DNA of 64,000 bases, taken from contig JAPMOS010000008.1 in NCBI GenBank assembly GCA_027972325.1, forward strand, positions 552,001-616,000, read 5' to 3'. The position numbers and the translations under genes were made by a program. The number at the start of each line of letters is the position of its first letter. The stretch's first letter is position 1. Shown one piece after another: positions 1 through 64,000 of the stretch. This DNA comes from Paratrimastix pyriformis. Taxonomy: Eukaryota > Preaxostyla > Paratrimastigidae. Under the pieces are notes generated by a model, which saw only the letters and a program-made list of their open reading frames with translations, ran no database searches and was not told the DNA's origin.

Positions 1-812
1 GCGGTTGGACGGAAAAAAGCAGACGTGGTTGTAGAGGGTCTGGTCGGCAGGGACGGGCAGGGTAATGTGATAGTAGGCACGGGGATCTATGCGTCCAGAA
101 CATGAGAGCGGGATTGGCGAGAAAAATGACATACCAGCTTGAGGAGCCCGGAAAGCGTCAGGATTCCGAATGATACCGGCTGCATCACGGCCAACAGCGA
201 GATCGCCAATGCGGAGGTTGGGATCGGGGGTGCCGCAAGTGCCGAACCTGCGCGAGTTGAAAACGGAGAGAAAATGGTGAATAAGCGGAAAAGTTACAAA
301 AAATAAAAGAGTTTGTCCAGAAAAGGCACGACCGGTGTTGATGGTGAAAAATCAAACCAAACCCCCTCCAAAATGGGCGCACTCGCTGCCACCTGATTGC
401 TGAACAGACCGAATGAAATAGAGAGGGCCGTCAGTCACAGCACGGAACTCACGAACAACAAAATCAGTGTTGGGGTAGCCCTAAAGACGAATGAAATCCA
501 GTCTCTTCCGGGTGAATCGTACAAACCATCAGAGAGGCAACGATGGTCAGAGGGGTCTACAGGAGGAAATTGTAAATGTGAAGCAGAAAATAAGAGAGAA
601 CGAACGCCATGATAATGGCCCGTGTAGGTGATGAAATGGCGAGATGCTTCCACCTTGTGGACATTCTCGAGGTACTTGGCGAGGGCCGTGGCACGATGAG
701 TATCGCCGACAGTGAGAATACGATTGGCAACATCACCGCGCTTCACCATCAGGTGATAGGTGCGGCCTTGGTCGTCCATAGGGAAATCGGCATTGTGGAA
801 ACCGCCAGACAT
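1..812 (-). CDS. Uridine/nucleoside phosphorylase (PNP_UDP family), 3' end cut by window edge
   Basis: Phosphorolysis of uridine-type nucleosides in pyrimidine salvage, in the cytosol. Five exons can be placed on the minus strand: 606-812, 527-556, 410-480, 135-247 and 1-86 (incomplete). Introns of 49, 46, 162 and 48 bases keep the phase throughout. The product starts MSGGFHNADFPMDDQGR and contains VANRILTVGD (phosphate/ribose-binding glycine loop), EASRHFITYTGHYHG, then DFVVREFRAVTDGP and FGTCG, the family's core order; the C-terminal part with the active-site loop lies outside the window. I chose the ATG at 812 because the family N-terminus begins there; an in-frame ATG at 887 would add 25 residues without family resemblance. 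Introns begin GTTCGT, GTTTGT, GTCTGT and GTATGT. Substrate specificity (uridine versus other nucleosides) is inferred from overall similarity. Confidence 0.85.
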
Positions 813-892
813 TTTGCAGATGGAGTTCGGCTGGGACCTGTTGTGACGCGACTGAGGATGCTGCCCACGACGGGGAAAGATATTCAAACTTT
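813..892. promoter_or_regulatory. Short divergent intergenic region
   Basis: About 80 bases separate the ATG of the phosphorylase (minus) from the first candidate ATG of the RING-CH gene (plus). Any promoters and 5' UTRs of both genes must overlap here. No TATA-like or other motif is evident. Confidence 0.35.
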
Positions 893-1722
893 ATGACAGG
901 CCGCCGGAATCGATTCACACTTGGAGGCTCCCGAAGAAACACAGACTGGCCGAGCCGTGTTGCCGAATATGCTTGCAAAATGCACAAGAAGCCCCAAATT
1001 TACATTTAGTTCACACACCCTGTGCATGTCGGGGCACGCTCAGTCCCATTCACAAGGAGTGTCTTGAGCAGTGGATTCGGTCGCGCCCTCACGTGGACTT
1101 TCAAGATTCTTTGCGTTGTGATATCTGCCACCAGCAATTTCGGGTGCTTTGGGGCCTGCCACGTTGGAGAGACTGCAGGTTTGTCGCTCTCTTGCGGCGC
1201 CCCCGGGCTTCCTCCTCCCTCAGTTGCCTCAAATGCCAAGATTGTTGCGCAGATTACGTCGATTGTTGTCTGTATGCTTCAACCCGCGCTCCAGTATCTC
1301 TCGAGAGGTAGTCTGTTACATATTTCCCATGGCCTTCGTGTGCGCGATGATGGGGTTCGTGCTCCTCCCTGCAGTGTGGGCATCTTGGGATGGAGGTAAC
1401 AAAAAAGAGTCACTCACATACTTCGTGTCGTTTCTTTTTGTGACCGGTTTAAGGTCTCTTCTTCTAATCTTCCTCTAGCGACTGTTGCCTTCCTTCTAGC
1501 GCGACTGCCACCCTCCTAAAGTCAATCGAGTGCGTTCGTGCAGTCTATCGGCGTTGGAAACGTCGCAACATCACCCTTCAGATCCCCGACGACGCATTGA
1601 CTCCTCTTTTGGCAACCTTGGCCTCGCCCCCTGCGACCCCCCCCTCGCCCATCAGTCTCCTTCGCTCACCCCTTCTTGGCACACCACACTCCGGCGAGTC
1701 GGCACATCATGGCTCGATGTAA
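893..1722 (+). CDS. RING-CH (MARCH-type) membrane E3 ubiquitin ligase, 5' end unresolved
   Basis: Predicted membrane-anchored ubiquitin ligase. The RING-CH zinc ligands run from about 958: CRIC, then PCACRG, HKEC followed by LEQWI, and CDIC near 1120, giving the C4HC3 spacing of MARCH proteins. Downstream, hydrophobic stretches around 1310-1385 (YIFPMAFVCAMMGFVLLP) and 1419-1475 (FVSFLFVTGLRSLLLIFL) fit two transmembrane helices, as in the family. The last exon, after an acceptor near 1500, stays open to a TAA at 1720-1722. The start is unclear: the only nearby upstream ATG (893) is in a different frame from the CRIC codons, so a small intron or sequence error lies between 893 and 958. Introns between 1140 and 1320 cannot be fixed by eye. 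It is divergent from the phosphorylase with only about 80 bases between starts. Confidence 0.7.
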
Positions 1723-1797
1723 TCTTGGGGGAATGGAGAAAAAAAGAAACATTTCCACAATACACAGTTCACTGACGAAGAAGTCACAGGCAGTCGC

Positions 1798-2616
1798 TCA
1801 GATCGCACTTTCCGCCGGTGCCGCAGCAGCAGGAGTGGCTGTGGGGGCAGGAGGAGGGGTCGGCGTTGCGGAGACGGGGGTGGCCGCGGGGCCTTCCTCG
1901 ACGCCGATCTTCAGGCTGACCTCGCGGGCCCGGCTCCCGCCGGTCGTGTGGGGAGGCCGGTGCTGCAGCTTGCGGAGCTGGGAGCCCTTGACCTCCCGCT
2001 CGGGCACCCGGCCGTCCTTCCACACGACCACGTCCCCCTCGTGGATGTAGGTGCCCGGGTACACATACACGGCGGTCTTGTTCCACCTGGGCGCGGGCGC
2101 CAAAGACGGACGAGGGGACGGGGGCGGACGACGAGCATGAGACACTGAAAGGCGGGAAGGGCAGCGGGCATCGAGAGTCGGGCAGACTTTGCGGCCTGGT
2201 GGGATGTGGTGGGGTCGAAGGGGTACCCCAGGGCCCAGTTGTAGATGCAGTCGGCAGGGACACCCGTCCGGGCGGCAATGGCCGGGGCCATGTCGGTCAG
2301 GTAGGGGTAGTACTACAGGCCACCCACACAGGCGACACAGTCAATCAACGGTGAAGGGGGGAATGCAACCGGGGGAGGCAAGGACCAGCATAGGCAGCAG
2401 GGCGGGGCGGGGCGAGGCGGGTGCGGACCAGGTTGATGACGATATCCTCGCGCTTGCCCATCTCCTGGGTGGCCGGGTCCCACCGCTCCACGTGCACCAG
2501 GCACTGCGAGCTCGTCAGGAGCGGCTCGGGGGCATCGAGTTTCTGTGGGGCGGCGCGTGGGTTGGGTTTGTCAGAAGCAGCGGCAGCCCTCATTCTCTCG
2601 GACACCTTCGAGCGGA

Positions 2617-2654
<38 letters not shown>

Positions 2655-5600
2655 TGTGCAAGTGGTGCAGGGGGCCGACCTCGACCACGAGCTCGGTGCC
2701 CTCGTAGACGCCGATGTCGCGGAGGTCGTAGCGGATGACCTTGGTGCCGCGCATGTTGTTCGGGTACCAGGTCCCCGGGCCCGCACCCGGATCAGCTCGG
2801 GCAGCGTGTCCATCAGGGCCGCCACCTGAGCCTTGATCTGGGGGGGGGGGGGGGGGGAGGGGGGGGGGGGGGGACCGAGGCGCGACAGAGCGATGAGGTT
2901 CCGCCTGTGGGGTGGGCAGGGGTGGGTGGCGGACCTGGCCGGCGGTGGTGGAGGATGTGGCCTCGACGGATCCGATCAGGGCCATCTCGTCGGTCCCGTC
3001 GAGGTACTCGTCGTCGGCCTCCTTGGCCTCGCCGCCCGCCGGGGTGGGGCCGCCCTCCGAGGGGGCCGGCGTGCCCTCGGCGGGCGAGGGGCCGGGGCCG
3101 GGGCCGGGGCCGGGGTGGGGGTCGACGGCGCCTCGGTGGGGCCGGCAGGAGCGGCCATGCCGCCGTCCGGGGTGGCCGATGGGGCGGGAGTTGCGGGGGC
3201 TGCGCTGGCGGGGGTGGGGTGCCAGGGCGGGGGTCTTGGGGGGCCGGTCGGCCCCGTGGACGGTGTGCAGCCAGAGCTTGACCGTGTGCAGCCCGAAGGG
3301 GCGCGGCTGGCCCATGACCACCGCGATCTGGGACTTGTCGTAGAGGTAGCAGTACGTCAGCAGCGAGTCGTGGTCCTGCCAGGAGCGGGGCGGGGAGAGG
3401 AACGGTGGTGGTGGTGGTGGTGAGGAGGAGGAGGAGGGGCCGGGGGCGGGGCGGGCCGGACCGTGGACTGGACGGGGTAGAAGTGGGGCCCGCTGGTGAC
3501 GTCGTAGTAGGTCTGCCGCTGCAGGTGGAACATGTCCGCCGTGAAGACGAACGGGTCGGTCGGGGGGGCCGACTCGGCGGCCCCGGGGACGGCAGGCGGC
3601 CGGACGTGGGCCTCGGTGAGCTTCTGGGCGATGATGCGCTTGAGCTCGGAGTGGTACATCCGCGAGGGGCTCTCAATCACCAGCTGGTGCGGGTAGCCGA
3701 CGCTGGCCGACTTGCCCGCTGGGGAGCGAGCGAGGGGGAGGAAGGTGGGGTGGGGGGCACAGGTCAGCGCCGAGCCAAAAAAAACAAGGTGGGACTCGGG
3801 GTGGGTGGGTGGGTGGGTGGGTGGGTGGGGAGGGGCGGACCGGGCACGGCGGCCAGGGGGGTCCGAGAAGGAGATGACCATCTTGGCCGAGAGCTGCTTG
3901 AAGTGCATCAGGACGGGCAGCGGGTCGTCGAAGAGGCCGCAGTAGAGGGTGCTCCCGTCGGTGGCCGTGGTGAGGGCGTAGTAGAGGGTCATCCGGCTCA
4001 GATGCTCGCGCCGGGTCGCGTCCGAGACGAACGGCTCCCCGGGAGCCCGGGCCGGCGGGGCGGCAGCGCCCAGGCCCTGGGTGCCGAGGGGCAGATCGGA
4101 GTCGCCGTCGTCTTCCTTCTCCATGGGGCTGACTGCCTCCTCGTCGTCGTATTCCTCATCGGCGGCGCCCATCCCGACCCCGGCCGCGGTCGCGCGGGGG
4201 GCCGGCTCGGCTGGGGATGGGCTGGCCATGGGGGCCGCGGGGGAGGCGGCGCCCACCTTGTGGACCGTGCCCGGGACGCTCTCGCCAAGCTCGGCCGCCG
4301 AGAGCGGGTCCTGCAGCCCCGAGAGCCAGCCACACCCACAGAGAGAGAACACCTCCATCAGATGAAAACCCGTTGCAGGGGGAAGGCAAGCGCATGGCGA
4401 GGACGGGAGGGGGCTGGGGGCGGCTGTGCGCTCCCGGGCCCAACTCAGGACGGGAGCGGCACGGACCTGAGTGGCGGCGGTGGCCTTGGCGGTGCCGTCG
4501 TTGGTGGCGTCGTTGGTGGCGTCGTTGGTGGTCGGCTGCACGTTGGCACCGAGCCGCGAGGGGCGGTGCTTTCGCCGGTTGCGGGCAGGGGCCGCGGCGG
4601 CTGCCCCGGCCGGGGCGGTGAGGGCGCGGGTCCTGGCGGCCTGGTAGAGGGACTCGGAGCACTCGTAGCCGGCCCCGTAGTAGGTGGGCTTGTAGTTGAG
4701 GTCGTAGCAGCGCGGGTAGGCCATGTTCTCCTCGGCGCACATGACGATGTACCGCGGGATCCGGTTGACGTAGGGCGGGCCTTCCACCACCACCGGCAGG
4801 GCGGGCGGCGGGGTGGGCAGCACACCCGCCTCGGCCGTCCCCTGGGCGGGGCTGGCGGCCGGGGTGGCCGTGGCCGTGGTGGTGGTGGTGGTGGCGGCGG
4901 CGGCGGCCGTGACGGCTGGGGCGAGGGTGTTGGCTGTGGCGGGCGAGGCGGCCGGGGGCATGATGACCACGCTGCCCGTATCCTCCTCGACCTCGTCCAC
5001 TGAGGTCACCCCGCACGACCCGGCGGCGGCCCCGGAGGCCCCGGTCCCCACGGCCGGCGGGCTGGCGGCGGCACCCGCGGGGGCGGCGGTGGCATCGGCA
5101 TCACCCTGGGTGAGCAGGGCCGCGACGGTCATGTCGACCCACTCGCTGTTGGCCCGCAGGGCGGCGACCAGGGTCTGGGGGCTCTTGTCGGGGAAGATCT
5201 CCCGCAGCTGGCTGACCTTGCTCTCCAGTTCGGCCGGCACGGTATACGTGGTGGTGGCTGCAGTCGTCGTCGTCGTTGTTGTTGTTGTGGTGGTGGTGGT
5301 GGTGGTCGTCGTCGTCGTGGCGGCGGCGGGCTCAGGGGCAGGGGGCGTGGGCGGCTCGGAGACGAGGGGTGCCGGGCTGGGGTGGCCCGAGTCCGGGGCT
5401 GGGGTGCTCCCGGGGAAAGACGTCACCTCGGCGGCCATGCCGGCGCCGCCCAGGAGGGGCGCCTCGGCCCCCAGGCAGCCCTGCTGCTGATTCTCGGCCG
5501 CGGCCATGTCGACGGGGCTCGGCTGGCCTGCGGGGGACGAGGCCCGGGCGTCGGTCGAGAAGCCCGACGAGGCCGAGGCGGGGCGCTCCGCGGGGGCGCT

Positions 5601-8600
5601 CGTGGTGGCCGGATCGTCGAGGTCCTCTGCCCACCCGCCCACCAGGGGCGCCGGTGAGGGCGCGCCCTCAACGGGCAGAGCGGAGGTGGGGATGGGTGGA
5701 GACGGACCATAGGTGAGCGAGTAGATGACGCTGGTGGGGTCGAGCAGGTCGTCCATGGCCGTCTCCTCGAAGCCCTGGGCCCGGATCAGGGCCCGCACGA
5801 TGTAGCGCTCCTCCTTGTCGGGCAGGATGGCCTGCAGGGTGGCAACCTGCACGAGGGGGCCATCCGCCGCCGCCGCCACCGCGCAGCAGCGCCGAAAAGA
5901 CCGCACGGGAGATGAGAAGGGGTGCGAGAGGAGGGTGTGGGAGGGGAGGAGGATGGGCGAAGGAGGGGGGCGGGCCCCGGACCCGATCCTTGTACGCGGC
6001 CGGGCAGTAGATGCCCTTGGGGGCGGCCGGGGCCTGGGTCTGGGTCTTCTCAGTGGCCGAGGCCGCGGGAGCGGCGGGCGTCGCCTGGTCGGAAGAGGCC
6101 GAGGCCTCGTCGTTCGAGAGGGCGGGGGCAGGGGCAGGGGCAGGGGCGGGGGCCTCGGGGGACGGGGACGGGAGGTTGGTTTGGATGGCGGTCCGGACCC
6201 GCTCGACGACGGGCGGGTGCATGGCCGGGACCACGATCGGGGCAGTGGGCCCATCCGCGGGGGCGGCGGCCGGGGCGGCGGCGGGAGGGTGCGCGGGGCT
6301 GGGGCCGATGGGGCCGATCTGCTCCACGGCGGCGGCGGGGGGGGCCGTCGGCCGGACGGGGTCGGTCTCCGTGACGCTGTGGCTGGGCTCCGGGGCCTGC
6401 TGATCGGCAGGCGCGGGGCCCGCCGCGGCGGGGGCCGTGGGCGCAGGCGCGACGGGCGGCTCGGGGACGTTGCCGCCCTCCATGGCGTAGTAGAGCTCCC
6501 ACAGGGTCAGCTTGGTGTAGGGGGCCAGCGAGACCTCCTGGGCGGCCTCGATGAGGAAGGGGGCCTCGTGGTTGGCCTCGGCGTTGGTGCCCAGGTTGGG
6601 CCGCATCCGGTGCACCCGGTAGGTGGACTTGTTCTTGTCGTAGGCGGGCCAGGGCCGGTCGGCGGTGGGCCGGGTCTCGACGACGAACTTGTAGTGGAGC
6701 ACCGAGGTCGCGTAGACCGAGGGCGTCGTCCAGGCGGCCTCCTCGGACAGGTGCAGCAGCTCGTGCAGCGGCCGCCCCTGGTGCTGCATCATCGGGTCGC
6801 CCGGCATCTGCAGGGCGCCGGCGCCGGCGGCGGGGAGAGGGAGAGGGGAGCGTGATGACACCACGGAGCCACAATTGAGGATGGGAGCAGCAGCGCGGGC
6901 AGCACGGGTCGCAGGGGCAACACGGGTCGCAGAGGCAACACGGGTCAGGGGCAGCCAGGGGGCCGGGAGGGTGGGTGCGGCCGGCCGGACCTTGGTCTGG
7001 TAGTTGCGGCATGCCCGCAGCCGGAAGCAGTCGCGGGGCAGGGTGACGATGCCCATCCCGTGGAGCTGGTCGTAGATCTGGTCGCAGGCCTCGGCGACCG
7101 TCTTGAAGCGGCTGATGCGGAACTCGTGCCACTTGGCCTCGTGGTAGACGTCGATGGGCACCTCGGCCAGCTTGGCCTGCGGCATTCCCCCGCCCCGCCC
7201 GCCCAGGCCCCCAGATGCCGTCAGGCCGCGCCCACAGAGAGAGGAGGCCCACACACAGAAAAGGGCTGCCGCCCCTGGCTCCCACATGGGCCGGGGCCGG
7301 ACCTCGACGACGGCGATCTCCTGGGCGAGGGCCGCGTTCTCGGTCTCGACCTCGGCCGCGACGGGCGGGGGCACCAGGGTCGCGGGCACCTCGCGCAGGT
7401 TGCGGGCGGGGTCTTTGCGCCGGTAGACGAGGATGTAGGCGCAGGGGTTGGCGGTGATGCTGCTCTCGACGTCGCTCGTCTCCCAGCCCTCCGCGTCGTA
7501 GTATGTCGAGGCGCTGGTCCCGGCAGTGGCGGCGGCGCCGCTGGCGCCCCCGAAGAATTTGCTCAGGTCGGCCTCCTTGGCGGGGGTCACCTTGGTGTCG
7601 TTGAACTCGAACCAGCCGCCCCGCTCGTGGCTGTAGATGTGGGCCGTGTAGTGGCCCACCCCGGCCGTGCCCGAGTGGACCATCACCGAAAGCAGCTCGT
7701 ACCTGCACGAGCGCGGCGGCACACAGCACGGGCGTCAGGCCGGGGGAGGAGACACGCCCACGCCCACGCCCACGCCCACGCCCACGCCCACGCCCACGCC
7801 CACGCCCACGCCCACGCCCACGCCCACGCCCACGCCCACGCCCACGCCCACGCCCACGCCCACGCACGCCCACGTCCACGCACGCCCACGTCCACGTCCA
7901 TGAAGGTGGGACGGGCGGCACGGACAGGATCGGGGCAGGCGCGGCGGGGCGCGCAACCTCGGGCTGGGCGACGCCCGCTGCGTCTGCGGGCCCACTGGGG
8001 GCGGTGCCCTCGGCGGGGGCGGGGGCGGGGCGGCGGGGGCGCCCTCGGGTGGGGGCAGGAAGGGGGCCATGTCGAGGGTGGTCGGGAAGCGCACCTCGTC
8101 GGCCAGCTTGACCCGCTCCATCGTCTCGTAGTCGAAGTCGAACCGCTTCAGCTGCGGGGCCCCGATCAGCCAAAAAGGGTATGTGAAGCGGGGAGGAGGG
8201 GTGGGTCGGGTCGGGTCGGGGAGGGTGGGCAAGGGGCGGGGGCCGGGCGGGCCTGGAGGGTGAAGATGTAGGGCAGCTCGACGAGCTGGAAGCCCTTCAT
8301 GATGTCGCACACCTGGCGGCACTTCTCGCATGTGTAGATGCCTTCCAGCAGTTCCTGCCGAGAGAAGACCAATGCAGCCCCCGCGGTCAGTCAAGAGTAG
8401 GGGGGGGGGGGGGGGGGGGGGGCATGGACATGGACACGGGCATGGACACGGGCATGGACACGGGCATGGACACGGGCATGGACACGGGCATGGACACGGG
8501 CATGGACACGGGCATGGACACGGGCATGGATACGGGCATGGACACGGGCATGGACACGGGCATGGACACGGGCATGGGCATGGGTCGACCTGCTCGGTGA

Positions 8601-10442
8601 ACTTGGCCAGGCTCCGCTCAAGGGTGCCCACCCCGCGCACCTCCAGCCCCAGGTCGTAGAAGTCCACGAACTGGCCCGTCACGTTGCCGCACCGCTAGAG
8701 GGATGGCCGTGGCGGTGGCGGTGCGCGGGGAAGAGAGCGCCGATGAGGATGGCCTTCCCGCCGACATCTCTCCATCCACAGATCCCCTCCTCAGGAGCGG
8801 GCGGGAAACCTGGCGGGCTCGGGGCGGGGACCTTGCACTGGATCCGATCGCGGTAGCGGCCCCGGTAGAGGTCCTGGGCGAAGCGGGCTCGCTCGGGCTC
8901 GCCCACCCGGAGGAAGGCCTTCTCGAGGGCGTCGAAGAGCTCCCGGTTGAGCTCCTGGATGTCGTGCTGCTGCACCAGCTGCTGGCCCGTCCACTTGAAG
9001 CTGACCGTCAGGGCCTGTGGGGCGATGTGACGGGGATCCGATCCGCATCAAGGACGTGAGCGGATGCCCGTCCCGGGGAGAGGGTCGCGGGGGCGTGGTG
9101 GGGCCGACAGGAGAGCGGACCTTGGGGTCGGTGTACGAGCGGTTGCCCATCTGGAGGCGGGCGAAGACGCGCTGCAGCTGGTGGGGGATGTCGACCGCCT
9201 CGGCGGGGGTCTCGGGGGTCTCCGTCCGGCGGTAGGCGTACAGCATCTGGCGGAACTCGGGCGTCATGTAGAGCGTCTGCAGGAGCGTGTTCAGGTAGCA
9301 GGTCGCCCCTGCGCGTGTGCGTGTGGCCGCCCATGGGCAGGGTGTGAGCGGGCGGGAGAGGGGAGGATGGAGAGGGGCAGACCGAGGTTGGCCAGGCCGA
9401 CGAAGTTGTGGTTGACCGACTGGCGGGTGAGGGGCCGCAGGGGCAGGGGTGGCTGCTGGGCGTACGAGGTGGCCACCACAACCCGATCCTCGTACGAGGA
9501 GCTGCCGGCGGGGGCGATGCCATTGCTGCCATTGCTGCCATTGGTGGCAGTGGCGGTGGCGGTGGCGGTGGCGGTGGCGGTGGCGGGTGCCCCCGCGGTG
9601 TCTGAGCTGGTTGAGGTCGTGGCGGTGGAGGTCGAGGCCGGAACAGTACCGGAAGAGACGGGGGGCAAGGCCTCGCTCGGCGGAGGGAGATTAGCGCTGG
9701 CAGCCGGCCCGGGCGTGGCACCGGCCACGGGGGCGGTGGCCTCAGGGCCAGAGGCTGTGGCTGTGGCTGTGGTGGTGCTGGCGGATGGGAGCGGTGCCGC
9801 CTCGATGTCGCCAACCGTGGGCGCGGGAGCTGCACGGGTGTTCCGATGCCCCACGGCCGGCGCGGCGCTCGGGGGAAGCGAGGGGGCCGACGTGGAGCTG
9901 GTCTGAACGGCAACAAGCGGAGGTCCAAAACCATGTGGAAGGTCACAAAGAAGAGCAATACAGACACGCGGCGGTGTTGGATTTGCCTCCCAGGCGTCGA
10001 GCTGTGCGAGGACCGTGGACCCCATTTCGGCGGCGCACGGGTCCGTCTCGATGAGGCTCTGGATCGCCTCTTCCAACCTGGTGCGCGGGAGCATCTTGAG
10101 AAAATCATGGGCGCATTGTTGGGTGAGAGTTTGGTCGGATGACTGGATCGGCGACGGAGAGAAAGTGGCATCGACGGAAGAATTTTGGTATGAAGAGGAG
10201 AAGATATTCACAAGAGTTGACAATTGCGCCCATTCAGTCACTGCTGTCGAAATAAAACGCTCGCCAGATAGTGGCTTCATGATCTCGTCGATTTCGCGAA
10301 AAACATCCGTCTGAAACCGTGAGAACTCCTTGAATGCTCCATCGCGGTCTGTCTTGATGTAGTTATAGAGCAGGCCTATGTCTTCCTGTGATGGCTTGGA
10401 GTCATGAGCATCAAAAAATTCATATAATTTTTCGTAGAGCAT
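1798..10442 (-). CDS. USP47-like ubiquitin carboxyl-terminal hydrolase, very large, many introns
   Basis: Deubiquitinase of the USP7/USP47 group. The N-terminal exon ([20 protein letters not shown]) is unique. The Cys box [20 protein letters not shown] is split by an intron near 9300-9380. Next come [20 protein letters not shown], the zinc-ribbon cysteines [22 protein letters not shown] and the His box [13 protein letters not shown] followed by WFEFND, so all catalytic residues are present. After the protease domain come the C-terminal USP47-type segments ([34 protein letters not shown] before the stop at 1798). Two CUE/UBA-like helices ([25 protein letters not shown]) sit among long Ala/Thr/Pro tracts. 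Length is well above animal USP47 because of these low-complexity tracts. One intron (8152-8252) starts with GC. Others carry G-runs (C in the transcript) or minisatellites. Assignment of the far C-terminal exons to the same gene is inferred from one continuous order. Confidence 0.85.
2618..2653 (-). repeat. 36-base homopolymer (C-run on the transcribed sense strand)
   Basis: An uninterrupted run of G on the plus strand inside an intron of the minus-strand USP47-like gene, so the pre-mRNA carries C. A second, interrupted run lies at 2840-2873 and a third at 8401-8422. Confidence 0.95.
7753..7866 (+). repeat. Hexamer minisatellite (CCCACG)n
   Basis: About 19 near-perfect copies of CCCACG inside an intron of the USP47-like gene. 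The same hexamer array occurs at 24981-25089, but there it is in the sense orientation of its host gene. Confidence 0.95.
8423..8582 (+). repeat. 12-base minisatellite GGACACGGGCAT
   Basis: About 13 tandem copies of a 12-base unit with one C-to-T variant copy near 8530. It directly follows a 22-base G-run, inside a USP47-like intron. Confidence 0.95.
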
Positions 10443-10569
10443 TCACCTGGAGGCCGGTCGGTGGGTGGAGAAATGAGCGCAACCTCAAGCCCCCTGTGGT
10501 TGTTCTTTCTGAGGCCGGTCGTAAATATGGCCCTTTTTCCTGGGCCTCGGACGGCAGGCGGGCTGTAAA
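10443..10569. promoter_or_regulatory. Bidirectional promoter region, USP47-like / F-box-LRR
   Basis: 127 bases between two divergent ATGs. It must hold regulatory signals for both genes. No recognisable element is visible. Confidence 0.45.
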
Positions 10570-12099
10570 ATGGAGACCAGTGACTTATTCCACCGTTTGA
10601 GTGATGATTTGTTGGGGCTGATTTTGTTCCCCATTGCATGTCGAGATCCATTTGCCTTCTTCCGGTTACAGCGGGTTTCTGCGAATTGGCATCGCTGCTT
10701 ATTAGCAACCCCTTTCTTTGATCTCTCTGGGTACGAACTTTCAACAACCGATCGAGAATTTCTCACGCATGCCTTGGTGAATCGGGGGCTTGCCGATTTT
10801 CTCGCTCCCCTTCAAGGTTTGGAGCGCCTGAAGTTGCGAGGGTGCGTTTACTTAACCACGTCAATCGATGTCATTCTTGCCGAACGAGCTCCTCTTCTCA
10901 CCGAACTCGAAGTCGCCATCATTAGTCTGGTTTTCTCGCCACCGAAGCACTCTTCATCTCTGTCCCTCTTTCTTTCGGCAGATGTACAGGACACCTTTTT
11001 GTCAACTGTTGGCAAAGGATGTCCTCACTTACGGCGGCTTGACCTCTCGGACTGCCTCGAGCTGACTCCACCCGCATTGGGGTCGCTGGGCACCACCGTG
11101 CCCCACCTGTCGCGGCTGCACATCGCCCGAACCCTCATCGACGATGGGGCCCTGCTGCAGTTGACGGAAGGTGCGTCGGAGCTCAGACACCTCGACATCT
11201 CGGGCTGCTTCCGGCTGACGGCCCCTGGCATTGCCGCCGCCCTCGCCCGCGCGACGGGGCTGCAGCTCCTGGACATGGCCGAGCTCGAGGTGCCCCTCGA
11301 TGGGATCTTCGTGGCCCTTGGCGAGCACTGCCCCGCTTTGGCGGGGCTGTTCGCCTCGCAGTGCGCCACCGACGGGGCGCCAGCCCCGGCCCCGACCGCA
11401 GTCGAGGCCCTGGCGACCCACTGCACCCAGCTGGCCCACCTCGACCTGACCGCCTGTGCTCTGACCGACGCGGGCCTGATTCGCTTGGGTTTCTGTTCCG
11501 CCCTCAGCGTCCTCCTGGTCGATTCGTCGCCGGCCCTGACCGACGCGGGCCTGTGCGCCCTGGGCCGGACCCCGCTCGCCGCCGCCATCCGCACCCTGCA
11601 CGCGCACCGGTGCGGCCTGGTCACGGCCCGCGGGCTGAGCGCCTTCCAGCAGGCCGCGCCACGCTGCCAGATCATGTGCGACTTTGAGCTTCCGCATTTC
11701 GTGGGATTGCCTCCGCCGCCTCTGGTTCTGCCCGCCCACCCGAGCGCGAGCGGCGAGGAGAAGGCCGCGGCACCTGTCCTTCTTCCCCCCGCGCACCCCA
11801 AGGGCCGCTTGCCGCGGAAAGGGCCCGCCAGACCACCCAAAGCGACCGGATCGGTCACCACCCGACCGACCATTCCAAAAGGCCTCCATCCGCGAACGAC
11901 CCCCCGGCCCGTCCCCACTGCCGCCAAATCCACGGTCCCATCAGCTGCCGCCCCACCGGTCTCCCGGCTCGGGGGCACCCGCTCGGAGGCGGACTCTGGG
12001 CGAACAGGGCGCGCGAATCCTGTTCCCCCAGGCAAGGCGCGCCAGGCCCATCCGCCAGTCGTGGGCCTACCTGCCGCCAGGCTCTCCAAGCGGCGATGA
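10570..12099 (+). CDS. F-box / leucine-rich repeat protein
   Basis: Predicted SCF substrate receptor. The F-box fills residues 1-45 (MSD-like start, LFHRLSDDLLGLILFPIACR, then FRLQRVSANWHRCL). Cysteine-containing LRRs of the FBXL type follow: LERLKLRGCVYLTT, LRRLDLSDCLELT, LRHLDISGCFRLT, LAHLDLTACALTD and more. The C-terminal 130 residues are low-complexity, Pro/Lys/Arg-rich and end in KRR. The frame is open from ATG to TGA, but 10910-10980 reads poorly as LRR, starts near GTCTGG or GTCGCC and ends in a pyrimidine tract with CAG, so a frame-neutral intron is likely there. The first 400 bases are visibly AT-richer than the rest. It is convergent with the uracil-DNA glycosylase, stop to stop 60 bases. 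Confidence 0.85.
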   Translation: METSDLFHRLSDDLLGLILFPIACRDPFAFFRLQRVSANWHRCLLATPFFDLSGYELSTTDREFLTHALVNRGLADFLAPLQGLERLKLRGCVYLTTSIDVILAERAPLLTELEVAIISLVFSPPKHSSSLSLFLSADVQDTFLSTVGKGCPHLRRLDLSDCLELTPPALGSLGTTVPHLSRLHIARTLIDDGALLQLTEGASELRHLDISGCFRLTAPGIAAALARATGLQLLDMAELEVPLDGIFVALGEHCPALAGLFASQCATDGAPAPAPTAVEALATHCTQLAHLDLTACALTDAGLIRLGFCSALSVLLVDSSPALTDAGLCALGRTPLAAAIRTLHAHRCGLVTARGLSAFQQAAPRCQIMCDFELPHFVGLPPPPLVLPAHPSASGEEKAAAPVLLPPAHPKGRLPRKGPARPPKATGSVTTRPTIPKGLHPRTTPRPVPTAAKSTVPSAAAPPVSRLGGTRSEADSGRTGRANPVPPGKARQAHPPVVGLPAARLSKRR

Positions 12100-12128
12100 T
12101 GCCCGCTGGCGGACCTCCGCGAGTCCGC

Positions 12129-12155
12129 GCTCATCCGCGCTCATCCGCGCTCATC
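12129..12155 (+). repeat. Short tandem repeat TCATCCGCGC
   Basis: Nearly three copies of a 10-base unit between the convergent stops of the F-box/LRR and uracil-DNA glycosylase genes. Confidence 0.8.
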
Positions 12156-12159
12156 CAGG

Positions 12160-13746
12160 TTACTCGTCGTCATCGCTCTGGCTCGCCGCTTGACGTTTGC
12201 GAGTGCAGGCCCGTTGTGGCCTGCCCGATGAGGACCTGCCAGGAAAAGAGATGAGGAGGGACGAGATGCGTCGCGGCGGACAGAGCGGGCTTCGCCTCCT
12301 TTTCTTTCTCCTCCTTCTCGTCGTCGTCGTCGTCGACAACCACACGTCGGGTCGGAGCCGCAGTGGCGGTCGGCACGGGTGCCGAGGACGCGGGTGTCGT
12401 TGCAACAGTTGCAGCAGACGCAGTTGAAGTCGAAGACGAGGCGGCGGTGGCAGTGACGGTGGCGGTGGCGGTGGCGGTGGCAGTGGCAGTGGCTGGTGCC
12501 CGGGGCGCTGCTGTGACGGCAGCGGGGATCCTCATGCCTTCTTTGACCAGCCATCGAATGGGCGTCTGCCTCAGCCGGGCCTGAGCCTCTGCGATCTGGG
12601 TGAAGCTGCGCACAGTGTGGAACTGCTCCACGGCCGGGTGGGGGGCAATCACGAACTCCAACGGGACACCCAGGTCCTTGTTGAGGGCGACGATCTGTGA
12701 AGAAAGAGCGAAAAAGGGAAGATGGACAAGCCGAGCGTCGGGGGGAGGAGGCAGACGAGCGAAGCGAATGGAGGAGAGGGTGCGGCCGACCATCTTCTTG
12801 AGTTTGGCCGCGATGCCGCCCCACATGACAAAGACGAGGCCGCGGGGGCACCCATCGGGCTGGCTGTGCTTGCTCTCCAGCAGGATGGCGACGATTCGCT
12901 CGATGATCGGCCGCCAAAATTTGGCGTGGACATTCACGTCGGACTAGCGCGCAGCAGCAGGGGCGAGACGGATCGGAGGGAACAGCCGCATGGGGTCACG
13001 GACCGAAGGGGCGAAGGTGAGCGAAGTGTTGAGCCAAAGAACACCCTGTTCAGCGGTCTTGTGGAACCACTCGATGGGGGACACCAGCTTTTGGGCCTTC
13101 AGCGAGCGGCGAAGCTCGGCAATCTTGTCGCTGGTAAAGGGAATCGGGGCCGCCCTGGGCGAGAACGACTGACCTGGGTTCGCAAAACCCCTCGTGAATC
13201 ATCATGTTTTTAATAATGTTTCTGAAAGAAGGGCTCATAGGATGGGCCCACTCTGGGAGTTTCGACCAAAGGGGATAGAAAAAAACCACGGACAGTTTTG
13301 ATCTCGCCATCGCAGAAGGCAATTCCAACGGCTGAAGCTTCTCGAGGGTAGGGGTCTTGACCAAAAACAACGACCTTCCACTGTGCTGGAGGCAAGAAGC
13401 TCAGAGCACGGAAGGTATTCTCTAATTTGGGCCAGGTTGGGACCCGTCCGGAACCCAAAAACTGTTCAACATCCTCTTGGGCGCTGATTGTTGCTTGAAG
13501 TCGGGCACGCCAATCTGGGTCAGGAAGAATTTTCTCGTAGTCAACCATTTTTTTCAAAGACGTGGATCTAATTCTAGATCCCGGGCTCTTTCGATTAATC
13601 GCGATGAGTAATTTCTCGCTCAACTCCCTCGTTAATCTTGACTGGTCTGGCATTTCCATTCGACCAAACGAAAATAATAGCTCTCTTTGATAGGAAATTT
13701 GGAGGTCTTTATCCATCTCCTTCTCTGCATTTTCCTGATCCATCAT
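12160..13746 (-). CDS. Uracil-DNA glycosylase (family 1), divergent, with acidic/basic C-terminal tail
   Basis: Removes uracil from DNA in base excision repair. The core shows VVVFGQDPYPREA (catalytic Asp water-activating motif, Tyr gate), GIAFCD, SPSFRNIIKNM, EQGVLWLNTSLTF (uracil-binding Asn), LVFVMWGGIAAKLKKM and FVIAPHPAV. Thus the catalytic Asp, Asn and His are kept, but the canonical HPSPLS DNA-intercalation loop is replaced by HPAVEQ. Start at 13746 (MMDQENAEK), because the longer frame uses no ATG. Introns have donors GTTTTT, GTCAGT, GTCCGT, GTCGGC and GTCCGC; the last joins KPAL to SSSGRPQRACTRKRQ. The C-terminal tail is an Ala/Thr tract, then an Asp/Glu/Lys patch, then a basic stretch resembling a nuclear localisation signal, ending SQSDDDE. 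The first half is AT-rich compared with the tail. Confidence 0.85.
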
Positions 13747-14053
13747 AGTTTGCGCATCAACGGACGAGCTGCGACAGGCCGGGTCCACCTTCCTTCAGCT
13801 GAAGCTTGTATTTGCCGACCAAAGGGAGGTTTTCATGGGTCTGATCGCAGTCTTACCGGCACCATCATCTGACCCGCCCGCGCCCCTCCACAGAATTGAC
13901 ACTTCCCCAATTTTTCCAATTCCTGGGGGAGATGGAGAAGGTAAAGGCAAATCTGGAGTCCTTCTCTTGAAAACGTCGGGGGCTTGCCATCCGTCTCCCT
14001 CCCCTTTCTTCCTTCTTCCCTCTTGGGCAAGCATTATTTTTGCGCCGTCGTGT
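13747..14053. other. Intergenic region upstream of uracil-DNA glycosylase
   Basis: About 300 bases between the glycosylase ATG and the EMG1 stop, both minus strand. I see no further exon that can be supported, only moderately AT-rich sequence. Confidence 0.4.
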
Positions 14054-14940
14054 TTAAATAACCTGGAAAATCCGCTCGAATGCGTTGCACACACGCCCAC
14101 ACACCACGGAACCACTGAGGGGGAACCCAGAGATGCTCAGCGTTTCCTCGGTGAATTCGGGGTTCACCTACGGGAGAAGCAGAATGACCCGACCCGAAAT
14201 CAGGGGATACGGACCATGCCGTGGGCAAAGGCCCCGATGACAAAGCAGACAGGGGCATGACGAGGAAGAGAGGTGGCAAAATCGAAGATGTCCACTTGGC
14301 GGGGTGCCTTGTAGGACATGGCTATCGAGAACGAGATGATGAACAATGTTCACGAATACCGAAAGTCGAGAGACCAAATTTACGGCAACCAGCGGGAAGG
14401 TGAGATTCGATGGGATTTTGGATGGTGCGCATCAGATACTGGCCGTCCTCCGAACGAATCTTCATTGTGTGCAAAAGTTGGACTGCAACAAAGAAGATGG
14501 CATACAACAAAGAATGAAGTGGGCGCAGCAGACCCATCAGTCCGGCGAAACGTTTGTACGTCCGCGGTATTCTGATTTGAGAGTTGACTTCGATCAAAAC
14601 GTTCTTGCTGGTGTGAATGTAAACTTGGAGGTGCCCAGATTTGTTGAGGGGCGAATCCAGCAGAGTCAAAAGGCACTGTGGATGACAGATGTTGCGTGAA
14701 AGTTTGTTGTGTTTGGACACTGACCTGATGGCAGATGTCAGGACGGTAATCACCAATGTTCTTGTTATTCTTTTTCAGAAGACCCTTGTGATCATCGCAA
14801 TTCAGCAAGTGGAAACCATCCTTCACTTTGGCCACCTCAAGAGGGGCAGCTTCAAGGACCACATAAATCTTGTCTTCGGGGGGCACCGTCCGCGGGTCCT
14901 GTTGGGCGGGCTCAGCGATTTGTTCGGCACCTTCCTGCAT
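14054..14940 (-). CDS. EMG1: rRNA small subunit pseudouridine N1-methyltransferase EMG1/Nep1
   Basis: SPOUT methyltransferase acting on a pseudouridine of 18S rRNA and on 40S assembly, in the nucleolus. Five exons at 14725-14940, 14534-14675, 14360-14482, 14215-14321 and 14054-14167 sum to 702 bases, 233 residues plus stop, close to the usual family length of about 240. Key motifs: [75 protein letters not shown] and [18 protein letters not shown], the last two forming the SAM-binding trefoil knot. The start is the ATG at 14940; the longer open frame to 15012 has no ATG. Donors are GTCAGT, GTCTGC, GTATTC and GTCCGT. Confidence 0.93.
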
Positions 14941-15144
14941 TGCAACCCTTTCTCCTGATTCCTGATTGGAGCGTGCAACCGACGGAGGAAAGGCTATTCC
15001 TGTTTGAGCCAAATCTCTTGTGAAACGAATTCGGGGAAGGGAGTGCCCATCCCAAGTTCAGGAGACATCTCGCGCAACCCGCTATCGCTTGTCCCAACCC
15101 GCCACGTGGCTCCCCCGCCACCTCAGCCGTCCCATCCTCTCCCC

Positions 15145-17573
15145 ATGCCACCCATTCATTCCGCGCCAGCCCAGGGGTTATCGGAAATAGTACCTCGCAG
15201 TGTCCAACAGGATCTCAAAGCTTTCCTTGAGGCCCACGAGAAACGTGTCCAAGATTTTGTGATGCTTTCGACCTCAGTCGGAACAGAACCGGCCGAGGCT
15301 TCCTCTTTCGGGTCACGGACGTTCCCCGGCGCATCTGATACTACCGTACCCAAAACACCTGTGGGAGTCCTCTCATCCGGTGCCCCGAAAACATCACCCC
15401 CGCAGCAACTCGCTGCCTCAGCGCGGGGCCACGCGCAGACGCTGTCTTCTCCAGGGCAGCCTGAGGCCGGAATGATACGACATCGGGACTCTGTCGGCAT
15501 TCCGTCCCCGCCGCTCCGGCCGCCCCCCTTGGCCGCCTCTCGGGCCGTGGGGGCGGCCCCGGCTGGCAGTCCGAGTGTTGGGCAGCCCCCCCTCCGGCCA
15601 GGCGCGGCCTCTGCTGGCTGGCCGAGCGTCCTCACTGCTGCTCTCAGCTTCGTCACCTCTCCCAACCACCCCGGAACGGCATCCCCCCCACTCGGCTCAC
15701 CTCACACCCCGCCGCGGCCGCAGAAAGGCACCGCCGTTCCACAGCCGAACATCGCGGCATACCCCGGCGGCGTCCACCACTCGCCTTTGCCCCTCGCGCG
15801 CCCCGCACTCTCCCCAGCTACCCAAGCTTTGTTGCCTGGCTCCCAGCGCCCAGCCGCCGGGGGTGTCGCTGACCGCATCCCTCATGTGGGCCTCCCCGCC
15901 GGGGAAGCGCCGGGCGTCTCCAGAAGGCAGACGCCCAATGACGAGGACGCCGTCGAGACGGCCGCCCGTCAGATCGAGGGGCTGCTGGAGCGACTCGAGG
16001 CCGAGCGGCGGGAGCACCGCGTCCGGCAGGAGGCGCTCCAGGCCCGGCTGGCCGCCCTTGAAATGGCTGCCGCCCCCCGCGAGGCGCCGCTCGCTGTCTG
16101 CTTGCCCACGCCCCCTGTGCCCTGCCCTCGCTCCGCTCTGCTCGCACGGCAGCCTCCTGACCAGCCATCTCGGATCCCCGCCCCGCCTCGCCCATCCCCC
16201 GGGGGGCCTCAGATGCAGCGGGACCTGGCGGCCTCCCTGGAAGCGCGCCTTCGTCTGGACGAGCAGCTGCGCGACCGCGAGGGCCGGCTGTCCGAGTTGC
16301 AGGGCCGTCTGGCTCACGCGACTGCCCTGGCTCGGGCTCAGAGACGTGTCATCGAGGGCCAGCAGGACCACATCCAGGTCCGTCCCGCCATACCCCACCG
16401 GTCCGCCGCCGCCAGGGGCGTGGTTAGCCCGCCGACGGCTCACCCGCGTTCCGTCCGCGGGGTTGAGCAGATGCTCATGAAGGCGCTCCTGCGGGCCGGC
16501 GTCGACCCGGCCCCCCTGCTGGCCGAGCACCAGCGCATCCTGGGCTTCCTCGACGAGGCCCTGCCCTCGCCCCGACAGTACGCCGCTCTGCTGGGCGGCG
16601 ACGCCGCCCCAGCCGCGGTCGCGCATGCTCCTCAGGGGACACCCACTGACCCTCCAGTCGCACGGGCCTGGCAACCGAACGTGGGCTCGGACCATCCGCC
16701 GGAAGCAGCCCCCGACACTGCCCACGGCCCACAACCATCACCGGCCATCGCGGAACTTGCACAGCCAGCCCTCCTGCCACCACCCCAGCCCTCGCAGACC
16801 CTCGCGGCGGAGGCTCCTGTGTCTTCCGCGCCTCCTGCCACACTCCTGCCTCACACTCCCGGCAGGACTGCGGGTCTCCCCCGCCCCCTCAGCACCCCTG
16901 TCCCCCCCTCTCGCCACCACCCGCGCCGGTAGGTGCCCTGTTCTCCCCGATTGCGCCGGCTCCCTCGCCTGCCCGGCGGCCCATTATCCCCCGGCTTCCC
17001 GTCCAGCGCCCCTCACCACCCGCCCACCCGCCGGGGCAGTCGAGCCGCGAGCCGGGGGCGGAGCGCCTCCTCCCCCCGGACTGGTCGCCGGCAACGGGGC
17101 TCCCACCCCGGCACTCGACCCCCCCTGTCCCAGTCAGACGACGGGGCTCTCTTTCATCCGAGGCCACCCCACCCCCGCCACCGCCCTTCTCCTTCTCTGC
17201 TCTCGACCCGGCCTCGCCGCCGAGTCGCCTCTCCCCCTCGGGGCACCATCGCCATGAGCCGAGCCCTGGCCGCAGCCCACATTGGCACCAGCACACTCCC
17301 CCCCAACTCGAACATGGTCACGAGCACCACCACCATCACCACCGCCACCATCAGCATCATGGCTCACCTAGATGGAGTCGAGACGAGCGGCAGTCTCCCC
17401 CTGATCGGCATCACCACCCCTCCGCTCGCTCGCCGTCCTCTTATTCTCGCTCTCGCTCTCATTTACGTTCTCATTCCCCCTCCCGGCCGCCAAGTTCTCG
17501 CACTCTGGGCACAGAGGGAACATCCACACAGCCATCTCACCACGGGGCACCCCCCGCAGTCGGCCCTCTATAA
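15145..17573 (+). CDS. Proline-rich coiled-coil protein with His-rich and SR-like tail, unknown function
   Basis: Not recognised. The main open frame (first ATG 15145; open from 15004 without ATG) encodes a Pro/Ser/Ala-rich N-terminal half. Then comes a charged helical stretch, about 15950-16080 (AARQIEGLLERLEAERREHR, RQEALQARLAALE), and a second at 16220-16370 (LEARLRLDEQLRDREGRL), both predicted coiled coils, and a small helical piece (VEQMLMKALLRAGVD). This frame stops at 16932. Another frame is open from about 16428 to a TAA at 17573 and encodes Pro-rich sequence, a His cluster near 17320-17360, and SARSPSSYSRSRSHLRSHS near 17430, so an intron between 16430 and 16930 probably joins them; I could not fix its ends. 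The composition suggests a nuclear or cytoskeletal scaffold, but that is a guess. Confidence 0.55.
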
Positions 17574-17712
17574 TCGAGTGTTTTATTTGTTGTCTACCGT
17601 TGCTGGGGGGCTTTTTGCGGACAAGACGGACATTTTAACTTCGTTCGCTTCGCGCCCTTTGGGCGACTCTTCCGGCTGCGGCGGCTGCTCGCAAACCCGG
17701 AGCGACAGACTC

Positions 17713-20700
17713 ATGGCTCGGGCGCTGTTCGTCGCGCTGCTTTTTGCGGCCGCTGTCCTGGCGGCTCCCGATGATGCTGTCAAAGGACTGATCGCTCGGC
17801 TGCTCCCGAAGCATACACAATTGTTCCAGCTGGAAATTATCCCAGCGGAGGGAAGCAATGATGTATTCGAGGTTGCGGGTGCCGGGTCTTCGGTCATTCT
17901 GCGCGGTAACAATGGGATTGCCCTCGCATCTGCATTGAAGCATTATTTGGCGAATTTTTGTAATTGTTCGGTCAGCTGGTTCGGTGATAATCTTCAGATC
18001 CCGGCACCCACTCCGATCCCGGCGAAGGTTACCCGTGTTGTCACTCCGTACAAGTACCGCTATTACTTGTCTGCTCCAATTGAACGCTGTTTTTGGCAGG
18101 GGGCTGACTCTCATTCGCAGCAACACTTGTACCTTTGGCTACTCGATGGTGTGGTGGGACTGGGCTCGGTGGGAACGGGAAATTGGTCTGCTTGTCCTTT
18201 TGGCCTGTTCTTCTGAATCACCTTTGGCCCGGCGGCCCCTAGACTGGATGGCCCTCAACGGTTCGTTGCGTTGCCCTGGCGGTGGTTTCCCCTGACCTGG
18301 TCTCCTGGCTGGGCGGCGATGGCCGGGTAGGTATCAACGCGCCGCTGGCTTTCACCGGCCAGGAACAGGTTTGGGCCCAGACATACAAGGCCTTCGGTGT
18401 GACGGACCAGGAGGTGCTGCAGTGGCTCACGGGCCCGGTCCGCCTGATCGAGTGGCAATCACCCCGGTTGATATTGATTTCGCTTGCGCGGCCTTTCCTC
18501 TGTATGGATGTGGTGTGTGGTCATGTGTGCGCGTATTGCTCCCGGGACAGGCCTTCCTGCCCTGGCAGCGCATGGGGAATGTCGACGGCTGGGCGGGTCC
18601 GCTGCCCGACAGCTGGCTCAGCGGCCAGGTCATCCTGCAGCAGAAGGTCGCTCCCCATTCCTTGCTCTGCTGCCCTGCTGTCCACCCTTTTCCGTTTTGT
18701 GACTGGCGTCTCTCCGGCCGGCGTCCTCTTCCAGATTCTGGCCCGGGAGCGCTCCTTCGGGATGCGTCCCATCCTGCCTGCCTTCGCGGGCCACGTCCCT
18801 GCGGGCTTGCAGCGGGCCCAGCCCACGGCCAAGATCACCCAGCTCAAGCCGTGGACCGAGGTCTGCCTGCGCAGGGCCCCGCGCCAACTGACCGCACTTC
18901 GGGTCCTAGGGCTTCGTGGGGACCTTCCTGCTCTCGTCCGAGGACCCCCTCTTCGCCAAGATCGGCACGACCTTCATCCGCCAGCAGGCCGCCCTCTTCG
19001 GTCCGCCCCCCCACCCGCCCTTGCGGGCCACACCACCCATTACCCATTTCCTCCGCTCGCTATCTCTGCGACCCTGGGCGGGGCAGGGACGGACCACCTG
19101 TACAACTGCGACCTGTTCAACGAGGTCATGCCGCCCACCAAGGACCCGGCATACCTGCGGGCCCTGAGCGGGGCCGTCATGGCCGCCATGCAGGCCGCCG
19201 ACCCGCTGGCCATCTGGGTCATGCAGGGTTGGTTCCTCGTCTACAGGTCGGCCGCCGCCACCTCGATCGGCGCACCTTCCCGGGGCACCACTTCCTCTTT
19301 CTGTCGGCTGCCCTTCCTCTTTCTGTCGCGGCTGCCTGCCCCCTTCTTCTGTCGCGGCTGCCTGCCCTCGGCTTTTCCCCGACGGGCGGCCTACGGTCCT
19401 TCCCGGCTCCCACTCCATTGCCCCTTTTCCCCCATTGCCCCTTTTCCCCCATTGCCCCTTTTCTCTTCTGGGGCCCCTTGCAGCCCGGACCCGACCTTCT
19501 GGGACCTGGACACGGCCTGCGCCTTCCTGAGCGGGGTGCCCCACGAGCGGCTGCTGATGCTGGACCTGTACAGCGAGGTGCACCCCGTCTGGAACCAGAC
19601 CCAGTCCTTCTGCGGCGCCCCCTTCGTCTGGTCCGCGATGAGTCCCACAAGGCCCCGCCCACCGAATGGCGTACGCCACCGCCTCCGGAGCTGGGCAACC
19701 GCGTCTCATCCGTGGTTCTCTCGGTTGCTGTGGGTGGGCGGTGCCTTTGTCCTGGCGGCTCGGCTCAGGAACATGTTGCACAACTTCGGCGGGGTCTGTC
19801 TCCCCCCCCCCCCCCCCCCCCCCCCGCCGCGCCTCACCAGCCCTGGCGGGTCGCCAGCCATGCTCACCGCTCCTCGCCTGCGCGCCCCGTCCCCACGCCC
19901 CCAGCGGCCCGGCCTCTACGGCAACATGGAAGCCGTCGCCGCGGGGCCCGCAGCCACCGCCCGCGCCACCTCGTCCATGGTCCGCGCCACCACTCGCCCC
20001 CCCTCTTCTTCCCCATGGGCCGCGGAGTGGGGGTCATGCCTCGGGTTGGGCGGGTCTTGGGGTTCGGGGCAGGTGGGGTGGGCCTGACCCCCGAGGCCAT
20101 CGAGCAGAACCCGATGGTCTACGAGCTGATGGTCGACACCGTCTGGCGCCGCGACCCCATCGCCGACCTCGACGCCTGGACGGCCACATACCTCCGCCGC
20201 TGCCCCGCTGCCCCCCCGCTGCCCCGCTGCCCCGCTGCCCCGCTGCCCCGCTGCCCCCGCTGCCCCCGCTGCCCCCGCTGCCCCCGCTGCCCCCGCTGCC
20301 CCCACTGCCCCCGTCCCCGGCCAGATGCCCATGCTCCACCCCGCTCTGACAACCCGGCTCCTTGCCGCGCCGCCTGCCATCTGGTGTGGCCACCGCAGGG
20401 CCGCCGCCCAGCAGGCCTGGAAGCTGATCCGCCGCAGCGCCTACCAGTGCCAGAATGGCCAAAGCGGTCCGCACCCCCCCCCCCCCCCCCCCCCTCCCCA
20501 GCGCCAGTCCGATCGTCGGGTCGATTTCAACATCTCTCTTCCACCCCACCTCCAAACTCCGACTGTGCTGCCGGTTGGCAGGCCCGAGCGGGTCGATCTT
20601 CGGGGCGCGCCCCGGGCTGGCGCTGACTTCGGCCGGCTGCTGCGGGCCGCTGGAGCTCTTTTACGACGCGGCCCTGGTCGACCAGGCATGGGGCCTGCTC

Positions 20701-21725
20701 GTCGGGGCAGCCGCACAGCTGGTCCGCTTCCGACCGCCTCTCACCTTGGGGCTGGCGCTGTGGTCCAGGGCAAGGCGGCGACCTTCCGATACGACCTGGT
20801 GGAAGTCGGGTCGACGGCCTTGTCCAACCTGGCCATGACGGTCTACAGCAGGATGCGCACAGGTCGGAGCCCTGCCCCACACGCAGCAGTCTTCCCAGTC
20901 TCCTCCTCCCAAACCACCCGCCGCCATCACCACTACACCTCGGGCGGCGGTGGGCGGGCACTGACATCCTCTGCGCTCCTTCCCTCGCCCCCCCCCCCCC
21001 CCCCCCCCCCGTGGCGCCCAGCGTACGAGGCCCGGAATCTGGCTGCCTTCGACGCGGCCGCAAGTACCTTCCAGGTCTGCCCTGCCTGGGGGATGCAGAC
21101 GTCGATTGACCGCCCGTCCGCTGGGGGCGCTGGGCTGGCGCAGGGCATGCTTGCCGACATGGACGCCCTGCTGGCCAGCGACCGGTACTGGCTGGCCGGC
21201 ACCTGGACCAACGCCTCCCGGGCATGGGGGGCCTCCCCCGCCGAGCAGGACCTCATGGAGTACAACGCCCGGCGGCAGATCACCCTCTGGGGGGTCGACG
21301 TCTGTCTCACCCACGGGTGGTGCCGGCTGCCTGTTGGGCCCATTGGGCCCATCCTCCTTCTGGCTCCTCCTCATCCCTCCTTGGTGGGTAGTCGAGCGGC
21401 CTGTCCGGCTACGCGTACAAGTCCTGGGCCGGTCTGGTGAAGGGCTTCTATGGGCCCCGCTGGCAGGCCTTCATCACCGGGGTGCACAACGCTTTGGCCA
21501 AAGGGACCTCCTTTGATGAGGGCGCCTTCCAACTCCAGATGATGACCTGGGAGGTTTGCAAATCTGCCCATGTTGATGGGGAATCGCTCTCAATGCCTTT
21601 AACCCTCCCTCTTCCCTTCTCTTCTCTCTCAGTCGGCTTGGACCCGTTCCACGGACCCTCTCCCGGTCACCCCTGTGGGCGACACTGCGCTCCTTTCACA
21701 AAAGATCTTCGCCAAGTATCATTAG
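17713..21725 (+). CDS. Alpha-N-acetylglucosaminidase (GH89, NAGLU-like)
   Basis: Glycoside hydrolase family 89 enzyme that removes terminal alpha-linked GlcNAc, in animals in lysosomal heparan sulfate breakdown. It starts with a signal peptide (MARALFVALLFAAAVLAAPD). Exons in order give the family motifs: ALKHYLANFCNCSVSWFG, YSMVWWDWARWEREI, DWMALNG, INAPLAFTGQEQVWAQTY, RMGNVDGWAGPLPDSW, FGMRPILPAFAGHVP, CDLFNEVMPPTKDPAYL (with a catalytic Glu), MLHNFGG, DPIADLDAWTATY and AFQLQMMTWEVC near the end. The stop is TAG at 21723-21725. A dozen or more introns interrupt it, several with C-runs (19801-19824, 20467-20495, 20990-21011). Only the first exons are AT-rich. Natural substrate in a free-living protist is unknown; bacterial or algal glycans are plausible. 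Confidence 0.9.
20211..20316 (+). repeat. Degenerate GCTGCCCC-type minisatellite
   Basis: Tandem 9-10 base units of the form CCCCGCTGC / CCCCCGCTGC in a NAGLU-like intron. Confidence 0.9.
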
Positions 21726-21926
21726 GCTGGGCGGGACTGTGTATTTTGTTTTTTCGATTCCTTTCCTTTCCTCCACCAGCAAGAACCATTCTTCCGCATC
21801 CGCAGCGTTGTGTGTGGATGGAGTGATGATGAAATGTGGAAGACAGGCCACTCTAACCCTTTGGTTCTCTCAACTCGTTCGCCGTCGGCTCTCAACTCGC
21901 CATCTCCCCCAGCCGATATTTCGTTG

Positions 21927-24900
21927 ATGTCGGCCGAGAAGGCCTATGATATTCAGGCTGCTCAGTACCAAAATAAAGGAACCCGAAAATTTAGGTCGGC
22001 TCTCACTGCGAACTTATTCCACTCCATTCCACTCATTCCCTAGTCCTGGAATTGCTGCGCGTAATTTTAACAACTGGGTAAAAGCAGTGCTCATCCATCG
22101 ATTTTGTCGTGAGGGCGCCCACGGTCCGTGTTCGGCTAGATCCTCAGCTCACACGGACGTTGCAGTTCTTGATCTTGGCTGTGGTCGTGGTGGTGACCTT
22201 CCGAAATACATACAAGCAAAGCTCGGATCTATGACTGGCGTCGGTCTGAATACCCGGTATCTCAAGATTCACGCCATCGTTTTGGTAGACATCTCGAGCG
22301 TGTCTTTGGATAATTACAAGGATCGCTACAAGCAGGCACGGCAATACTTCCCGTTGGACTTGATTCACGCAGATTTTACGCAGGTCTGTCTTGCCCGCGA
22401 CACGGCGCACCTGACCTCTCCACTGTCTCGGCCAGGACAATTTATTCCCGCTCCTCGGGACGGAGCCCCGATTCCATCTGATTTCCTGCCAGTTTGCCCT
22501 GCACTACGCGTTCGCCTCGATGTATTCGGCAAACCTTCTCTTCGAAACCGTTGGCCGCCTGCTGCTCCCCGGCCACTACTTCATCGCCACCGTCCCCAAC
22601 GCCATCCACATCGTGTCCGTCCTCGTCGATCGCCAGAGGGAATCCTCACCATGCATCCATACATAACGCCCTCCCACACACCGACCGACCGACCGCCCTC
22701 TCGTCCTGGTCTTCATCTCCCCGGCGTATCCTCCTGGGTGATGGGTGATGGCGATGGTGATGATGATGGTGCTGAGCAGGAAGCACCTCCGCGAGACCAA
22801 CTCGCGCTCCTTCGGCAACCAGCTCTTCGCGGTGACCTTCGAGAAGCGCGCCTTCCCCGAGTTCGGGGCCCGCTACCGCTTCCGGCTGGGCGGCAGCACC
22901 GCAGACGCGGCGGCCGTCGATGCAGACGAGTACCTCGTCCACCCGACCTCCCTCAAGAGGCCCGCGCCCATCCCGCCCACCCGCACCCCCCAGAGGAGCG
23001 GGTAGTCCCCTCCCATCCCCCGGCCCCTCTCTAACGCATCCCCGTCCTCCTCCTCCTCCTCCTCCTCCTCCTCCTCCTCCTCCTCCTCCCCCAGCCTGGC
23101 CACCCAGCACGGGCTTGTGCTGGAGTCGTGGGTGTCCTTCCGGAACTTCTTCGTGGGCAACGTCAACCCCGACCGGTGCAGCAACGCCGCCACGTACACG
23201 GAGCTCTTCAGCCGCATCGTGGGCGGGGCCGAGTCACTCACCCAGGACGAGTGGGACCTCATCAGTCCGCCCGTCCCCCCCCCCCCCCCCCCCCCCCCGG
23301 CGATGGTTCCTGCCCATTGGAAAGCTCACTGCTGCTGCCCTGCTGCCCTGCTGCCCTGCTGCCCTGCTGGACGGTGCCTCCCTGTCTGCTCTGCCGGGCA
23401 GACTTCTACTCGGTGGCTGTCTTCAGAAAACCCTGCCCGCCCGGCACGGTCCCGCCGGCCCCGCCCCCCCGGCCGCCCCCGCCGCCCACGGTGGCCGAGT
23501 ACCCCCAGCCCACCAAGCGCTCCATCAGGCGCCCCGAGGATCTCGCCCTGAGCCCCTTCGACCGGCTGCCCCCCGACCTGCTCGCTCGGGTCCGCTCCCC
23601 TGCCCCGCCCTCCATCACCCGCCCCCCTCCCGGCCGAAGGTGTCGCTGCATAGGCTCCTTCCTTCTCCTTCCCGCAGATGTCCCCTCGCCTCTCACCGCC
23701 GCCGTCCTCACTTCTGCCCCTTCCCCTTCCCTGCCCCTTCCGTGTCCCTGTCCCCGTCCTCCCGCCCCCTGCCCCCAGGTGCTTTCCGAGGTGACCGGCC
23801 AGCTGGACTACCTGCCCCACCTGGCCGCCGTGCACGGGGTCTGCCGCCGCTGGGCCCAGGACACCCTCCGGCCCCGGGCCCTGGCCCTGCCGGCCAACGT
23901 CCACCCCGGCCGGTTGGCGGGCTGGCTGCGGGAGGCCCCCCGGTGGCTCGACCTGAGCGGGGTCGTCGACCTGACCGTGCCCCTGTACGCCTGCGAATCG
24001 CCCTACGGTCCGCAGCTCGCCCGCCCCCTCCGCCTCTGGCTGCGCGAGGGGAAAACGGGGCGATGGCGACCCGCCAACGACATGCCCGCAGAGGCCAACC
24101 GAAGAAAGATGACAGCGAGAGAAGAGGCCCCACGCGATGGCCCCCCCGAGTGAGTCCTCGCTCTCGTCCTTTTCATCTCCCATCTCCCGGGCCCGGGTTC
24201 GTCCCTTCTGCCCCGCAGACGAGCGGACGGGGCGCCGGTACCCACCGCCGCCCGGCCAGGAGCCCCCGTACGAGGCGCTGGACGACGGGCCCCTGGCCGA
24301 GCTGCTGGGCATCTTCGGGGGCAACCCCCTGACCGCCCTCGCCCTCACCGCCTACCAGGCGCCCCCCAGCCTGGCCCCGGTCACCCGCCCCGCCCGTCCG
24401 TGGCCACCATCTCTCCCTTCCTCCGCTCCTCTCGGATCCTCTCTCCGAGCACCCCACGATGCCTGGCCGATTCGCATCATCGCCTGCTCATTTCTGGTGT
24501 TGCGTCGGCTCCTCTCCCTCTCCCTCTCCCTCTCCCTCTTTCTCTTCCTCTTTCTCTCCATCTTCCTCTCTCCATCTTCCTCGCCTCGGCGTGGGGGGGC
24601 AGCGGACGAGGGCCGGCTGGGCCGGTGCCCCTTCACGGAGGCCACCCTGCGCCTGGTGGCCAACAGCTTCGGCCCGACCCTCAGCAGATTCCACCTCGTC
24701 TGGTCCGCCCACGACCCCCCGCGTCCACGCCCCGCTCGACCCGCCCTGCACACGGGTGGGCCTTTCTCGCGTCGCCCCCGCCCCCGCTGATGGAGGCGTC
24801 CGGACGTGCCATCTCCTTCCCCCTTCCCCCTTCCGTCCGGGTAGCCACCTGCCCCGGGAGCACCCGCTCTTCGCCAACTCGGAGTTCGAGACGATGCTGG

Positions 24901-26454
24901 CCATGTCCACCAACATCGAGCACCTCGCCCTGCCCACACCCATCTCCGGTCCGCCCCGCTTGATATGCCCATGCCCATGTCCACGCCCACGCCCACGCCC
25001 ACGCCCACGCCCACGCCCACGCCCACGCCCACGCCCACGCCCACGCCCACGCCCACGCCCACGCCCACGCCCACGCCCACGCCCACGCCATGCCCATGCC
25101 CATGCCCATGCCCATATCACACTCTGTCCCATGCCACTTCCACGTCCCCGGGCGACAGGCGAGGTGCTATGCCACCTGCCCCTGCGCTCGCTGGACCTGC
25201 ACCTGGTGCCGCCCAGCGAGGGCCCGTACTACCTCTACCGGGAGCTGCAGCACAGCTGCCCGCTGGTGGAGCGGCTGGTGATGCCGCCCGCCCTGCCGCC
25301 CCCCGCCCCGGCCGGCCTCTCGCCCGTCGACGCGGCCTTCTTCGTGGGGGCACACCACGCCCTGCGCCAGCTGGACCTGCTGGGGCCCCGGTGCGCCCTG
25401 ACCGAGCACGCCCAGCTGCAGACCATCGCCCGCGAGTGCCCAAACCTGCGCCTCCTCAAGCTGCTCTTCGGCCCCCGTCCGCCCGCCGCCGTCGCCCTCT
25501 GCGCCATGGATGCGCGCGCACTGACTCTTCTGGGCTCGCACGGGCACACGTCTCTCATCCCGTCTCACCTCATCGTCCCCCTTTCCCCTTTCCCCTTTCC
25601 CCTTTCCCCTTTCCCCTTTCCCCTTTCCCCTTTCCCCTTTCCCCTTCCCCTTCCCGACCCCGGGTGGAGCAGCCGCCGCCGCGCCCAACGGGCCGGCGAT
25701 GGGGCCGGCGCCCCGGCCTGCGGTCTGCTCGGACTCGACCTTCCGGGCCCTGGCGGCCCTGGGCCAGCTGACCGGGCTGGCCCTGGTCTTCCCCCCGGTG
25801 CCCCCGCCGCCCCCCATGGCCGGGGTGCCCTCGTCCCCCTTCACGGTCGAGGCCCTGGCGGCCCTCCGGGTGCTGGGCCATCTGAAGCGGCTCTCGGTGA
25901 CCAACCTGCCCCGGCTGCACCTGGGGGCTGTCACCCGGCTGGCCCAGGGCACCCCCGCCATGGTCGACCTGGCCCTGACCATCCTCCCCACTCCCGCCGC
26001 CACCCCGGGGGCCCCGGCGCCCCCTCCCCCGCCGCCCGAGGAGCGGGCCACGACGGGCTGGCTGGTGGGCCTGCTGCACGCGTGGCCCTCGCTGCAGCAC
26101 CTGGAGCTGGTCAACTACCCGGGCCTCATCAGCCCCCTGCCCGCCGAGCCCGAGCAGCCCGGCCGGTACAGCAGCGGCCGGCCCCGCCGGGCCCCGCCCA
26201 GGTACGCCTTCCACCAGCCGGCCGAGCTGGACATCCACCTGGTGGCCGCCGGGACGGGCGAGGGCCCCGAGGGCGAGGAGGCCGACGGGCCCGAGGGGGG
26301 CGGTGGCTGGCGGGGGCGTGGAGGCCGTGGCCGGGGCGGGCGGGGGGGCTTCCGGGGCCGGGGCCGAGGCGGCCGGGGTGGTGGCCCCCGGGACGAGGGC
26401 CCCCCCGAGCTGCCCGAGGATTTCTACCAGCCCTTCTCGCCCAGCGACGATTGA
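21927..26454 (+). CDS. mRNA cap guanine-N7 methyltransferase fused to F-box/LRR protein with RGG tail
   Basis: Two functions in one predicted chain. Residues encoded by 21927 to about 23430 match cap-0 methyltransferase (Abd1/RNMT): [31 protein letters not shown] (SAM site), [38 protein letters not shown] and the final strand [10 protein letters not shown]. The same exon continues without stop or ATG through a Pro-rich linker (about 23430-23590) into an F-box ([15 protein letters not shown], then [19 protein letters not shown]). LRR-like segments follow ([39 protein letters not shown]), and an Arg/Gly tail ([17 protein letters not shown]) ends in DDFSPSDD-like sequence before TGA at 26454. 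Introns are numerous; donors include GTCGGC, GTCTGA, GTCTGT and GTCCGC. Only the 5' exons are AT-rich. Methyltransferase identity is firm; the fusion rests on the shared exon. Confidence 0.82.
23039..23091 (+). repeat. (CTC)n trinucleotide repeat in intron
   Basis: About 17 CTC units directly before a branch/acceptor region of the methyltransferase-F-box gene, serving as an extreme polypyrimidine tract. Confidence 0.9.
24981..25089 (+). repeat. Hexamer minisatellite (CCCACG)n, second locus
   Basis: About 18 copies in an intron of the methyltransferase-F-box gene, the same unit as at 7753-7866. Confidence 0.95.
25577..25643 (+). repeat. 7-base minisatellite CCCCTTT
   Basis: About nine copies, an all-pyrimidine array in an intron of the methyltransferase-F-box gene. 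Confidence 0.95.
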
Positions 26455-26687
26455 TCTCCTCCCGAACAAAAACTACTGCGGTTGTTGAACGACCCTTCTT
26501 CTAAGCAGAAGGAAAGAGGCGGGTTTGGCAGCGGCGCCCCCCACGCCCCCGTTGTCCCCTCCTACAAAGAGAGACAATTCGCCTGGGACTCAATGTCCCT
26601 CCGAGTCTTTTCCCCGCACGGAAAACCGCAACAGGGCAAAGAGAGAGGGGGAATATGCATACTCGAGTCCAGCAGCGGTTAAGCCGT
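26455..26687. other. Convergent intergenic region
   Basis: 233 bases between the stops of the methyltransferase-F-box and beta-tubulin genes; presumably both 3' UTRs. Nothing else seen. Confidence 0.5.
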
Positions 26688-28332
<1,645 letters not shown>

Positions 28333-28800
28333 CCTTCTTCTTGTTCAAAAATCCGAAAATGAGCGGTTCTGGAGACTAAAACCGCGCCAACGGCCCTTAA
28401 CTGGCTTCGGCCGGTACGGGTGAGTGCGGCGGCCTCGTGTGAGGTTCCCTAAATATTAGCCAGGAGAGAGAAATTTCACAAAAAATTTTTTCGGCACCTT
28501 TCCCTTCTCCCACCCCCCTCATCGATGTCCCAGCATGGTTTCCGATAGAACAAGCCACTGCCGTCCTGCCATTCATCCCCTGATTCAAGATCGAACAGCG
28601 GAAGCGATTCAATTCTCGTGGTCTCTGGGGAAAAAAGATCATATCGCAAAGTATCCATCAACATCTTCTCATAATTTCGGGGTCTCGTTTCCAATATTGC
28701 AACTGCCCCAGACCAACACGTCCCCCCCTCCCCCCTCCACTCTGTGGCTTTTGAAATAATTTCTACACCCCTTGGGCGCAACCGGCTCGCTTGTTAAGTT
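28333..28800. promoter_or_regulatory. Divergent promoter region, beta-tubulin / APC5-like
   Basis: 468 bases between two divergent ATGs, with AT-rich patches (28440-28500, 28640-28700) unlike the surrounding GC-rich exons. No specific motif is claimed. Confidence 0.45.
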
Positions 28801-31371
28801 ATGACAGACTTGCTCTCTGCCCGAGATGTGGTTCTCTCCTACTTTTTGAAAAGTTTCTTCCAAAGCACGGACTTATTCCAGGCACGGAGCATCATTTCGT
28901 TCTTTTTTAAGGAAATTCGGTCTCCCGTACTGGATGAGCAATTATTCGCTTTCTTCAATCGGGTCGCCGGGTTTTTCCAAGCATTTGAATGGTCCACTCA
29001 AGCAATTGATGCGATTCAGTCGCTCTCTTCGCCACATGACCTCTTGAAACATTTCTCCGGTCCGGCTCCCCAATCGTTCGCTCCGTGACGGGCCTTTCTA
29101 GAGCTCTCGGCCATGTTTCAAAAGCCTTCGACAATTTCGTCCAATTTTCCGAAATACCTGGTCCGCCCTGACTCCTCGCTCGATTGTCACCCCGATCCAG
29201 GACGGAACGAGCATCTTCGGGGCCTTCCTCCGACGGCTGGTGACCTCGTTCCAAAGCGCCTCCATGGAGTCGCTGTCCTTCTTTTTCAACGATTTCCTCA
29301 GGTCTGGCCAAGGCGGAACCACCGCCCATCACCCGCCTCCCCTTGATCATCACTGCCAGGGTTCTGTCCCCCCAGCAGCCCGGTGAGCTTGCTCCCCCTC
29401 CGGCGAGGCTGGCCGCGGGCCCAACCGTGGATGCACTTCTTGAAGACGCCTGTGCTCGTCTGCCACTGGACCCGCGCCGAGGTCGGGCTGCTCTTCACCC
29501 CCGCCGCTCCGCTCACGACCCCACCTCCCTCTTCGCCACCACAGACACACCCGCGCCCCTCGTCGAGCACTGCCGGGCCCTCCTGGCTCAAGCTCCTCCG
29601 AGCCCCTTGGCGTCGTACCTGAGGTCTCCCGCCCCCCTTCCCCCGAGCGCACCACGCCAACTCTCAATCAGCTTTCTGGTGGCCCGTCACGAAGGCCGGC
29701 CTGACGATGCCGTCGAAGCAGCCCGGGCCCTGGCGTGTGAGTGCGCCCCGTTTCTCTCCGTCCAGGGGCTGCAACAGGCGCCCGCCGCGGCTGCCGCTCC
29801 GAGCCATCCTCATGCGCTCCCACCCAACCCCTACCTGGCCGCCGCCCGGGCGGGCCTGCCCCACTTGGATGCCCCCAGCCCCGGTCCGTGCTGCTGCTCC
29901 CCAATTCGCTCATTCGCCACGCCCCCCTGGCCTCGCAGGCATGCCATGCGCGGACCTGGAGGGTCCGGTCAACCTCTCCCCGCCGCCCACGCAGAGCTCT
30001 CCGGCCGGCGAGGGCCCCGACCAATCGGACGAGGGCCACCCAGCCCACCGCCAGGCCGCACTCCGGTCTGGCCGCTGCACGCTATGTGTTTTCACGCGGC
30101 ATTTCATGCCCTTTGTGGACGTCGCGAGCGCAGAAACGGTGATGCGCGCCTGGCGGGCGCCTACGGGGCCCTCTGTGAGGCCGCCGTCCAACCGTCCATG
30201 GGGGCTGCCTCTCTGGTCCGTCCGGCTCCCTTCCGGTGTCCGCCGACCCCGCCCTTCTCTTTCAGGTTGTCCTGGAGGCAGTCGGCGCCCTGCAGACCCT
30301 GGGGGGCCACACGGAGGGCCTCGGTGCCACAGCTGCCGCCTGGATGGCGCAGCTCGAGGCCGCCCGGGGCGGCTCTCTTGCCCCATCGCCCGCCGGTGGG
30401 CTGGGGCTAGCCGCGCCCCCAATGGAGATGGGATTGGTCGCAGCCGTGCGCGCCCGCGATCGTGCCGAGTTGGTCGGCCCGCCCGCCCCTCATGCTCCAT
30501 TCCCGCATCCCCTCCAGCCTTTGGCCAATTTCAACCTGGCGACTGTGGATCGTCGCCGTGCAGGTGGGAGCGGGCCCCCTTCTGGCCCACTGCGAGCTTC
30601 AAATTGCGGCTCTGCATCTGGCCGCAGCCCGGGCGCTGATGGGCTCCGGCGAGCATGCCGAGGCCCACGGGGCGGCTGTGGAACTGCAAGGGCACGCCCA
30701 CCAAGCGGCCATGGCGCTCCAGCGGGGGTCCGTTTTCGTCTTCCGTTGCGCCAATCCACCTGCACGTGGTCGCAGAGCTCAAGCGGCCATGGCGTGCGGG
30801 TGCGCCGAGCTCCTCGAGGATCGGGCGGCCCTGGAGGCGCAACTGTGGCGGCTATGCAACCAAACGGGTCCGGATCACATCGTCAGTCTGTTCGGTTCAT
30901 CCCTCTGGCTCCCGGGCAGTTCTGGCGCAATGCTGGTTGGAGCATTCATGGGCCATTGCCCAAAGGCGCATCGACCACTTCTTCACCCCGCGCGAGGGGT
31001 TTGCCTCGGTGTTGGCGCCGTGGGAATCCCCGTCATTGCTCCGGATCCGTGCCCATCTGTGCTCAGCGCCGCCAGGAGTTCGCGGGGTCACCATCGTATC
31101 GACCCTGGCGGAAATTGACAAGGTCCGGAGTGCGAGAACCACATCATCATTAAAATTTTCTGTAGAAGAACAGTGGCGGCCCGGCTCACCTGATTCCGCT
31201 TCCACCATTTCCGACGATTTTGACTGTTGTGGAAAAAATGGAGTTATAAGGCGAGAAATGAGCGGTGTTGTCGGAGAAAGTCATGTGACAACGAGAACAA
31301 ACGAAATGAAAGATGGAGATGGAAAGGATGGAAGTAGGAAGAAGATGCGGGTGACCGCTGATGAGCTCTAG
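28801..31371 (+). CDS. Possible anaphase-promoting complex subunit 5 (APC5-like) helical-repeat protein
   Basis: Tentative. The ATG at 28801 opens LSARDVVLSYFLKSFF and further alpha-helical sequence. An early exon gives SIFGAFLRRLVTSFQSAS, which resembles the APC5 N-terminal motif SVVGLFLRHMILAYS recalled from animals. A later exon (ISFLVARHEGRPDDAVEAAR) resembles the APC5 TPR-like ALNLAALHxRFGxxQQA motif. A helical exon near 30560-30720 (HCELQIAALHLAAARALMGS, then GEHAEAH) fits a TPR hairpin. The last exon runs in frame to TAG at 31371 and ends in a Lys/Asp-rich tail. Introns start GTCCGG, GTCCGC, GTCTGG. If correct it is a scaffold subunit of the cell-cycle ubiquitin ligase APC/C. Other TPR proteins remain possible. 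Confidence 0.45.
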
Positions 31372-31424
31372 CGAGATCAACCTCAAGTGCAAGGTTGACT
31401 GTCACCGATTGCGCTGGCTGCACG

Positions 31425-34400
31425 ATGCAACCTCCGCGTGCTCCTGGGACAGTCTCGGATGAAGGGGAACACGAACAAAGTATCAGCAGCGTCGATCTTC
31501 AGAATAATCTTCATTGGAGCAGAATCGATGAAGGTATTTTTGGGCTTTATTATGCGATGAGCAAAGATCAATCGGAGAGTTTCAAGGTGATTAATCTGGG
31601 TAATATTGCGTTGCAATATTTACAAATGATCGGTCCGGATCTCTTCTTTCCATCAATTCCCATTTCTCCTCTCCTCTCCGGTGGCGCCCCCTCCTGCGGC
31701 AGCCATTTCCTTTAACAATGTGAAATGGCCGCTCGGAGTTCTCGACCCTTACGTGAGAGGGGCTTTTAGCGTGATTGATCTGAGCTTTTTTTCGGCCAGC
31801 CAAATTTCTCTCTGTCCGCTGCTGTTCCCCCACTTGTTGGTCTCATCCTTCCCTCGGCCCCGCAGATATCGTCTTCTCGCTCGTCTCTGTTTTTATTATT
31901 ACATCTCTTGTGATTGCCCTCGTGGTCATGCTTCTCTTCCGGGCGGTCTGTCGTCCGCTCCCTGGTTCGGCTGCCCATCCGGTTCTCTCCACGCCGCGCA
32001 GAACAAATCGCTGCCGCTTCTTCCGCTCAAAATCTTGCGACTCTTGACGATCTCTATGGTCTGTCGGGATGGAGGATGCGGGCAGGGGCATCGTCGACGA
32101 TCTCTCGTGGCCTCATCCCGCTCATCTCACGACCATATCGGATCCGGCTCCCCTCCTCGTCCCCCGCGCAGGTGACCTTCCTGTACATGCCCTGTGTGGG
32201 CGTCCTCCTGGGCATCCTCGACTGCACTTACGTTGTCTGTAGTGCTTTTTCCCCTGGGGCCGAGTGAGTGGACCCCGGCGGATGCCCGAGCGGGAGCCTG
32301 CCGGGGTGGCTCATCATCACATCACTCGTCCCCTCGGGTCGGTTGGCTGCTGCGCAGGGCCAGGTGACGCCCATGCACTCGGTGCTGACCGATGTGGAGT
32401 GTTGGGCCGTGCCGCACGTCATCCCCTCGGTCATCAGCATCGTCGTGCTGCTGGCCTTCGTGCCCTTCTCCCAATTCACCAGCCTCTTGTCCGCCTCGGC
32501 GCCCCCGCCCCTCCCGCCACCGCAATCCGTCCATCTGCCGTGCCTTTGCACATGACCATGTCTCGCTCACCCGCGGCACCCGCTCTGCTCGAACAACATG
32601 ACCCGCGCAAGGGCGGCATGCTGGCCCGCCCCAACGGGCGCTTCGACTTCGTGGTGGTCCGCCTCCTGGCCTCCCCGACCTGCCCCCTGCCCCCTGCCCC
32701 CTGCCCCTGCCCCTGCCCCTACCGCCACACTCGGGTTCCCTGGCCGGAGCGTCACACCCGGATCGGGGTCCGGGGTGGGGCCGCTGCGTCGGTCGGTGGG
32801 GCAGCTGGTGGTGAAGCTGGCCATCGTGGCCATCACCAAGCTCCTCACCAGCTACGAGTCGCTGCGGGCCTGGTGCAGCATCGTGGGCTACTTCTTCCTC
32901 TGCGGCTGGTCCGTTCGGCCCGCCCCACCCCCCCCCCCCCCCCCCCCCCCCTCCCATCATCCCACCTGACCTCGCCCCGTCCTGCAGGTCCATCTGGATG
33001 CAGCCGTACTACACTCCACGAGGCAACGCCCTGGTCTGCTGCCTGCTCGCGTTGCCCCGCCCCTCACCCCCTCCGGCGCGCACCGGCCCCTCGCCCTCTC
33101 CCCTCGCCGGCCTTCACCTCTCCCCCCGCTGCCCCTCACGCTCTCCTCCAGTACGCGTCCCTGTACGCCTCGAGCGGGCTCTCGTGCTTCTTCTCGACCC
33201 TGTCCCCCCTGGCCAGCCTGGACAACCCCGGCGGGGTGGCGGGCTTCTGGGTGGCCTACATCCTGGGCATGATCGCCCTCCCGGTGGGGGCCAGCTTCCT
33301 CTGCCGTCCGTCGCCCCACCGCCTGGCGCCCATTGCTCGCCCCGCCTGGCGCCCATTGCTCACGGGTGTGCGCCGGCCTCATCCCTCAGGATGGCGGACG
33401 CGGGCCCTGTGGGCGCTGCCCAAGAGCCGCCACCTGCCCGAGTTCTTCCTGCTGCGCCGCCAGCAGGCCGAGTCGACCATCGCCCGGGTCTCCTCCCAGG
33501 GCGGCCTGGCCCTCCTGGTCCCGGGCCTCTCGCCCAGCGCCAGCGGCAGCAGCGGCAGCCAGCCGACGGGCACCTCCATCCCCTCCGTCCTCGCGCCCGG
33601 TCCGTCGCGGCTCCTCCCTGGGGGCCGGCCACATCAGCCGCTCATCCCCTCCCCCTCCCCTCCCCTTTAGGCGCCTACCGGCCCCCACGCTACCGGAACG
33701 CGGTCGGCCTGGAACGAGGCGTCCGCTTCCTGCAGGAGTCCGTCCGGGTGCGCCCCATGTCCTGCCGCTGCTCTGGGCGGCCGACTGGCTGCCCTTTCGC
33801 GGCCAAGCAGCACTAGCTGAAGGGCTCCCGGGCGCTCGTTGCTCATGACTGCTTTCCTCGCCGCCGGGGGTGTGGCGGTGGTGGTGACTGTGCAGAAAGC
33901 AGTACCGCAAGCAGAAGGACTACGTGGCCTACGCGGACTTCCTCTACACGGAGGCCTTCCGCAAGCAGCGCAACAACCCCTCCCTCCACCTCAGCTACGC
34001 CATCTTCCTGCTGGTCCGCACCCCGGCGGCCCCCCGCCACCTGGACACTCTCCCATCCCCCTCGTTTCTGCTCCTCCGGGCGATGGGCAGGCCTACCGGA
34101 AGAACTTCGCTCGGTGCATGCAGCAGCTGCAGCAGGCCCGCCAGGTCCGCGCCCCGGCCTCTTGCCGCCCGACATAGACACCGCCCCCCTGTAGTGCTAC
34201 CCGTCGATGGACGAGCGGTTCGCCATCTACGTCAAGGCCAAGGACTGGGAGCAGGCCACCTCGGTCCGCCGCCATTTCCCGTCCCGCCCGGCCCTGACCC
34301 GCCGCCGTCCCGTTCCCCCAACCCACAGGCGGGTGGCGACCTGCGGTCGGCCCACGTCATGTCGGTGTTCACCTTCAAGCGGCACTTCTCCATGGCCCAG

Positions 34401-34457
34401 AAGTACCACGATGACGCCAAGGGTCCGCGGCGTGCCGCCATACCCCCGCCCTTCTCA

Positions 34458-34489
<32 letters not shown>

Positions 34490-37400
34490 ACCACCCCGGC
34501 CCCCCTCCCCTTGGCAGCGGCACTGCGGGATTTCTGCGAGGCGCTGCTGGCCGCCCAGCCCGACCAGGGGCGCATCATCGACCTGACCACCACCATCGTC
34601 GACAGCGAGGCCAAGGCCCGCGAGTACTACGAGCTGCTCCTCGAGTCCCACTCGAACAGCGTCCAGGTGCTCCGGTCCGCACCGACCACCCGGGGCTTTG
34701 CTTTGGCGCCCCCGCCTGCCGCCCCGCCATCGGCACACATCATCCCGACCCCCGGCCGCACTGCCCCCGCCCCGTCGAATCGCGCCCACGCCGCCCACCG
34801 TCGCCTCCACCCGCCTCCACCCGCCTCCCCCCCGCCCCCTTTCCCGACGCGCAGGGCGTACGGGTCGCTGCTGCGGGACATCTACCACGACGAGGAAGCC
34901 GCCAAGGTGCTCCTCAGCCGGGCCGACCTCATCGAGGACGACCAGTCGGTCTCCGAGTCCAACAGCGGCTCCGGCTCCCAGGTCCGCCGCCTGCAGCTGC
35001 AGCCCACGCTGACACCCCGTCGGCGCCCCCTCGTCAGCCCGGCCAGTCGGGCCCGCTGACCCCCAAGGCCGGCACCGCCGCCCGGGAGGAGAAGAAGCGC
35101 GTCGAAGCCAAGAAGAAGAAGAAGCTGGGCGAGATCAAGTCCGCCCATGCCCTCGTGCCCCGCCCCGCCCCTGCCGCTACCCTGCCCCGCTACCCTGTCC
35201 TGCCCACCGCTGCCCTGCCCCCCCTGTTTCCGACGACTGGGATGGGCGCTCATGGCGCCCCTCGCCTGGGGGGGTGCCCGGCAGGCTGGTGACCAAGAAG
35301 AAGAAGCTGCTGCCCAAGTTCATGCTGCGCCTGAGCCTGCTGCACCTGGTGGCCCTGGTCTCGGTCATCATCTCCACCTCGATCTCGCTGTACTCGGTGA
35401 GCGTCGTCAAGTCGACCGTCTTCGCCCTCAACGACTTCCTCGAGCTCGAGGCCCTCACCGCATCGGCCGCCATCAACGCCAAGGTCGCCGCCACCCCACC
35501 TACCCACCCCCCTCGGCTGTGGTCGCCCCCACCCCCCCTCGGCTGGTCGCCCCCACCCCCCCTCGGCTGGTTTCTATCCCCCCCCCACGGCTGACCCGGC
35601 TCTTCGGTCCCTTGGGCCGCGTGCACGGCAGGTGCTGATGGCCCACCAGGCGGCCATCGCGCGAGCAAACGCCACCCTGTCCGCCGACGGCACCGCCGGC
35701 AGCCCCCTCGACGGTCCGCCGCCACTGCCGCCCCCCCCCTGGCCACCACCACCATCCGTTGCCGTCTTTGCGCACGACGGTCGTTCGCTCCTCGGCGCTG
35801 ACGGGGATGGGGCGCGGATGTGTGCCTGGCTGCCCCCCAGGGACGGTGCTCCCGTCGGTTGCGGCCACCCGGGCCGAGCTGGCGGCGGGGGCCCTGCGGA
35901 TGCGGACCCTGCAGCAGTCGGTCTTCACCCAGATCCTGACCACCTTCCTCAGCGACGTCATCGAGGTCCGCCGCCCTCCCCCCGCCAGGTGCTGCAGCCT
36001 CCCTCGCCCCCTTTGCCGCCCGTCGCCATCGGCTCACCTTTGGCATGTTCCGTCGCCGACATCCTTCGGCATGATCCGTCGCCGCCATCGTCTCATCCTT
36101 TTTCCGTTGGCTGGGCATTGGCCCGGGCAGCACAAGGACCTGACGGCCATCACGGTCGTCACCTCGGGTGGGGTCAACATCCTCCAGCGCCCGGTCTGCC
36201 GCCACGCCCCCCGACCAGCTCTCCCCCCACAGGGCGCCGGCACCCCGTCTCTGCCCTCTCGTCTCGTCCCCATCCGTTCTCATCCCCTCCATTTCCGTTC
36301 TCATCCCCTCCATTTCCGTTCTCATCCCCTCCATTTCCGTTCTCATCGGTCGGGCGGCCCGGGGCCGGTCCAGTACACCTACTCGCTGTTCAACGTGCTC
36401 GACCGCTACTCCCTCGACCTGGCCGCGCAGCCCCTCGGGTCGGCCGCCCCCTCCCCTGCTGCCTTCCCTGCCCACACGGGCCTCCTCCGCTCCCCCGTGG
36501 GCCCTGCCATGACCGCCTTCTCTCGGCCCCCGCCTCTCCAGGACGGACGTGTTCTTCTCGGACGCCCAGTTCCTGGTGGCCAACCAGCCCACGGCCCTGG
36601 GGAGTACATGAAGGAGCTCGCCATGATCTACGGCGACTACGTGGACATCTGGTGGCCGGCATCGAGGCCCGTCCCATGCCTCCCCATACCCCCTCATGTC
36701 CCCCCCCCCCCCCCCCCCCCCATGCCCCCGTGTCCATGCCCCCTGGCGGCTGATTCCGCTTTGCGCTCGATTCCCGTCATGGGGGGGGCAGATTATGCTG
36801 GTGGGGATGGACTTCGCCGCGGCGGCGACTGTGCTCTTCGTGCTGCTCGGGTTCTACCTCAACACCAGCGCCAAGCTGGGCAAGGGCCGCGACCTGGCCC
36901 TGGCCCACATCCTGGCAATCCCAAAGTCCAGTCCGTCGGCCCCCGTTCTGCCCTCGCCACTTCCACCGACCACCGATGTGGATCCAGCCCAGTGCTTTGC
37001 ACGCTGCTGCCCCGGCCTCTCACTCACCCTCTCGCTCTGCGGGGTGATGCCGCGGCGGTTGGGGGCAGCCATCCGGGGCATGCTGCAGGCGCTGACGATC
37101 GAGCAGCTGGACGAGGCCGAGACGGCGCTGCCCAAGATCCGGGCCTTCCACGTGCGGGACCCCTCCTCGGCCCCCGAGCTGCTGACGCCCCCGCCCACGG
37201 ACCTGCTGCCGCCCCCCGACAGGCCGGCCCTCATGTCGGCAGCCTCGGCGGGCCCGGGGGACCTTTCGCTCGCCTCGGGGCCCACCTCGCCCATGGGCCA
37301 GCTGGAGCCGGCCGGGGGTGGGCCCAGCCCGGCGACCCTCCCAGGCGACCGGTCCGACCTCTCGGAGGGCGCCCCGCACCCGTCCACCCGGATGGTGTTG

Positions 37401-39841
37401 ATGGCCCAGCCCCCGAGCCTGGTCGAGCCCCACTCGCTGGCCACCTCGCACCGCTCCGCGGCCTCGGCCGCCTCGCGGACCCACACGACGTCGACCGGCA
37501 TGCCACCAGCCGGCCCCGCCAGCACGGGCGGCGGCGCCACAATCAGCAGCGACGGGCCGCTGACCGAGTGGATGACCATCACCCACACCGACTCCGCCTA
37601 CCCGGCCCTGCCGCCCGGGCAGGCTCCCGCAACGCCCCCGGCCCGTGACTCGGCCCTGCCCGAGGGGGACGCGATCCCGCTGACCATGCCCCGGGTGGGC
37701 AGCACATCGGACGTGCTCTCGGCGGCCAGCCCCACTCCGCCCCCGGCCTCCGGCCCGAACCAGCAGCGGTCAGCCTCCCGGGCGGACCTCTGGAAGGCCG
37801 CCCACGCCAAGAAGCTCCAGCAGAAGGCCGTCAAGAAGAGCGAGTGCTGCAGCGGCCTCAGAGGTCCGCTCCCGCCGCCGCACCGCCGCCCCCCCCCTCC
37901 TCCTCCTCCTCCGCCTGCCCCTTCGGATGATCACCCTGTCGCTCCCCCCCCGCTGTAGCGGCCCTGCACGTCCCGCTGGCCATCCGGCTTCGGGTGGGGC
38001 TGGGCGTCTTCCTGATGGTCCTCTCGCTGAGCCTGTCGGCCGTCTTCACGGTGAGCGCCCAGGACAATGTCGCCGAGACCGGCCACCCGTTGGCCCTCTG
38101 CGGCCAGCAGGAGACCCAGGTGGCCGTGGTGCGGCTGCTGGCCACCCAGCTGCTCTTCAACAGCTCGCTGCCCCTGCTGGACAACCCCGCCAACCCGGCG
38201 GCCACGAACCCCGTCTGGCGCGACCTGAGCCACCTCTCCAACGACCGGGCCGCCCTGCAGCGGCTGCTGGCGGGCCAGGCAGACTACCTCGAACGCGTCC
38301 TCTTCCGGGTGCTCTACGGCACGGGCGCCAGCAACACCACCCTCGACTCGGCCATCGACGGGCGCCTCTTCGAGCGCACATCGGGGCAGGACGCGGCCCG
38401 GGAGACCCTCCTCAACAACCCCCAGGCCTGCCTGATGTGCAACGCGAGCGATTGTGTGGCGGGCCGGATCCGGGGCCTCGACGGGACCCTGGTGGGGCTG
38501 CTGCCGCTGCTGGCCCGCTACCTGGACGCGGCCCGCCAGCTGAGCGCCCTGCCCCCGGGCGAGCTGACCCCGACCAACCCCTACTTCGAGTTCCTCTTCT
38601 CGGCGGGCCGCTACGACCTGCACGACGGCATGCAGCAGTGGACCGACAGCTTCCTCGAGTCTGCCCGCCCCTGCCCCCGTGCCTTGGAGCAGCAGGGCCA
38701 CCCATCCTTCCCCGGGTGGCACCGCACGGGCAAAGACCCCCTCTTCTTGAGCCTCTCCGGGTTTTCACCGCCCTTCTTCTGCGCGCCCTCCGGGGGGTGG
38801 CAGCCAAGTCGGGGCGGGGGCCACGACGATGCTCATCGGGTGGCTCATCGGCGACATCGTCGTCATCGCCTTTGCCTTCGGTCCGTCGGGCGCCCTCTGC
38901 CGCCGCCGCCTCGCTCACCCCGTTTCGTTGGGCTCCCCGCAGTGGTCGTGCTGCTGCCCACCAAGCCGCTCCTCTGGGCCGAGGCCCACAAGACCTTCAA
39001 GATGCTCGAGCTCTTCCCCGAGGACAACGAGCCCGGTCCGCGGCCCACCCATCCCTCGGACCCCCCCCCCCCCCCCCCCCCCCCCCACCCCCCTGCTCAC
39101 CTGGCCTCACCATCCCCCCTTCCGCTGGCCACCATCAGTTCGGCCGCTGGAGTGGGACGGGGCCTGGCTCATGGGGGTGCCGTCCCTCGACGCCCAGCAC
39201 CGGGACATTGTCGATGTGGCCAGGCGGCTGGTCGAGGCCCTGGCCACAGACGACCCCGAGGTCCGCTCCCGCACCCCCACCCGCACTCCCACGCACGAAG
39301 GCGAACCTCAACCTCTCGCCCATCCGGCTCATCCGCACGCTGGCTCTCCCACCCACCCACCCACCCCCACCTCAGGCTGCCAGCAGTCTCAACGGGCAGC
39401 TGTGGGAGGCCCTCACGAGCGCCTTCGCGGCCGAGGAGCGCTTCATGAAGGAGCGCCGCTTCCCCGGGCGCAGATCCCACCAACGCGCCCACGCGGCCAC
39501 CCTGGCGGGGGTCTGTCCGCCACCCCTTCGGCCCTCCATCGGTTCGGGGGGCTGCCCGGCTGCCCTGCGCGCCTGCTGAGTGCTCATGCGCCTCCACCTC
39601 CCACCTCTCCTTCCCTTCTGCCCACCCCACCCCCCACCCCACCCCCCACCCCCCCCCCCCCCCCCCCCCCCGCACTCCTGTCGGTTGTTCCCAGTTCAAG
39701 CAGGCCCTGGGCCTCCTCACGGAGGGCTCGACGGACACGCTGCCCATCCAGCGGTACACCCAGTCGTGGCTCACGGGCCACGTCGCCAAGGAGGACCGCG
39801 CCCTGGGGGTCTTCCTCGCCGCAGGCGACACCCCCGTATAG
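31425..39841 (+). CDS. TmcB-like polytopic membrane protein with C-terminal hemerythrin domain (copy 1)
   Basis: Very large membrane protein of the tiny-macrocysts B/C type. The ATG at 31425 (MQPPRAPG) aligns with copy 2. The order is: an N-terminal hydrophobic region with several membrane helices (31500-33300; [47 protein letters not shown]). Then comes the cytosolic TmcB-type helical-repeat region (about 33680-35010; [70 protein letters not shown]). A Lys-rich patch (35080-35140) and a helix follow (FMLRLSLLHLVALVSVIIST). A conserved ectodomain-like region contains LALCGQQ and [16 protein letters not shown]; further helices near 36800, 38000 and 38830 precede VVVLLPTKPLLWAEAHKT. The hemerythrin domain (39137-39841) has DAQHRDIV, AAEERFM, HQRAH and GHVAKED. 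Roughly 25 or more introns, many GTCCGC with C-runs. Confidence 0.8.
36281..36348 (+). repeat. 21-base tandem repeat in intron
   Basis: More than three copies of TTCTCATCCCCTCCATTTCCG within an intron of Tmc-hemerythrin copy 1. Confidence 0.9.
39137..39841 (+). other. Hemerythrin domain of copy 1, one iron-ligand His absent
   Basis: Exons encode LEWDGAWLMGVPSLDAQHRD, TSAFAAEERFMKERRFP, SHQRAHAATLA and WLTGHVAKEDRALGVFL. Compared with bacteriohemerythrin, first-helix His, Glu of the HFxxEE motif, the HxxxH pair and the final HxxxxD are present. The His of HFxxEE is Ala (codon 39421-39423). Confidence 0.75.
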
Positions 39842-39950
39842 GAGGCCCCCGCTCGGGAGGAGCGAGATCGCGGGGAGCATCATCGCCGGTGCCCCTCGTC
39901 GATTTTCTATTGGATCGTCTCGTCCGCTCCCCCCGATTCGTTTGCGGCCC

Positions 39951-39981
<31 letters not shown>

Positions 39982-40584
39982 CCATTCTCTGAGTGTCCAA
40001 CCCGGCGCGGCGTTTCATTCGCCGCCCTTCCCCAGCCCGGCTTCGGCCGGGCCCATCGGCCTCCAATCGTGTTCTTCCAGGGCGAACGATCGCCTGCCTC
40101 CTCCCATCCCGCGTCTCCACCCCCCCTCGTCCCCTTCGATCCCCATTTCCATTCCCCATCTCATTTCCCATTTCCATTCCCTATTCCCCATCCTTCCCAT
40201 TTCCCATTTCCCATTCCCCACCATCCCCTCTGTTTTTGCGGATGGCCGGCGCCTTCTTTGGGTGGGCGCCGCTTTTTGCGATGATGCTCCTCCGTTTTGT
40301 GCCGCGGTGGCTTCCCCCAATCCATGTTGGGGCACCCTTGCGGATACTCATGAGGCTCCTCGGCGTTCTTCGGGATCCGGGGGCGGATCTGGGCATCGCA
40401 TCATGATGCGCTCGAATAATCTCTCCCGCTGGCAATTCTGATCCGATGTTAGTGTCCTTGTCAAGCTGCACAAATTTACCCCCATTTTCATGCCAAAATG
40501 ATTGATATCAATTTTTGGGCTTCAATTCTTGGCATTGTTGGCTCCAACCCAGCAGTGGATCCAAAAGTTCGACCGCCTTCACCT
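39842..40584. other. Intergenic region with simple repeats
   Basis: About 740 bases. It holds the presumed 3' UTR of copy 1, a (CTG)n run of about nine units at 39952-39980, and a CCCATTTCC-type degenerate repeat at about 40140-40217. No further gene is supported. Confidence 0.5.
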
Positions 40585-42350
40585 ATGAAATTCCTCCTTC
40601 TGATTGCACTCCTGACAGCAACTTGGGCCCTCGACTGCCCTGTTGCTTCCTTCCATGCTGCTACTTTTGATGATGCCTTTGTGGATGGCGATGAGTTGGT
40701 CATCAAGGTTGACGGTTACTCGCTCTCAGAGTTCGTCATTGCGAGTGGTCCTCCTCCGACAATGGGTGACCCTGCTTGCCGGCCCCCTCCCACGATCACC
40801 ATCCCGGATCCTGCCCTCCCATGCGATGTCAAGATGGAGACGCGCGAGCTGCTGTCGGATTTGGCCCTCTGTCCGGCGGTTATTCGCGAAGTCATCGACG
40901 ACAAGATGTACTGGCACATTCCGCTTCATGTCCTCTCGACCGTCCTCACGGGCATCGACCCCAACGGCGACAGCGTGTATGGTCGCCGATACCAGTCGAT
41001 GGAGATTCTGATCGAGCAGACCATCAGTGTCAATGCCTCAACTACCGTTGACGTCATGCATATCGTCAACTACACCGGATTCGAGAAGGGCGATTCTTAT
41101 TTCTCTCATATCGATTCCGAGTACATTCTTCACTTCTCCATCTGGACGAACTTCCCCTACGAGCAAGGCCTTCCGTTTATCACGTCGGCTCCGATCCCAT
41201 TGGGCAATATTGAGCTCATCGCAGAGCCTGCAGATGACAACTGCGCCGATCCCACCCGGTCTGAGCCCCACCATCATAACACTGTGGCAACGACAATAAC
41301 ATCGTAGGTTCTGCGAGCGTGCCTACTTCATGCGTATTATTGGCCAGGAGACGACCTGCTTGTTGGGCGGTGTCTATCGGATCGGGTCCCACGTGACGTG
41401 CCGCGAGGCCGAGCACTGCCCCAGCGACACCGAGGGCGACTACTTCGCCGACTATGAGATCATCCCGGGCAACTGCGAGGCGACCGTCATCAACATCACT
41501 GTCACCGGTCGTCTGTGGGTCGAGATGGACGGCGGCACGGCCTTGGCCTGGGGCCGCCACTGCACCGTCATGGGCGAGCTTTCTGCGGATCTTCCCCTGG
41601 CCAACGCCGACATGCTCCGCATGCGGGTGTGCACCCTGCCCCACGTCTGTCCCAGCAGCCAGCCGCCTACCCTCGTCGGCTCATGGGGCATATCTGCACC
41701 TCCTGTGTGCGTCCAGGTGGGGCTGACCTGCCCCGAGGCCAGCAGCCAGGTGCTGGTCGTCAACAACGCGCCCGCCTTCTGGGGGGCCATTCCCGAGCTC
41801 CACGAGGAGGTCACCCGGACGGGGACCATGCTCTGGAACGTTACCTTCCATCTGGACCTGATGGCCTTCCACTTCGCGCTGGGGGTGGACATGAATGCCA
41901 ACCTGATCACCGACCTCCAGTTCGATGCCGAGTTCGGCAACTTTGTTCCTGGCCATGTGTCGGAGGTCTCCTTCCTGCTCCGGGCGGCTGCCAACGGGGG
42001 CGAGGATGCGGGCGACCTGGTGCCGGCCCCCAAGGCGGGTCTCTCGGCAATCCTGCCCATCACAGGTGTCATCGGTCTGCCGGGCTCCCTTCCCTTTGCT
42101 GCGACGATTCTCTGCCATCGCCTCGCATCGACTCATCCCCACGCCGCTTCTTTGTTCCGCCACAGACCCCGTGACTCCGACAATCTCCACAGCGGGTACC
42201 GTGGCCGTCGCGGTGGGCAGTGCCGTAGGAGCCCTGGCGCTTGTCGTGGGGCTGGCCGTCACTCTGCTTCTTATCCGCCGGAAGGTGGCCGCCAAGAAGG
42301 CCGCGCCCGCCGCTCCATCCGCGGCTCCTGGCCCCGAAGCCAAGGTGTGA
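40585..42350 (+). CDS. Type I membrane glycoprotein, unknown family
   Basis: Not recognised. The ATG at 40585 begins a signal peptide (MKFLLLIALLTATWA); an upstream in-frame ATG at 40498 would bury it. The ectodomain of about 480 residues has paired cysteines (for example CREAEHC, CTLPHVC) and several N-x-S/T sites (ITVNAS-like, VINITV, WNVTF). A single membrane helix follows a Pro/Thr stretch (TVAVAVGSAVGALALVVGLA then VTLLLIRRK), leaving a short basic and Ala-rich cytosolic tail that ends EAKV at TGA 42350. Two introns: 41259-41307 (donor GTCTGA) and 42075-42165 (donor GTCTGC). It lies between the two Tmc-hemerythrin copies in the same orientation. A surface adhesin or receptor is plausible; no specific function is claimed. 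Confidence 0.75.
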
Positions 42351-42771
42351 GTATCATGGGCCTTGCGGTGGGGCCGGCAGCATTTATATATTTTCTCCGG
42401 ACCATTGTGTGCTTATTCATTTTTTCCCTCCTGCGCAGTTTGCTCCGTCCCCTCAGTGGGTCGCCAGAGCAAATTGTGTTGAGTGCCGTGCGTTCTATGC
42501 GCACTTTATATTCAGTTTGACATTATTTTGCTTTTTCTTTTTTGCGGTTTGTGCCCGCCCACCGATATTTCGATTTATGTTAATCTTTGCAAATAGTTCG
42601 TTTTCTCTTATTCTCTTGGGTGGTCGGGAGTGCACACGGGGACGAAAAAGGCAAGGGAGCCAGAAGTTAAAAGGACATTATTTGTAAAAACCCCAGAAAC
42701 CGGCTTCCCCAAGATGACACCTTGTCACCTGGCTGGAGTGTTCAACCCAGCGCCATACCGGCTCGGCCCCA
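42351..42771. other. Intergenic region
   Basis: About 420 bases, AT-richer than flanks, upstream of Tmc-hemerythrin copy 2. Nothing recognisable. Confidence 0.4.
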
Positions 42772-45700
42772 ATGCAACCCCGAGGGCCTGGGCTCACTTC
42801 CCCCACTGGACCACCAGCAGATGGCGACGAACCAAGTTTGTCGAGTAGTATTTTTGAGACAACGATCCATTGGAGCCGTTTCGACGAAAGCGGTCAGTCC
42901 TCCTAACGGCATGTCTGGATAACTGTGAAACGTCGGCGGGTAGTGTTTGGTCTTTACTACGCCATGTCAAAAGACCGGCCAGAGGGTTTCAAAAAGTTCC
43001 ATTTTGCCATGGTTGTCCTTCAATTCGTCCAAATGCTTGCGATTTCGTTCAATGGAATCGAGTGGCCACTAGGCGTGACAGAGCCATACGTTCGGGGCGT
43101 ATTTGGCGTTGCCGACTTGAATATTGTGGCCACGAATCAAATTGCTCTCTGTCTGTTGTCCGCTCACTCGGAATTTCTTAACTCACGATGCCACGACAGA
43201 TGCCGTTTTCGGGCTCGTTTGCTTTTTCGTCATCGGTGCTGTTGTTGACGCGTTTATTGTCGCCTTCTTCTTCCACAAGGTCGGGATGCCCTTCGCACCC
43301 CGCCGACATCTCCTCGCCCGCCTAGAACCATTCGATGCCCTTGCTACCCATCAAGATCCTCCGTGTCCTCGTGACGTCCATGGTCTGCTTCGCCCCATGG
43401 TCATCATCTTCACCGGACTGCGTTCATTTGGGTCGGCCGGTGGCTGGTGCCCGGGGGTCAGGTGACCTTCCTGTACATGCCATGCGCGGGCATCCTGCTG
43501 GACATCCTCGACTGCACCTATCCGGTCTGCCGCCGCGCCCGCCACCCCCGGCCGGGCTGAGGGTCGCCCACCATCGGTGCGACTCAGCCGCTTCGGACCT
43601 CTCTTTGGCCCGTCTCGTCGCCCCCCGTGGGTGGGAGGACAGGCCACGGGGGTGCCCACGCACGCCCTGCTGGAGAACGTCCAGTGCTGGGGCATGCCCC
43701 ACCTGGTGCCCTCGGTGCTGGCCATCCCCGTCCTGCTGCTCTTCGCGCCCTTCTGCCTCTTCACGGCCCTCTTGTCCGCCCCAGCGCATCCTATCCACCC
43801 CGCCCTGCCTCGCGCCCCTCTTGGCTCGCCTCGTCTCTCTTGGCATCCGCTCCCCCCCCCCCCCCCTCCCCCCCTCCCCTCCCTCCCCCCTCCCTCCCTC
43901 TCTCGGGTCTCGGACGGTGTCTCACTCCCGGGTTGTGGGGACACGGGCCGGCGATCAGCCTGTTCAACAACGATCCCAAGAAGGGCGGCATCATGGCCCG
44001 CCCCAACGGCCGGTTCGACCTGCTGGTGGTCGGTGCCCGCGCCCCCCCCCCCCCCCCCCCCCCCCCCATCAGACGACCACCTGACATCGCCGCCTCCGTT
44101 TTTTCTGACTCCCGACCGACCGTGGCGGCCGTAGCTGCTTGTGAAGCTGATCGTGCTGGCCACCTCCCGCCTGCTGACCGGCGCCCAGGCGTCCCGAGCG
44201 GCGGTCTCCATCGTGGGCTTCCTGCTCCTGGCCCTGTGGGTCTTTTGGCGCCAACCCTACATCAGGCCCGCCGCCAACGCCCTGGTCGGTCCCATGCCAT
44301 CCCCTCCGCTCCATCCCCCCCTCCGCTCCATCCCCCCTCCGCTCCATCCCCCCCTCCGCTCCATCCCCCTCCGCTCCATCCCCCTCCCCCCCCATTGATC
44401 CGCGGCTGGCTCGGCCAACCCCTCCTCCACCATCCATCCTCACCCCTCGTTGCCTCCCCCGCCCCGCGGCACCAGATGACGGCCCTGTACGCGTGTTGCG
44501 GCCTCTCGTGCATCTTCTCGACGGTTGCACCCCTGGTGCGCCCCGCCGATGGGGCCGCGACGGCCGGCTTCTGGGTGGCCTACTTGCTGATCCTGCCCGC
44601 CCTCAGCACCCTGGCCGCCCTCGCCGCCCGCTGGCGCGCCCGTCGGCTGTGGGCCCTGGGCCCGGGCGGGCGGCTGCCGGCCCACTTCGCCCGCTGGAGC
44701 CAGCAGCAGCCTCAGGCCGTGGGGAACCCCCCCGTGGTCTGGCTGGGGCTGGCAGCCCAGCCCGGGGGGCTCCTGGTGGGGGGCGCCGAGGGGGCCGACG
44801 CCCAGCGGGCCGGATCCGTCGTGCCCCGGCGAGCCGCAGGGGCGCCACAGCCCCCACCACAGACCACATCCGCGGCCGCAGCATCCGCCGCCAGTGCCCC
44901 CGCCGCCGCCGCCGCCGCCGCCGGATCTGCAATCAGCACTGCCGGGGCCACAGGAGGAGGGTGGGGAGCATCGGCCGCGGGCGGGCCGGGGGGCGAGGGC
45001 GGTTCCGCATCTCTCGGGCGGGGCCCTTCCTCCCGGGTGGCCCCGAGTCCACCCGGCAGCAGCGCCCCCACGCCAAGCAGCGGGCCAGCCACCGTACCGT
45101 TCGGGCCGAGCAGCTCGTTCCTGCTGCCCCTCGAGGGTCGGATACCCCCCCCCCCCCCCCTTCCCCCCCACACACAGACCCCCCCACCTTCTTGCTCGAG
45201 CCTTGTGCTGGGTTCCTGACCCCATGCTGCCCGCTCACACATGGCGGGTGTCTGCACTTGGGGCGCAGAGGGCGCTCGGCCGCCCAAGTTCCGCAGCGCC
45301 TCGGCGGTGGAGCGGGCCATCCGCTTCCTGCAGGAGTCCGTCCCCCTCCCGCCACTTGCGCCCGCTGCTGGCTCTCCCCACCGCCCCCTCACCACTCTTT
45401 CCCCTTCCCCTTCCGCCGGGCATCTCACCGGCTGCCGCAGGAAGCAGTACCGCAAGCAGGCCTCGTACGTGCTGTACGCGGACTACCTCTACAACGAGGC
45501 CTTCCGCAAGCTCCGCAGCAGCCCCGCCCTGCACCTCAGCTACGCCATCTTCCTGCTGGTCGGCGCTCCTCCTCGCCCCCCTCGCCCCCTCACCACCACC
45601 CCCAGCCATCATCGCCCCCCGCCATCACCGCACCACCCCGGGGGGGGATGCGCCTCCCCCTCAATCCGCTCGTTCCCCGCGCCCCCCGGCAGGCCTACCG

Positions 45701-47056
45701 GAAGAACTCGGCCCGGTGCATGCAGCAGCTGCAGCAGGCCCGCCAGGTCCGCCTCGGGCGATGACTGCTGGGACCGGGGGGGTGGGGGTGGGGGTGGGGG
45801 TGGGGGTGCGAGCGCTGAAGGCCACCAGACGCCCGCACAGCCAGCCCGACCGCTCATCCTTCGACTTCATCCTGTGGGGCGGGGGTGGCCTCCAGTGCTA
45901 CCCGTCGATGGACGAGCGGTTCGTGATCTACGTCAAGTCCAAGGACTGGGAGCAGCAGACCTCGGCGGGCGGCGACCTGCGGTCGGCCCACGTCATGTCG
46001 GTGTTCACCTTCAAGCGGCACTTCTCCATGGCCCAGAAGTACCACGAGGCCGCCAAGGGTCCGCAGCCACCGCCCCCCCCCCCCCCCCCCCCCCCCTCCC
46101 CCACCCCCCCGCGGCCCCTGGCGGGCTGACCATCGCCCCCCTGCCCCGTTCCCGCCCCTGGTGCGCAGCCGGGCTGCGGGACCTGTGCGAAGTGATGCTG
46201 GCCCCCGTGGTGGACCAGCCGCGGATCCCCCAGCTGACGGCCACCATCGTTGACAGCGAGGCCAAGGCCCGCGAGTACTACGAGCTGCTCCTCGAGTCCC
46301 ACTCGAACAGCGTCCAGGTGCTCCGGTCCGCACCCGCCCGCACGGCCCCCGCCTACCACGCGGCCCCCTGCATGCCCACCCTCGCTCGCCCAAGTGCCAC
46401 GCGGCCCCCGCACTGGCCGCCCGCCTCTCTTCTTCGGCCCGACCGCCCGCCTCACTGTGGGTCCTCTCCTCCCGTCTGGCGGCAGGGCGTACGGGTCGCT
46501 GCTGCGGGACATCTACCACGACGAGGACTCGGCCCGGATCCTCTTCGCCCGGGCCGACCTGCTCGAGGACGACGCCTCCGTCCGCCCTGCCCTCATGCCC
46601 CCACGCCCCCCCACGTCCCCCACGTCCCCCACGTCCCCCATGCCCCCCGTGCCTCATGCGTGCCTCATGCGTGCCTCATGCGTGCCCCGTGCCCCGTGCC
46701 CCGTGCCCCGTGCCCCGTGCCCCGTGCCCCGTGCCCCGTGCCCCGTGCCCCGTGCCCCGTGCCCCGTGCCCCGTGCCCCGTGCCCCGTGCCCCGTGCCCC
46801 GTGCCCCGTGCCCCGTGCCCCGTGCCCCGTGCCCCGTGCCCCACGCTCCGCCAGCTTCCGTTTTCCCTGCCGCCCTCGCCAATCCGACTGGCCCTGTCTG
46901 CCGTCTGCCCCTCGCCCAATGGCGGCCTGCTGACATCATCCGTGTCTGTTTGGTGGGGCGGGGCGGGACCGCATGCCGTGCCGCCCTGCAGAACTCCGAC
47001 GTCTCGAGCTCGCGAGGGTCCTCGTCCCAGGTCCTGGGGGCCCTCCTGAGGCCGCT

Positions 47057-47093
<37 letters not shown>

Positions 47094-47124
47094 ATCATCA
47101 TCAGGTGGTTCGGCTTCCTCACAA

Positions 47125-47159
<35 letters not shown>

Positions 47160-47263
47160 TGCAGGTGGTGGGGAGCGCCCTGCAGCAGCTGCACCGGCGG
47201 CGGAAGGAGGCCAAGAACCGCGAGCGGCGCAAGAAGAGGCGCACAGACGGCGAGATCAAGTCC

Positions 47264-47307
<44 letters not shown>

Positions 47308-50300
47308 ACACACGAGGCTCTCCGCCCCCCTCGCGCTTCATTCCACTCCGACCGGCTCCCTCGCTCCCGCCGGTGCTGACCCGGGCGGGCCATCTTTGCG
47401 GTGGTGCTGCCGCGGGGGGGCGGGACGTGTGCAGGCTGGCGACCCGCAAGGAGAACCTGCTGCCCCACTTCGTCCTCGTCCTCACCGGGCTGGTCCGCAC
47501 CCCGCACCCCGCACCCCACACGGACGCAGCCCTGCCACCCACCCACCAGGCGACCCACCGACCCCCCCGCCCACACAGCCGCCCACCGTCGATGATGGCG
47601 TCCTGTTTGGGTCCTGCCCCCCTCTGCGATGATGTGGGGCCGCGGGCAGCACGTGATCTGCCTGGGGGCGGTGATCCTGTCGTACTGCATCGCCACCGCC
47701 TCGACCAACGCCATGTCGGTGACCGTCGCCGGCCTCAACGACATGCTCCAGATGGAGTCCCTCTGCGCCCGCATGGCCGTCGACGCCAAGGTCCGCGGCC
47801 GCCCTCCCGAGGAGATCCACGGGGCCCGCCGCAGCTGCGGCCTCTGGGCGGGCGGTCGGGCAGCCCGGTTTGCCGGTTTACCGGTTTACCGGTTTTGACG
47901 ACTGGACCCCCCTGCTGCTGGTCCGGGGTGGGGGGGCTGCAGATCCTGGCGGCCCACCACGCGGCTCTGGTCGAGGCCAACGCCACCCTGGCCGCCGACG
48001 GGGGCGGGAGCCCGCTCGCGGGGACGGTGCTGCCCTCGGTGGCCGCGACCCGGGCGGCCCTCACCCAGACGGCAGCCGCCATGCGGGCACTGCAGACATC
48101 CGTCTACACGGCCGCCCTGCAGTCGGAGATCCACAGCCACTTTGAGGTCGCCCCACCCGCCCACCCGCCCACCCGCCGCCTCCTTCCGTCCTGCACGTGC
48201 GCCCGGTGGGGTGCGGGGCCGACATGGAGGCGGGCAATCAACCGACGCGTTGGCCTCACCATCGGTCCCCGACGACTGAATGGTGGGTGGCGGCGGCGGC
48301 GGCGGTGGTGGTGGTGATGATGGGGCGATGCAGAGGAACAGCCTCAACGTGACCGAGCTGGTGGTGGGCGACGGGGCCAACCTGGTGCAGACCTCGCGCC
48401 ACTCGACGTTGCGCGGGCTGCTGGACCGGTTCGCCGAGGTGGCCCTCGACCTGGCCACCAGGCCCCTCGGGTCCGGCCCCCCGCCCTCAGCACCGAGTGA
48501 CCCGCGTCATCCCGCCCCGACCATCCGCCATCGCTGACCCGTGGTTGTGCTGGTGGGCGGGCACCCCGCTGGATGGGGGGGTCGGTGGTGGGGCGCAGGA
48601 GCGACGTCTTCCACGAGGACGCCCAGTTCCTGGGGGCCAACCACGCCCCGGTGCTGCTGGAGGCCCTCAAGGGGGTCGGCTTCGCGTACGGGGACTACCT
48701 GTACGGGCTGGTCATGTCGGTGGAGGTGTGCATCCTGGTGCTGACCGACATGTCGGCCGCGGTGGTGCTCTTCTGCATCCTGACCTTCTTCCTGCGCACC
48801 TCGGTCAAGCTGGGCCGCGACCGCGAGCTGGCCCTCAGGCAGGTGCTGACCCTCTCCAAGACCGGTCCGCCCCGCCACCGCCCCGCCTCGCCCCGCCCCG
48901 CCCGGCCGATGGGGGATCAGACGGGGTCTTGCTCGGCAGCCAAGCACCCCCGTTCTTCACTGTGTGCCTCGGTGGTGGCCTGGCGGGGTCTCATGTGGGG
49001 GGGGGGGGGGGGGGCAGTCATCCGGGGCATGCTCGACGCCCTGACGGCCGAGCAGCTCGACGAGGCGCCCCGGGTGCGGGCCGCCATTGCTGAGAGCCCC
49101 ATACCCCAGATGCCGCCCGCCCGCGACCGGCCCGGAGCCGAGGGGGCGGCCTGCTCACCCAGCCCCAGCGTCTCGCCGGCGCCCCCCGAGGGGATGATGG
49201 TCCCCGTCAGCCGGGCCAACAGCTCCCTCGACGGGTCGGTCGTGGTCTGCCTGACGGCCTCCGCCCCCCTGGTCAGGCCCCGCTCCAGCCGTCCGGGCGT
49301 CTCGGGGGCCACCGTGCTGTCCTCGACCATCCCGTGCCCCTCGCCGCCCACACCCGGCACGGGGGGACCGCAGCCCCTGCCTCTGGTGCCCATGGCGGCG
49401 GCGGCGGCGGCTGAAGGCGATGCGTCCCGGGCTGGCGGCGCCCCCTCGGTGCAGCAGCAGTCCTCGTCCTCGGAGAGCCCCGCCCCGCGGGTCCTGGAGC
49501 GGCCCCAGTCCGAGTGGATGCCCCCCGTGACGGCCGCCGAGGGGCCGGGGACCCTGGACCGCACCCCGACGGCCGTCTCGGCGCCCCTGCCCCTGTCGGC
49601 CCAGGAGTCGCTGCGCTCGCTGGAGCGGCTGGCCGAGTCGATCAGCGACGGGGACGGCGGGGGCGACACCCTGGCCGAGTGGCTGGCCGTCACCCACCAG
49701 GACGCCACCGCCCCCGCGCCCCTGCCCGGGTCGGCCATGCTGGCGGCGCCCCTTGGGGTCCCCGACGACGAGCCGCCCGCAGCCACCCAAAGCGGCAACC
49801 CCGCGGCCCTCGTCCCGGCGCCCTCGCCCCCCCCGGCCAACCGGACGACCTCGAACGGGTCCCTGCTGGCGGCGGGCCTCCCGGGGCTGCTCAAGTGCGA
49901 GACGGTGGCCATCCTGAGCCCGTCGCCCTCGGCGGCCACCGTCCGCCTCGAGTACCCCGGCGAGGGTCCGATGGCCCTCTGCTCCAAGGCGGCCGGGGCC
50001 GACGGGGCGGCGGGCGACATGACCGCGGCCACCTTCGAGGAGCGGCCCTCGCCCGGCTGCGACACCACCTCGGCCAGCTACCTGGCCCCCCGCCCCCCGG
50101 CCGGTGAAGGGGCCGGTGAAGGGGCCGGGGACGGGGACGGGGCGGGCGCGGAGGAGGTGCGTGTGACCCTGAAACGTACCCAGTCCATCCCGCTGGGGGT
50201 CTGGTGCCGCATCGCGTGGGGCGTTTCGATCATGCTGGTGGCCCTGGCCTGCTCGGCCATCTTCAGCCGGAACGCCCTCCACGGGATGGCCGCCATCGGG

Positions 50301-51956
50301 CCCCCGCTGGCCCTCTGCGGCCAGCAGCAGGCTCAGGCCGTGGTCCTCCGGCTGCTGGCCACCCAGCTGCTCTTCAACAGCTCGCTGCCCCTGCTGGACA
50401 ACCCCGCCAACCCGGCGGCCACGAGTCCCGTCTGGCGCGACCTGAGCCACCTCTCCAACGACCGGGTCGCCCTGCAGCGGCTGCTGGCGGGCCAGGCGGA
50501 CTACCTCGAGCGGCTGGGCTTCGTGCTGCTCTACGGCACGGACTCGGGGGTCGCCACTGCCGACCGGGCCGTCGACGGGCGCGCCTTCGGGCGCAGCTCG
50601 GGCCGGTACGCGGCCCGGGAGCGGCTGCTGGACGGGACCCAGGGCTGCCTGATGCGCAACGCGAGCGACTGTGTGGCGGGCCGGATCCGGGGCCTCGACG
50701 AGACCCTGGTGGGCCTGTCGCCCCTGCTGGCCCGCTACCTGGGGGCCGCCCGCAAGCTGAGCGCCCTGCCGCCCGAGCGCCTCCGGCCCGGCAACCCGTA
50801 CTTCGAGTTCCTCTTCACGGCCGGCATGTGGGACCTGGGCGACGGCATGCAGAGCTGGACCGAGAGCTTCCTCGAGTCTGTGCGGGTCGCCCTCCATCGC
50901 CCTCGGCTCGCTTTCCATACATGCGCTGGGCTCATGTCCTGTGGTGGTGGGTGCGCGTTGGTGGGGCCCGTGGGGGTGGCTGCGGTGGCCGCAGCGAGTC
51001 CAACGAGACCCTGCAGACGTCCCACTCGATGCTGCTCTCGTGGTTCATCATCGACATCATCTCGATCGGCTTCGCGTTCGGTCCGCCCGCCCCAGCGGCG
51101 TCCATCCACAACCATCAGCCCCCCTCTCGCACTCTCGTGCATCCTCTGCTCAACTCACCCGGCCGGCCTTTCCATCCCCATCCATCCCTGGGCGCGCAGC
51201 GGTTTTGCTGGCGCCCACCAAGCCGCTCCTGTGGGACGTGGCCCACAAAACCAAGAAGATGCTCGAGCTCTTCCCCGAGGACGCCTCCGGTCCGCCCCCC
51301 CCCCCCCCCCCCCCCCCCCCACCACCACCCGAGCCTCATTTGGGTCATGGGCCTGCGTGGGGGACGCAGGGGCGGGAGCCTCGAGTGGGACGAGGGCTGC
51401 CTGCTGGGGGTCCGCGCCATGGACGCCGACCACAAGGCTCTCGTCGCCCAGGCCATCCGCATGCTGACCGCCGCCGCCGCCGGCGAGAAACACGACGTCC
51501 GCCATGCCCCCGCCCGTCTCGCCCGTACCGCACACCCCCGTTCTTCTTCGCGTCCCTCATGAGGCAGGCGGTTGCTGGGGCGGGAGCAGGTTGTGGAAGG
51601 CCTCACCGGCAGTCTGCTGGGCAGCATGGCGGCCCACTTCGAGGCCGAGGAGCGGCTCATGGCCGAGCAGCGCTTTCCCCTCCGACTGGCCCACACCCGC
51701 GAGCACTCGGCCACCCTCGCCAAGGTCCGCCACAGCCACAGCTCGCGCTGCCCCCCCCCCCCCCCCCCCCCCCCTCCCTCCTGTCGGCCTCCGATTCAGG
51801 GGGCTTTGCGGGTGGTGGCGCGGGCAGCTGAGCCGGGCGCTGGGCCAGTGGGACATGCGGGCCGCCGAGTGGCACCTGAAGGGCTGGCTGACCGGCCACG
51901 TGGCCCAGACCGACCGGGCCCTGGCCCTCTTCCTCAACCAGCGGGGCGTTCAGTAG
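42772..51956 (+). CDS. TmcB-like polytopic membrane protein with C-terminal hemerythrin domain (copy 2)
   Basis: Paralogue of copy 1 with the same order of parts. The ATG at 42772 (MQPRGPG) is supported by the matching start of copy 1 and by IHWSRFDES spliced to [11 protein letters not shown] across a GTCAGT intron. Recognisable parts: [14 protein letters not shown]-terminal membrane helices to about 44600; helical-repeat region 45290-46590 ([53 protein letters not shown]); basic patch near 47170-47256 ([16 protein letters not shown]); helix-rich segment 47640-47800; helix at 48715-48800; a long Ser/Pro/Ala cytosolic stretch 49030-50160; ectodomain-like exon 50200-50880 nearly identical to copy 1 in places; [20 protein letters not shown]; hemerythrin 51370-51956 with [23 protein letters not shown] and GHVAQTD, all usual iron ligands kept. 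Stop TAG 51954-51956. Confidence 0.8.
44305..44395 (+). repeat. Tandem CCTCCGCTCCATCCCC-type repeat
   Basis: Five or so copies of a 13-17 base pyrimidine-rich unit inside an intron of copy 2. Confidence 0.85.
46683..46842 (+). repeat. 7-base minisatellite CCCCGTG
   Basis: About 22 perfect tandem copies in an intron of Tmc-hemerythrin copy 2. Confidence 0.95.
47062..47093 (+). repeat. 32-base C homopolymer in intron
   Basis: A sense-strand C-run in Tmc-hemerythrin copy 2. Other plus-strand C-runs of comparable kind lie at 44041-44067, 46073-46097, 47266-47293 (followed by a CA repeat), 51296-51320 and 51751-51772. Confidence 0.95.
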
Positions 51957-52503
51957 CCCATCCCCCTCTTTGGCCGCCCTCTCTCGACTGGCTTGTTTGC
52001 CGCCCGATCGTATTATTTGCCCGCTCCATCAGCCACATGGGTGGAGGGGGCCTTCTCTCAGTCCGTGTCTGTTGTGGTCCTGCTTTCGCCGTCCTTTTCC
52101 GCTCTCATCGAGTGCGTGCCTGTGGTGGTATTTGTGAGCGAACCCTTTCCCCCCTTGGGCAGAATGCCCGCCGCTTTCCCACCTCGTTCGCCTTCTCCTC
52201 TCCTCCTATCCCCCAAGCCCTTTTCATGGTTCATCTCCTACCCCAATCCCTTTTCATCTTTCATGGTGCAACTCGTTCTCTCGGCGAGTTCCAAAAAAGA
52301 AAGAAAAGAATACGACCAATCGAGGCGCTGGCGCTGGCGCTGGCGATGGTGGACATGGACCAGCCAGCACTGGGTGCAGGCCATCGCGCTCGTGTTCACT
52401 GTGGGGCATGTCGTCCCCCCCCCCCCCGCCCAAAAAAAAAAGGTCGCCCGGAATTCCGGCTCCGGCAGGGTGCTGGTGACCGGGCCCTTTCCACTGTTCC
52501 GCG
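51957..52503. other. Intergenic region
   Basis: About 550 bases downstream of copy 2. Contains a short CTGGCG repeat near 52327-52350 and an A-run at 52432-52441. No gene is supported. Confidence 0.4.
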
Positions 52504-54940
52504 ATGACCGATTTGCTCTTTTTTGCCCCTTTCCACACAAATCTGTGCCAGTTGGAAAATTTGGCACCGTTTTGGCAACGCTTTGGTGGCGCAGCATTTA
52601 TTTACGAGTGGAATCCGGGTTTGCCTCGAGAAAGCCCCAGTAATTACACTTCGCCCGCCCCCCCTAGATAAGGAGAAGTTGCGCGCCTATCTGAATCCCA
52701 CGGATTGGCCACTGCTCACCGTGCGCCCGTTCACTCTGAAGGATATCGTCGAGGAATTGTTCGCTCATCCAGAAAAGAAGATCGTGTGGCTCCTCACCGC
52801 TTCCAGGTCCGTTTCGTCCTGTCAACATTCAGTGCGCATCCGTTATTGCAGCAACTATACCTTTGCCAACACGCAGCGCGATCTCATCGGTCTGGGTTCC
52901 GGGGTCTCTCCCCTCAACTCCCTTTCCGCCTGCCCCCAGGCGCCCTCCAGAAGGCCTTCCCCGACCGGATTGTCGACTGTTTTAACATTGGGTCTGTCCT
53001 TCCTGCCCCGAACCGCGGCCGATTCACCCCGATCCCAGCCACTGCATGTACGGTTGCCAGTCATGCGGCCTGCGGGAGCATAACGTCCCCCTCAAGTTCA
53101 CGCGTTTCGTCAACGGAGAGTTGCCCTTCGGCACTGCCGACGTGCGGGCCAAGTACCTGGGCGAGCCCCGCCCGGCGGGGAGCCTCTCGGTGCTGGTGTG
53201 CCCCTCGGTGGGCCCGCTGAGCTTCCTCAGCTCGGCCGAGATCCTGGGCGCCCTGGCCGAGGTCCGCGCGCCCACCCGCCCGCCCCGCCCACCCAGGGCC
53301 CAGGGAGGGCCACAGGGAATGGGGACCGCCAGCCAGTGGTCGTGGCCATTCACCGCCGGTCGCCACCAACCTCGTCCACCGCTGCCCTTGGGTTGGCCGA
53401 GCAGGTCCAGAGCCAGGCCCGTGCGACGGCCGGCGCGGCCCTGGGGCCCTTCGTGCTGAAGCTGCACTCGTTCTGCCAGTGCGCCGACAGCGCCGAGGAG
53501 CCGCACCCCATCCTGGGCATCGGCGAGGAGGAGCGGGCCATGGTGCCCCACTGGCGCGAGGCCCTGCGCACCGTCCCCGAGGAGGAGTGCAACATCCTCC
53601 CCTTCCTGGGTCCGCCGGCGCGTCTTGCCCCTGCGGCGGCGGCCCCTTTCTCACACTCCACTCTTGCCACGCCCGGCGGCCCTCGTTCTGTCTGGTCGTG
53701 GGGGCGTGGGGGTGTGGGGGCGTGCAGACGGCTTCGACGTGATCCTGACCGACCTCGACAGCTCGGTGGCCTTTGAGTCGCTCTACTTCGCCCAGGGCCC
53801 CCGGGGCAAGTACATCCTCGCCTACTGCAACGACCCCGCCCAGCGCGCACAGGCCGACCAGGTCTGCCAGACAGACACACCAGACACCAGGCACGGGGGG
53901 GCCACAGGGGGGCGCCAAGGGGGCACGGGACACAAGAGCATGCGCCCAGACCCGTTCCTGCCGAGGTCCTCGACATATGAGGCGAGCATCCGTCTCATGA
54001 GACTTCCGTCGCCACCTCCCCCGTGCAGGCCTACCTGGGCCACCTGAACCTGTTCTCCAACGGGGCCGAGCTGCGGGCCCTCTTCGCCCGGCTGCCCGGC
54101 TCCCCCATCCCGTCCGCGCTCGCCTCGCCTCGCCTCGCCTCGCCTGGCCCCCGTCCCCTCCTCCCGCCTGCCCGCCCGCCCGCCCAGTGGCGCCCTCGGT
54201 CGGTCGATCCTCGCCTCCTGACTTCTGCTCGGGTGTTTTGGGGGCTGTGCGGGCAGGGGCGCCCACCCGGCCGAGCCTCTGGCGCCCCTGACGGCGGGCC
54301 GGGAGTTCTTCGGGACCAAGTACGGCATCCCCACCGGAGGCGAGGTCGACCGGGCCGCCCAGCTGCGCAAGTGGGCCGAGAAGGGTCCGTCAGCCCCCCC
54401 CCCCCCCCCCCCGGCCCCGGGCCACCCCGCCATCCCATCCCAGTCTCTGACATGTCGCCGTTCGTGTCTCTCCTTTGGTCCTTTGGGGGCTGTGTTGCTG
54501 CGCCATGTCCGTAGTGGCCGCCGCCGGGCCGACCGTTGGGCGTCCCGTGGCTCAGGCCCGCACGCCCCGCCATCGTGGCTCTCCCGCCCTCCGATCGCTC
54601 CACCCCCCGCCCCCGCGCTCATTGACGGGGCTCTCGGTTTGGTGTTTGGCTTGTTGTGGGGTGCGCGACGGGGTGGCGGGGGACTGGGCATGCAGGCGCT
54701 CGAGGCCGCACGGGCCGCCCTGGCCGAGGTGACGCCCCCGTACCCCATGACCCCGTCACCTACCTGGCCCGGGGCGAGCCCATCCCCGATGTCTGCCACC
54801 ACGCCCGCCCCGCCCCGCCCCGCCCCGCCCCGCCCCGCCCCGCCCCGCCCCGCCCCGCCCCGCCCCGCCCCACCCCACCCCAGGCCCTGCACATCAACCC
54901 CTCCATCTGGGCGGTGGGCGGCGGGGCGTTGTGCCGCAGG
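52504..54940 (+). CDS. Unidentified coding region, possibly the 5' part of the TTLL12-like gene
   Basis: Not recognised. The ATG at 52504 gives MTDLLFFAPFHTNLCQLENL, then spliced exons KIVWLLTASR / NYTFANTQRDLIG / ALQKAFPDRIVDCFN / CMYGCQSCGLREHNVPLKF / RFVNGELPFGTADVRAKYLG / LKLHSFCQCADSAEEPHPIL / DGFDVILTDLDSSVAFESLY / AYLGHLNLFSNGAELRAL / REFFGTKYGIPTGGEVDRAA. Donors are GTTTGC, GTCCGT, GTCTGG, GTCTGT and GTCCGC, so these are real exons. I find no stop that closes the frame before the TTLL12 exons and no ATG that would start TTLL12 separately, so a single gene from 52504 to 61668 is possible. Cys-rich CxxCxxC suggests metal binding or disulfides. The reading between 54480 and 54940 is uncertain. 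First exons are AT-rich. Confidence 0.6.
54806..54878 (+). repeat. Pentamer repeat (CCCCG)n
   Basis: About 14 copies in what reads as an intron between GTCTGC and CCCAG. Confidence 0.95.
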
Positions 54941-55368
54941 GGGCGGCCGAGTTCACGGTCTTCCTGCGGAGCCACCAGGAGCAGCTTGAGGCCATCCAGC
55001 TGCCGGCCCCCCTGTGGCACCCGCTCTACCGCAAGCTGCGGGCCGAGCTCTTCGACGCGGCCTCCGTCGTCCAGTTCGCCCCCGTGGCCCGCGTCGAGGG
55101 TCCGCCCCACGGCCCAGCCGCGTCATGCCCTCCTGCCACCCTGCCACCGCCCCTGGGCCAACCCCGGGCCTGGCCCCTCCTTTTCCCGCACCTGAACATT
55201 CCACCATTGGCTCGGGGCCCGGCGGGGCGTCCAGGCGGCCCGGTGCACCCGCTGCAAGGCCTGCAGACGTGCAACAAGGAGGGCGTCACCCTGCGGGCTG
55301 GGGAGCAGGTCTTCCTGGTGGACCACAGCTGGACCACCACAGCCGGCTACGCCCTCGCCCAGGTCGGA

Positions 55369-55434
<66 letters not shown>

Positions 55435-56134
55435 GTTTTTGTTTTATTTTCCCGTTACTTCGTTCCTTCTTTACACGACACACATTCGTCAGCCATTCCT
55501 GCTCCTCGGAGGGGGACTTCCACAGAGGTCCCCAGCCAGTTGAGCGGTCCGCGGCTGAGTCCGTTCTGTCGGACATAGAGGGTCTCCGGACTCTCTCCCC
55601 GAATTTCGGGGATCGCACACCAAGGCAGCTCCGGCTGCGTCCTTTGATCAGAGAGTGCACATGGCTCTCTCCCGATGCTCATCGGGTCTTGGCGGCCTAC
55701 TTCGGCTGCTATCCGCTTTGGCGGACGGGAGCCTCCGGGTTCCCACCCGAAGCTTTTCGGGTTCGGTGTTGCGCGCCGATGTTCACTTATGCACATGACG
55801 GGCCGATGTGGTGAAGGGGTGGTTGGGTGCGCGATTCGCTCCGAAGGGACTGGACATATGGACCGGTCGTTCGTTGGGTGTGCGTGCTCTCCCTGCTATA
55901 TCTGGTGGTGGTGGGTGGTTGTGCAAATCCCCTTGCGCCGCTACTCGCTGCTACCACCTGGTGGGGGTCCCTCCGCATTACGCCACGACGGCAGGTCCGT
56001 CCTCTCCCTAACGAGCCTATCAAACGCCCTCCACAGGGGATTCCTTCGCCCACGGGTGCAGTGACATTCGTGCTGTCTCTTCTACCTCTCTGGTTTTTGT
56101 TTTATTTTCCCGTTACTTCGTTCCTTCTTTACAC

Positions 56135-56167
<33 letters not shown>

Positions 56168-56687
56168 CCCTCACCCGCATCGCATCGGATCCGCCCGCAC
56201 CGCTTGCCGCCCGCCGCCCGCACAACCGACTCATGTGTGCCCCTCGTTTATGTGTTCCCCTCGTTTATGTGTGCCCCTCGTTTATGTGTGCCCTCGTTTA
56301 TGTGTGCCCCTCGTTTGGCTTTTGATGGCTGGCCGTTGCGGGTGGCGGGTGGGCGTGCAGCTGCGGAAGGTGCCCGGGCTGCTGGAGCGGGTGCGGCTGC
56401 TGACGGGCCTCGACCAGGAGGAGGCCGCTGATGATGATGCCCAGGCCGAGGATGAGGGCCTGGAGGCCCAGGCCGCCGAGGAGCAGCCGGAGGGCGAGGA
56501 GGGCGCGGAAGGCGAGGAGGGCGAGGGCGCGGAGGGTGAGAGCGCCCCCCCGACACTGGAAGGTCCGTCCGCAGGGTGTGCGGTGTCGGTGCCATCCGCC
56601 GCCTCGGAGTCTTGTCGGGCTGCCGCACGCCTCCACCTGGGCGGCGATCCGATCCGGCCCCTCTTCACCTCCGGGCTGTGTGCCTGG

Positions 56688-56719
<32 letters not shown>

Positions 56720-59700
56720 CGCAGAGCTGGACCATCTGGTGGCCGGTCAGAACCATCCCGGCCTGCGGGGCCTCCTGGGCCGGGACGGGCCCGGGTCCCA
56801 GGCCCTGCTGCGGGGCGGAGGGCCCTTCGTGCGCCAGATCAACCTGGACGGGCGCCACCTGGCCACCCTCGCGCCCCTCCGCCTGGAGCGCTTCGGTCCG
56901 CCCACCCGCCTGCCCCTCCCAACCCATGTGCTTGGTCACATTCTGCCGCTCGGCCGTGACCGGTGCTCACTGGGGGTGGGCGCACCGCCCACGTGCGGCG
57001 GGGTGTGCCCAGGGGCGACCCTGGTGAGCCTGTCGCTGCGCGAGAACCAGCTGGCCGACTTCGACGAGCTGCGGGGCCTCCTCGGCCAGCTGCCCGCCCT
57101 GCGGGCCCTCTGGCTCAACGACAACCCACACGTCACGGCCCTCGGTCCGCCCCCCCATCCCCCGCCCGATCTATCTGACCAACGAACGGCTCTCCTCGGC
57201 TCGCTTCTTAGTGTCGGCGGCTGGGGGCGCGGAGGCCTTCTACCAGCAGCACCTGGCCGAGGTGGCGCCCCGGCTGGAGATGCTCAACCGGATGCTGCTC
57301 AGCACCTACACCGAGTGGGCCCTGCTCTTCATGGCCCAGCTCGACCTCAAGACCGTCCGCACCCGCCCCCGCAATGCCCCCCGCCCCCGCAATGCCCCGC
57401 CCCCCGCTGCTCCCCACGGGCTGTCCTGCCCACTCCCCTGCGGGCCGGCCCGCTCACCCGCCGCCTCGTCCTCGTGTTGGGGCCGCAGCAACGGGAGGAC
57501 ATGCTGGGCGCCGAGGGGGCCTTCCTGAGCGACCTCTACCCGGCCGGCTGCCCCGACGACGCGGCCCCCCGCTGCCCCCTGCCTGCCGAGGGCCCCGACC
57601 AGGGGGGCCTGCCGGGCCGGCTGGAGGAGATCATCACCCTGGACCTCTCGGGCCGCGGGGTGGCCCACCTCAAGGAGGCCCTCTTCGCCCGGATGGTGCG
57701 CCTCCGCGCCCTCGACCTCTCCGACAACCCCAGGTCGGCACACACACCCCACGGCTGGCCCCAGAGCCCCTCCAGCCACCCCTCGGTCACTCACGACGGG
57801 CTCTGGCCTGGTGGCGGTGGGGCGGGGTGTGGCGGGGCAGCGGGCTGCTCTTCTGCCCGCTCGACCCGTCCGCGATCTCGGTCACGGCCACCCGGCCGGC
57901 CGCCGAGGACGAGCTCGGTCCGCCCGCCCGCCCCCGCCCCTCGGCCCCCCAGCTGCCACCCCGCCCCCCCGCTCGGCGCGCCGCCTGGCTGCTCCCATGT
58001 GCTCACCCTCCCCACGTGCCATGGGGCGGCCTCCCTGGATGCGGCCAGTGCTGCTGCCCAACCCGAACACGGCCCGGGTGCTGGGGGCCCTGACCCGGGT
58101 GGGCAGCCTGACGGCCCTCCGCTACAGCCAGCCCGCCCCCGAGGACGACGAGGCCGGGCGCCGGGTGGGGCTGGACGAGGCCCAGCTGGTGGCCCTGCTG
58201 GCCCAGTGGCTGCCCGGCCTGCAGCTCATCAACGGGGTCGCGCCCAACTCCAAGGTCGAGACGGTCCGTCGATGGCGCCGCCCCCCTCGCCCCCCCCATC
58301 CATCCCATCCTGGCACCTGCCGCTCGCACCCCCCGCGGCGGCCCTCGGTATGCTGTGGCCCTTCATCGGCGCGGGGGGTTGGTGGTGGCGGGCGCTGCAG
58401 GATCCGGTCCACGCCCGGCAGGTTGCCGAGGCCTACGGGGCCTTCTGGCGCTTCGCCCAGTCGTACCGCCTCAAGAACGCCGCCGCGGGGGCGGCCCAGG
58501 GTGCCGAGGGGCCCGAGGAGGCCGAGCCCGCGGACGGCGAGGAGTGGTGGTGGTTCCTGCCCGACCCGGTGGGCTGCCGCATCGCCCACACCGAAGGCCC
58601 GGCCAACGTGCGCATGGCACCGTTCTTCGACGTCCAGAAGAAGGTCCCCTCGCCTCCTCGCACCTCAGCACACGCACCGCACCACCGCACCACCGCACCA
58701 CCTCAGCACATCTCTCACCGATCACCTCACGCATCACGCATCCCATGTCCCCATGTCCCCATGTCCCATGTCCCCATGTCCCCATGTCCCCATGTCCCCA
58801 TGTCCCCATGTCCCCATGTCGGTCTCACCCCAGACGGCCTACTCGGTGGTGTGGCCCATCGCGACCATCGAGCCGGGCCAGTGCTGGGCCCGCGACTACT
58901 TCCCCGGTCCGCCACCTGCCCAGCCGCCCAGCCGCCCAGCCGCCCAGCCGCCCAGCCGCCGCCTCTTCCCGCCCCCCGGGCGACTGACCAACCCGCGTGA
59001 CCATCCGGGCCGGGCGGGGTTGGGACCGCAGGTGTGACCGATCCCGAGCTGCGCCGGGTGCTGCTTGCGGGCATCAAGGGGCTCCCCATGCCGCCCCGCA
59101 TGCCGTCCCATCTCAGCCTGCCCCCGGTCTGCCCCGCCGCTACCACCACCACCCGGGCTTGGGCCTGCCTGATGCTGCTGGCCCACTTGGCTGGCGCGGT
59201 GCCCGTGCCCGATCGTCCTCACCGCCCTCGTTGGCCTATGGCTGCTGGTCGGGCGGGGGCTGCTGCTGCTGCTCCCCAGGCGGCCGACGCCCAGGCGCGG
59301 GCTGCAGCGGGGAGGCAGGCTGGCCCATGCGCGGCCGCAGCCACCGCCGCCCAGGCGACATGCGCCTCGACCACCGCGGGGCCCCTCCGGGGGCCGGCCG
59401 TCATGCGGGTCTACACGGACCACGAGCTCATCCGGCAGTACCTCAAGTCGCCCCGCTTCGCATTCACCGAGGTCCGGCTCCCACCCTGTCGGCTCTGCCC
59501 TCTGCCCTGCCCTGGGGGCTGGCCTCCCTCCCTCGGGCCGGCTGTGCTCATGGTCTTTTTTTTTTGTCTGTGCCCTTGGCCTTGGCCTTGGCCTCGGACG
59601 TGGCGGCATGTCGGCTGGTCTGCAGGACCCCGAGGACGCCGATGTCGTCTGGCTGCGGAGCGACACCACCGACGACCTCTTCGCCGCCCACCCGACCCTC

Positions 59701-61668
59701 CGCGACCGCTACCAGGGCCGCGGTCCGCAGCCCCCCCCCCCCCCCCCCCCCCCCCCGCCTGATCTGGCTGGGCAGCTGCAGCTGGGGTCCACGCTCCCTG
59801 GCGTCTGAACGCAGGCTGCCCGCACCACCGCCCTCATCCGCGTTCCCCATCTCCAACCGCATGGGGGCGCAGGGCGGCCGCTGTGGGTGAGCCACTTCGA
59901 GGGCGAGGGCGCCTTCACCCAGAAGCACAACCTGGCCGCCACCTGCGCCGCCTGCTCCGGTCGGCCGCCCCCGCCTTCGCCGCCCCCCCAGCTGGGCAGT
60001 GCGGGTCTCCCTCGCAACCTGCACCCGGCATGACCCGCCCGCGTCCCTCACGAGGCCCCGACCCCTCTCTTCCATGGGCGGCTGGCGGGCTGGGCGCAGG
60101 GGGCTGGTGCCCGCCGGCGATGAACTTGGATCCGATGCACCCGGGCTGCCTCGCCGAGACGGCCCGCTTCGTGGAGGAGTGGCGCCGCCTGCTGCTCCTC
60201 GTCCGCCGGCCCCCTCCGCAATCCCGGTTCCTGCAGCCCCCATGCCCTCTCTTCCTCTCCGGTCCTTACTCCGGCCGGGTTTGGTGTGGTGCCGCTCCGG
60301 TGGGCCAGGCCGGGCCCGAGCGGTGGCAGGGCCCCTTTGCGGACCCGGCCCAGGGGCTGGGGCGGCTGTGGCTGGCCAAGCCCTGGCAGGCGACCCGGGC
60401 CCTGGGCATCGTGGCCACGGCGGGCTGGCTGGAGGCCCTGCGGCTGTGCCGCGAGAACCCGGCCCCGCCCCGGGTGGTGAGCCGCTACCTGGAGCAGCCC
60501 GTGCTGCTGCCCCGGCTGGCCCCGGGCTACACCGAGTCGGGGCCCCGGGAGGGGCTGCCCGTGCTCAAGTTCGACCTGCGCTTCATCGTCTGCCTGCACG
60601 CGCTGCACCCGCGGCCGCGCGTCTCGGTGTACCGGCAGTTCTGGAGCCGGCTGGCCAACAACCCCTTCGCATGCACCGACCTGGACCAGTACGAGACCCA
60701 CTTCACCGTCATGAACTACGACCCGGCCGAGAGCCACCGGCCCACGCCCCGCCAGTGGCAGCAGCTGCACGACCACCAGTTCGTGGCCCTCTTCGACCAC
60801 ATCCAGCGCCAGGTCCGCCGCCGCCCCCCCGCCGCCACACGCACGCCCACAACAACAACGCTGCCCGCAACACGCTCATCCGTACACACACACACGCACA
60901 ACAGCAAGCGGAGGTCCTCGAGGGGCAGCCGAGCACCCCGGCCGCCTCCACGGCGACGGCCACCTGCACCGCCGCCTCGGCCGCCTCGGCTGGCAGCGCC
61001 CCCATCGACCTGGACATCACCGGCAACTCGTGGCAGGCCGTCCGCCAGAAGGTCCGCCAGGCCGCAGGCCATCCCAACCGCCCCTGCCGCACTGACCAGC
61101 AGGGCCGCACACAGCCACGGGGCCACGCATCCCCCTGCACATCCATGCCCATGTCCAGCCCATGCCCACCACTCTCCGTCATGCCGCCGCCCACCCGATG
61201 CGATGCCCGGCGCAGATCCACGCCATGTTCCTGGCGATCTTCGAGGCCGCCGCGGCGCGCATCCCGGCCGGCCCGAGCTCGGCCCTCTCGCGAGGCATGT
61301 ACGGCATCGACGTCATGCTGGCCCGCTCGGTGGTCCCCCAGCCGGCCGGCCCCGGGGCGCCCGCCTGCCGCGTGTCCATCGACCCGGTCCTCCTCGAGGT
61401 CAACTTCGGTTCGCACTCTCGCCCCGCCTGCCTCGAGCCGCCCGCCCGCGCCGCACCATCGTCTCACCGGGATGTGTTCGCGGGGGCTGGGTGGTCGGGT
61501 GGTTTGGTGGGTGGTCGGATGTTGGTCGCTCGGCCAGGCCCCGACTGCCAGCGGGCCTGCAGGCAGAGCCCCAACAACTGCTTCTACAACGACATCTTCG
61601 AGGGCCTCTTCGGCGACCAGGAGGCCGCCGCGGCTGCCACCCAGGGACGCCTCATCCCCCTCTGGTGA
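54941..61668 (+). CDS. Tubulin-tyrosine ligase-like protein 12 (TTLL12) with inserted leucine-rich repeats
   Basis: TTLL12 family. N-terminal motif AEFTVFLRSHQEQLEAIQLP then PLWHPLYRKLRAELFDA; SET-like part with QVFLVDHSWTTTAGYALAQ and LRKVPGLLERVRLLTGLD. An acidic linker (56410-56560) and LRRs follow (FVRQINLDGRHLATL, LVSLSLRENQLADFDELRG, LRALWLNDNP, LITLDLSGRGVAHLKEALF-like). The main family body resumes with YGAFWRFAQSYRL, WFLPDPVGCRIAHTEGPA, MAPFFDVQK and VVWPIATIEPGQ. The TTL domain shows KFDLRFIVCLHAL, YETHFTVMNYDP, SRYLEQPVLLPRL, GMYGIDVMLARSV and VLLEVNFGPDCQRACRQSP; stop TGA 61668. Plant TTLL12 proteins are also known with LRRs. Animal TTLL12 is thought not to be an active ligase. 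The start is not fixed: GTG at 54931 is the only frame-start-like codon, so upstream exons are needed. Confidence 0.87.
55432..55484 (+). repeat. Left copy of a ~53-base direct repeat within a TTLL12 intron
   Basis: Begins CTGGTTTTTGTTTTATTTTC and ends TACACGACACACA. It is preceded by a C-run and an (AC)n run (55400-55431). The same sequence recurs at 56090. Confidence 0.95.
55485..56089. other. ~600-base segment bracketed by the direct repeat
   Basis: Intronic segment with several short inverted repeats (for example CCCGAATTTCGGG near 55600 and CCCGAAGCTTTTCGGG near 55746) and a composition unlike the C-rich introns. No ORF with family resemblance is seen. It could be an inserted element, a retained duplication or a structured RNA. 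Confidence 0.5.
56090..56142 (+). repeat. Right copy of the ~53-base direct repeat
   Basis: Matches 55432-55484 base for base as far as I can read, and is followed by another (AC)n run (56141-56164). Confidence 0.95.
56238..56312 (+). repeat. 17-base tandem repeat TCGTTTATGTGTGCCCC
   Basis: About 4.5 copies with one deletion and one substitution, in the same TTLL12 intron just before its acceptor near 56360. Confidence 0.95.
58741..58820 (+). repeat. 8-base tandem repeat CATGTCCC/ATGTCCCC
   Basis: About nine copies in a TTLL12 intron. Confidence 0.9.
58914..58965 (+). repeat. Tandem CAGCCGCC repeat
   Basis: About six copies of an 8-base unit in a TTLL12 intron. Confidence 0.85.
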
Positions 61669-61706
61669 GGTGGTTTGGGAGGCGGCAGTCGCTGGGGTCG
61701 ATCGGT

Positions 61707-62540
61707 TTAGAAAACATGCGGATTCGCAGCAGGGACCACAGAAGGCGTCTCCTCCTCGACGAAGTGCATCCCGTGGTGGGCCACCACCCGCCAGCCGGGG
61801 CGGCCGGACCCTCGGGGGGCATCCGTCCGGGTGGCCTCGAAGAAGGCGCAGTAGTCCAGCCCCGTCATCCTCCGGCACAGCCCCGCATCGGCCTGGTCAA
61901 GCAGCGTCTCCACACCGTATCCGTGGGTCACCAGAATGGCCACTGCAGGCCCAGTTTGGGGAGCGATGATGATATCAGACGGGGAGAGAGGGAGAGGGGA
62001 GACATCGACCATCACAGTTCGCAGGCTCATCGCGCTCGCAGACGCCGTGCCACACCGAAGCGTACCGTTCCGCGGCTTTGTCCCACTGAGGTCGACCCGG
62101 GTCGGTGGTCAGTCAAGTCCCGGGGGAGGACAGACCTTCTCTGGATAGGCAGGTTTCGTGTGGAGCCGGGATAAGTCAAAATCGCAGCCGGGAAACTTAC
62201 TTTGGAAGTAACTCTCCGTGAAAATGTCCCTAAACGATGGGACAAGCGAGGGCGCAAGAACCTCTGAGAGCCCCGGCAAAACAACAATTCTGGGATTACG
62301 TTCCGGGAAAAGAGTGCGTGATACCAATTTGCACGTCTCCAGGCACCTCTGAAAGGGACTTGAATAAAACACCACGCGGTTTGGGTCAAAGGGACCACGA
62401 AAAAGTTTGGCGGCTTCCGATGGATAGAGATCATTCGGAACCAGCGGCGGGTCCCACCAGAGCTCGCCGGTTGCTCGCTTCCACTCCCCTCCGTCACTTT
62501 CATCCATCCGAAAACCATGACGGATGACAATCACTCTCAT
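61707..62540 (-). CDS. Histidine phosphatase (phosphoglycerate mutase-like superfamily)
   Basis: Phosphatase that uses a phosphohistidine. MRVIVIRHG at the N-terminus holds the RHG catalytic motif; VFYSSPFQRCLETCKLVSRT has the typical second Arg after SSPxxR; ILVTHGYGVETLL carries the second catalytic His. The ATG at 62540 sits directly before the RHG strand; an upstream frame extension is Arg-rich and unlikely. Two introns (donors GTCTGT and GTCGAT) join PAYPEK to WDKAAERYASVWHG and then NCD to VAILVTHG. Stop TAA at 61707. The protein is about 230 residues and resembles fungal/protist cytosolic phosphatases and the UBASH3 phosphatase domain; substrate unknown. It is convergent with TTLL12, 38 bases stop to stop. 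Confidence 0.85.
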
Positions 62541-62672
62541 TGGTTCGTGATGGTGAAGAACACTGCGCCGGGTCGGAGCCGCGCCCCGTCTCAAACGATG
62601 CCGACGGAAGAAGAGAAAATACGCACAAAACCCAAAAATCTCAAATAAATGCGCTCGCAAACACCCGCAGGG
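62541..62672. other. Short intergenic region
   Basis: About 130 bases between the histidine phosphatase ATG and the stop of Tmc-hemerythrin copy 3, both minus strand. It must serve as promoter for one and 3' UTR for the other. Confidence 0.4.
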
Positions 62673-63036
62673 CTACGGCGCAATCGCGGCCGCTGCGTCT
62701 CTGCGGGCCAGAAATTGACCAAATTCTCGATCGGCTCTGATCACATGTCCGGTGAGCCACGACTGGACGAGGGACTGGACCATGACCCCGTCATCGGTCG
62801 CCTCGTGCGCCATGGCCTCCATGGCCTGCTTCAGCTACGAGCCGAAAAGCAAAATCCGCCAGGGTCAGGTCAGCAGCAGAAGGAGGGCGCGGACCCCGGC
62901 CAGGGTGGCGAAATGCTCGTGCCGATGGGCGCGGCGGCGGGGGAAGCTATGCTCGCGCATGAGGCGCTCCTCGGCCGCGAAGGTGGCCGTGAAGGACTCC
63001 CACAGCTGCCCCAGCAGGGCCGGGATGCCCTGCGCG

Positions 63037-63083
<47 letters not shown>

Positions 63084-64000
63084 CCGAGATTGCATGGGCC
63101 TGGCATGGGCCTGGCATGGGCAGGGCAGGGCAGGGCAGGGCAGGGCAGGGCAGGGCAGGGCAGGGCAGGGCAGGGCGTCTGACCTCGCGCTCCTCGTCGG
63201 TCGCGAGGGCCTCCATCAGGCGGCCCGCCAGCTCCACCAGGGCCCGATGGTTGGCGTCCATCAGCGGTTGCCCCGTCTGGTAGGCCGGCCGCCACTCCAC
63301 GATTTGCGCTGCGGGGTGCAGACCAACCAATACAGGGGGTACGTCAAGATCGAAACAGAGGGGTCGAAGAGGCGGGGCGGGGGGTGTCTGCCAAGACCGA
63401 GAGCGCGTCCAGAGGAGCAGAGACGGAGAGGTCGAAGAGACGGAGAGGTGTGGGGCGGGGGTGGCGGTGGGGCACCGGGGCGGCGAGCGGACCGAGCGGC
63501 CCCAGCTGGTCGCTCTCGGGGAAGAGCTCGAGCATCTTGAAGGTCTTGTGGGCCTCGGCCCAGAGGAGCGGCTTGGTGGGCAGCAGCACGACCACGAAGG
63601 AGAACAGCAGCGCCACTATGTCCACCGAGAGCCACCTGCAGATGCTCCAGCCGCCACAGAAAGGGGGTGCGGGGTGTGGGGACAGGGCGTGAACGGGCTT
63701 GCGTGACGAGGAGCCGGGGGGCCGAGGCTGCCGGGGAGGAGGGAGGTGGGCCGCGGACCCGATCAGCATGATCATGGCGTTGCCCCGGTCGACCCGCGAT
63801 TGGCTGCGCAAACAAGCAAAGCCACGAGTGCAGCGAGTGCGGTCAGGACAGGACAGCCAGAGAGGGATCAATGTCGGTGCGCACTCGCGCGCTCAGGTCA
63901 TCAGACATCCCATCTGCACACCCTCCACGGGGGGGGGGGGGGGGGGGTGCCCACATCCCCAAAGGGCCCAAGGCGCCGGCAGACTCGAGGAAGCTGTCGG
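62673..64000 (-). CDS. TmcB-like membrane protein with hemerythrin domain (copy 3), 3' part only
   Basis: Third paralogue, inverted relative to the others and cut by the right edge. Reading 5' to 3' on the minus strand: DSFLES at the edge with a GTCTGC donor, as in copies 1 and 2; a helix fragment RGNAMIMLIGSA; WLSVDIVALLFSFVVVLLPT then [20 protein letters not shown]; then hemerythrin exons VEWRPAYQTGQPLMDANHRA, ATFAAEERLMREHSFP, HRHEHFATLAG and SWLTGHVIRADREFGQFLA, stop TAG at 62673-62675. The His of the HFxxEE motif is Thr (codon 62982-62984 region), as it is missing in copy 1. A 40-base C-run (sense) lies in one intron at 63039-63078. Confidence 0.85.
63039..63078 (-). repeat. 40-base homopolymer, longest in the window
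   Basis: G on the plus strand, C on the sense strand of copy 3, directly followed on the plus side by an 11-base and a (GCAGG)n tandem repeat (63117-63176). Confidence 0.95.
63117..63176 (+). repeat. Pentamer repeat (GCAGG)n
   Basis: About 12 copies in the same intron of copy 3. Confidence 0.95.

Follow-up and report, generated by a model that had tools for sequence, protein, structure and literature searches.

In the account of hemerythrin given in PMC9388753, one iron of the di-iron centre (Fe1) is held by three His and the other (Fe2) by two, Glu and Asp bridge the pair, and O2 binds at Fe2. The same source describes redox-dependent activity as demonstrated for the bacterial fusions Bhr-DGC and Bhr-HD-GYP, whose ligands it reports as fully conserved, and presents the P1B-5 ATPases, with an HxE variant, as an exception. 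For the receptor DcrH, a redox-linked change in the N-terminal loop has been proposed to drive signalling. The perception of oxygen in eukaryotes without oxidative mitochondria is, to our knowledge, largely unknown.

Paratrimastix pyriformis, a free-living metamonad, is described in its genome paper (PMC10703272) as an inhabitant of a low-oxygen habitat, in line with the low-oxygen protist that the original prediction had supposed. The paper gives a genome size of 56.6 Mb and gene models generated genome-wide by Augustus with RNA-seq hints, and the word "hemerythrin" is absent from its main text, the part of the paper considered here. The window, meaning the whole stretch of 64,000 nucleotides that was analysed (C474:552001-616000 in the 56.06 Mb assembly), had been predicted to hold three copies, within 33 kb, of a TmcB-like membrane protein ending in a hemerythrin domain. 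The three copies, their shared domain order and their C-terminal hemerythrin exons are recovered by the gene models, and all three pass the NCBIfam profile TIGR02481; they are, however, only part of a family of 31 hemerythrin loci.

Architecture of the copies in the window

The forward strand carries copies 1 and 2, while copy 3 is on the reverse strand and crosses the window edge, extending to about C474:624.5 kb. A fourth copy is situated beyond it, outside the window, at about 72.7-81.9 kb in window numbering, and a TTL/LRR gene and a phosphatase-like gene (the latter recognized by eye) stand between copies 2 and 3. The features, in window positions, are as follows.

31425..39841, forward strand: copy 1, whole gene, ATG 31425, stop 39839-39841 (exon model)
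33896..34981, forward strand: copy 1, TmcB-type TPR exons (PF25474, DNA match, exon model)
35285..36930, forward strand: copy 1, membrane helix, ectodomain 1 and membrane helix exons (exon model)
37959..39035, forward strand: copy 1, exons for ectodomain 2 between a membrane helix and the last membrane helix (exon model, family profile)
39139-39260, 39376-39510, 39695-39841, forward strand: copy 1, hemerythrin exons (TIGR02481, genome matches)
42830..51956, forward strand: copy 2, stop 51954-51956 (deposited P0003; 5' end approximate, deposited ATG 42964)
45441..46579, forward strand: copy 2, TmcB-type TPR exons (PF25474 in P0003, exon model)
51370-51496, 51590-51724, 51828-51956, forward strand: copy 2, hemerythrin exons (exon model, TIGR02481)
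62673..64000, reverse strand: copy 3, 3' part, stop near 62673 (deposited P0002, PAPYR_2375)
63308-63184, 63029-62895, 62834-62673, reverse strand: copy 3, hemerythrin exons (genome matches, TIGR02481)

By sequence, copies 2, 3 and 4 are the deposited proteins P0003, P0002 and P0007, and copy 1 is not among the deposited proteins returned by the protein searches. P0001 (PAPYR_2325) is encoded at C474:437 kb, P0009 and P0008 on C13, and P0010 at C79:147 kb. The exons of copy 1 from 32172 to 39841 are open with a single terminal stop and encode 1,428 aa; its N-terminal exons (31425-32171) were read by eye, with approximate splice sites. Its helices were placed by the hydropathy of the paralogues P0001 and P0002, and a Lys-rich patch precedes the exons for helix, ectodomain 1 and helix. 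The order shown by the sequence is N-terminal membrane helices, TPR repeats, a helix-ectodomain-helix unit twice, and hemerythrin.

The assignment to the TmcB type is borne out by PF25474 matches and by alignment with algal TmcB proteins. When 31.2-45 kb was scanned with Pfam frame by frame, in two of the three forward frames, TPR_TmcB was found at 34.5 kb (E 3.7e-7). With PF25474 (cut-off 27) a single exon of copy 1 scores 30.5 bits, its TPR DNA match at C474:586520-586678 reaches 25.3 bits, under the cut-off, and P0001, P0002, P0003 and P0007 score 71.1, 67.6, 59.2 and 55.5 bits; P0008 and P0009 as deposited are without TPR_TmcB, both models starting downstream of the TPR. A multi-helix membrane region precedes the TPR, as judged from hydropathy and from an alignment in which four proteins of Paratrimastix and two of algae cover the region, and its fold model is weak (pLDDT 62).

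The hemerythrin profile TIGR02481 (cut-off 51.75 bits) is passed by the modelled copies 1 (64.0 bits), 2 (65.6 bits) and 4, and by the deposited P0001, P0002 (copy 3; 60.6 bits), P0009 and P0010, whereas P0003 as deposited, with its first exon missing, fails at 31.4 bits; of six other hemerythrin models, half pass and the other half do not reach the cut-off (51.7, 47.7 and 45.4 bits). The Pfam hemerythrin cut-off of 25.3 is exceeded by P0007-P0009 (29.8, 31.4, 34.1) and missed by P0001-P0003 (24.8, 13.8, 13.1), and an initial genome search with Pfam hemerythrin matched one place only, because the domain is split across three exons. The automatic names of P0009 and P0010 already cite a hemerythrin-like domain. 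The domain model has the four-helix bundle of hemerythrin; its best Foldseek match is DcrH, at an E of only 0.016, and in profile and fold comparisons DcrH-Hr and bacteriohemerythrin come nearest. By these comparisons the predicted hemerythrin is of bacterial type, and DcrH is its closest solved structure.

Pfam scans of P0001-P0003 and P0007-P0009, with matches considered up to E 0.5, revealed neither HAMP and MCP signalling domains nor PAS; the only kinase, cyclase or chemotaxis domain was an artefactual kinase in P0008. The NCBI name of copy 2 (P0003) is 'putative PAS domain sensory protein FXL5', an identity rejected here on the ground that PAS was seen neither in the proteins nor at these loci: PF13426 and PF00989 have 3 and 6 matches in the genome, none of them at TmcB loci, in a search liable to miss a PAS domain divided among exons. 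FXL5 of Chlamydomonas we take to be a FixL-like heme PAS protein; a literature search for it gave no paper.

Continuity of the reading frame and extent of the family

The exon model is home-made and was trained on these same loci, with the chain of copies 1 and 2 divided at stop codons. In the models of copies 1-3, 32 of 38 introns start GTCCGC, GTCCGT, GTCTGC or GTCTGT, and at least one of the 6 others is due to a misplaced boundary in the copy 2 model. The last membrane helix of copies 1, 3 and 4 leads through three hemerythrin exons to the stop in one frame with GT-AG introns; the intron between helix and hemerythrin uses GTCCG as donor and CAG as acceptor, and the stop codon appears only after hemerythrin. 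The claim that hemerythrin belongs to the same gene thus stands for these copies, with deposited models in agreement, but meets a frame conflict in copy 2, where the donor at 51290 (GTCCGC consensus) and the acceptor CAG at 51367-51369 disagree before the first hemerythrin exon, and where an in-frame join is possible only with other donors, some of them non-GT. No single model of copy 2 is complete: the home-made one is without exon 51200-51289, and the deposited P0003 omits exon 51370-51496 and hence the first His. An odd splice site, a sequence error or a lost exon may be responsible.

Separate small hemerythrin genes, the outcome that the original prediction had named against itself, were not seen; they are rejected on the in-frame joins of copies 1, 3 and 4, although the splice sites of copy 2, taken alone, would allow them. 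That the fusion as a whole is an artefact of gene models, with hemerythrin exons forming small genes of their own, is highly improbable. Wrong deposited models certainly exist, since P0008 continues past two stops into a kinase, P0007 carries about 800 surplus N-terminal residues, and the first hemerythrin exon of copy 2 has no in-frame join via consensus sites; yet the GT-AG joins of copies 1, 3 and 4 argue the other way, as does an identical order at 24 of 25 TPR loci and at two further loci without a TPR match. The hemerythrin-kinase fusion in P0008 is itself rejected as an artefact, with two stops after hemerythrin and one stop before the kinase start. Stand-alone hemerythrins were likewise rejected, as the two TPR-less loci checked (C79:477 kb and C57:206 kb) are tails of helix-ectodomain-helix genes. 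In five deposited sequences, and in the copy 1 model, TPR and hemerythrin belong to a single predicted protein; elsewhere only their neighbouring order and common strand are known, and at C4, C52 and C38, where 15-17 kb separate them, a single gene is an assumption.

The profile searches proposed with the original prediction, for hemerythrin and the TmcB repeat, reveal TPR_TmcB exons at 25 places in the P. pyriformis genome and at none in 14 control genomes. At 24 of the 25 a hemerythrin exon follows downstream at a distance of 4.1 to 17.2 kb on the same strand, the sole exception being C288; 22 of these pairings come from TIGR02481 matches (E up to 1, with 1 of the 14 control genomes also matched) and two from matches of separate searches (E 0.59 and 0.034) whose sequence was then read. 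Same-strand downstream TIGR02481 matches within 20 kb occur at 22/25 TPR loci, where random placement expects about 0.007 per locus, and opposite-strand matches within 20 kb at 3/25, each due to a neighbouring copy. The pairing of TPR and hemerythrin is not due to chance. Hemerythrin loci number 31 genome-wide, or 32 counting an unread match at C79:407 kb, and all 20 small stretches fetched around matches hold fragments fitting the family profile. Judged by these profile matches, the window copies belong to a lineage-expanded family of about thirty predicted members.

The metal site and the point of fusion

The ligands were tallied in 28 domains against DcrH, smaller denominators reflecting gaps in incomplete models. 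The first His is retained in 21/26 domains and lost in 5/26, whereas the second, that of HxxxE, is retained in only 10/28 and replaced in 18/28 by Ser, Val, Ala, Leu, Thr, Phe or Cys. Glu is present in 28/28, the two His of HxxxH in 28/28 and 27/27, the last His in 25/26 and Asp in 25/25. All seven ligands (H-HxxxE-HxxxH-HxxxxD) are seen in 7/28 domains, including copy 2, subject to its splice conflict, and two more domains are complete as far as their models extend. Domains with complete sites include those of PAPYR_4115 and of the C79:477 kb gene. The pattern HxxxE/HxxxH/HxxxxD had been ascribed to the copies in general; within the window the full set occurs only in the DNA of copy 2, while the His of HxxxE has become Ala in copy 1 and Thr in copy 3. 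Two domains read by eye after the tally have Ser (C57:206 kb) and Gly (C38, bridging Glu unclear) at this position, bringing its retention to 10/30. Domains were typed from models with low-complexity stretches (L040, L047) and leading or trailing residues (L038, L039, L043, L045) excluded, and L032 was read through to its stop in the displayed frame. L031, L038, L045 and L047, which have missing exons, are in the tally and out of the tree; C135:22.8 kb (L054), modelled in part, is uncounted, and C79:407 kb is unread. Presumably the Fe2 pair consists of the motif's first two His, which would put the ligand losses on the side of Fe2. A tree of 26 rows including DcrH requires three changes in the state of the second His, one of which is forced by well-supported branches. 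The branches of the hemerythrin tree are long.

Among copies 1-4, dS is 0.07 to 0.24 for the TPR, 0.10 to 0.29 for ectodomain 2 and 0.49 to 0.88 for hemerythrin, a contrast that fits gene conversion homogenising TPR and ectodomain and sparing the tail. The NG86 dN/dS values, unreliable at this GC, are 0.44-0.73, 0.61-1.12 and 0.55-1.42, respectively, and those of hemerythrin give no sign of strong constraint. The algal proteins P0004 and P0005 align across the N-terminal membrane region and the TPR, and P0004 alone of the two also aligns over ectodomain 2 and the last membrane helix, ending at column 282 of the Paratrimastix profile. Hemerythrin starts at about residue 290, just past that end. 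A TmcB-type receptor would have gained a bacterial-type hemerythrin at its C-terminus, a step that forms part of the explanation favoured below.

Possible modes of action and known systems

The charge before the first ectodomain-2 helix is +4, +5 and +1 in three proteins, a pattern suggesting that the ectodomains lie outside and hemerythrin in the cytosol. It is reasonably likely that the family consists of redox or oxygen receptors joining an outside ectodomain to a non-heme cytosolic sensor, the bacterial-type hemerythrin having been acquired at the C-terminus. As has been suggested for DcrH, the hemerythrin would pass the oxygen or redox state to the same receptor that responds to an outside signal, whereby heme would not be needed. 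In members with complete sites, which are probably di-iron sensors, the di-iron centre would be oxidised on meeting O2, and the O2 or redox state would alter the bundle right under the last membrane helix, thereby modulating the receptor of the outside ligand. Half-site members retain the other iron's three His together with the bridging Glu and Asp; they might bind a changed di-iron centre or just one metal, or they might bind none and serve as bundles for signal relay alone. In Preaxostyla, cytochrome b5 domains are present and heme uptake is likely, according to the genome paper (PMC10703272), and heme-free sensing is therefore not forced. Against a uniform oxygen receptor stand the 2/3 window copies and 18/28 domains without the Fe2-side His (an assignment by motif order), as well as the doubtful splice into the first hemerythrin exon of copy 2, the third window copy.

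Other readings of the tail were weighed as well. FBXL5 is an iron sensor, a precedent for a tail that senses iron level or NO, or scavenges O2 or NO locally, instead of sensing O2 or redox state. A mycobacterial hemerythrin-like domain with altered ligands is described as an NO peroxidase (PMC8913304), which points the same way. This reading is nonetheless unlikely, given the nearness of DcrH-Hr and bacteriohemerythrin by profile and fold, and a large receptor would be an odd carrier for a scavenger. It is also quite unlikely that the tail of most members is a degenerate, metal-free four-helix bundle serving dimerisation or signal relay: the loss of the HxxxE His in 18/28 domains, with its three changes on the tree, and fast amino-acid change would agree with such a bundle, but the other ligands are nearly invariant despite the long branches, and a plain scaffold would need none of them. 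Within the favoured reading as redox or oxygen receptors, a more specific picture is offered tentatively, as one that may well prove wrong: about 30 two-input receptors with an added cytosolic non-heme iron sensor, in which the O2-iron position was dismantled in two thirds, perhaps thrice, and the other iron position kept, the half-site class being tuned to a signal other than O2. If so, they would represent a new half-site class of hemerythrin sensor in an anaerobic eukaryote, where related algal proteins carry PAS. The work provides a concrete candidate family of receptors, from a free-living metamonad, in which the chemistry of one domain is testable in isolation; its complete and half sites form a natural series for asking what hemerythrin does without one Fe2-side ligand, and the poorly understood TmcB family receives a testable function.

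TmcB proteins are known, and so are hemerythrin-tailed receptors; a literature search found no paper on their combination, nor on hemerythrin in P. pyriformis, which agrees with the original remark that no description of such a class was known. In two protein searches all matches were from P. pyriformis (6/6 and 5/5), and in a third 3/6, together with two algal and one bacterial-type; these searches reach near relatives only (in two, only candidates sharing most words were scored), and the fusion may therefore exist elsewhere. In the bacterial Bhr-DGC, Bhr-HD-GYP and P1B-5 ATPases, hemerythrin is also fused to another domain, yet the partner domains differ, as does the HxE variant of P1B-5 from that of Paratrimastix. 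The green-algal TmcB/TmcC-type proteins P0004 (Tetradesmus) and P0005 (Edaphochlamys), which have the N-terminal membrane region and TPR in common with the Paratrimastix members, carry PAS domains and no hemerythrin, whereas the latter carry hemerythrin and no PAS, and the C-terminal position of hemerythrin differs, by eye, from that of PAS in P0004. DcrH of Desulfovibrio vulgaris likewise belongs to an anaerobe and is a membrane receptor with a domain between helices and a C-terminal hemerythrin, cytosolic in DcrH and probably so here. It differs in its HAMP and MCP signalling domains, in place of which the Paratrimastix members have TmcB membrane and TPR parts, with no MCP in the scans, and in its metal site, of which most Paratrimastix members have one His fewer.

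Splice sites and the copy 2 junction

The first hemerythrin exon of copy 2, one of the TmcB-type membrane protein genes with a C-terminal hemerythrin domain, is left out of the deposited protein P0003. At this junction (51200-51496, + strand), the consensus splice sites give a frame conflict between the exon of the last membrane helix and the first hemerythrin exon. In copies 1-3 most modelled introns (32 of 38, within 31400-52000 and 62600-64000 of the window) begin with the donor GTC[CT]G[CT], which is an unusual 5' splice site and a strict one.

Deposited models of related genes

The deposited protein P0008, named 'calmodulin-dependent kinase' (stretch L053, contig C13, 75501-77700), merges a hemerythrin receptor with an adjoining kinase gene across two stop codons. 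P0007, the deposited protein of copy 4, likewise carries in its model a long N-terminus of foreign look.

Neighbouring genes and divergence among the copies

Other genes in the window are as follows.

40590-42350, + strand: gene between copies 1 and 2; signal-like start and single C-terminal membrane helix, by eye
52400-61700, + strand: large gene region that matches tubulin-tyrosine-ligase and, with a score under the cut-off, leucine-rich repeats
61700-62560, - strand: short histidine phosphatase-like gene; RHG motif, by eye

When copies 1-4 are compared in pairs, their hemerythrin exons show a dS several-fold above that of the exons of the TPR region and of ectodomain 2 (the second predicted outside domain, just before the last membrane helix), and this difference suggests that parts of these genes have undergone gene conversion.
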